Below the pieces are notes generated by a model. That model was not told the DNA's origin, did not search any database, and was given only the letters and a program-made list of their open reading frames with translations. Below, piece by piece: positions 1 to 64,000 of a stretch of 64,000 nt of DNA (positions are counted from its first letter, which is position 1; each line of letters begins with the position of its first letter). Position numbers and translations under genes: made by a program. Location of the stretch: assembly GCF_000189635.1 (NCBI RefSeq), contig NW_002476405.1, positions 124,001-188,000 of the forward strand, written 5' to 3'. Source of the DNA: Tetrahymena thermophila SB210 (lineage: Eukaryota > Ciliophora > Oligohymenophorea > Hymenostomatida > Tetrahymenidae).

Positions 1-69
1 GGAAATATTTATTTAATTAATTTATATTTTAAAATATAAAATTTTAAAAAGATTAAATCTTAATTTTGA

Positions 70-160
70 AATCAAATCAGCATACATATATATAGATATA
101 TACCTAAATAACATTATTTATTTATCATACACACGTACGCCAACAATCTCAAAAAATGTT
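70..160 (-). promoter_or_regulatory. Conserved 3' element downstream of gene 1
   Basis: In the plus orientation the block opens with AATCAAATCAGCATACATA and closes with GCCAACAATCTCAAAA, with a variable AT spacer between. It ends about 39 bases past the TGA. The same block sits at nearly the same distance after all seven antigen-family genes. It is probably in the 3' UTR or at the 3' processing region; function is inferred from position and conservation only. Confidence 0.55.
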
Positions 161-196
161 TAATAATGATTGTATTTAGATTTATTTTGCTTATTT

Positions 197-895
197 TCAA
201 ATAAGTAAAGAAGCTACTAGCAATGCTGAAACAGCTATAACTGAAGAACTACTGCTAGAAGCTGCAACGCATTATGTATGATCTGAACTAGCTTTAACAT
301 TAGCAGAGTTCTTACCACCTGCATTACATACTTGGCAATCGCTATCAGTCCAATTACTATTTCTAGAGCAATTTCCACCAGTAGGATTTACGCAAGCTGT
401 ACCATAAGAATTAGCGAATTTGTTTTTTGAGCATGAAGTACAGAAGTTATCTGTTAAACCAGAATTAGGCATAGGAGCAGCTAAGCAAGATGTAATCACA
501 CAATTTGTTGTATCTGAAGCTTTTGTCCATGTAAATGCTGCAGAAGGGAGGGCACCGCAGCTAGAAGTAGGACAACTTCCTTATGATTAGCATGCAACAT
601 TACTACCTGCAGAAGGTGTGGAACTACATCCAGTTTAAGCAGCGTTAGCATAAGTATTTCCACTTTATGGGCAAGAAGTACAAAAAGTATCAAAAATATT
701 TGATAAGCTACCACCCACAGCAGTACAATCAGTAATTTTGAATTTGCCACCTGTAGTACTTGTAGTCCAAGTACTTGCACCAGCTGAACCACAAGTAGTA
801 GAGTCAGAAGTTGAATTACAAGTAGCATCTGCACCAGGGGTGCCAGCAAAAATCAAGGCTACTGAAAGAGAAAGTACTAATAATTTTTTAATCAT
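197..895 (-). CDS. Immobilization-antigen-like GPI-anchored surface protein, short form (gene 1)
   Basis: The frame runs from ATG at 895 to TGA at 197-199 and encodes 232 residues with no internal TGA. At least five glutamines are written TAA, so the ciliate nuclear code is required. The product starts MIKKLLVLSLSVALIFAG, a signal peptide, followed by paired-cysteine modules: a C...CG..W N-module, then FDTFCTSC, then the family block CLAAPMPNSGLTDNFC. Next comes one W-T-D-S-D-C-x-x-C module. It ends with a run of five Ser and a hydrophobic tail (VSALLVASLLI), typical of GPI attachment. Inferred role: a cysteine-rich coat protein on the cell and ciliary surface. The start is fixed by the signal peptide and an A-rich leader. 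The nearest relative in the window is the gene at 7655-8353, of identical length. The family assignment rests on architecture; the exact serotype gene is not identified. Confidence 0.88.
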
Positions 896-1258
896 TTTAC
901 TTTTTATTGAGAGTAGTTTTTTTAATTGGGTATTTAATTTAATTTTATTAAATATTACATTTTTAAAATTTTTTACATCTCAATTTAAAGATCAGGTTGA
1001 CATCTAAGTAAAATAAAATTATAAATATAGATTAAATTTTATTTACATTAGGAAGACTCTATAAATTGATTAATAAATTAGTCCTGCATGTGTTTTTACT
1101 TATGTTTATATGCTTAAGTAATCAATAGTAATCTTACAATTTTTTAATTTTTATGTGAATCAAATTTATCAGGTCATCAGAAAACTCAAATGCTTTTATT
1201 TGAAATAAATTTAGGTTTATATTATACAATTTAGTGATAAGTTTTCTAAATTCATTGG

Positions 1259-1358
1259 NNNNNNNNNNNNNNNNNNNNNNNNNNNNNNNNNNNNNNNNNN
1301 NNNNNNNNNNNNNNNNNNNNNNNNNNNNNNNNNNNNNNNNNNNNNNNNNNNNNNNNNN
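1259..1358. other. Assembly gap (100 N)
   Basis: The run is exactly 100 N, a placeholder length. The flanks align with 8690-8850 in block B, where about 120-130 bases occupy the equivalent position, so the real missing sequence is probably of that order and noncoding. Confidence 0.95.
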
Positions 1359-1715
1359 TAAACAGTTAGTAGTATTTATATCTATGTAAATAATATAATA
1401 TAAAAGCAAGTATATTCCTATAAATATAAAATTATTATCAAATTCTTAAATGGAAATTAAAATAATTAAATGATAAAACATTTATTTTTAAAGAATCAAT
1501 AAGACCTTTTACTCTCTTTTATAATAAAAGATAATCATTTATTAAGTCGTTATATAAAAAACATTAGTTTTTGAGATACTCAAAATGTTTATTGATGGCT
1601 TTTGACTTTGCTCAAATTTAAAACTTAGAACTTATGATTTATTGAGAAATTGAAAAGCTAACCAGTCTTCTAGTCTTCTAAGAAATATCTAACTTTAATT
1701 TACTCTTTATATTAT

Positions 1716-1850
1716 CTGGAGTAAAAATTATGATTACATATGCATGAATAAAAATAACAAATGGTAAAAAATTAAGAGATTTTCATAGACTTCTTAAATT
1801 CATATGAGTTAATTAAATTTATAATTGAAAGAATGAATAATTCGCATTAT
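1716..1850 (+). repeat. Segment inverted relative to 9174-9307
   Basis: The right part reads GAATGAATAATTCGCATTA, the reverse complement of the start of the 9174-9307 segment. The match continues in inverted order to the other end. Flanking sequence on both sides stays in the same orientation in the two blocks, so only this piece is flipped. Confidence 0.8.
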
Positions 1851-2639
1851 TTTGATAAATTGTAAACTAATTTTATAGATTTTTTAAATTAAATAAGCAG
1901 TGTAAGATAATTAGGAGGAGTGAATAATACTAATCATATTTAATTTAATCAAGAGGTCAAAAGAATTTATAGACTTCATAAATCAATTAAATTTCTGATA
2001 AAAGATATTTTGATTTTTTTTTGAAATGATTAAACATCAGCTTAAATTCTTTTTATTTATAACATTTGATTTTATTAAAAAAAAAAGTTTTAAAGCCCAA
2101 AATTAAAATATATTATAAATGAATTATTTTTATCATTAAATTTTTTTTAATAAATAATTATGATATATTCATTATTTAATAATAGATTTTATTATATTAA
2201 CTAACTGTTTTGAAATTTTTATATTCATTTACTTAAAGTGTTTTTATACATATAAATTAAACTTCTTCAATCAAGCTTAACTTTTTCTGAAGCTTAACAA
2301 ATTAAAAAAAATAAAACAGATGAAGATTCAAACTTTGATATTCAGGCAATAATTTTGTCATTTGATAGAAAAACAAATTAGATCAAAATTTAATTATTAC
2401 TTACTTAATTTTTATATGGCTTTTCCTAAACAAATAGATAGATATACGTATTAATTATTTTGATATGCAGAGATTGATACTAAATATTTTAACTTTATCT
2501 CAAAAGTAAATTACTAATTTGTTAGTTATAAAATAATGCTAAAATTTAATCAATTTTAAGAGTAGATAATTAAAAAATCTAATCTATTATAAATAAATAT
2601 TTTTTATAAAAAAATTTAAATTGTAAAATAATTGTTAAA

Positions 2640-4710
2640 TATTTTAAATTTAATATGCTTAAGAAAAAGAAATAGTCTACTTGCTTGCTTAGACTAAATA
2701 GAAAAATGTAATAAATTTTATTTACAAATTTGTAGACTATTTGTTCTATTAATTATTTGGTTTTTATTAATCACTAGAAGCCACAAAAAAAAGTATCTTT
2801 TCTTAATTGAAATAAGAATTTATTAATTCAAATTTATTCAATCTCATGATTAGCTTTCTTTTAAAATCCATAAAAATATTTTTACTATCAATCCTTAATT
2901 TCTAAAAATTTTAAATTCATCTAGCATTTTATTTATTAAGATTATTTAATTTCTTATTGTACTTTTAGGTTTTAAATATTTAGGAATTTTAATAAATAAA
3001 TAAATCTATTCTATAAAAAATAAATATTTTTATTTAAACAAATTTAAAAAGAAATAAATGTGGTTCAGAAAAGAAAATAGCATGCCATAACTAAATAAAA
3101 AAAATGTAATTGATTTTGTTTATAAATTTTGTAGACTATTTGTTAATTTTCCTTTTCTATTTATATATTGTTTTTACTAATAACTAGAAGCCACAAAAAA
3201 AAGTATCTTTTCTAAATTGAAATAAGAATTTATTAGTTCAAATTTATTCAATCTCATGATTAGTATTCTTTTGAAATCCATAAAAATATTTTTACTATCA
3301 ATCCTTAATTTCTAAAAATTTTAAATTCATCTAGCATTTTTTTATTAAGATTATTTTATTATTTATTCTACTTTTAAGTTTAAAATATTTAGGAATTTTT
3401 ATAAATAAATATATTCTATTCTATAAAAAATAAATATTTAATTTTAAAAAGAAATAAATGTGCTTCAGAAAAGAAAATAGCATGCCTTAACTAAATAAAA
3501 AAAATGTAATTGATTTTGTTTATAAATTTTGTAGACTATTTGTTAATTTTCCTTTTCTATTTATATATGGTTTTTATGGACCATTAAATGCTATTAAAAG
3601 ACGTATCTTTTCTAAATTGAAATAAGAAGATATTAGTGGAAATTTATTAAATTAATTAGCTTTCTTTCAAAATTCATTAAAAGAAATTTTACAATCAATA
3701 GTTAAAATGTAAACATTTTAAAATTCATCAAGCTTTTTATTTAAGAAGACTATTTTACTTTTGATTGTAATTTTAGGTTTAAAATATTAAGTAATTGTAA
3801 TAAATAAATAAAATAAATATATCCATAAAAAATAGGCATTCTATATTTAATAAAAAATTATAAATGTAAAATATTTATAAAATCATTTTAAAATCAAGTA
3901 ATTAAATGCATTTCAGAAAACAAAGTATTATGCATAAACTAAAATAAAAAAAAATAATTAATTTTGTTTATAAATTTTGTAGACTATTTGTTAATTTTCC
4001 TTTTCTGTTTATATCTGGTTTTCATGGAACATTAGAAGCTATTAAAAGTAGAATTTTTTCTAAATTAAAATAAGAAGATATTAGTGGAAATTTATTAAAT
4101 TAATTAGCTTTCTTTCAAAATTCATAACAAAAACGTTACAATCAATCATCAATTTGTAAACATTTTTAAATTCATCGATCTTTTTATCTTTGATTGTACT
4201 TTTAGGTTTAAAATATTTAGCAATTTTTATTAATAAAATAAATCTTTTCCATAAAAAATAAACATTCTATACTTAGTAAAAATAATAAAGAAAAAATAAT
4301 TTGTAAAATATTTTTAAAATCAAGTAATTATATGCCTTTCAGAAAACAAAGTATTTTCAATAAACTAAAATAAAAAAATGTAATTAATTTTGTTTATAAA
4401 TTTGTGGACTAATTGTTAACTTTTTATTTTCTATTTATTTCTGTTTTTTATGAGTGATTGTAAGATAATAAAAAGCAGTATCTCTTTGAAATTAAAACAA
4501 GAATTTATAGTTCAAATTTACTAAATTTCATAGTTAATTTTTATTCAATATCTATAAAAATACTTTATGCAATCAATCCTCAGTTTGCAAAAAATTTTTG
4601 AATAAATCAAACATTTTATTTATCACTATTATATTATTATTGATTGTACTTTTAGGTTTAAAATTATAGATGTATTCAATAAAATATTTAGTTTAAGTTG
4701 GTATATAATA
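2640..4710 (+). repeat. Tandem array, five diverged units of about 400-446 bp
   Basis: Each unit carries the GTAGACTATTTGTT motif (near 2731, 3131, 3531, 3979 and a variant near 4404). In the first units this is followed by a tract reading AACTAGAAGCCACAAAAAAA, and then by a shared AT-rich body. Units two and three are the most alike; units four and five are more diverged. Block B has a single partial unit near 10131-10320, so the array expanded after or during the A/B duplication. Confidence 0.85.
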
Positions 4711-5889
4711 GAAATAAAGATAAAACTATGAATATTAATAATAATCCATACTTGTTTATTTTAAAATTATTGTCCCTTTATCAAATAATATTGGCTATGA
4801 TTTATTTATCAAAATGATAAAATAATTATGATATTATGATAATATTTTCTATGTTTTTTTTATATTAGAAAATGATAAAAGATATATATATATATATCTT
4901 AGGTGTAGCTGAAAAGTTAAAGGAAGATATTTTACTTAGATATTTTTATAGTGAACTTAAAATGAACAAATAGATTGTACTTTAATATTGCATTTTTATA
5001 TAGAGGACATTTTTATATAAAGTATCAATTATAAATAAATTAATTTTTAAAAATATAAATTGTAATGAGAAGAATAAGGCTCTTTAATGACATTTAAAAC
5101 TCTCATTTATAATAGAAAATATAAACATAAAAGTTTTTAAATAAGACATAATGCTTTTGAGTAAGAAATAAATAAATGACTTTTTCTCTTTATTTAGATA
5201 AATTAGAATCAATTTTTTTTTCTAAAGTTCTATTTAGATTTTGGAAAAATAAATAAAATTGCAAATCTGAAATTTCAAATTGACAAATTTATAATTTAAA
5301 CGTATGAATTTTTTGAATTTATGATATTAGTAGAGTAGACCTTATATTAAATATAATCAGCATTTTCATAATTTTATAACAAACAAACTATGTTTAGATT
5401 TTTTAGAAAAGTAAAAATAGACTAATTTAAAATAAAATAGAATTTTTTAATTTGAATTAATCAATAAATTTAACTTTTAATGCAATTTTTAATAATGAAT
5501 TAAATATCAACTAATAAAATAATTAATTTTATTATTATTTTCTAACTATTATTTAGAGTACAGTAATTAAATATAAATAAAATAATAAATACTTAATTTA
5601 TAAAATAATATTTAAAACAAATAAAAAAGTTTAGAAATTGGTTTCGAACTCACAAAAGAAAAAGAAAAAATATTTAGCTGAGGTTTTAATTAATTTTTCA
5701 ATCAAGAAATCTAAATTTTTAATCAAACAATTATCTATGAATTAAACATTTTTCCATTCATATTATTAATAATTTATTGATTTAAATGAAAAACTTAGAA
5801 TTTTATTTCAAAAATAAAATTTTTAGCAAATAATTAATTTTTTTAATAGTTTTTTCATTATTACTATTGTGGATGATCGATTTAACTAA

Positions 5890-6100
5890 TTGAGAAAGTT
5901 AATATGTAAAAAGAACAATAATCCAGCCAGATTTTTCTTGTTTGTTTTTCCATATAATTTAAAATTTTTGTATTACCGTATTATCTCTAAACTTGGCCCT
6001 CTGTTTTCTGCAAAACCGACCAAGGATATCAAAATTTTCAGTGAATACATTTTCGACCTACCTCGGCTGACCGAATAGTGGGTCTTATCGAGGGAATAAG
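5890..6100 (+). other. Compositionally odd patch with an ORF fragment and a hairpin
   Basis: The stretch 5937-6093 is richer in G and C than its surroundings. It reads openly on the plus strand, with fragments such as SKLGPLFSAKPTKDIKIFSE followed by a D-L-P-R-L-T-E end and then TAG, which would be Gln in ciliate code. The 3' end can fold: CCTCG (6061-6065) pairs with CGAGG (6089-6093), and GACC (6069-6072) with GGTC (6081-6084). I do not recognise the peptide. There is no ATG at the beginning of the open stretch (it opens with TTG). It could be a relic exon, an inserted fragment or a structured RNA. Confidence 0.35.
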
Positions 6101-7535
6101 GTAAATAATATATGTTGCACAAATTTATAATAGGTCTCACTAACTTATTTATTCAAATATATTAAGCAATTTATTTTTCCTAAACAAAAGTTTATTGAAA
6201 GATTTAAAAAAAAAAATTAATTGAAATTTAGAATGTAAAGGTAAACTTAATTTTATTAATAAAATATATTTATAATAAGTCTCACTAACTTATTTATTGA
6301 AATATATTAATGAATTTTTCCAAAACAAAAGTGTATGGAAAGATTTAAAAAAATATATTATAATTTAGATTATAAAAGGTAAACTTAATTTAATAAATAA
6401 ATAAATATAATTTTTATCCTTTTTCAAGCCTTACAAAGCTATTATTAATTCATAATATTGTATACATAAATTAATAATTGCCAAAAAATATGAAAAATAT
6501 TAGTATTAAAAAAAATTAGTTGAATTGTTTATTTAAGGATTAAATTAGTTATCATACACGATAAAGAATATATTTAAATTACGAACAGTTAAATAAAAAT
6601 TTAGAAATGATTATTAAATTACAACTTTCTATAAAAAACACATCTTTTGATCACAAAGTAAGAAGGATATTGAAATAAATAAATAAATCAGATATTTCCC
6701 ATTAAATTTGTAGTGAAAATTAAAATCTTTAAAACTATTAATAAATTAAAATAAGAATTATTAATGAAGAATAAATATATTTCATGTTAAATAATAATTT
6801 AAATCTCTTTGGAAAGGGTGTTATTAATATTTAATAGAAATTTAATAAGAGTTCGCTTTAAATCAATTTTAAATGAATATTTTAGATCATAAAAAATAGG
6901 TTAAAGCAAAATCATTATAATAAAATTTTTTAAAAAATATTAATTTCTATTAGAAAGATAAATAGTTATAGGTGTAAACTATCGCTATTTATCTCTCTGT
7001 TACAAAAAAAAAAATCTGCTATTAACAATAGAACCTTATACTATTTTTTTGGTTTTTAATAATTGAAATTATATGAATCGATTAAAAATAATAATAAATT
7101 TTTTATCATTTAACTAAATTTGTAAAAACCTTTAAAAATTTAAACTCAAAATCCAACAAAAATAAATTTTTGGATGTAATAATAAACACAATTTCATAAT
7201 TTAGATCTTTATCTCATTTAATTGGGAATTATAAGCATTTTTGATTAGAAATATATTCTTTAGGCAACAAAGAGTGTACATATGCTAATTAAATATGATT
7301 GAAAAATATTAGAAATCATGGCTTCTACTTACATCAATAATATTATCATATTATATTCTTTTTTAACAATTCATCAATAAAAAAATAGATAAACTTATTA
7401 ACAAATTTTTTTGCATTATTATTAATTAATAATGATAAAGATATTTAATTTTTAACTTTCTTTAGAAGAAATATTTATTTACATAAATTTATATTTAAAA
7501 ATATAAAATTGTGAAAAGATTAAATCTTAATTTTG

Positions 7536-7620
7536 AAATCAAATCAGCATACATATACATATATATATAGAGAGAGAGATACCTAAATAATTACACATAC
7601 ATACGCCAACAATCTCAAAA
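7536..7620 (-). promoter_or_regulatory. Conserved 3' element downstream of gene 2
   Basis: The same bipartite block as after gene 1 (AATCAAATCAGCATACATA ... GCCAACAATCTCAAAA). It ends about 35 bases beyond the TGA, with a short TA/GA dinucleotide run in the spacer. Confidence 0.55.
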
Positions 7621-7654
7621 AATGTTTAATGATTGTAATTACATTTGCTTATTT

Positions 7655-8353
7655 TCAAATAAGTAAAGAAGCTACGAGCAATGCTGAAACAGCTATAACT
7701 GAAGAGCTACTAGAAGCTGCAACACATGATGATTTATCTGAACTAGCTTTAACATTAGCAGAATTATTACCACCTGCATTACATAATTTGCAATCATCAT
7801 CAGTCCAATTAGTTTTTCTAGTGCAACTTCCATTAGCAGGATTTACACAAGCTGTTCCATAAGCGTTAGCGAATTTGTTAGTACTTTGGCATGAATTACA
7901 GAAGTTATCTGTTAAACCAGAATTAGGCATAGGAGCAGATAAGCAAGATGTAATAAAACAATTATTTGCATCTGAAGCCTTTGACCATGTAAATGCTGGA
8001 GAAGGGAGGGCACCGCAGGTATTAGTAGTACAAGCATTTCCTTATTAACATGCAACATTAGTACCTGCAACAGCTGTGCTAACACATCCACTTTTACTAG
8101 AGTTAGCATAAATATTTGAATTTCCACCTTATGGGCAAGAAGCACAGAAAGTATCATAAATATTTGAAAAGCTATTACCGACATTATTACATTCAGAAAT
8201 TTTGAATTTGCCAGAAGCACCTTAAGTCCAAGTACTTGCAGCAGCTGAACCACAAGTAGTAGAGTCAGTAGTTGAATTGCAATTAACATCAACACCAGCA
8301 GCAGCAAAAATTAAGGCTACTGAAAGAGAAAGTACTAATAATTTTTTAATCAT
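7655..8353 (-). CDS. Immobilization-antigen-like GPI-anchored surface protein, short form (gene 2)
   Basis: ATG at 8353 to TGA at 7655-7657; 232 residues. I read every codon and found no in-frame TGA; four Gln codons are TAA. It begins MIKKLLVLSLSVALIFAAAG (signal peptide). Cysteine modules follow in the same order as gene 1: CNSTTDSTTCG, YDTFCASC, CLSAPMPNSGLTDNFCNSC, and a final WTDDDCKLCNAGG module. The tail is Ser-rich and hydrophobic (SVIAVSALLVASLLI), a GPI-attachment signal. Inferred role: surface coat antigen. It is the paralogue of gene 1 in a duplicated block, and most differences fall between the cysteines, as expected for surface loops. Confidence 0.9.
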
Positions 8354-9173
8354 TTTACTTTTTTATTGAGAGTAGTTTTTTTAATTTTGTATTTAATTTA
8401 ATTTTATTAAATATTACATTTTTTAAATTTTTTACATCTCAATTTATAGATCAGGTTGAGGAAAATAAAATGATAAATATAGATTAAATTTTATTTACAT
8501 TAGTAAGGCTACATAGATTGATTAATAAATTAGTTCTGCATGTATTTTTACTTATGTTTATGTGCTTAAGTAATCAAAAGTAATCTTACAATTTTTTAAT
8601 TTTTATCTGAATCAAATTTATCAGGTCATCAGAAAACTCAAATGCTTTTATTAGAAATTAATTTAGGTAAACATTATACAATTTAATGATAAGTTTTCTA
8701 AATTCTATGGATGTTTTAAGCAAACATTTTTCTTTATTTTAAAATATTTATTGTGAATTTTTAAGATTTTAGAATTAAATCTAGTTAATTGTAGTGTTAT
8801 TTTGGTCATATAATAAAATCAATTAACAATAAATTGTAGTTATCTCCATGTAAATAAAATAATATAAAAGCAAGTATATTACTATAAAATAAAATTATTT
8901 CAAATTCTTAAATAGAAATTAAAATAATTATATGATAAAACATTTATTTTTAAAGCATCTATAAGACCTTTTATTCTCTTTTAAAATAAAAGATAACAAT
9001 TAGTTAAGTGATTATACAAAAAACATTAGTTTTTGCGATACTCAAAATTTTTTTGATGACTTTTGACTTTGCTCAAATTTAATATTTAGAACTTAAGAGT
9101 TATTGAGAAATAGAAAATCTAACCAGCCAGACTTTGAAAAACTAAGAAACATCTAACTTTAATTTACACTTTT

Positions 9174-9307
9174 CATAAATGCGAATTATTCATTCTTTCA
9201 ATTATAACTTTAATTAACTGTACATGAATTTAAGAAGTCTATTAAAATCTCTAAATTTTTTACCAAAATCTTAATCATGTATACTTATCATAATTATTAC
9301 ACCAGGA
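9174..9307 (-). repeat. Segment inverted relative to 1716-1850
   Basis: It reads TGCGAATTATTCATTCTTTC at its left end and a TAATTATTACACCAGG-like right end, the reverse complement of block A's segment. The outer flanks (…ATCTAACTTTAATTTA on the left, GTAAACTAATTTTATAG on the right) match block A in direct orientation. Confidence 0.8.
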
Positions 9308-12300
9308 AATCTGATCAATAGTAAACTAATTTTATAGATTTTTTAAATTAAATAAGCAGTGCAGTGTAAGATAATTAAGAGGAGTGAAAAATACTAATCA
9401 CATTTTAAATAAATCAAGAGGTCAAAAAAATTTTATAGACTTCATAAATCAATTTAATTTCTGATTAAAGTAATTTTGATTATTTTTCAAATTATCAAAC
9501 ATTAGCCTAAATTCTTATTATTTATAACATTTTGATGATTTTATTAAAAAGAAAAAAGTTTTATGCCCTAAAATATATTATAAACATGAATTATTTTTTA
9601 TTATTGAACTTCTTTTTTGTAAATAATTATGATATATTGATTAATTAATAATAGATTTCATAGTATTAAGTAACTGTTTTGAAATTTTCATGGTAATTTA
9701 CTTAAAGTATTGTATGCATATAAATTAAACTTCTTCAAGCTTAACTTTTTCTGAAGCTTAACAAATAAAAAAAATCAAATAGATAAAGATTAAAACTTCG
9801 ATATTAAAGTATTAATTTTGTCTTTTTAATGATAAACAAATTAGGTAAAAATTTAATTAGATTACTTTATATGGGTTTACATTATCGAATAAATAGATAT
9901 ACGTATTAATTATTTTTATATGCAGAAAGTAATACTAAATATTTTAACTTTATCTCTAAAGTAAATTATTAATATATTATAAAATAAAGCTAAAATTTAA
10001 TAAATTTTAAGATTCAATAAATAAAAAAATCTAATCTATTATAAATAAATAAATATTCTTTATAAAAAAATTTTAATTGTAAAATAATTATTGAATATTT
10101 TAAATTTAATGTGCTTAAGGAAATAAAATAGTCTGCTAGCTTAAACTAAATAAATTTTATTTACAAAATTGTAGACTATTTGTTATATTCATCTATTCTA
10201 TTAATATTTGATTTTTATCAATCACTAGAAGCCATTAAAGAAGAGAAGTGTCTTTTATAAATTGAAGTAAGAAACTATTAGTTCAAATTTATCCAATTTC
10301 ATGATTAGTTTTCTTTTAAAATTGTAATAGGAAGATTAAGGTTTTTTAATGGCATTTAAAACTCTTTTTTATAATAGAGAAATATAAATATTAAAGTTAT
10401 TAAATAAAATATAATTCCTTTCAGAAAGAAAGAAATAAATATACAACTTTTTTCTCTTGCTTGATTTAGATAATAAATTAGAATCAATTTTTTCTTCTAA
10501 AGTTCTTTTAGATTTAAAGAAAAATTAATAAAATTGCAAATCTGAAATTTTAAATTGACAAATTTATAATTTAAACATGAGAATTTTATGAATTTATACT
10601 TTTAATATAGCTAATCCTTAATTAAAATATCACAAACTGTGTAGGTACAGATGGTGAAATTTCATTTAATTTTTATGATTTAAAGCTAATTTTACACTTT
10701 TTAAAATTTATGAATATTTCATTAAATGGTTTGTCAGTAAATGAAATAACACCCTCTCTCTCAGTTTTCTTATAATTTTTTAGCTTGATAGAGTCAAAGC
10801 GGTGTGTAGAATACATTCATAATAATTAGAAAAGATATTAATAAAAAATTATTTAATTTCAATAAATACGAAGAGTAAAAAATACTACTATATTTAGTTA
10901 GAAAGCTTCTTACATAAAATTATGGAAGTCTATAAAATTAAATTTTGTTACAAATGATCTTAAATCACTGTTTGCATTAATTAATAAATTCATTGGTATT
11001 TATTTTATCGAACTTCTTATTTAATACTATTACTACAATTGGAATCTTGTTCTAATCGAAAAGTATTATCTTATCTACATTTTGTAATATGAAAATCCTA
11101 AGAATACTTATTTCTTTTAATAGAATAACAGAAAGCTGTTTATAAAAAACTTTTTTGAAAATATTTTTTTATAATTAAAATCCATTAAAATTAAATTGTT
11201 TTACATAAAAAAGTATTTTCATATAAAAGAAATATTGTTTCATTTTTATGAGGCAAATTAATTTGTACTAAGAAATTTAGTTTAAGATTCTATATTTATC
11301 AATCTTTTGCTTGAACCGTTGCTATAACTTAAAGTGAATTATTATAATATTTACTTTGTTCTTGAATTAATATTTTTTGATTTACACTATTACTAAGATA
11401 GTTTTTATATTTTATAGATCAAAAGAAATTTAATTCGAGCAAGTCTAAATGCAATACTTAGTTTTACAGCTAAAAAATAATAGATTTTATCTTACTATAA
11501 AAACATATTTATTACATGTATTTAATTTGTAAATTTATGTAAAAAAAAATACTAATTATAGATTATGTTAATAGTAAGATATAAGATATATATTATAATA
11601 TCTATTTAAATATTTGCCAAACATTTATTCTACCTCAATATTTTTAAAAATTAATAATCAGACTGAAAATTCAAAAAATAAGTGAAATCATTATTTTAAA
11701 ATTTTCTTTTAATTTATAAAAAATATTTATTATACTACTAAATATTTATTTACTACTTATTATATAATTATTCAAGAATAGCTATATAAACTTCTAACAT
11801 TTCCTCATTTAATTCTATAAAATAAGTACTCATCAACTCCTACTTATTAATTTTCATATTTGGCTATACTCATTTTATCTTTTGAAAACTAAGAAATCTT
11901 ATAAAACAACTAATAATAGAGTTTTTTTATAAATTTTAAAGTAATTTTACCATAAAAGTTATTTATTTAACTAGCATTTTAAAGTTTAATAATTATTTGA
12001 AAAAAAGTTAATAATATTAGTATGAAAATTTACTATTTTGAATAATGTTTTTTACTTCTTTATTAAATTTTATATTACACAAAGGGCATTGATTAATATT
12101 CTCTTTTAGGTAATTATTTATCTATATTCTGTAGGTATGAAAGAGATAAAAATACAATAAAGTCCTTATTTGAGTCACAATTATCAATTATTTTCTACTT
12201 TACTTATTATTCACTCATTTTTATTAATATTTAATAGCAAAATTATTTACTTTAAAAATATAAATTAATAATGAAATAAAATTAATTGAACTATACATAA

Positions 12301-13386
12301 ATTACTTAAAATAATCTCATTTTTTAAATAATTTGAAAATTTTTATTATCTTTTAATATTCAAGTTTTTATCATAAAATAAGCCATAAAATGAGACTTAA
12401 AAACAAGCAAAATCTTTTAAATATCATATTATAAATCTAGATCAACTTTCATAGTATAGTAATATTAAGAATTATTGATATTTAGATATGTTATTTTGGA
12501 TGATGATCTAATTAATATTTAGAGTTATCCCATAATTACACATACACAAAATAATCATATGTAAATTATTGGTTGTTAATAATTTCATTTTTTTATTAAG
12601 TAAAAAGATAATTAAATAACAAAATAGAGTAAAATGCCTTTTTAATTCTTTTAGCGATCACTCTTATTATAAAATAAAATGACTTCTTAAACTATGTTAT
12701 TAGTTCCTTCAAATGGGCATTCTGAAAATATTATTATTAAGTATTATACCAGAGTTTATTATTATAATTTGGTAGATAATAATATAATAAAGAATTTTCT
12801 AATAAGATAAAGTGATAAGAATTATAAAAACAAAAATAACGCCTAATTGAAGACAATAAAGTCACAAGAAAATACTAACTTAAAACATATGTTCTCGTCA
12901 TAAGCATTTTTGAACCAAAAAAGTAACTTTATTTTTATTATTTATTAACTTAAATTTTATAATTTCTAAAAATTTTAAAATATAGAATAGCTTATTAGTA
13001 AATAAGAAGGTTAGTTATTACAAAAACTAATTAATTTTATTATTTACATTGAAGAATAAATCAAAAGAAAAGTAATGCAAAGACTTTTAACTAGAAATCA
13101 ACTAATTGTTCAAAATAATAAATAAGTTTAAAAATAGAAAAAATACAGTGAAAAAATTTTTTAAAAAAATTTTTAAGAAGCAGATAATGAAATTGATAAA
13201 GATGAAAAAGTAAGCTCTGATATGGGTTGATTGTTATTAGATATAATTAAGGTATTTAAGAAAAGAATATCAATAAAAATAAAGTTAGATTTAAATGAAA
13301 TAAATAAAAAATATTCTGTTTTAAGCAATAAAGTGTAAAAGAGAAATTTAAAAATGGTAAGTAAAATTTAAGTTAAATTCCCTTTC

Positions 13387-13470
13387 GAAATCAAATCAGC
13401 ATAATTACATACATTTATACATAAATATATTAAGTACAGATATACATATTTTGCCAACAATTTCAAAAGA
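13387..13470 (-). promoter_or_regulatory. Conserved 3' element downstream of gene 3
   Basis: A diverged copy of the family 3' block: AATCAAATCAGCATAATTAC at one end and TTTGCCAACAATTTCAAAAG at the other, about 41 bases past the stop. The two end boxes are kept while the spacer has changed, which supports the boxes as the functional parts. Confidence 0.5.
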
Positions 13471-13510
13471 TTTTTATTTATGTTTGAATTTTTAAAAAAA
13501 TCTTTCACTT

Positions 13511-14203
13511 TCACAAAAGCAAAGAAGCAATAATTAAACTGGAAAAGGCTATAGCTGATGATGAAGATGATGAGGAAGGAGCGGTTGCAGTACATGATGT
13601 TCTGTCAGCGCTAGCATATATATTACTAGAATTTGTACCACTTGCATTACAAACTTTGCAATCTGAATCAGTCCAGCCAGTTTTTCTAGTGCAACTTGCA
13701 GAGGGATTTACACAAGCAGTACCATAAGAATTAGCGTATGTGTTAGTTTTACCGCATGAAGCACAGAATTAATCTGTTAAACTAGAAGTAGGCATAGGAG
13801 CAGCAAGGCATGATGCAATTTGGCAATTTGTGGTATCTACTGATTTCCATTTGAAAGCTGGTGTGGGTGGATTACCACAGCTACAACTACCACTTTAATA
13901 ACATGCAACATTTGCTCCTGCAGTAGGAGTATTGATACATCCATCTTAGGTTGATTTAGCGTAAACATTAGTAGTTTAACAAGAGGCACACAAAGTATCA
14001 AAGATCCCTGATAATGAGGCTGATAATGCAGTACAATCTGCTATTTTTGAACCAGAAGTTGTTCCTGCTGTCCATGAACTTCCTCCAGCTGGACCGCAAG
14101 ATGTCACATCATTTGTATTACCGTTACATACTACATCTTAACCGGGTGTGCCAGCCAATACCAAAGCTACTGAAAGAGAAATTACAAGTAATTGTTTAAT
14201 CAT
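13511..14203 (-). CDS. Immobilization-antigen-like GPI-anchored surface protein, short form (gene 3)
   Basis: ATG at 14203 to TGA at 13511-13513; 230 residues with no internal TGA when every codon is read. A second TGA follows two codons later. It starts MIKQLLVISLSVALVLAGTP (signal peptide). It keeps the cysteine order of genes 1 and 2, with FDTLCASC, CLAAPMPTSSLTDQFCASCG and WTDSDCKVCNASG. It then has a six-Ser run and a hydrophobic end (AIAFSSLIIASLLL). Both TAA and CAA are used for Gln. It is more diverged than genes 1 and 2 and has no surrounding block duplicate in the window. Role inferred as a surface coat antigen. Confidence 0.88.
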
Positions 14204-15094
14204 TTGTTTTTTGTAGATTTTAATTTTTAATTATTTTTTTATTTAATTTAATTTAGTATTTTTGAGTTACTTATACTCCTATTTAAAGAAAAAAAGATAA
14301 AAGAAGTGCTGTTAATTTACTATTAAGAGAATATATAAATCTAATATGATAAAATCTAAAAGATCTGATATATTAATAGATGCTATTATCATATGTAAAA
14401 TTGTGTAAATGACGACTTAACAATTAAAAAAAGAAATTTCCAATAAATAAATCATTATATTTATTATTTAAATTAATTTACCATCCAAAGAATAAATTAA
14501 TTAAATATAGATCAACTCTAAAAAAAGCTTATATTTAGATTAGGAGGTGTTATTTATTTTGTTAAGTAAAATTGCCAAAATGGCAAAATATTAATTAATT
14601 TCAAATTTTGTATTCAAAAATGGATAAAATTTTTTTGACAAATACTAGCTAAGTTTTTAATAAAAAAATGAAGTCTACATGTTTTTCATATTTTATTTGA
14701 ACTTACGATATTACATTTTAAAAATAATTATTTTACTTATTCGTGCGTGTAATTCTGATACATTATTAAAAAGTGTGAAATTTAAGAAGATCAAAATTGG
14801 AGAAAATATTAAATAATATTGATTTTTAGATTATTAAAATGTTTTATAAACAAGATAAATTACATTTTAAGTGAATGATAAACACATTTTAATATGAAAA
14901 TCTATTAATGTTAAAGGATAAATAGTTTAGGTCATACAAATAATTTAAATAAACATATAACAAATAATACGCATATATTTTTTGCTTGATCTTATGAGTG
15001 AGTCACTCTTTTAAAAAATATATTAAGGATTTTATTGGGTTTTAATTTGCAATATGATGCTTGAATTTGCCTGAAAATTAATTCTTAATAAATA

Positions 15095-16508
15095 TTAAAG
15101 CATTTTTATACTTGTTAAATTTATTACAGAATCTTTTGATAATTTGTAGGAGACAATTTTTTTTAAACCAGAGATTTTTTAATTATGGTGACTTGATTTA
15201 TGGTTACAATTATTAGAAAAAAATAGAAAAAAAATAATTTTAAAAAGTCATATTAAGGAATAGTTAAATTTTTATATAAAAGCTCTCTAAATTATTAAAA
15301 TTATTTACTAAACACTTAATATATGTAATTTTTAAAATATTTTATTAGTATAACTAAAGATAATTTCATAATTCAAGCTTTTAACTCAATAAGAATATTT
15401 TTATTATCATAAAAAGAAATTTCTTAATTTTAATTCGTTATAAACAAGCTTAAAGTGATTTTTTAACATATTTAATAAGCAAAAATCATTCAAATTTTAA
15501 CAAAGATATTTATTAAGATATTAAATATTTATTGAATTATTAATACGTGTCAACATTTCATTTAAATTTGTTAAAGCATTTTTATACTTGTTAAATTTAC
15601 TACAGAATCTTTTGATAATTTGTGGAGACCATTTTTTTTAAACCAGAGATTTTTTATTTTGGTGATTTTATTTATTGTTACAATTATTAGAAAAAAATAA
15701 TTTTAAAAAGTTATTTTAAGGAATAGTTAAAAATTTATTTAAAAGGTTTCTAAATTATTAAAATTATTTGTTAAACATTTAATTTATGTAATTTTTAAAA
15801 TATTTTATTAGTATAACTAAAGATAATTTCATAATTCAAGCTTTTAACTCAATAAGGATATTTTTATTATCATAAAAAGAAATTTCTTAATTTTAATTCG
15901 TTATAAACAAGCTTAAAGTGATTTTTTAACATATTTAATAATCAAAAATAATTCAAATTTTAACAAAGATATTTATTAAGGATATTAAATATTTATTGAA
16001 TTATTAATACGTGTCAACATTTAATTTAAATTTGTTAAAGCATTTTTAAACTTGTTAAATTTATTACAGAATCTTTTGATAATTTGTAGAGATAATTTTT
16101 TTTAAACCAGAGATTTTTTAATTTTGGTGATTTGATTTATGGTTACAATTATTAGAAAAATATAGAAAAAAATAATTTAAAAAATTCATTTTAAGGAACA
16201 GTTAAAAATTTATATAAAAGCTCTCTAAATTATTAAAATTATTTGTTAAACATTTAATTTATGTAATTTTTAAAATATTTTTTTAGTATAACTAAAGATA
16301 ATTTCATAATTCAAGCTTTTAACTCAATAAGGATATTTTTATTATCATAAAAAGAAATTTCTTAATTTTAATTCGTTATAAACAAGCTTAAAGTGATTTT
16401 TTAACATATTTAATATGCAAAAAACATTCAAATTTTAACAAAGATATTTATTAAGGATATTAAATATTTATTGAATAATTAATACGTGTCAACATTTAAT
16501 TTAAATTT
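15095..16508 (+). repeat. Tandem array, three units of about 465-476 bp
   Basis: Units start at about 15095, 15571 and 16035 with TTAAAGCATTTTTA and end with a shared AATACGTGTCAACATTT tract. Each carries TTTGTRGAGA-type sequence near its start (about 15146, 15622, 16085), which resembles a diverged form of the GTAGACT motif found elsewhere in the window, followed by TTTAAACCAGAGATTTTTTA. The units are highly similar, so the expansion looks recent. Confidence 0.88.
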
Positions 16509-19318
16509 ATTATTTAATTATATCTATTTTGATTCTGTAAAATAATTCAATTAAAATATTACAATAATTTCAAATAATTAAGCTAAAATTTCATAGCGTA
16601 TATCTCAATAATGAGTAATCAATTTATCTATTTTTTGTAAAATAAAAAATTAATTTACTTGATTTCAAATTTCTTCTAATTAATATAAATTAGCATGCCT
16701 CTATTTTTTATCTATTAGAACGAATGGCTTTTTATTAAGATATATTCAAATTTTATTCACCCAATAGAATATTAAATTAAAAAATAATTAGTGCATTTAC
16801 TCTACTTTTTACTATATAACAACATTCTCGATATATTTCATAATTTACTAAAAGTATTCATTTATTTTCTTGTATCTTTTATATTCCGTTTTTAAGCTTT
16901 GAAGGAATTGTTCTTTTAATATTTTTCCATTATCTCCATAAACTTACTTATTTTTTTAAATATATAAAATGAATAAGATATTTAACTTTCGATTAAACCA
17001 ACTCCAATTAATATGTAGATTAATATTGTTTAAAATGATAAAAAAAATATTTTTAAATGAGTTTAAACCAAATATTAACTTCTGAAATAAACACTTTTTA
17101 AGAAGAATTAATAATTTTTTATATATTGTAGAATATCTTGAATTCACAAAAATAAAAGTCATAATTTTTCTTATTTTTCAAAAAATGAAATGCTTCTTGG
17201 TCAGAATATTTAATAATAAAATTTAAATTCAGTAACTCACAAATTTTACAACTTAAAATATATCCTACAATATAACTATCTAATTATTTTTATTTTATTT
17301 TATTTTTTACTATTTTATTTGAATGTACCGGATAGTTACATAATGTATTTATTATTATAAAAATTTAACCTACATATCTTAAATATTTTAAAAACATAAA
17401 AATTAAAACTAATTTATCAACGATCATTTACATTTGATGGTCATGAAGACTGACTTTGTATCTTACAGATTTTATTAATAAATTAAAGTTTAAAATTGAT
17501 TCAATTAATTACACGTGTGTTTTATTTAATTAAAAAAGTGTTAAAAAACCCATGTATTTATTTTCACATTATTTATTAAGGCTTTATTTCGATTAGGGAT
17601 TATTAAGAAATTAGATTGATCTATTGATTAAAAATTTCATTTAATGAGACTCAGCTATTAAAAGTAGACTTCCTTGCTTTCAAAAAAAGAAAAAAATACC
17701 CATTCTATAATAATCTTTTATTCTTAAAGTTTAATTATAATTATTTTATTTTAAAAGTAAATTTAAATAAATTGAAAATTATTTGATGCTAGTTAGGAAT
17801 GAATAATTTAGATTTATAATATAATTTATTTACATTTTTATTTATTTGAATTCTTGTTTTCTAGAAAATTAGAACTACATAAATTGATTATAAATTGACA
17901 TAGAATGTTACTCTTTATTTTTTCCAATTTTAATTTACATCATATCTAATCAAAATCATTATTAATTTTTTTTTTCTTATTCTATACATTTATGTGTACT
18001 TATTTATAAAATGTGGATTATAGTTATCATTTATAATAAAAGAAATAGGTAGACATAATTGTGGAAATCGAAGCAGATAACGCAATAAAAAAAATTTATT
18101 TAACTTACAAAGTAGTTTGCTTTTAAAATAGTTTTTCATAATAATTAATATTTAGTTAGAGCTCTCCTGTTATAAATTAATTTAAGATGAGTGGATTCTG
18201 CTTATTGTATCTTACAAGCAAAATTTTTAGTTTTTTTATACAATTACTGGTGCAGTAAGCACAAAAACTATTTTTTTTCTTCTTTTTCATTTTTTTATTG
18301 AAATAAAATAAATCTTCATTAATACTCACTCTCTTTTATTGGAATCTTAAAATAATTTCATAAAAGTTATTTATGAAAAATTACTTTAAATGACATAAAT
18401 TAATGTTGCATATTCTATTAACTCAATTTTTGTTTAGGAAACATTTTTTTAATTTAATTATATATTCATACATTTTCTTAAAGTAAATATTTTATTTTAA
18501 ATTTTCAATAATGCAAAAATAAACAAATAAATTTTTAGTAAATTAATAAAAAACTAAATAAATAAATAAATTAATAAATAAATAAATAAGTACTTATAGT
18601 TTCCAAGAAGTATTTACAATATATAATAAACAACAAATCATAAATTGAAAATAAAATATTTACTTAATTAAATACTTATATTAATCTCCTCTTACTTCTA
18701 TGTGTAGACTTATTCTTTCAATATACTTTTTTAAAGTCTTTTTATTTTTATTTTTTGGAATTTAATTTAGTTTTCTGTTATTATTTTTATGATTATTTTG
18801 GGTGAATTCATCAGGTAACCATTATTTTACTTAATTAAATAGCTAAAAATCACAAGCATCTAAAGATCTTTCATCTTAAATCTGTTGAACAAGAGGTTTT
18901 AGGTAATTAATTATTAATATGATTCTTGTTATATATGCTACTTCCTTATTCTAACTCATCTACTTTTAAAATCAAAATGCTCATAAAATATATAGTTATC
19001 ATCAATTTTTATTCAAATTGATTCCTTTTAGTAATAATTTTATGTTTTTCTCCTTGCACCACCTAAAATATATTCTAGTTTTTCATTCTCGTTTTATATA
19101 GGCTAAACTAAAAGTGATAATATATTTTTTAAATTAATATAGAATTGAAAGAGTAGTATCATAAAAAAATAAATTTAATTAAAGTAGTATTATTCAATAT
19201 ACAAAAATTTTTATTTTAAAATTGAATATATTTAATAACATAGAATTAAAAATATACATTATATATCATATTGTTTCAAATATTTATTAAATCACCTTTT
19301 TATTAAATTACCTTATAA

Positions 19319-19396
19319 ATGTTTTCTGGTAGTGGCTTACAATACCAGACAGGTGACTCCATCCGAGGCCGAGTTTAAAATAATATTGCCATTTGA
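19319..19396 (+). other. Compositionally odd patch, possible exon fragment
   Basis: ATG at 19319 opens a 25-codon frame to TGA at 19394 (one internal TAA read as Gln). Its first 19 codons use GGC, CAG, GAC, TCC and CGA, unlike the AT-rich surroundings, and encode MFSGSGLQYQTGDSIRGRV. The same stretch has an inverted repeat CTGGTA (19326-19331) / TACCAG (19343-19348). I do not recognise it. It may be a relic exon, an inserted fragment or a small structured RNA. Confidence 0.3.
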
Positions 19397-19615
19397 GGTA
19401 TTTATTATTACATTTCAACTGTAATAAATTTTTAAAAATTTATCAGGTTAAATTTTTTCAAATTAATACAGACATTATTTATCTGCCTCTACATAAATTA
19501 AAGATTTAGATGATATTCATTATTAAATTGATTATTTGGCTTTTTATTAATTTAGTACTTTTAACTTTGAATTTTTATAAATAAAATAGAATAAAGGAAT
19601 AAAAACAATAATTTA

Positions 19616-19720
19616 AAATCAAATTAGCATACATACATACATACATACATACATACATACATACATACATACATACATACATAAAACAATTAATTAAATA
19701 TATAGGCTAACAATCTGAAT
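19616..19720 (-). promoter_or_regulatory. 3' element downstream of gene 4, expanded by a microsatellite
   Basis: It keeps the first box (AATCAAATTAGCATACATA) and a weakened second box (GGCTAACAATCTGAATAG), separated by the long CATA run. It ends about 46 bases past the stop. The damage fits relaxed constraint on a decaying gene. Confidence 0.45.
19628..19683 (+). repeat. CATA microsatellite (about 14 units)
   Basis: A pure tetranucleotide run lies inside the 3' element of gene 4, where the other genes have only two to four CATA units. It is an expansion within the spacer of the conserved element. Confidence 0.95.
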
Positions 19721-19765
19721 AGTTTATTTTTATTATATACTTTTTCTAAAATAGCTATTTTCTTT

Positions 19766-20833
19766 TCAAATAAGTAAAGAAGCAACTATTAAACCTGAAA
19801 AAACAATAACTGAAGATGATTATTTAATAGGTTTAGTAGAAATGCATGACTTTGAATCTGCAGCGGCATATTGATTTGCAGAATTAGCACCACTAACATT
19901 ACATATTTATACAATTTGAGTCAGCCCAACCAGAATTTATAGTGCAACTTTTGTTGAATTTACACAAGCGTTTCCATAAGCATTTGAAAATTTGTTAGTA
20001 AAATTACATGAACCACAGAAGTAATCATTCAAACCACTTGCAAGCACAGAAGCAGCTAAGCAAGATTTAACATAACGATTTTAAGCATCAGCTTATGATG
20101 GAATGAATGCGAAATTAGTGAAACTACCACAGTTAGTACAAAAGCCAGAATTTTGACATGGGACAGACATTATTATCTTAAAGACTTATAGTGGATTAAT
20201 AGGTTGATGAATCTGCTTTAGCATATAATAGTGTTGGAGTGGCAGTGCCTGTATTACAAATATTACAATATGGAAATGTCGAACCAGAGGTACTTGAGCT
20301 CTATCTAGCATGTAGTTGAACTTGCAACACAAGATGTATTATTAGAATTAGCATAAGTTCCTTTAGCACCACCACATTACATAATTTGCAAAAATTATCA
20401 ACTAAATTACTAGCAGGAAAGATGCAGCTAAGCATGATATGATAATGCAATTATTTGTATCACCATTTGGTACAGACCATACAAAAGCTGGTGAAATTGT
20501 ACAGCAGGTAGTACATGTACAAGATTTCTAACATAGAACAACTGCTCCTGGAATAGCCGGAGTAGTCTAACAACCATTTTTTGCACTATTAGCATAGATT
20601 TTAGAACTAACAGGACAAGATGAATATATAGTGTCATAAACATTGGTTAAGCTACCATCAATGTCATTGCATTCAGATATTTTTGATCTGCCATTTCCAG
20701 TTCCTGCAGTCCAAGTGCTACCACCAGATAAACCACATGAAGATTAATCATTAGTATTACACTAAACATCTGAACCTACAGCAGCAAATATGATTGTAAC
20801 TGCGAGTGAAAGAGTAATTAATTATTTAATCAT
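19766..20833 (-). pseudogene. Degraded immobilization-antigen-like gene (gene 4)
   Basis: The start (MIKQLITLSLAVTIIFAAVG, 20833) and the TGA (19766-19768) are in the same frame, and that frame of 355 codons contains no TGA. Compared with genes 5-7, however, it carries at least four single-base indels. From about 20410 down to about 20190 the family sequence lies in another frame, so the cysteine modules there are scrambled. A second short shift covers about 19898-19950. In-register parts still show YVKSCLAAS and LNDYFCGSC, and a normal GPI-type tail. It is either a pseudogene kept open because TGA is rare and TAA/TAG are sense, or an assembly with several base errors. One internal unit resembles the long repeats of gene 6. 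The six other family genes show no such shifts. Confidence 0.65.
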
Positions 20834-21155
20834 TTTCTTTTTAAGATTTAAGTTTTTAATGTTTTATTGTTTTCTTGTTAATTAATTATATTTATCTAAC
20901 TTTTTCTTCAGTATTTAAAAAAAAATTCAAGTAAAATTTATCAAATAAAAGAATTGATTGAATTGGTTTACAATTAAATTAGTAGAAATTAAAAGCAATG
21001 GGTATCTATTAACTTGATTTTAATGTTTGTGTAATCCCTTTAAGAAAAATTAAAAATTTTTCAGATTAATAAATAAATAAATTAGTAAAAATTATTTCTC
21101 AGTTTAAGGGGCAAGATTCTAAAAAAGTTATATGAATGTCAAAAGTTAGTTGCTT
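20834..21155 (-). promoter_or_regulatory. Upstream region of gene 4 with family-conserved boxes
   Basis: On the plus strand, moving away from the ATG, it has a TTAATTAATTATATTTATCT tract, a box ending CAGTATTTAAA (near 20915), a box containing AATTAAATTAGTAGAAATTA (near 20970-21035) and a TTTAAGGGGCAAGATTCTAA block (about 21103-21122). The same order occurs upstream of genes 5 and 6 and, without the last block, gene 7. It is probably promoter plus 5' leader. Confidence 0.5.
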
Positions 21156-21913
21156 CTTGAAATTTTAAATTCAAGTAAAATTATAAGGATAATAAGAGGA
21201 CGATTAATTGGTATTTATTAGTTTTCTAAAAAAATTTTCAAATAAAAAAGTGTTTTTTTAAGATTAAAAATTTTTTTAATTCAAAAATGAATGAGACCTG
21301 ATTTAAACTCACTGTCTACTTTATATATGAAATTTGGTTTTCTGTTCTTCGAGATTAGGCAAAAATTACAATATAATTTAGGATTTTTGTTTGATATTGG
21401 CAATTCAGTAGGTGAACCTTTTTGAGGGGTTATAGTATTATATAATTAATAATTAAGGTTTCTTTCAACATAACTTAATAATTCAAATTTATTTGTTTAT
21501 TAAACCTTTTTAATAAGATTAAATGTAGAAAATATTGTTAAGTTAATCTCAACTTATCAAAGTATTATCAACTTTTAAACAAACACATGTTTTTTATTTC
21601 AATTTTTTAGAATAAATTTTACAAACTATAATAACTTAATATTAAATTTTTTTTGAAAAAAAATATAAAGTTTTGATTAATTTTGAAGTATTATATATTT
21701 ATTATAATTCAATCTGAATCTATTTTAATATATTTATCAGATCATTTGATCTTAAATTAAGCTATATATTATTTTCCTGTTTCTAAATAAACTAAAGATT
21801 TTGATAATATTGATTATTAAACTTAGTATTTAGCTTTTTTTATTCATATATTACTTTTGGCTATAAACTTATATTAATATAATAGAATAAAGGTTTAAAA
21901 AGAATAACTTTTA

Positions 21914-21972
21914 AAATCAAATCAGCATACATACATAAAATAATTAAATATATAGGCCAACAATCTCAAAAG
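21914..21972 (-). promoter_or_regulatory. Conserved 3' element downstream of gene 5
   Basis: A compact copy: AATCAAATCAGCATACATA, a short AT spacer, then GGCCAACAATCTCAAAAG, ending about 44 bases past the stop. Confidence 0.55.
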
Positions 21973-22015
21973 TCTATTTTCTTAATATAATTTTTCTAAA
22001 ATAGCTATTTTCTTT

Positions 22016-22729
22016 TCAAATAAGTAAAGAAGCAACTATTAAACATGAAAAAACAATAACAGAAGATGAAGATGATGAACTAGGTTTAGTAGAAACGCAT
22101 GATTTTGAATCTGCAGCAGCATATTGATTTGCAGAATTAGCACCACCAGCATTACATTTTTGACAATCTGAGTCAGTCCAAGCAGCACTTCTTGTGTTCT
22201 AGCATGTAGCTGTACTTGCAACACAAGATGTACCATAAGAATTAGCATAAGTTCCTGAAGCACCACCACATGATTTGCAAAAATTATCAATTAAATTGCT
22301 AGTTGGGAAAGGTGCAGCTAAACATGAGGTGATTATGCAATTAGTTGTATCACCGCTGGGTATAGACCATGCAAAAGCTGGTGAAATTGAACCACATGTA
22401 GTACAAGCACCAGATGCCTAACATGGAACAACTGCTCCTGGAGTAGCAACAGTAGTTTGACAACCATTTTTAGCACTATTAGCATAGTTTTTAGAATCAG
22501 TAACGCAAGATGTACATAGAGTGTCATAAACATTAGATAAGCTAGAACCAATGCTACCACAATCAGCGATTTTTGATTTGCCAGGATTAGTTCCTTGTGC
22601 CCAAGTGCTACCACCAGATGAACCACATGAAGTTTAATCATTAGTATTACACTAAACATCTGCACCTGGAGTAGCAGTAGCAAGTATGACTGTTACTGCG
22701 AGTGAAAGTATAATTAATTTTTTAATCAT
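22016..22729 (-). CDS. Immobilization-antigen-like GPI-anchored surface protein (gene 5)
   Basis: ATG at 22729 to TGA at 22016-22018; 237 residues, all codons read with no internal TGA. Several Gln codons are TAG and one is TAA, with others CAA. It begins MIKKLIILSLAVTVILATAT (signal peptide). Then come CNTNDQTSCGSSGGSTW, YDTLCTSC, CLAAPFPTSNLIDNFCKSCG and a WTDSDCQKCNAGG module. It ends in KPSSSSSS plus a hydrophobic stretch ending LIVASLLI, a GPI-attachment signal. It is the intact partner of the degraded gene 4 and the minimal member of the gene 4-7 subfamily, with a single terminal cysteine module and no internal repeat expansion. Inferred surface antigen. Confidence 0.9.
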
Positions 22730-23050
22730 TTTCTTTTTTAAGAGTTAAGTTTTTAATGTTTTATAGTTTTCTAAATTAATTAATTATATTTATCTGATTT
22801 TTTCTACAGTATTTAAAAAAAATCAACTGAAATTTATGAAATAAAAGAATTGATTGAATTGGTTTACAATTAAACTAGCAGAAATTAAAAACACTAGGTA
22901 TTTATTAACCTGATTTTCATATCTGTGTACCTTTAAGTAAAAGTTAAAATTTATCAGATCAAAAAATAAATAAGTTAATAAAAATTATTTCTTAGATTAA
23001 GGGGCGAGGCTCTAAAAAAGTTTTATGAAGTTCAAAAGTTTTTTAGTTGC
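22730..23050 (-). promoter_or_regulatory. Upstream region of gene 5 with family-conserved boxes
   Basis: Box near 22784-22824 (TATTTATCTGATTTTTTCTA then CAGTATTTAAA), box near 22866-22932 (TAGCAGAAATTAAAAAC ... TATTTATTAACCTGATTTT), and TTAAGGGGCGAGGCTCTAA near 22998-23016. Order and spacing match genes 4 and 6. Confidence 0.5.
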
Positions 23051-23440
23051 TTTAGGTGGCACTTTGGAATTATAGAATGAGTTTTTATTTCATTTTGAAC
23101 CCTGGCAATAATTTATTAAATCTGTCTATGGTTGAATAGATTAATTATAAACCTGAAATTAACCTCAATCTATTTTAAATTAAAAGCAATCGATAATTTT
23201 TTTTTGAAGACCTTTTTAACTCTTGTTCAAGGGCAAATGTAAAATAAATAAGGCATTTAGAACTGAAACATACTTCAATACAGATTTTTCAATTTTATTA
23301 TAAAGTTATTATTAAATTTAAAATAGGTTAGAAAATGTTAAATTATAAACTTATAATCAAAAAATAAGCTAAACATAATTACTATATACACTATCATCTG
23401 TTTCTAAATCCAAATTATTCAACTTTAAAAATGGAAATAC

Positions 23441-24150
23441 ATATATTTAATTTACAAGTTTTTCGTAGAAGAAGTATGAAAGAGGGAAAGAATATGTATT
23501 TTTCTAATTTGTAGACTTTTAATCAATTTTTCCAAATTAAAAAATAGCTTACTTAAATTATAAAGATTATATTGCTTAGTATTAAATGTAAATGATTTGA
23601 TTATTTTATTAAATTTAATTAAGAATTTATTGTCTTAAGCTTCTGATAAAATTTTCTTTGGATTATTTTTTTAAAAATTCAAAATATATTTTATAAGTAG
23701 GCTTATATTTTTTAGTAGAAAATATTTTATTGACTTATCCTAAAACAAACATAGATGAAATTTAATTCGCTAAATTAAAAATGAAAGAATTTTAAATATA
23801 TTTAATTTATAAGCTTATTGTAGAAGAAGTATAAAAGAAGGAAAGAATATCTATTTTTCTAATTTGTAGACTATTAATCGATTTTTCTTTTTAATTAACC
23901 ACCTTAAATTAAAAAATAGCTTACTTAGATTATAAAGGTTATATTTCTAAGTATTAAATGTGAATGATTTGATTATTTTATTAAATTTAATTAATTATTT
24001 ATTGTATTTAGCTTCTAATAGAATTTTCTTTAAAACATTTTTTTTAAAATTCAAAATAGATTTTTTAAGTCGGATTATATTTATTTGAAGAAAATATTTT
24101 ATTGAGTATACCAAAGCAAATATAGATGAAATTCAATTCATTAAGTTAAA
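23441..24150 (+). repeat. Tandem repeat, two units of 355 bp
   Basis: Units start at 23441 and 23796 with ATATATTTAATTTA. Both contain GTAGAAGAAGTAT, GGAAAGAATAT and a TTTGTAGACT motif (near 23510 and 23865), followed by AAAAAATAGCTTACTTA. Confidence 0.88.
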
Positions 24151-27100
24151 AAATGAAATAATTCTACATATATTTATATTTGGAAAGTTTCTTAATTATT
24201 TTTTTTACTGTAATTTAGATAAAGAATCTTTATATTTTAAGTTGAGATTTAGTAAAACCTCTATTTTAATAATAATAACAAATAATGTTTAATATTATTT
24301 TTTAATTGTTAATTTGATTTACGCACTATTGATTTTTGTGCTTTATTTACACTTATCAATATCAACAGATTTAATAATTCAGGTATATAAAATAGGAAAA
24401 GATAGATCAGTATGAATTTAATTTATTTTAATATCAGATCTAATTAAAAATATCGAATAAATTAATTACTTAAATTCAAATCAATATATCTCTATTTATT
24501 TTTATATACTTTTTTCTTTATAAATTAAAATAAAATATAATTAACAAATATAGTTACATTGTGTTGATAAATAAGTAGATTAATTTAGATCTCTAAAGCT
24601 AATTATTACAAAATAAAATGATTTATTTGCTTAAAGTTTTAGAAACCTAAATGACTGATTGAAAAATATGTATCTAAAAATTAAATTAGTAAATTATATT
24701 TTTTAAGCATGAATTAAAGAAAAATAAATCAGAATTTAATATTAACATTAGGCATTTTAGTTACCTGAAATATGTTAATAACTATTCTTTTTTAACTTCA
24801 TTCAAAATAAAAGTCATTTGTATTATCTTAACTCTTAATTTATGAAAAAATATATTAAATAAATTGTAAATGATATTTTATGAGTCTACTAAAAGCTTAT
24901 ATAATCAAGCTGATATTTTTTATTATTTTAAAATCTTTTTATATTTTAATTTGTAAAGAGAAAAGAGAGTTCATTATAAGTATTTTTATCAGATAGATAG
25001 ATCAATTTGATAGATAACTTAACAATACAAATATTGTAAATTTTAGGATAAAAATACTATAAAAATCTTTTAATTGATGGTTCACAATAATAAAATTTGA
25101 CTATGTTTTAGTTTTGTTACTTTAATATTTTTATTCTGATTTGATGACAAAAAATTTGGAGACTTACATTTTTCCTTTTATGGATCTCTACTTAAAAAAT
25201 AAATTAATTAATAATTAGAAATTAAATAAAATGTATCTATCTACACTTTTTAAAAAAATTTCCATATATTACCCTTTTAATCTTATTTAATCTTGTTACT
25301 TTTTCAAAATTATAGCAATTTAAAAACATCACGTATCCATTAACTTTAAAAGTAAATAAAAAATATCTTTTTTTTTTTTTGTATTTATCAATCAAATTAA
25401 ATTTTTTAATTCAAGGGCACAATTGAAGATTTTAAGATTTAAAAAAGGAGGGCAATTATATAAAAAATTAAATATATTTTAATAATTTAGTAATTTATTC
25501 AGGGTCAGAAAATAAAAATATTATGAACAACACTAAAATTTTTAATAGCCATAAATGAATGATGATTTTTATTCATTATTATAATTTAATAGAAAAAGAA
25601 ACAAACTTTTTATATTAATTTAAAATTGTATGAATCTTATTTAAATAGATTGAAGTTTCATATGGTATGTAGGTTCCTAAATTGGTTTACATAAATTAAT
25701 TATCGAATATCTAAAATAGAAAAAATTTCAACTTAATTTACTAATAATCCAGATTCAAAATTAACAAAATTTTAATTTTTTATTTACATCTCCATTATTA
25801 TTATTTTAAAAATTTAGAATGTATGTTGAAAATAGGTACAAGTAAAATATTTTAAATTACAATCTTCAATCGAAGTTTATTCGAGTTTATGTTTTTAAAT
25901 TGTGATTTTTACCTTTTAAATATTTTAATGTCACTTTTCTTAGTTTTGAAAGGATGACTAAAATTTTAGAATTGCTATTAAAGATTATTTTACGCTTAAA
26001 AGATATTTTGTATTTTTTATTTTGATTGCAATTTGATTAATTCTTAATTAAAAGATCTACAAATTACAGAACAATCTTAGATAAATTTTTCAATTCATTA
26101 AAAGTTATAACTATATAAGAATTAATTGAAAAACTTATAGAAAGAATTATATATTATTTTGATATAGACATCATAAAGATGATAAATAATTTTTTCTTTA
26201 TAAAATAATATGGGATTTAATATGTGCTTGCTAATGCTAACTGTGTATACTCATTTTATTTTCAAAATAAATTCAAGATTTTAACAATAGATTTTATTTT
26301 CTTGTATGTCTATTCAATGACCTTACATAATATTTTCAAAAATACATTCATAAATTATTCTTTCACAAGGCCAAATATTTATTGTTGGTTTTTTAAATTT
26401 GTCTGTTTATATTGACTCATTTTTCACTCTTTATTATTTACTTGATAAAATGAAATACAACAGCATTTATCTTTCTTAAAGTTCATTAAAATTGTTACTT
26501 TTTACTAAAACAATACTAATTTGTTCATATTATTTTTGTTTTTTTCTTTATCTTCCTTTAAAAACATAAGAATATAGGATTAGGCATAATGCCAAATTGA
26601 AAGACTTTTGCAGGTTATTGATAGTGAATCCAATATATTAAATTAAAAAAGTTGATATTGTTATATTTTGTAAAAGTAAGATATTTTTCTAAATTAGAAT
26701 TGAAATTTAGCATGGAAGATAATACCTTACTTTCTCATTTCTTAATCAAAACTATTAGGTCATTTTTAAAATAGAAAGAGACTAGTTTAAGGTTAAAAAC
26801 CTTATTTAGTAATATAATATATTATAAATGAGTTATGAATATCCTTATTATATTTTAAAATTGTTTACAATTAAATAAGTGAAATAAGGCTGTTGCTTTT
26901 TTATGTAATTTACTAATAATTTTTTAATAAAATTTGTAGACTATTTATTTTGTTTTCTTTTTGAATTAATTAATAAAGATTTGAATACTAACTACAAGAA
27001 ATGCGTCACTATCTCTACTTGCTTGAATTAAACTAATGATTATAATCGATAAATTTTAACTTATTAAGTTTTAATAATTGATGTTCTTTAATAAAAAATG

Positions 27101-29682
27101 AAAATTAATTAATATTTAATTATGTAAATTACGATCGATTAGAGTAAATTAGATGAAAAAAGTAATATATTTATCATGAATATAATATTTAGTATCATTC
27201 CTTATTGATAAATTAAAAAAAATTTTCTTTTTCATATAAAATCTTTCATTTTACTATTTTAGAATAGATTTTCTAGCAAATAAAATGTTTCAAATTTATT
27301 AGTAATAAAAAAAAATATAAATTTTAAATATGTGAAAACTATAGAAGTTTTTAAATGCTACTAAATTTACATTCTATTATATTATTTTACTCTTGATTTT
27401 AAAAAGTATAAAAACCAAAGTGTTTATTTAATATATTATCAGTGTTCATAATTAGTAACAAGCAGAACTATTTTTGACAACTATAAAACATTATTAATTG
27501 AATTTATAGACTATAGCTTTAATGAAATAATAGAGTTAAGTAAATAAACAAAATATTTTATAAGCTCAATCAATTTAATATTTCTTATTTAAATAAATAA
27601 CATTTTAGTTATTTATGGTCAGTTATTTTTTTTTACATCACTTTCAAAGTTAAAAAATTTGTTTATTTTTCTTTGTATTTCCTATTTAATATCATTATTA
27701 ATCATATTTTGTATTTTTGAATGGTTTTTATAGTAAAATTTTCTTAATCTAAATTAAAAGCACTACAAATTAGACATAATTTACTGCTCAAAGCTAAATA
27801 AATAAAATCTATAAATAAATTATTGATTCTATTATTTGACTAAATATTGATAAATATTTTTGTTTTTATCATATAAAATTAAAAATTATTTTCAAATTTT
27901 ATATATTTTTATAAACATAAACAAATGGTATTTTAAATTTAAAAATTAAAATTTGATATCAATAGCTAAACTTAATTCATAAGTATTTATTATTTTTATT
28001 TAAAAAACATAAAATTTGTACTTTTTCATAGCTTAATGATATATACTTTAATATTTCATAATTATTAAATAATTTTTAACTTTTAATTAATCCGCTATTT
28101 AAATAAACGTTCATTTTTTTAGAATTTAAAAATTATAATATATAGATCGATAAATAAGTAAGTACAGTAAATAAAATAAATATCTTTATTAAATAGCTGT
28201 AAATATTTTCTAATTAAAAAAACTAAAGATAATTATTTATGGAATATTTTATCCTAAAACAGAAACATAAATTTTCATTTTTCTTTATAAAATTTTATGC
28301 TATTTGTTAGATTTTTTTAGTAAATTACTAAAAATAATTTAAGATTAGGCTAGTTTGTCTTTTTTAGTTGAATTTAAGATTTATAATAATAGAGTTTTTT
28401 TCAATAACTAATTCAGTATTTATTACTCTTTTTACTTAATTTAGTTTACTATTTTAAATTAATTAACCAAAAGATTTTTTAAAAATGCAATTAGAATCTA
28501 TTTGAAAACAATTTAATCAATTAAAAAAACAATCAAAAAGCAATGAAACTAATTTTTGCATTTTAAGCTACATAATTCATTCAAACTTGTTATTAAATAG
28601 AAATTAAATTACTTAAAAATATTTTGTATTTACTCAATCAATAAATGAATTAATAAATAAATATATTAATACAAATAAGTATTAAAATCAATATAATTAT
28701 TTTTAATAGTTTAAATATATTAAGAGAGTGGGTGTATGTAAATGTATTGAAATTATCATTTTTGTAGCTAGAAAGTAATAAATAAACACTGATATTTTTT
28801 AAAATTGCTTAGACCAGAAATTAAAAATGGATTTTTAATTTTAAATTGGTAAAAGGCCTGGAAAAAAGATTATTTTAGGAAAGATTTAAATGCATATGAA
28901 TATAAATCTTTATAATAATAGAAGTTATTTTATTGAATATTTTCCTAAAGTAATCTTCTTAATTTTATCTATACTAATGAAATACAGAAAGCTTATTTCT
29001 CATTTTTATAATTTCATTTAATATTTTAGCTTTAATCTTCTTTAAAAGTAGATGTAAAATATTTAGATATATTTTAAAAAAGAGTAATTTTTTAAATTAA
29101 ATTAAACTTATTCATAATCTTTATGAAACTAGTTTTATTGTTTGTAAGATAAGTAATTATTTATTCTCAAAAGTATAATTTTTTGTTTTAAAATTGAGTG
29201 ATAGTTAATGTCAAAATAAATTATAGCCAAACACCTAATTAAAATCTAGTGGTTTGGGTATTAATGAGTTTAAAATTAAATAAAAATATATTTGAAGTTG
29301 TTAGTTCTAAGCCATTTTTATTTTAATTCAATTTTATTTAGGATAAATTTTGAAGCTATGAAACCAAAAATTTTGAAAATTTGAAAAAAAAAATGATTGA
29401 ATAATATAGGGTATATAAAATTGAATTGAATTATTTTATTTGGTTTCTCATTTCTACCAAAAATACACTTTGAATGATTTTTCTAATTAATTAAACCAGA
29501 GACTAAAATTTATAAATTAACCTTCTACTATAAGTTTATCTTAAATAAACAAAAATTTTATGATATTTATTTATAAATTTATTATCAGCTATTTAACTTA
29601 TTTATTTATTTATTTATTTTTGAATACTTTTAATTATAATCTTTAATAATAAATAGAGGAAAGGTTTATAAAGACTTATTTT

Positions 29683-29742
29683 TAAAATCAAATCAGCAAA
29701 TATACATAAAATAATTAAATATATAAGTCAAAAATCTTAAAA
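29683..29742 (-). promoter_or_regulatory. 3' element downstream of gene 6, diverged
   Basis: It keeps AATCAAATCAGCA and ATAAAATAATTAAATATATA. The second box has decayed to AAGTCAAAAATCTTAAAA. It ends about 44 bases past the stop. Confidence 0.45.
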
Positions 29743-29785
29743 TTAATTTTTTTAATTATAGTTTTAATAAATAACTATTTTCTTT

Positions 29786-32700
29786 TCAAATAAGTAAGCA
29801 AGCTATTATTAAGCTTGAAAAAGCTAATATAATAGATGATGAGGGTAATGATGATGTTTATCCTGCTGATGACTAACTAGGTTTATTAGAGATGCATTAT
29901 TTTTAATCTGCAGTAGCATATTGATTTGCAGAATTAGTGCCATTAGCATAGCATACTTTACAATCTGAGTCAGTCCAACCAGAATTTCTACTACAGGTTC
30001 CTGTTGAATTTACGCAATTGGTATTGTAAGCATTTGCAAATTTGTTGCTTTGATTGCAGGAACCACATAAATAATCATTCAAATTAGTTGTAGGCATTGT
30101 AGCAGCTAAGCAAGACTTAATATAGCAATTTTAGGTATCTGATCCTGATGGAAGGAAAGTAAAATTAGTGAAGCTGCCACAATTAGAACAAGATTTATTA
30201 CTTTAGCATTACACATTAGTACCTTACACTACTGAGGTTTAACAGCTAGATTAATCTGCTTTTGCGTATATAAACGTTGAGTTGGAAGTATTTGCATTGC
30301 ATGCATTACAATCTTAATCAGTCCAACCAGATTTTCTTAAACAAGATCCTGAGCTTGCAACACAAGATGAACCATCACTATTAGCATATAATAATGTTGG
30401 GGTGCTAGTGCTTACATGGCAAGCATTACAATCTGTATCATTCCAACCAGAGTGTCTTGAACAAGTACCTGAGCTTGCAACACATGATGAACCATCAGCA
30501 TTAGTGTATAATAATGTTGGGGTGCTACTGCTTACATGGCAAGCATTACAATCTCCATCATTCCAACCAGAGTGCCTTGAGCAAGTACTTGAGCTTGCAA
30601 CACAAGATTAACCATCAATATTAGCGTATAATAATGTTGGGGTGCTAGTGCTTACATGGCAAGCATTACAATCTGTATCATTCCAACCAGAGTGTCTTGA
30701 ACAAGTACCTGAGCTTGCAACACAAGATGAACCATCAACATTAGTGTATAATAATTATGGGGTGCTACTACTTGTATGGCAAGCATTACAATCTGCATCA
30801 TTCCAACCGGAGTGTCTTGAGCAATTTTGGACTGCAACACAAGAAGAACCATCAATATTAGCGTATAATAATGTTGGGGTGGCACTGCTTGCATGGCAAG
30901 CATTACAATCTCCATCATTCCAACCAGAGTGTCTTGAGCAATTCTGGACTGCAACACAAGAAGAACCATCAATATTAGCGTATAAAAATGTTGGGGTGGC
31001 ACTGCCTGCATGGCAAGCATTACAATCTCCATCATTCCAACCAGAGTGTCTTGAGCAAGTACCTGAGCTTGCAACACATGATGAGCCATCACTATTAGCA
31101 TGTATTAATGTTGGGGTGGCACTGCCTGCATGGCAAGCATTACAATCTCCATCATTCCAACCAGAGTGCCTTGAGCAAGTACTTGAGCTTGCAACACAAG
31201 ATTAACCATCAATATTAGCATATAATAATGTTGGGGTGCTAGTGCTTACATGGCAAGCATTACAATCTGTATCATTCCAACCAGAGTGTCTTGAACAAGT
31301 ACCTGAGCTTGCAACACATGATGAACCATCAGCATTAGTGTATAATAATGTTGGGGTGCTACTGCTTGCATGGCAAGCATTACAATCTCCATCATTCCAA
31401 CCAGAGTGCCTTGAGCAAGTACTTGAGCTTGCAACACATGATGAGCCATCACTATTAGCATATAATAATGTTGGGGTGCTAGTGCTTACATGGCAAGCAT
31501 TACAATCTGTATCATTCCAACCAGAGTGTCTTGAACAAGTACCTGAGCTTGCAACACATGATGAACCATCAGCATTAGTGTATAATAATGTTGGGGTGTT
31601 ACTGCTTGCATGGCAAGCATTACAATCTGTATCATTCCAACCAGACTGTCTTGAGCAATTCTGGACTGCAACACAAGAAGAACCATCAATATTAGCGTAT
31701 AATAATGTTGGGGTGGTACTGCCTGCATGGCAAGTATTACAATCTCCATCATTCCAACCAGAGATTTTTGAGCAAGTACTTGAGCTTGCAACACAAGATT
31801 AACCATCAATATTAGCATATAATAATGTTGGGGTGTTAGTGCTTACATGGCAAGCATTACAATCTGTATCATTCCAACCAGAGTGTCTTGAACAAGTACC
31901 TGAGCTTGCAACGCATGATGAACCATCAGCATTAGTGTATAATAATTATGGGGTGCTACTACTTGTATGGCAAGCATTACAATCTGCATCATTCCAACCA
32001 GAGTGTCTTGAGCAAGTACCTGAGCTTGCAACACATGATGAGCCATCACTATTAGCATGTATTAATGTTGGGGTGGCACTGCCTGCATGGCAAGTATTAC
32101 AATCTCCATCATTCCAACTAGAGTGCCTTGAGCAAGTACCTGAGCTTGCAACACAAGATGAGCCATCACTATTAGCATATAATAATGTTGGGGTGCTAGT
32201 GCTTACATGGCAAGCATTACAATCTGTATCATTCCAACCAGAGTGTCTTGAACAAGTACCTGAGCTTGCAACACAAGATGAACCATCAACATTAGTGTAT
32301 AATAATTATGGGGTGCTACTACTTGTATGGCAAGCATTACAATCTGCATCATTCCAACCGGAGTGTCTTGAGCAATTTTGGACTGCAACACAAGAAGAAC
32401 CATCAATATTAGCGTATAATAATGTTGGGGTGGCACTGCTTGCATGGCAAGCATTACAATCTCCATCATTCCAACCAGAGTGCCTTGAGCAAGTACCTGA
32501 GCTTGCAACACAAGATGAGCCATCACTATTGGCATATAATAATGTTGGGGTGTTACTGCTTGCATGGCAAGCATTACAATCTCCATCATTCCAACCAGAG
32601 TGCCTTGAGCAAGTACTTGAGCTTGCAACACAAGATTAACCATCAATATTAGCGTATAATAATGTTGGGGTGCTAGTGCTTACATGGCAAGCATTACAAT

Positions 32701-35272
32701 CTGTATCATTCCAACCAGACTGTCTTGAGCAATTCTGGACTGCAACACAAGAAGAACCATCAATATTAGCGTATAATAATGTTGGGGTGTTACTGCTTGC
32801 ATGGCAAGCATTACAATCTGTATCATTCCAACCAGACTGTCTTGAGCAATTGTGGACTGCAACGCAAGAAGAACCATCAATATTAGCGTATAATAATGTT
32901 GGGGTGGCACTGCCTGCATGGCAAGCATTACAATCTGTATCATTCCAACCAGAGTGTCTTGAGCAATCCTGGACTGCAACACAAGAAGAACCATCACTAT
33001 TAGCATATAATAATGTTGCGGTGCTAGTGCTTACATGACAAGCATTACAATCTGTATCATTCCAACCAGAGTGTCTTGAACAAGTACCTGAGCTTGCAAC
33101 GCAAGATGAACTATCAACATTAGTGTATAATAATGTTGGGGTGCTACTGCTTGCATGGCAAGCATTACAATCTGTATCATTCCAACCAGACTGTCTTGAG
33201 CAATTCTGGACTGCAACACAAGAAGAACCATCAATATTAGCGTATAATAATGTTGGGGTGCTAGTGCTTATATGACAAGCATTACAATCTGTATCATTCC
33301 AACCAGAGTGCCTTGAGCAAGTACCTGAGCTTGCAACACAAGATGAGCCATCACTATTAGCATATAATAATGTTGGGGTACTAGTGCTTACATGGCAAGC
33401 ATTACAATCTGTATCATTCCAACCAGAGTGTCTTGAACAAGTACCTGAGCTTGCAACACATGATGAACCATCAGCATTAGTGTATATTAATGTTGGGGTG
33501 TTACTGCTTGCATGGCAAGCATTACAATCTGTATCATTCCAACCAGACTGCCTTGAGCAATTCTGGACTGCAACACAAGAAGAACCATCAATATTAGCGT
33601 ATAATAATGTTGGGGTGGCACTGCCTGCATGGCAAGCATTACAATCTCCATCATTCCAACCAGAGTGCCTTGAACAAGTACCTGAGCTTGTAACACAAGA
33701 TTAGCCATCACTATTAGCATATAATAATGTTGGGGTACTAGTGCTTACATGGCAAGCATTACAATCTGTATCATTCCAACCAGAGTGTCTTGAACAAGTA
33801 CCTGAGCTTGCAACACATGATGAACCATCAGCATTAGTGAATAATAATGTTGGGGTGCTACTGCTTGCATGGCAAGCATTACAATCTCCATCATTCCAAC
33901 CTGAGATTTTTGAGCAAGTACTTGAGCTTGCTACACATGATGAGCCATCACTATTAGCATATAATAATGTTGGGGTGCTAGTGCTTATATGGCAAGCATT
34001 ACAATCTGTATCATTCCAACCAGATTGTCTTGAGCAATTCTGGACTGCGACACATGATGAGCTATCACTATTAGCATATAATAATGTTGGGGTACTAGTG
34101 CTTACATGGCAAGCATTACAATCTGTATCATTCCAACCAGAGTGTCTTGAACAAGTACCTGAGCTTGCAACACAAGATGAACCATCAGCATTAGTGTATA
34201 ATAATGTTGGGGTGTTACTGCTTGCATGGCAAGCATTACAATCTGTATCATTCCAACCAGACTGTCTTGAGCAATTCTGGACTGCAACACAAGAAGAACC
34301 ATCAATATTAGCGTATAATAATGTTGGGGTGGTACTGCCTGCATGACAAGCATTACAATCTCCATCATTCCAACCAGAGATTTTTGAGCAAGTACTTGAG
34401 CTTGCAACACAAGATTAACCATCAATATTTGCATATAATAATGTTGGGGTGCTACTGCTTGCATGGCAAGCATTACAATCTGTATCATTCCAACCAGAGA
34501 TTTTTGAGCAAGTACTTGAGCTTGCAACACATGATGAGCCATCACTATTAGCATATAATAATGTTGGGGTGCTAGTGCTTATATGGCAAGCATTACAATC
34601 TGTATCATTCCAACCAGATTGTCTTGAGCAATTCTGGACTGCAACACAAGATGAACCATCACTGTTAGCGTATAAGCTAGTTCCATTACTAGTACTACCA
34701 GTATTACATTTGTTACAGTCCCCATCATCCCAAGGGATACTTTTACTTCTAGAGATACAAGAGTTACTACTTAATATACAGGCGTTTTTATCTGTATTAG
34801 CAAATATATTAGTACCACCACATGATTAGCAAAAATTATCATTTAAATTCGAAGTTGGTAAAGGAGCAGCTAAGCATGATGCTATTTAGCAATTATTTAA
34901 ATCACTAGAGGGTATAGACCATACAAAAGCTAGTGAAACTGTACCACAGCTATTACAATTATCATTTTATTAACATGGAACTTTTAATCCTACACTAGCA
35001 GCTGTACTTTGACAACCATTTTGTCCGCTATTAGCAAAGGGAGAAGAATCACAAGATAAGCAAAAAGTGTCATAAATATTTGTTAAACTATTGGCGGCAC
35101 TACAATCAGAAATTTTTGATTTGCCAGATGAACCTGCAATCCAGCTACTACCACCAGCTGAACCACATAAAGTTTAATCAGAAGTATTACACTAAACCTC
35201 TAAACCTGGACTAGTTGTATCAGCGAATATGAATGTTACTGCAAGTGAAAGTGTAATTAATTTTTTAATCAT
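29786..35272 (-). CDS. Giant repeat-bearing immobilization-antigen-like surface protein (gene 6)
   Basis: ATG at 35272 to TGA at 29786-29788; 1,828 codons in one frame with no in-frame TGA seen. It begins MIKKLITLSLAVTFIFADTT (signal peptide). The first ~200 residues carry the family modules (YDTFCLSC, CLAAPLPTSNLNDNFCQSCG). About 36 tandem units of 39-40 residues follow (about 30419-34680), each with C-N-A-C, S-T-P-T-L-L-Y-A-N-S-D-G-S-S-C-V-A and SGWNDTD. Units differ in the short inter-cysteine linker (ASSGT, ASSST or the one-residue-shorter AVQN). The last ~190 residues return to single-copy modules (PTTNLNDYLCGSCN) and a GPI-type tail ending LIIACLLI. Unit lengths of 120 or 117 bp keep the frame. 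Inferred role: an extended rod-like coat protein. Its array probably varies in copy number, and its assembled length may be collapsed or inflated. Confidence 0.88.
30419..34680 (-). repeat. Intragenic minisatellite, about 36 units of 117-120 bp
   Basis: The marker CATTACAATCTNNATCATTCC (N variable) recurs every 117 or 120 bases on the plus strand. Units fall into a few types by bases after CAATCT (GT, CC or GC) and by linker. Runs of units recur in the same order; for example about 30661-30931 is identical by eye to about 32212-32482. This points to block duplication or gene conversion inside the array. Confidence 0.95.
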
Positions 35273-35560
35273 TTTCTTTTTCTAGATTTAAGTATTTAAT
35301 ATCTTTATTGTTTTCTTAATTAATTAATTATATATATCTGACTTTTTTTGCAGTATTTAAAAAAATTAATATAAAGTAATTGATAACAATTAAATTAGTA
35401 GAAGTCAATTATACTAAATATTTATTAACCTGATTTTAAGATTAGTGTAATTCTTTAAAAATAATCAAAATAATAAATCATCAGATTATTAAATAAATTA
35501 GTAAAGATATATTTATAAATTATGGGGTGAGGCTCTAGTAAAGTTTTATCAAATAAATTC
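35273..35560 (-). promoter_or_regulatory. Upstream region of gene 6 with family-conserved boxes
   Basis: TTAATTAATTATATATATCT near 35317-35340, GCAGTATTTAAA near 35350, AATTAAATTAGTAGAAGTCA through TATTTATTAACCTGATTTTA (35387-35440), and TATGGGGTGAGGCTCTAGT at 35521-35539. Same order as genes 4 and 5. Confidence 0.5.
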
Positions 35561-35789
35561 TTCAAAATTCGAGTTTTAATAGTTATTAATAAAAGATTTA
35601 TAGATTTTCTTTATTTTTGAAAAGACAGGTAAGGAAAACTAAGTTTTTTGGATCAACAAATATTTAACGTATTATTAACATTTAAATTTATTTTTTAAAT
35701 ATAATTTATTTTATGGTTTATAAATACAAACCCAATTCATATAATATCTGAGTTAAAAATAAAATTTTTTAAAGATATTTTAAGCAATA

Positions 35790-37460
35790 TTCATTCACAA
35801 ATATTTTATTGAACATAGTTTTTTTAAATTTACTTAAACACAGTAAAAATTATTTTAAACAATTATTTTTTAAATTGAAAAAATTCTAAGATTTAAAAAT
35901 AAAAATATTGATGATTATAATTTCTTTTAAAAATATTTCATAGATATAATAATACTTTTTGAAAAAATTCTTTGATTAAATTTGACAATTTTCTCCAAAA
36001 TAGGTTTCAATTTTGAAAATTAATATAGTTAGATATTTGATTTAAAAGAAAATAAATACTTGATATGAATTTTAAATTAAGATTAGATTTAAATAAAATA
36101 CACTCAGAAAAATAAAATAAAAACAAAGATCTGACGAATTGTAGTTAATTTATCAAAAATTATTAATTATGTTTTTTGTTAGAAATCCAAAACTTAAAAA
36201 AGATATTCAAATATATGGTTTTTGATTTTACTATCTTAATTACAATCAAACAAAGATTTAAAAATTATTTACTTACAATTTCTAAATATTCATTGTTTGC
36301 GAGATGTCATAATTCCTAGCAAGCATCAACATTGCTCTCTATTTACTTATGAAGAGTATTATTTTTTCATGCGTCTATTTTTTAAATTTACCTTATTTAA
36401 AAATATTTTTCATTTTTACCTTTTTCTTTCTTTCATATTAGTAGAAGCTATATTTGGACATTATATTTGATTTATTGTGCAACATTAAACTTTAAATTAT
36501 ATTTTATAGTTAATACTATAAAAATGCCATTTTAGAGTAGTATTCTTTATCTTAAAGCTTTTTAAATCTTTTTACCAAAAAAAGCCATATTCAGAAATAA
36601 ATATTTTTTATTTTATTCCATTAAAAAGTCAAAATAGAGTGAATAATAATAAAATAATATTATTTTAAGATGTCAGATACATACTATGTACAATTATATA
36701 TGATATTTATTTACAAGATTAAATGTATTTTTAAAATTATATTATTCCTTTGCAATTTTACAAAAATTAAATACAAAAAAAGTTATTAAATTGAATAAAA
36801 AAGCTATTCAAAAGTTCAAAATATTTAAGAGAGCTTTTTTTTAATAAAAAACTCAAAAAAAAAGAAAATAAATTTTAGAATTATGATAAATATTAAACTA
36901 AATAAACAAACAGCTTGGTATATAAAAAATGAGTGAATTAATAAATGATATCTTTTTGCTTATTTATATCATAATGTAAAAAAATATTTAAGTTAGCCTA
37001 CAAGAATTATTAAATTTAAAAAGAGTCGATTTAGTGCTTATGTTCTTTGAAAACAGTAATTAGAACAGTCTTATGTCAAATTTTCTTCATATAATTATGT
37101 AGACTATTTGTTCAATTTCAATTTCAAATTAATAAAAAAGTTAGTAAGCAATTAATTAGAATTATATATACATTATCTTCTAAATAAAAAAGTAATTAAA
37201 TTCATATATTTAAAAAATTTAGAATTAATTACTCCTCACTCTCTAATTTTTTTATCAGATAATAATTAAAAGATATTTTACACTAGCTATTAGAATTTAT
37301 CAATACAATAAATAGAGTCATTTAGCTCACTAATATTATTTGTTTCATGTTTACAAACGAATTATTCATTAAGTTGAAGATAAAATATTTAAAATGATTA
37401 TATACAGTATTAATTATAATTTTTGATAAATGAAAAAGGTACTTTTTAAAATATTAGATA
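35790..37460 (+). repeat. Partial copy of the ~4-kb unit (U1)
   Basis: It begins near CAATATTCATTCACAAATAT and matches 37810-39745 of the next copy. It then jumps at about 37460 into the start of the full unit, so it lacks the last third. Confidence 0.75.
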
Positions 37461-40400
37461 TGTATTATCAGTATTAAAAAAGTAAAACATTTAAAATTTT
37501 ATTTATATTTTGATTAGGAAGTTTACAGTATATTATATTTAAAAATTAGAATAGAGAAAGTTGAAGGAATAATATCAAAAATCAATTTACAGTTTTTATT
37601 TAAATAAATTGTAGACTCCATATATTAAAATTTTTTTTGATTTCAGTTTGATTGGGTAAGAAAAAGATCCTAATATGAAATTCGACAATTTTTTTATAGA
37701 TATTTAAGTATTTATTCTTAATAAATTAGGGTTAGAATGTAAGATTGGATTTTTAAAACTATTTAAGTATTTTCTATCTTCAATAAATTAAAGCTTATTT
37801 CAAAAGTGTAGCAACAATATTCATTCACAAATATTTTAATATCGTTTTTTTTAAATTTACTTAAACGCAGTAAAAATTATTTTAAACCTTTATTTTCTAA
37901 GATTTAAAAACTAAAATATTGATGATTATAATTTCTTTTAAAAATATTTCATAGATATATTCTTTTGGAAAAAACTCTTTGACTAAATTCTAATTTTCTT
38001 CAAAGCAGGTCACAACTGAAAATTAAAATAGTTAGATATTTGATTAAAAAAGCAAATAAACATTGGGTGGGTATATTAAACTGTGATTAGATTTAAATAA
38101 AAAACTCTCTGAAAAATATAATAAAAATAAGGCTCTGACCAATTATAGTTAATTTATCAAAAATTGTTTCTTATGTTTTTTGTTAGAAATCCAAAACTTA
38201 AAAAAGATATTCAATTATGTGGCTTTTTATTTACCTTCTTAATTACTATTCAAACAAAGATTTAAAAAAAGAATAACTTACAATTCTTAAATATTTATTG
38301 CTTGTGAGATGTCATAATTCCTAGCAAAGATCAACATACTCTTTCTTTTCTTATGAAGAATATTAATTGTTCATACATCTTCTATTTTCCTTTTTATGTT
38401 TTTCTTTCTTTCATATTAGTAGAAACTATTTTTGGACATTATATTGGATTTATCATGCAATATACTTAAATTATTTTTAGAGGTAATACTATAAAAATGC
38501 CATTTTAGTTGTAATACATATTCTTCATTCTAAAGCTTTAAAGCTGTTTTACCAAAAAAAAACCTTATTCAGTAATAAATAATTTTTATTTTATCCCATT
38601 AAAAAGTAAAAGTAGAGTTGATAATAATAAAAAAAGGCATATTAGTTTAGCTTGGCAAATACATACTATTTACAGTTATATATGATATTTATATACAAAA
38701 TTAAAAGTAATTTTTTTAATTAGAGTAATCCTTTGCAATTTCAATTTTACGAATATTAAATACAAAAAAAAGCTAAAAAATTGAATTTATATAAGCAATT
38801 CAAAAATTTAAAATTTAAATACTGTAAGCTCTGATTAGTTCATCCAAATTATACTAACCCCCAAAATTAAGAAAAATGTTTAAATTTCGCAGATATTTTT
38901 ATTTCTAAAAAACTTAACAATGGGATTCTGAGGAAAGAGAAACTCTATTAATATCAATAATATTCAATAATGTTAAAATATTTATTTCTATTTGATATAA
39001 AAATCTTTTCAATTATTCAACTCTTAATTTAAAAACGAAATATTTGAGAAGGCCATTTTTTAAAAAAATATAAATAATATTTATTACTAAAACTCAAAAA
39101 TGAAAATAAATTTTAAGACTATGATAAATATTAAAACTAAATAAAGAGCTTTGGTAGATAAAATATGAATGAATGAATAAATAAATATTCTTTTTGCTTA
39201 GTTATATCATAGTTGTACTATGAAAACAAATATTTAAGTTAGCTTACAAATATAATAAAATTAGAAATTTAAAAAGAGTCAATTAATGTTTTTGTTTTCT
39301 TTGAAAACAGTAATTCGAACACTCAAATATCAAATTTTTTCATATAATTTGTAGACTATTTGTTCAATTGCAATTTCAAATTAATAAAAAAGTTAGTACT
39401 AAAACAATTAATTAGATTTATATCTAAATTATCTTCTAAACAAAAATAGTGGTGTATTTCTAATATTTTGAATTAATTACTCTTAACTTTTTAATTTTTT
39501 TCTCAAATAATAATTAAAAGATATTTTAAATTAGTCATTAGATTATATCAGTACAATAAAAAAATAGTGTCATTTAGCTCACTAATAAATTTGTTTCATA
39601 TTTGTTTTTAAAAATAGAAGAAAAAAATGCTAATTACAAATGAATTATTCATTAAGTTGAAGATAAAATATATAAAATGAAAATAAATAGTATTACGCTT
39701 TCATTTTTAAAATGTAAAAGGAAATTTTAAAAATATTAGATATGTATTTATTTCTTTGAATTTTAGAAATATTCAAATATTTAAGCAAGTTAAGATTTTT
39801 TGCTTTTGTTTCATAAAAAATATGAAAATAACATTTTTAACCTTCCAATTTAATAAATTAAAACCAAATAACATTTTGAATTTGTTTTATTATAGATTTT
39901 ACACTAATAAAATAAAGCTATTTCTTTTCTATTATTCTTTTTGATCTGAAGAAAAAAATTCAGAACTATCAATATAATTTTTTTTCTTCAGATAAATGAA
40001 TAGCTTTAATACATCCATACAAATTAAAGGGCCAAACTGCTTGATTATAAAGAATATCTTTGCCTTTATTTGCTTCATACTTTAATCCAGATTTTAATTT
40101 AAAAATTTTGGAAACTTTGAAGTTTTTCCTTAGATTAGGTAGTTAAAAAATTAATCAGAAAAAGTTAGGTGTTTTTTAGTTTTAAAAAATCATACTATTT
40201 TATCAAGTGCTTAATTTTTCTATGTATCACACATTCTTACAATTAACAATTATTTTTTAAATATCTAAATCTATAATTTTTTGACTTCTATCTATGATTG
40301 TATTCGAATTTAATCTAATTTGTTTTGAAAGATGTAAAATAATTAATATCCCATTCTTACATTTCTTTTTATCATTCAATAATACCTTTCAAAATATAAA

Positions 40401-41440
40401 ATAGCAAAATCAGTTTTTTATTTTTACTTATTTTATTTTAAGCATATTTTTAGAAGGAAAAACCATGATTATTGAATACAGCAGCTAAAAATTCTTTTGC
40501 CTTTTAGATCATCTTATATTTTATATGAAGAACTTAGCTTTAAAAGCACAATTTTTAAAATTGATTATTAAAGAGGATAAGATTTTCATTTTATTAAAAG
40601 AGTTAAGAAACAACCATAATATTATAGCTGTAGTTTGATGTCATTATTCAATAATGAAAATTTTAATACATACATTTTCAGATAAGATATTTTGAATTAA
40701 TATAATTATATTTATTACAATAAATTATACCCTCTAATGTGGTAGCCATATGAGATTGTATAAGGACTACTTGTATAAAATAAATTATGAGGGAGTATTG
40801 TTACCAGATTTAATATGTAATAACATGCTAAGCAATACATAGTAAGTATAAAATATTTGAGTAAAATATTAATAAGTTATTTAAAATAACATTCTGAATC
40901 AATAATGAAAACAGTTAATTTTATTGACATTTATATTTTTAAAAATAGAATGTCTCTCAACAATATATTATTTTGAGAAAAACATACCAAACATAATTTT
41001 TGTTACGCGCATAATCTAAATGTAATTAAATAAAAAATGTGTTGATAAAAATATAATTCCTTTTTTTAAATTAGCTATTTAGAGAGAAAATATTTTTTTT
41101 CAATAAATTACTTTTTTAAAAATGATATTAGAATATATTTTCTATGTCAATTCAAGCAACTCTTTTTAAGCGCTTTTCATAAAATTTGTCGACTATTGAT
41201 AAATTTCTTTTCAATATTTTGGATTTCAATTTAGAGATATATTATAAGAACCAACTCAACGATTTTTATTTAGATTGGAGAATATCTTTTATCATTATAA
41301 AACAAACAAAATGATATTTACAAATTTAATTAGAAAATACCAGAACAAAGAAATCAAAATAGAAAAATTAAAATCAAAAGATAGATAGGAATTGCGTCAT
41401 TTTTCTGGTTAATTTAGAATATTTTTATTATTTCGAACAT
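37460..41440 (+). repeat. Full ~4-kb unit (U2)
   Basis: It starts at CAGTATTAAAAAAGTAAAAC and repeats from about 41446. It contains four copies or variants of the GTAGACT motif, a GGAAACTTTGAAGTTTTTCC variant (about 40110), and near 40680-40770 a minus-strand fragment reading QSHMATTLEG that recurs in the other copies. Confidence 0.85.
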
Positions 41441-44400
41441 TATATTAGTATTAAAAAAGTAAAACATTTATATTTTGATTAACAAGTTTACAGTATAATA
41501 AATTGAAAATTTTTTTAATTAGAGCAGAGTAAGTTGAAGGAATAATATCAAGCATCAATTTACAGTTTTTATTTAAATAAATTGTAGACTCTTAAAATTA
41601 GATTTTTTTGCTTTCATTTTGATTGGGTAAGAATAATATTCTAATATGAAATTTGAAAGTTTTTTTTAGATATTTATATCTTTATTGATTAATATATTAG
41701 GGTTGAATGTTACATTGGATTTTTAAAGTTATTTAAATATTTTCTATCTTCCATACATTAAAGCTTATTTCAAAGTCTAGCAATAATATTCATTCACAAA
41801 TATTTTAATTTCATTTTTTTAAATTTGCTTAAACAGAGTAAAAATTATTTTAAACCATTATTTTTTAAATTGAAAAAATTCTAAGATTTAAAAACAAAAA
41901 TATTGACTATTATAATTTCTTTTAAAAATATTTCGTAGATTTAATCAAACCTTTGGAAAAAACTCTTTGATCAAATTCTAAAATTTTCTTCAAAACAGGT
42001 TACAATTGAAAATTAAAATAGTTAGATATTTGATTAAAAAAGCAAATAAATACCTGGTGGGTTTTTTAAATTGTAATTAGATTTAAATAAAAAACTCTCA
42101 GAAAAATATAACAAAAATAAAGATCTAACTAATTGTAGTTAATTTATCAAAAATCGTTTTTCTGTTTTTTGTTTGAAATCTAACAATTTTAAAAGATATT
42201 CAATTATGTGTCTTTTCATTTTTCTTCTTAATTACTATTCAAACAAAGATTTTAAAAATTATTCTCTTACTATTCGTAAATATTTATAGCTTGCGAGGTG
42301 TCATAATTCATCGCAAAGATTAACATACTCTCTATTTTTTTATGAAGAATATTAATTGCTCATACATCATCTTTTTATGTTGATCTTTCATATTAGTAGA
42401 AACTATTTTTTGGACATTATATTGGATTTATCATGCAATATATTTAAATTATTTTTAGAGGTATTACTATAAAAATGACATTTTAGTGTAATATATATTC
42501 ATTATTCTAAATATTTTAAGCTATTTTACCAAAAAAACCTTATTCAGCAATAAATATTTTTTATTTTGTTCCATTAATAAAGTCAAAATAAAGTTAATAA
42601 TAATAGTAATAAAAATTAGTTTAGCATGAAAAATACATACTATATACATTTATTTATGATATTTATTTTTAAAATTAAAATTCATTTTTAATTTCTTCCT
42701 TGGTTCAAGATATTTCTATTTCTAAAAGACTTAAGAATGGGATTCTAAGGAAAGAGAAACTATATTAATATGAATAATATTCAAAAATGTTAAAATATTT
42801 ATTTCTATTTGATAAAAATCTTTCAAATTATTCAACTCTTAATTCAAAAACGAAATATTTGAGATGGCCATTTTTTTTATAAAATATAAATAATATTTAT
42901 TACTAAAACTCAAAAAAAGAAAATAAATTTTAAGACTATGATAAATATTAAAATTAAATAAACAGCTTTGGTAGATAAAATATGAGTGAAATATTAAATA
43001 TTATTATCGCTTAGTCATATTATAATTGTACTATGAAAACAAATATTTAAGTAGCCTGCAAAAATATTAAAATTAGAAATTTAAAAAGAGTCAATTAAGT
43101 GGTTGTTTTATTTGAAAAGAGTAATTCGAACGTTCTAAAATCAAATTTTTTTCATATAATTTTGTAGATTATTTGTTAATTTCAATTTCAAATTAATAGA
43201 AAAGTTTGTATGAAGACAATTAATTAGAAATATCTTTAAATTATCTTCTAAACAAAAAAAGTAATTAAATTGGTAAATTTAAAAAATTTAGAATTAATTA
43301 AGCTTAACTTTCTAATTTTTTATCAAAGAATAATTAAAAGATATTTTATATTAGCTATTATAATATATCAGTACAATAAATAAATAGAGTAATTTAGCTC
43401 ACTAATGTTATTTGTTTCATGTTTATTTTTAAAAAGTAAAACGGTTTTAAAATTAGAAGAAAAAAAATGTTACAAATGAATTATTCATTAAGTTGAAGAT
43501 AAAATAATGAAAATAAACAGTATTACGCTATAATTTTAAATAAATGAAAAAGAAACATTTTAAAATATTAGATATGTATTTGTTTCTTTGAATTTTAGAA
43601 ATATTTAAATATTTAAGCAAGTTCAGATTTTTTGCTTTTGTTTCATAAAAAATATGGTAATAACATTTATAATCTTCCAATTTAATAAATTATAACAAAA
43701 TTATATCTTGAATGTGTTTTATTATTGACTTTAAAATAATAAAATAAAGCTATTTCTTTTGTATTGTTCTTTTTTGATCTAAAGAAAAAAAATTAAGAAC
43801 TATCAATATACTTTTTTTTCAGATAAATGAATAACTTTAATACATCCATGCAGATTAAAGAGCCAAACTGCTTGAATTTATTTAGAATATTTTTGCTTTT
43901 ATTTGCTTCATACTTTAATCCACATTTCAATTTACAAATTTTGGAAACTTTGAAGTTTTTCCTTAGATTAGGTAGTTGAAAAATTAATCAAAAAAATTAG
44001 GCGCTTTTTAGTTTTAAAAAATCATACGATTTTATCAAGTGCTTAATTTTTCTATGTATGTATCACCCATTCTTACAATTATCTATTATTTTTTAAATAT
44101 CTAAATCAAAAATTTTTTTACTTCTATCTATGATTGTATTCGAATTTAATCTAATTTGTTTTGAAAGATGTAAAATAATTAATATCTAATTCTTACATTT
44201 ATTTATATCATTCAATCATATCTTGTTAAATATACAGTAGCGAAATCAGCTTTCTATTTTTTCTTATTTTATTTTAAGCATATTTTTAGAAGGAAAAACC
44301 TTGATTATTGGATTTAGCAACTAAACATTTAATTGCCATTTAGATCATCTTATATTTTATATGAAGAACTTAGTTTTAAAAGCACAATTTTTAAAATGGA

Positions 44401-45215
44401 TAAAACTTTCATTTTATTAAAAGAGTTAAGAAGCAGCCATAATATTATAGCTTTAGTTTGAAGTCATTATTCAATAATGAAAATTTTAATACATTTTCAA
44501 ATAAGATATTTTAAATCAATACATTTATATTTTATACAATAAATTAAACCCTCTAATGTAGTAGTCATATAAGATTGTTTAAGGACTACTTGTATAAAAT
44601 AAATTATGGGGGAGTATGGTTACCAAATTTAATATGTAATAACATACTAAGCAATACATAATAAGTATAAAATATTAATATTTTATTTAAAATAATATTC
44701 TTAATCAATAGTGAAAAGAGTTAATTTTATTGACATTTATATTTTTTAAAATAGAATGTCTCTCAACAATATATTATTTTGAGAAAAACATACCAAACAT
44801 ACTTATTATTAAACGCATAATCTAAATGTAATAAAATAAAAAATGTGTTGATAAAAACCTTTTTTTAAATTAGCTATTTAGAGAGAAAATATTTTTTTTC
44901 AATAAATTACTTTTTTAAAAATGATATTAGAATATATTTTCTATGTCAATTCAAGCAACTCTTTTTAAGCGCTTTTCATAAAATTTGTCGACTATTGATA
45001 AATTTCTTTTCAATATTTTGGATTTCAATTTAGAGATAAATTATAAGAACTGACTCAACAGCTTTTATTTAGATTGGAGAATATCTTTTATAATTATAAA
45101 ACAAACAAAATGATATTTACAAATTTAATTAGAAAATATCAGAACAAAAAAATAAAAATAGAAAATTTAAAATCTATACATAGATAGGAATTGCGTCATT
45201 TTTCTGGTTTATTTT
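41440..45215 (+). repeat. Full ~4-kb unit (U3)
   Basis: Tandem to U2. Similarity is uneven: about 41081-41240 in U2 and 44877-45036 here look identical base for base, while other parts carry many indels. It carries the QSYMTTTLEG version of the minus-strand fragment near 44520-44580. Confidence 0.85.
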
Positions 45216-45734
45216 TAGATTTTCTCTTTTAAGTATTTAATTTTTACATTTTTAAAATTTGTCTATGAAGCATTAAAAAACTCTATTCTAGCTAGCAAAT
45301 AACGAAATTATAAATATTTTAAAATTTTTCTAAAAGACAAATAACTAATTTTTTAAGATCTTATCTTATGTTTTTAAATCAAGTAAATATAAATTTTTGT
45401 CTACTTTTTTTGATATGCTAAAGCTTAAATTCATAGAAAAATAAAAATTCTTTCTTTAAATGTCATAAAGTTTTTTTCATTATATGCTATCTTAAAGTGA
45501 AAACTAAAATCATTACAAAATCTAGTATATATATTTATTTGATTTTTTTAGAATAAAAAGATAAAGAATAAACTTAAATAGCATATTACTTTATTAATAT
45601 AAAGGGATTAGAAATATATAAATATTAAAAAATCAAAATTAGAAGCAGAGTATTTGTATGTAATTTTAAATTTTTTAATGGTGCGCATTATTCAAAATCT
45701 AGGTATTACTATTTATAATTTGACAAGTAATTAT

Positions 45735-46490
45735 CATATTATCACTCTATTTAAAATAGTTTACAGAAATAATTATGAGATTTAGTAAATCTTTAGTAAG
45801 TTAATCTTAGTACAAAATATAAATGATAATAATCTTTATCTATATTCTATTTACCATTTCGAAAATAGCAAATTTGAAAATTTAGAGACTTTATGTTTTC
45901 CTATTAAGATTGGATAATTGAATTTATCAATAAAAATTTGATTTTCTTAATTAATTTTTAGTTCAATTTTTTAATTTTCCTCATTTTTTAAGTAGATAGG
46001 ATTATATCTAATAAAAGTTGATTATCTGTTTGTTCTACTTCTTTTTTTGATCTCTTGAATGTTTGAAATAGCACAATAACGAACTACTTTTTTTATCAAA
46101 TCAATATTTGAATTTATATTTTAAATAGATTTAGAATAAGATTTATATAAATCTTTTAATCCAATTGTCTTGTTATGTAAATAAAGCTAAAATCTTCATG
46201 ATAAGTAATCCATTATTAAGATAATATTTATCATTGCGCATAGAAGAAATTTAGTATATAGAGAATAAATAATCTTTAATTAAAACCTACAATTATTATT
46301 ATACATAATTAAATTATCAAATATATTTATTATAATAGATTAAAGCTGAAATAATATGTTATATTTTAATTTTTAAACAAAAAAAATAATAGATTTTGTT
46401 AATTTTTTGATATTAATTGAAAATTATTTTATATTTATTCTATTGAATTTTAGTTGAATGAAGCAAAGTATAAGATAAATTTTCATATAT
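45735..46490 (+). repeat. Dispersed repeat paired with about 60960-61800
   Basis: Shared in order: TATCACTCTATTTAAAATA, AGTTAATCTTAGTA, the GAGACTTT motif near 45893 and 61111, TTGATTTTCTTAATT, and ATCTAATAAAAGTTGATTAT. It lies just before superblock II, so the 61-kb copy may mark the start of a third superblock running off the window. Confidence 0.8.
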
Positions 46491-47195
46491 TAGGTTACCT
46501 AGATTTCAGTTTATGCAATTCACTCATAGACTTAGCTTCAACTCTAAAATTAGTGTTAATATAAGTCTAATGTTAATTAATGAGTTTTTAGAGTAATTAC
46601 TCTTTGTTTTAAAAAATATAAAAAATAAAGTGTTTATTTACTATATTATCAGTGTTCATAATTAGTAACAAGCAACATACAGAAATATTTTTGACACATA
46701 TAAAATCTTATTAATTGAATTTATAGAATTTATCTTTAATCGAATTATAGAGTTAAATAAATAAGCAACTATTAAATAACCTCATTCAATTTAATAAATA
46801 ATATTTAAATAAAATATTAGGTATTTATTCTGAGTTTATTTGTTTTTGCATCACTTTCAAAGTTAACAAAATTTATAATATTTTTTTCTTTACTCCTTTT
46901 TAATATCTATTAAGAATATTTTGTATTTTTTAATGGTTTTTTTTGAATAATTTTCTTAATCTAAATTAAAAGATATACAATTTGGAAATAATTTACTGCT
47001 GAAAGCTAATGTAGATAAATATTTTGCTTTATATCATATAAAATTAAAATTTATTTACAGATTTTATAATAACAAACACAAATGATATTTTAAATTAAAA
47101 ATTAAAATCTATTATTAATAGATTAAATTTATTTATATTGGAAATTAATTAATTAATTATTTAATTATCTATATGAATTTTACCTATCGAATTCT

Positions 47196-47378
47196 TTGTA
47201 GGAAAAGGTAATATTTACTTAGATCTGTCTGATATTTACAATTTGGTTTATGATAGTAAGTAGAAAAATCAGTTTTTTTATTAATAAATTATATAATATA
47301 TATATCTCCTTAAAAATGATATATCAGACATAATAACTTTTTTTTTGTATGACAGATCAAAAAGATTTTTTCCTACAA
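47196..47378. mobile_element. Possible MITE-like inverted-repeat element
   Basis: Perfect 11-base terminal inverted repeats: TTGTAGGAAAA at 47196-47206 and TTTTCCTACAA at 47368-47378. Inner paired pieces are AGATCTGTCTGATAT (from about 47219) and ATATCAGAC plus GACAGATC (about 47321-47358). The whole is 183 bp and sits in a stretch absent from superblock I. I see no clear target-site duplication and no coding capacity. Confidence 0.4.
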
Positions 47379-49820
47379 CTTTTGATATTTAATTTTTTGA
47401 AATTTAATATAACTTATTTTAAATATATAATACTATATTCTTAACTTTTAATTTTATAATTTAATAGAGGAATTAAATTTATTGCAACATACTATAATTA
47501 CTTTATTATACTATTGTAATTCTGTACTAGCTACAGAAAAAAAGGAAGCCTATCTCATACTATAAATATCGGTTGATAATTCCTTTTTCTTATTCTAAGC
47601 TTCTAAGTTTTTATCTACTCAATTAGTATACTAAGTCCTTTTTATCTCCCTGTAAATTTTAGTATTTTTAAAAAGCATTTTCAAAAGATTGCTAAAAATA
47701 TAGAGATTTCCTTCATTTAATCTAAATATTTTAATTTAAGTTTACATTACATATTGTTCGATTGAAGAAAAAATGATTATTCTGCTTATAATTAAAATAT
47801 GAAATCTATAAGCCACAACTTTTCAGATATCTTCTGTATTTCAAAACCTAATTTTTTAATTACTTATCTTTTTATCTTAAAAAATTTTATTTTAAAGTTT
47901 GTTTTCAGCTTTTAATGGTTTCATTTTTTGAGAACATAAACTAATTAATTATTCATAAAAATAAGCAAATATTTAGTATTAATGTAGGCAAAATTTTTAT
48001 GAGGAAATATTGACTTAGCTAATATGTTATCTAGAAGAGATTATCCAATCCTTTTATGACCAATTCATTTTTACAGTAAATCATACTGATTTTTAGTTTT
48101 AGGTATTTTAATTTTTAATAATCATTTAATTTTAATAGCTTAACATTTATTATTAAAAATAAATTTGATTGTTCAATATCTTGATAACTTTTAAATATTT
48201 TATAAAAATTTGATTTTTCTGAATCTGCTAAGCACTCATGCATGTATGATGTATGAATTAATCACAAATAAATAAATTTTAATATTTTTTTCTAATTTTA
48301 TGGGAGAAAAGTACAGTGAATGAGTGAGTATGTAGTTGAGCTTATGTAGGGTTTTGAGATTAAAGTTTTTTATGAATCTTTTGATAGATTTTCTTTTTAA
48401 ATTAGATAAAAAAAAAATTTAAGGTTAAGCTAGTTTATCCTTTTCAGTTGAATTTAAGACTTTATAAAATTAGTGTATTTTTCAAAAACTGATTCAATAT
48501 TTATTACTATTTTCCTTAATTTAATTTACCATTTTAAATTAATTAACCAAAATATTTTTTTTAATACAATTAGAATATATTTGAAAACAAATTAATAAAT
48601 TAAACAACAAATCAAAAAGCAAGAAACTAGTTTTTACATTCTAAACTACATAATTCATTCATACTTGCTTATTAAATAGAAATTAAAATAAATTACTTAA
48701 AAATATTTTGTTTTGACTAAATCAATAAATTAGTTAATAAATATATTACAAGAAGAATAATATTAAAAAGAATATCAATATAATTACTTTATATAGTTTA
48801 AATATATAAAGAGAGTGGATGTATGTATGTAAATGTATTGATATTATCATTTGTTGTAGCTAGAAAAAAGTAATAAATTTGTACTGATTTTTTTTAAAAT
48901 TACTTAGACCAGAAATTAAAAAATGGATTTTTACTCTTAAATTGACAAAATGCCTGGAAAAAGGATTATTTTAATACATATAAATTTTAAATCTTTGTTA
49001 TTTTATTGAATGTTTTCTAAAAATAACATTCTTAATTTTATCAATATTAATGGATTACAGAAAACGAATTTATATTATCATTCAACATAAAAATTCTGGC
49101 TATTTCATCTTAATAGATAAGCATAAGCATTCATTTTCCTTTAACTGACTATGGTTTGGTTAGGTCATTAAAATTTACTCAAATTTAAATTAATTATTTT
49201 TGAATAACTATTATTAAAATTAAAAACAGTAGAGTAAAATTGTATAATTAATTAAATATTTTATATTTAATATTTAGTTAGATAATTCATGAAAAAATTA
49301 AGATTTGATATGAGATCTTTTTTCATTAATTAGATGTCTTCCTTTAAAAAAAATATATTCCCTTGGACTATTTGAGGTTTTTAAACTCAAATGGTTTAAA
49401 TGGTTTGTTGAAATTTAATATAAATTAAGGTATACCGTCTACGCTCTAATATAAGAAAGAAAAAAAATTATTATTTCGCCAAAAAATTCTCTTATTTAAG
49501 TTATTTTATTTTGTAATGATTCAAAGGAATATCACTCCTCCTTTATTGGAATAAATGCGTTGCCACCTTTCTTTCACATTCTTATTATTTAATTTCATTT
49601 ATTTTTTTAATTAATTATTTAATTCATATCAACAATAAGTAAAACTTCATGAGTCCAATTTATTCTATTGTGCTAACTAAAATGGAGAAATATTCTTAAT
49701 CTAAATTGACGAATTAAAATACTCACAAAAAGTGAATTAATTGAGTAAATTTATCAAAGTAATATTAATATTTTTAACACTATTTTTTTATTTTTTAATG
49801 TGAAAGTGTATAAATATAAA

Positions 49821-49925
49821 ATGCATTTATTGATAAAACCCCAACTCAATGAGGAATATACAGGAGTTGCTGCTGGGTTTGGAGTTAGGATATATAGGTT
49901 GGATATTAGTGTAAATACAGAATAA
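49821..49925 (+). other. Coding-like patch of odd composition
   Basis: A plus-strand frame from ATG at 49821 reads MHLLIKPQLNEEYTGVAAGF, then G-V-R-I-Y-R-L-D-I-S-V-N-T-E, before TAA at 49923. Base use is richer in G than nearby DNA. The opposite strand is also open over this stretch (66 codons), but the plus reading looks more protein-like. I do not recognise the family. No homologous DNA is present in superblock I. Confidence 0.3.
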
Positions 49926-50206
49926 ATAGTTCTTAATAATCTTTTTCTATACATTCAATTTAGTAGTTAATTTTTTAAAATGAATTAATAAAAGAATTAT
50001 ATATACTCTTTCTCTAAATAATTTTATTTTTAATGGTATTTTTTTAATTAATAAAATTATTCAAATTTTAGCCTTTTTTCCTATCTAATTGTGAATGAAA
50101 AACACAAATTGTTTAAAAAATTTTTATCTATATTTTTAAAAACTGTATTTTCATATTTTGCTAAAAAATTTTAATCAAGAAAAACTCTTAAATGATGTCT
50201 TTAGGT

Positions 50207-50362
50207 ATGAAGAACCAAATTCATTTTAAATTCTTTCAATTTTACAAATTAAGCGCCATAGCGCAGGCCATTAAAAATCAAGACTTACTTGTTTGCGCTA
50301 TTATTACAAATAATAGTTGCTCAAAAAGTGCAAGTCATGCATTATTTCCTATTTCAATTTGA
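50207..50362 (+). CDS. Hypothetical 51-residue ORF, unrecognised
   Basis: ATG at 50207 to TGA at 50360-50362, 51 codons without TAA or TAG. The middle reads LSAIAQAIKNQDLLVCAIIT and uses GCC, GCG, CAG and GAC, codons rare in this AT-rich DNA. There is no obvious signal peptide or family motif. The same DNA can form an imperfect hairpin, with core CTATTATT (50298-50305) and AATAATAG (50309-50316), and GACTT/AAGTC farther out at 50282 and 50332. It lies in DNA absent from superblock I. It could be a relic exon, a small gene, or hairpin RNA. Confidence 0.3.
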   Translation: MKNQIHFKFFQFYKLSAIAQAIKNQDLLVCAIITNNSCSKSASHALFPISI

Positions 50363-50707
50363 TTGACATCTGAATGTTGATTCTTTAATGAAAAATAAGA
50401 AATTAAGTTTATTTTATTAAAATTTTGAAAATTTAAAAAAAATAATTGAAGAATTTAGGGTAAAAAAATTGATCTGAATTTGTTAGCTTATTTTCCTGTT
50501 TTTAACAAGAATACACTTTTAATAATTTATCAAATTAATTAAGCCAAAGACTAAATTTTATAAATTGACCATCTACTACCTGTCTATCATTAAATGAATC
50601 AAAATTTTATGATATTTATTAATTATTTAACTTATTTACTTGTTTAATTCTTTTTATTAAAATTTTTAATAATAAAATAGATGAAAGGTTTTAAAAAGAA
50701 TTACTTT

Positions 50708-50770
50708 TAAAATCAAATCAGCATACATACATAAAATAATTAAATATATAAGCCAACAATCTCAAAAGTT
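50708..50770 (-). promoter_or_regulatory. Conserved 3' element downstream of gene 7
   Basis: AATCAAATCAGCATACATA, an AT spacer, then AGCCAACAATCTCAAAAG, ending about 42 bases past the stop. Confidence 0.55.
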
Positions 50771-50811
50771 TATTTTCTAAATATAGTTTTTTAAAAATAG
50801 CTATTTACTTT

Positions 50812-52278
50812 TCAAATAAGCAAACAAGCTATTATTAAGCTTGAAAAAGCTAAAACGATAGATGATGATGATGATGATGATGATGATTAGGATGATGATG
50901 ATGGTTTAGTAGAAACGCAGGATTTTTAATCTGCAGAAGCATATTGCTTTGCAGAATTAACACCACTAGCATTACATACTTGACAATCTGAGTCAGTCCA
51001 ACCAGAACTTCTAGTGCAACTTGCAGTTGAATTAACGCAAGCGTTTGCGTAAGCATTTGCAAATTTGTTAGTTTGATTACATGAACCACAGAAGTAGTCA
51101 TTCAAACCACTTGTAGGCATAGGAGCACCTAAGCAAGATTTAACATAACAATTTTAGGTATCAGATGATGGTATATCAAATTAGAAATTAGTGAAAGTAC
51201 CACAATTAGTGCAAGAGCCAGAATTTTGGCATGGGACATTAGTACCTTTCTAAGCTACAGTAGCTTAACAGGAAGATTAATCTGCTTTAGCAAATAACAA
51301 AGTTGAAGTGGCTGTGCCTGTATTACAAATAACACAATCTGAATCTGTCCAACCAGAGGTTCTTGAGCTCTAGCATGTAGCTGAACTTGCAGCACAAGAT
51401 GAACCATCAGTATTAGCGTATAGTTAAGTTCCTTTAGTAGCACTGCCTGTATTACATTTGCTACAGTCACTATCATTCCAAGTTTTAGCAGCTCTACTAT
51501 TTCCACATGTGGCGCCACTTGCTACACAAGATGATCCATCAGTATTAGCATATACGTTAGATCCTTTAGTTGTACTACCTGTATTACATAAGCTACAGTC
51601 ACTATCATTCCAAACAGTATTACCTCTAGAGGTGCATGAGGAGCTGCTTGCTACACAAGTTTTTTTATCAGTATTAGCATATATTTTTGCTGAATTAGCT
51701 CCACCAGCATTACAAGTAGAGCAGTCTGTATCAGAAAAAGCGCTAGGTCTAGTGTTAGAACATGAATCTGAAGAATTTACACATGCTGTTCCATAAGAAT
51801 TTGCCCATGGATTAGAACCACCACATGATTTGCAAAAGTTATCAATTAAATTAGCAGTTGGCATAGGTGCAGCTAAGCATGATGTGATGATACAATTAGT
51901 TGTATCACTAGCTGGCATAGACCAAGCAAAAGCTGGTGAAATTGTACCACAGGAACTACAAGAAGTACTTTTCTAACATGGAACAAGTGATCCTGCAGTA
52001 GCTACAGCACTTTGACAACCAGTTTTTTAAAGATTAGCGTAGGCATTACCTCCAGGTAAACAAGATGAGCATAGAGTATCATATACATTTGTCAAAGTAT
52101 TACCGACAGTACTACAATCAGAGATTTTTGATTTGCCAGTTGTAGATCCTGCAGTCCAAGAGCTACCACCAGCTCCACCACATAAAGATTAATCATTAGT
52201 AGTACACTAAACTTCTGTGCCTGAACCAGCAAATATAATTGTTATTGCAAGTGAAAGTATAATTAATTATTTAATCAT
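50812..52278 (-). CDS. Immobilization-antigen-like GPI-anchored surface protein, medium form (gene 7)
   Basis: ATG at 52278 to TGA at 50812-50814; 488 residues, all codons read with no in-frame TGA. It begins MIKQLIILSLAITIIFAGSG (signal peptide). The N-module includes YDTLCSSC and CLAAPMPTANLIDNFCKSCG. About four 42-45 residue units follow, built on W-N-D-S-D-C-S-x-C-N-T-G-S and Y-A-N-T-D-G-S-S-C-V-A-S. After these comes a second family block (CLGAPMPTSGLNDYFCGSCN) and a last WTDSDCQVCNASG module. The tail is a Ser-rich run coded mainly by a TCA repeat, then LAFSSLIIACLLI. It is the superblock paralogue of gene 6, sharing both ends but with few internal units. Inferred surface coat antigen. 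Confidence 0.9.
50860..50903 (-). repeat. Trinucleotide repeat coding the poly-Ser linker of gene 7
   Basis: GAT repeats on the plus strand (TCA/ATC on the coding strand) give a run of Ser with one Gln, just before the hydrophobic tail. The equivalent Ser runs in the other genes are shorter. Confidence 0.85.
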
Positions 52279-52480
52279 TTTCTTTTTCAAGATTTAAGTA
52301 TTTAATGTTTTTATTGTTTTCTTTATTAATAAATTATATTTATCTCACTTTTTTTTGCAGTATTTAAAGAAATTAATTTAAAACTAATAAATGAATTAAT
52401 TGATAGCAATTAAATTAGCAGAAATCAATATTCCTAAATATTTATTAACCTGATTTTAAGATTAGTGTAAACCTTTCAAA
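52279..52480 (-). promoter_or_regulatory. Upstream region of gene 7 with family-conserved boxes
   Basis: A TTGCAGTATTTAAAG box near 52355-52370, then AATTAAATTAGCAGAAATCA through TATTTATTAACCTGATTTTA (52407-52460), nearly identical to gene 6. The GGGG-containing block of genes 4-6 is replaced by TAATAGGGGGAATTATTCC near 52499. Confidence 0.5.
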
Positions 52481-53864
52481 AAATAATCAAAATATCTAAT
52501 AGGGGGAATTATTCCATCTGGTCAATAACTCAAATTATAATTAGTTATTAATAAAAGATTGATATTTGTTTTTATTTTGGAAAAGATAGGGTAAGGAAAA
52601 GTAAATATTTTGAATAAAAAAATAATTGATATATTAAAATTTTAAGTTTATTTTTTAAATACAATTTATTTATCTTATGGCCAACAAATACAAAGCGAAT
52701 TCATATTACAGTTGATTTAAAAATAAATTTTTTTAAAGGTATTTTAAGTACATATTAGTTTTAATCGTTTAAATTCAATAAGAAAATAAGCTAATTTTGT
52801 AAAATATCAAATATATTTTAATCATTTTTTAAAGATCTAATAAGATTTTGAATATTTTAAGAATATGATAATTTTTTACATTTTAATGAGAGTTAATAAA
52901 TTAAATTTCTTTGTTGATAATTATTTGATTGATACATATTATATAGTTACTTCTGTTCATTAATCATAAAAATAGATAAAATTTAAAATAAAGGTATGTA
53001 TAGGCATTATAAAAATTAAAATAAAGAAATATAAATATGTGTTTTTTATTTAGTTTTTTCTTTTTAGATTTTGTAGACTATTTGTTAATTTACATCCAAA
53101 ATTAGTTGATTTAAGTTTGAAATTAAATGAAATTTTACCCCCAAATCTATCTTTTGTTTATATCAAAAAAAATCAAGAGAAGTAAGTATCTTTTTCTAAA
53201 TTTGATTAAGAATTTATTGCTTTTAAATATTTTAATGTAATGATGTGCTCTAATAAGGCATAATTACATTCATATTGGAATCTGTAAGAACAAAACAAAA
53301 AAATATAAGATTAATGTAGAAAAAATTAAGAATTTGTGTTAATTATTTTACTTTTACTTACTTTTTTATTGTCAAATAAACAAATTAAAAAATATTTTAT
53401 CCTTGATTATTATTTAAAAACTTAATTATCTATCTTAAAAGTACTAGGGTTACATAAAATTTTATAAATAATTAGTATTTATTTATTTTCTTTCATTTTT
53501 CATTTGATGTCTTTTTTGATAAAGTCATCCAATAAAAATATTATTAATTAATTTCGTATTAATCTAAAATTCAAGTAGTTATTTGTTTAAAAGCTAAATT
53601 ATTCTATATTGGTATTTTGTTGCTCAAATCAACCATAACTCTTAATATACGCAATTTTCTATTTCTAATACTTCCTCTAATCAAATTTTATTTGTAGACT
53701 ATTTATTTAAAATTCATTCTTTTCTATTTAATTTATTTTGAGTTTTAGTTTAGTAAGTTAATCAGTCTCTAACTTTGGACATTAATATATCTTATAGAGA
53801 TATACCGTGTTTGAATTCATTCTTTTGGTAGTTTCTTCTATTCAATAATTCATATTCGGCTGTT

Positions 53865-56800
53865 TTAGGTGTTAAAAAAGTAAAATATTTCAAATTTTAT
53901 TTATATTCTAATTAGAAAGTTTACAATATGATATTCAAAAGATTTATAAATTAGAACAGAGAATGCTTGAAGGCAAAATGTTAAACATCAATTTACAATT
54001 TATTTTAAATAAAGTGTATGCTTTATTTATTTTGCTTTCAACTTGATTGGGTAAGGAAAATATTCTAATATGAAATTTGACAATTTTTTTAGATATTTAA
54101 ATATTTATGGCTTAACAAATTAGGGTTGAAAACAAAATTGGATTTTTATTTTATTTTTTATTTTCTATCTTCAATTTATTAAAGCTTATTTCAAAAGTCT
54201 AGCAACAATATTCGTTCACAAAAACTAACACCAATTCTTTAAATTTTTCTTAAACACTGCAAAAATTATTTTAAACCATTAATTTTAAGAAGTAAAAAAA
54301 TTCTAAGATTTAAAAACAAAAACAGATGATTAAATTTTTTTTAAAATTGTTTCATTTTTATAATAATACCATTTGATAAGAAATTATTTGATTCTAATTC
54401 AACTAACAATTTTCTCCAAAATATTTCACAATTGAAATTCATTTATTTAGAGATATTTGATTAAAAAAGCGAATAAATACTGGGTAAGATTACTAAATTG
54501 AGATTAGATTAAAATAAATAATATTCAGAAAAATACAAAAAGATATCCTATCAATTGAGGTTAGAATTTATCAAAAATTGTTTCTTATATTTTTTATTAG
54601 AAATTCAAAAATTATAAAAGATATTCAATTAGGTGGTTTTTGATTTTACTTTCTTAATCATTGTTCAAACAAAGCTTTCAAAAATTATTCTCTTACAATT
54701 AGTATTTATTTATTTTCTACGAGATGACACTATACCTAAATACTCTATATCTTACTCTTTTTTTCTTCTGAAGAATATTAATTTTTCATACATTTATTTT
54801 TTAAATTTAACTTATTTAAAAAATTTTCCTTTTCACCATTTTTTCTTCCATAATAGCAGAAAGCTGTTTATGACATCATATTAGATTTATTATGTGATAT
54901 TAAACTTAAAACTATTTTTTTATTGTTAATATAATCAAAACGCTCTATAAGATATAATATTGTTTATTCTTTGGCTTTAACGATATTTTACCAAAAAAAA
55001 CTTAGTCACAAATAAGTTATTTAGAAAGACATATTTTTATTTTATGCAATTAAAAAGCCAAAATAAAATTAATAATAAAAAAATAATATTATTTTAACAT
55101 GGCAAACACACACTATGTACAATTGATAATGATATTTATTGACAATTATATAAATTTCAATATGTGTTATAATACTAAAAATACCTTAAATCTTTGTCTA
55201 TCTACATGATTAATAAGGTAAATAATTTTAGGAAGTTAAAACTTTATTTCACAGATATTTTTATTTCTAAAAACTTAAAAATACGATTCTGAAGATAGAG
55301 AAACTATATTGATATCAATAAACATTCAAAAATGTTAAAATATTTGTTTGATAAAAACATTTTTCAATTATTGAACTCTTTTATACAAAAACGAAATATT
55401 TTGGAAAGAGATTTTTTTATAAATAATTAGTAATATTTATAATTGTGATTCATAAAAAGAAAATTTTAGACTATGATAAATGTTCAACTAAATAAATAGC
55501 TTTGGTACATAAAATACATGAGAATAAATAAATTATTTCTTTTTGCTTATTTATATCATAGCAGTATTTGGCAAACAAATATTTAAGTTAGCCTACAATA
55601 AGATAAAATTATTTACTCAAAATGAGCCAATTTAAAGCTTGTTTTCTTTGAAATCAGTAATTCGAATATTCTTATATATAAAATTTTCTTCATAAAATTT
55701 TGTAGACTATTTGTTTTATTTCCATTTCAAATTAATATTAATTCATGTTCGAAGAAAATTAATTAGAATTATATCTACCTTATCTTCTAAACAAAAAAAG
55801 GAATTTAATTGATATACTTACAAAATTTAGAATTGATTACTCTTAACTTTCTAATNNNNNNNNNNNNNNNNNNNNNNNNNNNNNNNNNNNNNNNNNNNNN
55901 NNNNNNNNNNNNNNNNNNNNNNNNNNNNNNNNNNNNNNNNNNNNNNNNNNNNNNNACAATTGAATGATAGTTTACATTAGCTATTAGAATATATAAGACA
56001 AAAAAATAAATAGAGTAATTTAGCTTGCAAATGCTATTTGTTTCATCTTTATTTTTTATAAGTAAAATGTTTTAAAATTTGAAAACAAAAATGGTAATAA
56101 GAAATGAACTATTGATTAAGTCTAAGATAAAATATTTAAAATGTAAATTTGTGGTATAATTTTATAATTTTTAATAAATGAAAAAATGACCTTTTTAAGA
56201 TATTATAAAAGTATTTATTTCTTTGAATATTAGAAATATTTAAATATTTAAGCAAGTAAAATTTTGTTTTGCTTTCATTTCAATAAAAAAAATATGAAAG
56301 TTTTATTTCTAATCTTTCAATTTAAAATACTTAAACCATATAATATTTTGATAATAATTTTATTAAAGATTTTAAAATAAAAAAAATAAAGCTATTTCTT
56401 AAGTATTTCTACTTTTCATCTGAAGAAAAATTAAGACCTAACAATATAAATTTTTTAGATAAATAAATAACTTTAATACATCTGTGTAAATTATAGGATG
56501 AAACCGCTCACATAAAATATTAAAATAATTTCATAACTACTGAATTTATAATGAATATAAAAAATATTTTTGCTTTAATTTGCTTCATACTTTTAGCTAC
56601 ATTTCATAGTAAAAAATTTGGAGACTTTGTAGTTTTTCCTTTAATTAGATTAGTTGAAAAATTAATTAAAAAAAATTAGGCATGTTTTGGTTTTAAAAAA
56701 TCATATGGATTTCTCAAATATTTAATTTTTCTATATGTATGAGATGATTCACCCATACCATTCTTAAATATCTTTTTATCATTCAATCAATTCTCTTCAA

Positions 56801-57180
56801 ATATTAAAATAGAAAAACCAATTTTTTATTTTTATTTATTTCATTTTACAATATTTTTGCAAGGTAAAACCTTGAAATATTGATACGCTGCTAAACATTT
56901 TATTAAATATTTGAGCATCTTATTTTTATATCTTTATACTTAAAATGAAGATCTTAATTTTAAAAACGCAATTTTTAAAATGGATAATTAAAGGAGAAAA
57001 AAATTTGTTTTGTAAAAAGAGTTAAGAAGCAACCTTAATATTAAAGCTATAGTTTGAAACCATGATTTAATAATCAAAATTTTAATATATTTTCTAATAC
57101 AATATTTTGAATCAATACATTTATATTTATTACTATAAATTAAACCCTCTAATGCGGTAGCCATAAAAGATTGTCCAAAG
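53865..57180 (+). repeat. Dispersed copy of the ~4-kb unit (U4)
   Basis: It begins with GGTGTTAAAAAAGTAAAATA and follows U2/U3 order to about 57175 (…CCCTCTAATGCGGTAGCCAT). It is more diverged than U2 is from U3 and includes the second assembly gap. Confidence 0.8.
55856..55955. other. Assembly gap (100 N)
   Basis: Exactly 100 N. Comparison with 39471-39520 in U2 suggests only about 10-30 bases are missing, in a T-rich tract. Confidence 0.95.
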
Positions 57181-57605
57181 TTAAAATAATTTTTAAATGA
57201 AATAAGAGGGTTAAAAGTTAAAATATTGCTATTAAAGTTAGAAAAATTTAATAAAATTAAGACTGAAAATAATTGGAAACAAAGCAAAACAATATTTAAG
57301 CTAATTGAATTTGGAGACTTTGTTTTTACAAAAACTGTAGGGGTAAGAGGATTATTAAGATCTAAAATAGCTTGAAATAATTCAATAATATGGCTTACAC
57401 TAGAAATATTTATTTTTAGGTAAATTAATTTTGGTATTACTTGGGAAAATTTAATTATTTTTTGTCTTTTTCTTATCAACTTAAATTTTATTTTGAATTT
57501 ATTGTTAAGACTTTCTTTTCTTAGGTAATAAGAACTAACTTAAGAAAAATATTTTAAATTATGGTTTTAAATAAAAATTTTATAGATAACATGCTTTTAA
57601 TTCAT
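56841..57605 (-). CDS. Hypothetical protein, 254 residues, unrecognised
   Basis: With TGA as the only stop, a frame runs from ATG at 57605 to TGA at 56841-56843. Its central 163 codons (57479-56988) contain no TAA, TAG or TGA at all, unusual for DNA this AT-rich, and their Gln codons are CAA. Readable parts include ELFQAILDLNNPLTPTVFVK, a hydrophobic stretch near VLLCFQLFSVLILL, and GQSFMATALEGLIYSNKYKC. The last piece recurs in U2 and U3 as QSHMATTLEG and QSYMTTTLEG; in U2 and U3 the frame meets TGA soon after. The N-terminal half lies beyond the repeat. No domain recognised. It could be a real gene, a mobile-element remnant, or a fusion of repeat and unique DNA. Confidence 0.35.
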
Positions 57606-60600
57606 TTTTGATTATCATAAATAAGGCGTATCTTCATTCAATATTTAGTTACATTTAAAGACTTAAAATAGTACTGATAGAAAAGAATCAAATATTAATA
57701 TTCTCGTGAAAATATTTTGTATTTTTTCTTAGATTTCTTAAAAAATTCTCTAGATAACAATTAAAAGATCTACAAATTTGAAAAAGTTTTTCAGCAGAAA
57801 GCTAAAATCTTTAAATCAAATCTTTCTTGAAGTAAAGTTTTTGCGAAGATTAGGTGATAAACTAAAATTCAGGAAAAACTAACTTTTTACAAGTAAAACT
57901 AAAATTTACTTACAAATAAATTTTAATTTCATTATACTAGATTTTATTTTTAAAATAAAAATTTAAATTATGTATTATATTTCTCTTTATAAATATTTAT
58001 TTTTTGTTTATTTTCCATATCTAATATCTTTTAATTACATTCAACAATTATTCTCTTATAATGTTAATATACTTTTTTTCTAAAATCTAATATTTCTCTC
58101 TTCAATTTTTTGTTTTTTCTATTTGAAAAAAACAGAGAAAAATTTATTTTTTTGTGTCTTGAGTTCTTTCTTATTGTTTTATTAAATATTTATTCCTTCT
58201 TTCTTTTATTCATCTTTCTCAAATTGCTTTAGAATATTGGGTCTATTCAATAAAAAAATTATATTATTATTAATGGATGTATGTTTTTAAATAATGTAAT
58301 TCCTCTAAAATTCTACAACCTGGAGCTAGGAATTATACAATTTTTTGAAAATCTTTTTTATTTTTATAATCGAAAATAAAGTTTTTTATCCAGCCATATT
58401 ATGAAGAATAACAGTTTATTTTTATATATAAAAATATTTAATTTATTTATTGGTATAAGAATGATAGAAAAGAAGTCTAAATATGGTAATCAATATTTTA
58501 TACAAGATAAAGATTGAAAGTAATTCAATGAATATGCTTTTAAAAATATTAAATTTGATTCCATTATATCTATTAAATGAATGATAAAAATATTTTTAAT
58601 ATTCTTTGTAGATTATATTAAAATAAAGAATAGCAAAGTCATTCTATACGAGTTTTAGCATATATAGAGCTTATAAAAAAATTAAAATTTAGTTTTGATA
58701 TTTTGCAGTACTATTTAATAAATAAAATAATTTTTTATTAGATATTGAGAAATATATATATTAGACTTTAGAATTTCTTCTTAAAAATGAAAGACAACTT
58801 AGTCTTTTTTAAGATTTATTAATAAAATTTGTAGACTATTTGTAGGATTTTCTTTTAAGATTGTAAAAATCTAATTATAAGATATGCCTTATCTTTTCTC
58901 TCTCTTTATCGCTCTTTTTGTATATTTAGGGTATTGTAAAAATTAATTAAAAGTTCATTACTCTTGATTTCATGAATTACCTAATTTGATTTCTTTTCTT
59001 CTAAAATCAAATTAAAAGATCTATTCTTTTATCAAAGAGTGCAAAATCTAATAGGATAAAGTAAATGAAGAGTATTAATATATCCTATCAGATTTATCTC
59101 TTATTTATTCTTTTTAATGTAATAGTTATTATTTTATATAAAATAATTCATTTTTACTATTTAATAATTTATTTTACTTATAAAAAAAATATGAATAATT
59201 TAAATTATGTTTATCAAAAAAAACTAATCCAGTATTTTAACCATTTTATTTAATTTTTTATATGTATTTAATCCTGAAAATTTAGAGACTTTGTTATTTT
59301 TTTAGCTTAGATTGGTTAACAATCAAGTAAATAAATATATGAATAATAGAAAATAACTTAATATATATTTTTTTTAAATTAGATTTTCTCTTATAGAATG
59401 ATAATCAATCATCGATCGATCGATTTATATTTATAATTCAAATATTTTAAGTTTTCAAAAATAACATTATGATTTTTCAATTTATAAATAAAATATTTAT
59501 CAATTATTTTAAAGTAGATTCTTATTTAAAAGTTGCTTATTTAGATAGCTTGAAAAAATAAAAAGATAGAATTTCGAATTAAAATATTTTGTATTATTCA
59601 TTTTTTAGATTATTTTTCTAATTTTTAAAGACTTCTTTCTCTTTATCTTTTAAAAAACTTTCTTATCAATATTTTTAATAGTAGCAGTAAGTAGTTAAGC
59701 AAGTATAACATTTTATAGATGTAAAAAATGATAAAACCTATCAGATAATTAGAATTCAATTTTTATTTTATAATTCTTAAAAATGTAATTTAATACATTG
59801 CAAATAATAAAAAAATATACATTTTTTTATTTTTAACGCTTTCATACTTTAAAACATTGTTTGTAATCAAAAGAGAATCGAAAAAATCAAATAAATACTT
59901 GTATAAATATTTCTTTTACTGCGTATGTTGAGAAATTAATATCCTCTTCAATTATTATAATCAAATAAAAATAAATAAAATAATAACCTCATTTATAATT
60001 TGAAAGATAAAAATTTAGAAATGTATGATAAAGAGATGTTAGGGTAGTGAATGAATGAATGTAAGAATTTCTTGTTTAATGAATTTTTATATTTTATATT
60101 ATAACTACATGATGAAAAGATTTATAAATAAAAAAAATTCTCTTGTTACTCCTATAAAATATTTACTAATTAAAAAAGGACAATTAAAGTATTCAGAACA
60201 TATTTTCTCACCATATATTTTTAATTTTCTATGTAAAATTTGTAGACTATTTTTTTGATTTTCCTTTCATATTCAAATTTGCGTAAATTAAATAAAATAG
60301 ATATCTGCTTTTTTCATCAATTATCAATTGAGTATTGAAATTCATTACTTTTTCTAATCTGATTAAATATAGATTACGCTCTATTTCTTATCTTTTCTAA
60401 TTGTCATTCGACTAATTACAATTAATAAATATTTCACTAATACAAATATAATCTATCAGAAATAAAATCAATCAAGCAATGAAAGTAATCATCTAAAGTG
60501 AATACACTAATTTTGTATACTTCACTATATATTTTATTCATATATATGAATAAATAATAAATAAAATTATTTTATTTTGGTTCATTCAATAAATAAAAAT

Positions 60601-60959
60601 GTATAAGAATGATAGATGGATATATAAAGAATTTATTCGTATAAATGTTTTAAGCACTTTGAAAGAAAAAGATTCCATTTTAGAGTATTTAAATTAGCAT
60701 TATTTATATTTCAATAAAAATAAATGTGCTTTTTTTATCTTTGTTAAAATAATACTTAGACATAAAAATAAAATGAAATGTTTAATCTAAAGCAATAAAT
60801 AAAATAAAAAAGCATACCAAAATAATTATTTAAATACCAACATTAATATAAATATAATTTTATTATTTATTAGCTTATGCTAATTGATAAATAAATACTT
60901 ACAAAAAGATTGAACCATTAATTTTTTCAAAGTATATGTAAAGAAAGACAGTAAATTAA

Positions 60960-61800
60960 TTCATATTATCACTCTATTTAAAATATTTTACAGAAATAAT
61001 TATATAATTTAGTAAGCCTTTAATAAGTTAATCTTAGTATAAAATATAAATGTCCATATTCTTAATTCATATCTATTTGCCATTTCGCATTTGGCGAATT
61101 AAAAATTTTGGAGACTTTAAATGTTTTTCCTAATAAGATATATTGAATATATCTACAAAAATTTGATTTTCTTAATTGTTTTTTAGTTCAATTTTTTGAT
61201 TTTCCTCGTTTAAATTAATTTGAAAGAATTTTATCTAATAAAAGTTGATTATCTGATATAATTTTTTTTTATCTCTTAAATGTTTGAAAAAGCATAAGAA
61301 CATACTTTTTTATCTCATCAATGTTTGCATATAAAATATATTTTAAAATAGATTTAGCATAAGATTTATATATCTCTTTTAATATAGTTATCTCGTTAAG
61401 CAAATTTAACTAAAACTTGTTGAAATTTAATCATTATACATAAAAGAAATTTAATGTTTTGAGAATCAATAATTTTCATATAAACTTTATTAAAAGCTAA
61501 AAATATATAATTGTTAAGTAAATCGAACTAAAGTCTAAATGATAGATAATCAAGCATACTAGAAATTGGTGTTTTGAAAATCAATAGTTTTCATATAAAC
61601 ATTATTAAAAACTAAGATTTTTTAAATTTAATTAAATTATTAAATCATTTATAATATAGATTAAAACTCAAATAATATATTATATTTTAATATTTATTTT
61701 TTAACAAATCAAAAAAATTTTGTGAATTATTTAAAATTATTTTATCTCTAATTCTATAAAATTTTAGTTGAACAAAGCAAATATAAGGTAAATTTTCATA
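60960..61800 (+). repeat. Dispersed repeat paired with 45735-46490
   Basis: Collinear match as described for the 45.7-kb copy; it may be the left edge of another superblock. Confidence 0.75.
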
Positions 61801-63383
61801 TTTTAAGTTTCTTAGATTTCACTAGAGAAATCGCTAATAAACCATAGGTCTTGATTAATATTTAAAACTGGCTCTAATTAAAAATAATAATTTTTTTTTA
61901 ATTGATTTATACAATAAAATTTTTCAAATTTGATTATTTATTACAGCACAATAAAATTATTATTAATTAAAATTAATTTGATAATGAAGCTTATAATGAA
62001 TATTAAATTAAATAAATTATAAAAGAATAGAATTTCTATTATGTCTTTTATAAATTAATTTATTTTTAAAAATAAAATGATTTTGATAAATTAAAGTAGT
62101 CAAGCAAGAAAACACTTTTATAAAGAAAAAATCATCCTTGATTAAATCAAATTTCAAATATTCTAAAAAGGAGCCTTAATTAATCTTTCAAGCTAAAACA
62201 AAAAATTCCTAAATTTTAGTTTGCTGTCATTTTACTTTGTTCAAAATAATGTTTTACTGAATAATTTATTGCTAAAAATCTAATCTAGTATTATCATTTA
62301 TTATATTTATAATCAAAAATATCATGGAATTTAAAAAAAAATATTTATTACAATTTCGCTAGATAGATGAATAGCTTTGAATTTAAATCTTGATCTCTCA
62401 AATAATAATTTAAAAATGATATTGATCTATATCTAAATAAATAATATACATAGTAAATAAAATATAATCTTATTTTTTATTCATGATATATTTTTATTTT
62501 AAAAATTTGAATTCCTTGAAAAAAATAATTATTGTCACTCTATTTTTAGGAATCAATATATTTTATTATTTTTATAAGTTAAAGGAAAAATAAAAGAAAC
62601 AATATGAATAATGCAATTAAAATTGTGACTGTGAGTAAAATACTTACTGATTCTCAGATTTACCATAAATGCCATAGCAGTTTTATTAATTAAGGAGAAA
62701 AATATTAAAAAATACACTATAATAATTTGGAAAATCATCAAATTTCTATGAAAATTTATTACAAACACATTTATTGATAATGACTTAAATAGTAATTATC
62801 ATATATTTTCTAATGTTAGTTTATAGTTTCTATGAGACCTAAATAGTATTCAGTATTAATAATTCATAATCTTTTTAATTTTTTTCTGCTGTTTTATTTA
62901 ATCTTCAATGACACTTAATTTATGTAGTTAATTTTATTGTTGGATAGTCAGTGATAAAAAATATTTTTTAGTTTTCTACATTTTAACACAGTTTATTTTC
63001 TTTGCAATATTTTTTATTTAATCTTAATAAAAGAGAGAGAGTTTTTGTTTTAAAAAATACCAAATATTTATGGAGATATTGAATTTAAGATGAGAGCAAG
63101 CAAATAATACTTTATAGTTTCGTTAACTAAGAAGTACATCCTTGTGATATTATTTTTTTGTTTGTTATATTACCCAATCATATGTTCAATTTTCACTTGT
63201 ATCAGTTTTGCAATAAATGGTTTTTACCTTTTGTATTTTAGATTTTTTAAAGATAAAATAATTACTATCATAAAGATGTTTTAAGTTTTTTTTTTTAACT
63301 ATTCTCAACTATATCTTTTACCATAAAATTCACAAAGACTCTTAATAAATAAGGAAATATCATTGTTGAATTCGTTGAAAGGG

Positions 63384-63686
63384 TACTTTGTTTATAAAAA
63401 TTTGGAGCGAATTTGAAAAATTTTAATTTTGTCAGATTTAAACTTCTAATCATCAGAAAATAAAATGTCACCTTCAACAATTAGAAAATATTTATTGATT
63501 TAATTTATACTGAATGAGATAAAACTCTTTTTAGTACTTTGTTTATAATATAATTTGGAACGAATTTGAAAATTTTGAATTTTGTCAGATTAAAACATCT
63601 TATCATCAGAAAAATTAAATGTCACCTTCAACAATTAGAAAATATTTATTGATTTAATTTATACTGACTGAGATAAAACTCTTTTA
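63384..63686 (+). repeat. Tandem duplication, two units of 151 bp
   Basis: Units start TACTTTGTTTATAA at 63384 and 63535 and share ATGTCACCTTCAACAATTAG and TGATTTAATTTATACTGA, with few differences. Confidence 0.9.
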
Positions 63687-64000
63687 ATACAATAAAAACT
63701 TTTATTTTGTATTATTTATATTCAAGTAGTTGCTAAATGTATTGTTTTAATTAAATTAAGCAAATTAAATTGTACCTTTAAATTTAGAATAGATTTGATG
63801 CATTTTTTAATAATTAATTTTAAGCTGATTAAATAATAATTATAAAGAGAGAGTAAAAGAATAACAAAATACTTAACTTAATCAGATAGAATAAAATAGT
63901 AATATCTCAAATTCTTTGAAATGGAAATAGAAAAATAATCAAATCTAAATTCTAATAAGAAGGCTGAGTTCAGATTGACAGATGAACAACTAAAATTCAT

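What the first reader, a model, noticed from the sequence alone, without database searches (positions are those of the whole stretch)
2660..61130. One-strand dispersed motif GTAGACTATTTGTT across the noncoding DNA
About 21 copies of a 30-base element, consensus AATTTTGTAGACTATTTGTT followed by a T/C-rich tract, occur in noncoding DNA. Positions: near 2731, 3131, 3531, 3979, 4404, 10171, 23511, 23866, 26936, 37099, 37611, 39351, 41189, 41584, 43164, 44987, 53073, 53693, 55701, 58831 and 60241. A sister form TTTGGAGACTTTG...TTTTTCC occurs near 25158, 40110, 43942, 45893, 56620, 59283 and 61110, and TTTGTRGAGA forms near 15146, 15622 and 16085. All are on the plus strand, opposite to every gene. 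The only reverse-strand resemblance noticed is ATAGTCTAC at about 2671, inverted to the first copy. The motif is often kept while flanks diverge. It could be a processing or excision signal, a small-RNA gene element, a replication element, or the conserved core of an old repeat.
Basis: partly seen in the sequence, partly recalled or inferred. Interest (0 to 1): 0.75.

Follow-up and report, generated by a model that had tools for sequence, protein, structure and literature searches.

The report
Locus-bound one-way noncoding DNA motif
A short DNA word is repeated, nearly always facing the same way, in the noncoding DNA around a cluster of surface-protein genes of the ciliate Tetrahymena; it is real and looks better kept than its surroundings, but it seems confined to this one place and its job is unproven.

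Summary
The motif is real. The window is a Tetrahymena thermophila-type contig with a SerH-like surface-antigen array whose genes lie on the minus strand. The plus-strand core AATTTGTAGACTATTTGTT, with a T-rich lead and a T/C-rich tail, recurs far above chance. So does a sister form, AATTTGGAGACTTTG..TTTTTCC. The 32 sites examined are not 32 events: five lie in one 400-bp tandem array and many in direct local duplications. Single linkage of flanks leaves 10 groups.

Genome-wide there is no dispersed signal. Nine of 11 exact 14-mers in 101 Mb lie in this window, and outside it the extended word is at control level. This argues against a general processing, promoter, replication or excision signal. 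Direct duplication largely explains the one-strand bias.

Still, after masking alignable copies and Ser genes, it is the most over-represented non-microsatellite 12-mer (12 seen, 0.55 expected, 0 on minus). Flanks of different groups are no more alike than random. In the two best-sampled groups the core varies several-fold less than other windows; other groups show no constraint.

Best reading: a locally amplified noncoding unit whose core is probably a cis-signal for plus-strand noncoding transcripts (0.4). Main rival: neutral relic (0.35).

The parts
2732..2745 (+). M-type core, exact; first of a tandem array of about 400-bp units
3131..3144 (+). M-type core, exact; tandem array
3531..3544 (+). 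M-type core, exact; tandem array
3979..3992 (+). M-type core, exact; tandem array
4404..4417 (+). M-type core, 2 mismatches; tandem array
2667..2680 (-). closest reverse-strand copy (1 mismatch), inverted to 2732; weaker one at 10123
10171..10184 (+). M-type core, exact; paralogue of 2732 (duplicated segment 1361-2867 / 8825-10322)
23511..23524 (+). M-type core, diverged after GTAGACT; tandem pair with 23866
23866..23879 (+). M-type core, 3 mismatches in the 14-mer, matches AATTTGTAGACTATT exactly
26936..26949 (+). M-type core, 1 mismatch; flanks link to no other site
37099..37112 (+). M-type core, exact; group D paralogue
37611..37624 (+). degenerate M-type (GTAGACT only); group E
39351..39364 (+). 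M-type core, exact; group D
41188..41201 (+). M-type variant GTCGACTATT; group F
41584..41597 (+). degenerate M-type (GTAGACT only); group E
43164..43177 (+). M-type core, 1 mismatch (GTAGATT); group D
44987..45000 (+). M-type variant GTCGACTATT; group F
53073..53086 (+). M-type core, exact
53694..53707 (+). M-type core, 1 mismatch
55702..55715 (+). M-type core, exact; group D
58831..58844 (+). M-type core, 1 mismatch; flanks link to no other site
60242..60255 (+). M-type core, 1 mismatch; flanks link to no other site
25153..25175 (+). S-type (AATTTGGAGACTTACATTTTTCC)
40105..40129 (+). S-type (GGAAACTTTG..TTTTTCC), paralogue of 43943 and 56620
43938..43962 (+). S-type, paralogue of 40110
45879..45901 (+). 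S-type (AATTTAGAGACTTTATGTTTTCC)
56615..56639 (+). S-type, AATTTGGAGACTTTG exact
59279..59303 (+). S-type (AATTTAGAGACTTTG), tail without CC
61105..61130 (+). S-type, paralogue of 45884
15095..16512 (+). 475-bp tandem repeat, three copies, each with a third variant (AATTTGTNGAGA-like)
35785..45214 (.). noncoding stretch made largely of direct local duplications that carry groups D, E, F and S
29786..35272 (-). SerH-type surface antigen gene, 1828 aa, with about 37 repeats of 120 bp
50812..52278 (-). SerH-type surface antigen gene, 488 aa

Best explanation
Shown: a block of about 63 kb (121.9-185.1 kb of contig C140, nearly all of it in the window) holds SerH-type antigen genes and noncoding DNA built by repeated direct local duplication, and carries a plus-strand element with two variants (M and S). 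The element is about 45 bases: T-rich lead, AAAATTT, core G[TG]AGACT[AT]TT, then a T/C-rich tail. Inferred: the core is kept by selection as a cis-acting signal of the duplicated noncoding unit. The likeliest role is to mark the start of plus-strand noncoding transcripts, either as a promoter/initiator (TATAAA-like stretch just before the core in several copies, pyrimidine tract after it) or as the point where a transcript is first cut. The transcripts would run opposite to the antigen genes and may feed the small-RNA machinery of growing Tetrahymena. The unit spread with the antigen array by direct duplication, which is why nearly every copy faces the same way and none was found elsewhere above chance.
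For: After masking later duplicate copies and Ser genes, AATTTGTAGACT (up to 1 mismatch) is the top non-microsatellite word of the block: 12 seen, 0.55 expected, 0 on minus. The S word AATTTGGAGACT: 7 seen, 0.23 expected, 0 on minus. In 14 chosen contexts aligned without gaps (three of them group A, two group D) information peaks at GTAGACTATT and is mostly at background beyond about -16 and +30. Flanks of ten M representatives are about as alike as random noncoding pairs (median local score 28 and 27, null 27; upstream p 0.07), while the core scores 36 against 17. In the two best-sampled paralogue groups the 14-base core shows 3 and 1 changes against means of 14.5 and 6.1 in other windows (fractions 0.014 and 0.025). 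The duplicates show no consistent codon phase and only 20 of 168 indels are multiples of 3 in the 11 pairs computed, so the constraint is not coding. In Tetrahymena, seven phased siRNA loci thought to begin with endonucleolytic cleavage are reported second-hand (passage in PMC6735861).
Against: No transcript or small-RNA data were available. Groups E and S45 show no constraint (fractions 0.91 and 0.95), B and F are uninformative (0.38, 0.52), S40 is 0.088; the combined Fisher p over the five M groups is only 0.035 or 0.009 by measure. The motif was chosen because it stood out. Inside groups other windows are as well conserved. No stable RNA fold in 11 copies on either strand. A general transcription or processing signal should recur genome-wide, and this one does not.
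Confidence: 0.4

Rival explanations
1. Neutral relic: the motif is the chance-surviving core of an old repeat that was copied by direct duplication as the antigen array grew; it has no function, and gene conversion or recency keeps some copies alike.
For: Confinement to one block. The duplications that carry the motif are direct (the two inverted pairs found at E<=1e-10 both involve one segment of about 190-210 bases at 125.7-125.9 kb, without the motif). Other windows in the duplicated units are as conserved within groups. Groups E and S45 show no constraint.
Against: No other non-microsatellite noncoding word in the block reaches the same excess after masking. Flanks of different groups are near background similarity while the core is nearly identical.
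Confidence: 0.35
2. Regulatory element of the antigen genes themselves (enhancer, insulator or switch element read in the opposite orientation), used for stage-specific or exclusive expression of the array.
For: Seven of eight Ser genes in and just left of the window have an M or third-form site about 0.8-1.85 kb upstream of the start (read by eye). Ser arrays are known to be tandem, mostly same-orientation and in part stage-specific (PMC4136848, passages). Of 83 listed places outside the block, four lie within 9 kb of a listed SerH match (C137, C116, C140:413 kb, C212); by a rough untested estimate about one would be expected.
Against: With a site every 1.5-2 kb of noncoding DNA such distances are unremarkable. 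Nine sites lie more than 5 kb from any Ser gene in the window (41188-44987 and 58831-61110). Three of those four outside places were read and show, by eye, no extended element; C212 was not fetched.
Confidence: 0.15
3. Decayed coding sequence: a fragment of a pseudogene family in which the motif encodes a short conserved peptide.
For: Long code-6 open frames cross some sites. One 254-codon minus-strand frame (56841-57605) has only 6 TAA/TAG codons.
Against: No consistent codon phase and 148 of 168 indels not multiples of 3 in 11 pairs (the Ser-gene pairs meant as positive controls did not run). The invariant C and G bases fall where synonymous change would be free in at least one frame each (my reading). 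The two open frames at 56.8-57.6 kb have no relative outside this block and no Pfam match.
Confidence: 0.05
4. Flank signal of germline excision (IES) or a recombination site that drives the duplications.
Against: Essentially one orientation, so no inverted flank pairs. Not found elsewhere above control although IESs number thousands (abstract in the listing). Sites are no nearer to duplication ends than random positions (median 146 against 141.5 bases).
Confidence: 0.05

Closest known systems
Tandem Ser (immobilization antigen) arrays of Tetrahymena thermophila
   Same: Genes here are SerH-type (PF06873), in tandem, in one orientation, as described for Ser arrays (PMC4136848, passages).
   Different: The terms 'noncoding', 'intergenic', 'upstream' and 'promoter' do not occur in that paper's main text (other spellings not searched); no conserved intergenic element appears in the passages I saw.
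Phased, strand-asymmetric siRNA loci of Tetrahymena (Couvillion 2009; Talsky and Collins 2012)
   Same: Few loci, one-strand character by title, a proposed endonucleolytic start that would need a positional signal (second-hand, PMC6735861).
   Different: Neither paper was held, so I do not know whether these loci lie here. No small-RNA data tested.
Ruby-motif (CTGTTTCA) 21U-RNA genes of nematodes
   Same: A short one-way motif repeated many times in clustered noncoding DNA (PMC4050365, passages).
   Different: Different organism and sequence; a known transcription signal with mapped small RNAs, which is lacking here.

Membership tests
SerH-type antigen array (setting) | Pfam SerH match on the genes | tested here: met
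SerH-type antigen array (setting) | tandem, same orientation | tested here: met
   listed C140 pieces are all minus
Phased siRNA locus | 23-24 nt sRNAs in register from one strand | not testable with these tools
   no sRNA data on hand
Phased siRNA locus | shared start signal on one strand | tested here: inconclusive
   a shared one-strand motif exists; its link to RNA starts is unknown, and that phased loci share a motif is my supposition
General promoter / Pol III or snRNA element | recurs genome-wide at many genes | tested here: not met
   111 matches to AATTTGTAGACTATT (up to 1 mismatch) against 112 for the reversed control; 17 of the 111 lie in this block. Looser forms not searched
IES flanking signal | paired, inverted copies around excision junctions | tested here: not met
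   25 plus and 0 minus at 14 bits or more in the block; junctions themselves not testable
Transposon family | copies in both orientations, unlinked, with ends or a transposase | tested here: not met
   group D segment, the one unit searched, matches only this block plus one 75-bp piece on C17; motif-bearing duplications direct; no search for a transposase was made
Known RNA family | Rfam match above gathering score | tested here: not met
   0 matches in the window
Coding sequence | codon-phase bias and in-frame indels between duplicates | tested here: not met
   11 of 18 planned pairs computed before the script stopped; no positive control ran

The most novel reading that the evidence does not exclude
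The M and S elements are the start (promoter or first-cut) signals of a locus-specific family of antisense-running noncoding RNAs, co-amplified with a Tetrahymena surface-antigen array, whose small RNAs help decide which antigen is expressed.
Probability: 0.13. Interest if true: 0.75.

Novelty: new member of a known kind. Interest (0 to 1): 0.42.

Why it matters
How ciliates choose one surface antigen among many is an old open question (general knowledge). A one-way element confined to one antigen array, and apparently kept while its surroundings decay, gives a concrete place to look: strand-specific RNA and small-RNA reads can be laid over about 30 named positions. If they are silent, the finding becomes a warning that local direct duplication alone can produce striking one-strand motifs.

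Tried and rejected
Rfam at gathering score: nothing. tRNA scan: nothing. RNA folding of 11 copies (10 M, 1 S) on both strands: no excess stability (mononucleotide shuffles). The inverted partner near 2671 can pair with the 2732 core, and those of two paralogues can too with G-U pairs, but the other four of the seven family members lack it: a curiosity of one subfamily. Link to duplication breakpoints: none. Protein origin of the 56.8-57.6 kb open frames: no relatives outside the block. A further copy at C140:190606 was dropped: its 89%-identical paralogue has lost the core, and the surroundings look to me like an intron-bearing gene; it is still among the 14 contexts. Places at C137, C140:413 kb and C116 near Ser genes: by eye no extended element; C212 not read. 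Sister pattern AATTTKGAGACTTTG genome-wide: 98 matches against 72 for the control, only 3 in the block, one of them (57313) not on my S list; the excess outside is unexplained. Viral contigs: none. Five spellings of the motif: in no held paper. Control word counts: in three other C140 stretches the six words printed for each are AT microsatellite-like and all occur on both strands, some skewed; in 20 kb of the C22 Ser array five of six leading words have 0 on minus, but its genes were not masked. The block run also left Ser genes unmasked, so Ser words follow GATA; the claim on rank rests. A 55-position sequence model was built and never used.
Full report
Setting. The window is bases 124001-188000 of contig C140 (516,068 bases) of a 101-Mb genome in 445 contigs. 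Code-6 reading gives long cysteine-rich proteins on the minus strand. Of 7 frames scanned, the two Ser-like ones match Pfam SerH. The genome has a ciliate telomerase RNA, and 134 residues of its telomerase protein matched PDB 6d6v in all but my mistyped first letter. From recall that entry is T. thermophila, and the assembly size fits its macronucleus.

The observation. GTAGACTATTTGTT with up to 3 mismatches is found 34 times in the window against 17.46 expected. Nine exact copies are all plus. A position-weight scan of C140:1-258000, trained on copies from the block, finds at 14 bits or more 25 plus and 0 minus sites at 119-191 kb, and 1 plus and 2 minus in the rest. AATTTGKAGACTWT with up to 1 mismatch gives 25 plus and 0 minus in the block, and 1 plus and 1 minus elsewhere; at up to 2 mismatches 39 plus and 4 minus, and 12 plus and 14 minus.

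How many independent copies. The noncoding DNA is made largely of direct local duplications: a 400-bp tandem array at 2.7-4.5 kb, a 475-bp one at 15.1-16.5 kb, and segments up to 2.5 kb, mostly 70-95% identical. Only two inverted pairs were found in 258 kb at E<=1e-10, both involving one segment of about 200 bases without the motif. With the motif itself removed, flanks of 32 sites (22 M, 7 S, 3 third-form) fall into 10 groups by single linkage at E 1e-4. The one-strand bias therefore has a plain cause: copies made by direct duplication inherit their orientation.

Genome-wide. The exact 14-mer occurs 11 times in 101 Mb, 9 of them in the window; the reversed-pattern control occurs 4 times. An 18-mer form occurs 5 times, all in the window. 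AATTTGTAGACTATT with up to 1 mismatch occurs 111 times against 112 for the control; 17 of these, all plus, lie at 121.9-184.2 kb of C140 (which printed 100 of the 111 places). The sister pattern gives 98 against 72, with 3 in the block. The segment around 37099 matches only the block and one 75-base piece on C17.

Is the core special? Yes, with limits. After masking later duplicate copies and Ser genes (44,701 bases left), the leading words are GATA-type microsatellites, then AATTTGTAGACT (12 seen, 0.55 expected, 0 minus). AATTTGGAGACT has 7 seen against 0.23, 0 minus. Masking by BLAST may leave some diverged relatives, so these counts are not all independent. In three other C140 stretches the printed leading words are AT microsatellite-like and occur on both strands; an unmasked 20-kb piece of another Ser array shows one-strand words, probably coding. 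Fourteen chosen contexts show GTAGACTATT nearly invariant inside flanks mostly at background (one of them, at 190606, was later judged a chance match). Flank similarity between ten M representatives is about that of random noncoding pairs, with the upstream side marginal (p 0.07), while the core is far above. Within paralogue groups the core is unusually quiet in A (3 changes, mean 14.5) and D (1, mean 6.1), weakly so in S40 (0.088), not informative in B and F, and not conserved in E and S45. Fisher p over the five M groups is 0.035 or 0.009 by measure, over all seven 0.041 or 0.012. Within groups other windows are as well conserved. I read this as moderate, not strong, evidence for selection.

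What it is not. It is not coding by what was computed: in 11 of 18 planned duplicate pairs no codon phase stands out consistently and 20 of 168 indels are multiples of 3 (no positive control ran). It is not a known RNA, has no stable fold in 11 copies, is not at duplication ends, and shows no sign of a transposon or virus in what was searched.

Mechanism. The anatomy is T-rich lead, an AAAATTT stretch that is TATAAA-like in several copies, the core, then a T/C-rich tail, in two variants. In parts of the block an S site follows an M site by about 0.45-1.3 kb (23866-25158, 39351-40110, 43164-43943, 44987-45884, 55702-56620, 58831-59284, 60242-61110; positions; some are duplicates of each other). 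I infer a start signal for plus-strand noncoding transcripts, by promoter action or first cut. The nearest precedent in the same organism is a set of seven phased siRNA loci, reported second-hand in PMC6735861 (passages); the originals were not held. No RNA evidence was available, so this stands at 0.4 against 0.35 for a neutral relic.

Papers seen. PMC4136848, PMC6735861, PMC4050365, PMC12876857 and PMC6562869: passages only. Others: search listings only. Five spellings of the motif occur in no held paper.

Noticed in passing
29786-35272 (-): A SerH-type gene of 1828 aa with about 37 copies of a 120-bp repeat (periods 237 and 357 also reported), much longer than its neighbours in the array.
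   Followed up: partly
15095-16512: Three 475-bp tandem units, about 92-95% identical, with a third variant of the motif in each.
   Followed up: partly
35300-50800 and 52300-64000: Long stretches (about 15 and 12 kb) in which I saw no convincing gene, unusual for a gene-dense macronuclear genome (general knowledge); direct local duplications fill much of the first and part of the second.
   Followed up: partly
56841-57605 (-) and 56945-57493 (+): Overlapping long code-6 open frames on both strands, few stop-like codons on minus, no relative outside the block; related DNA at 40.3 and 44.2 kb is broken. An S-like word sits inside at 57313.
   Followed up: yes
63383-63685: A 154-bp tandem duplication (92% matches) near the window's right end.
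   Followed up: no
1259-1358 and 55856-55955: Two runs of exactly 100 N, which look like scaffold gaps of unknown size; the second lies between 55702 (M) and 56620 (S), so that spacing is uncertain.
   Followed up: no
C140:119482-119553, left of the window: A GATA microsatellite that heads the word counts of the block.
   Followed up: no
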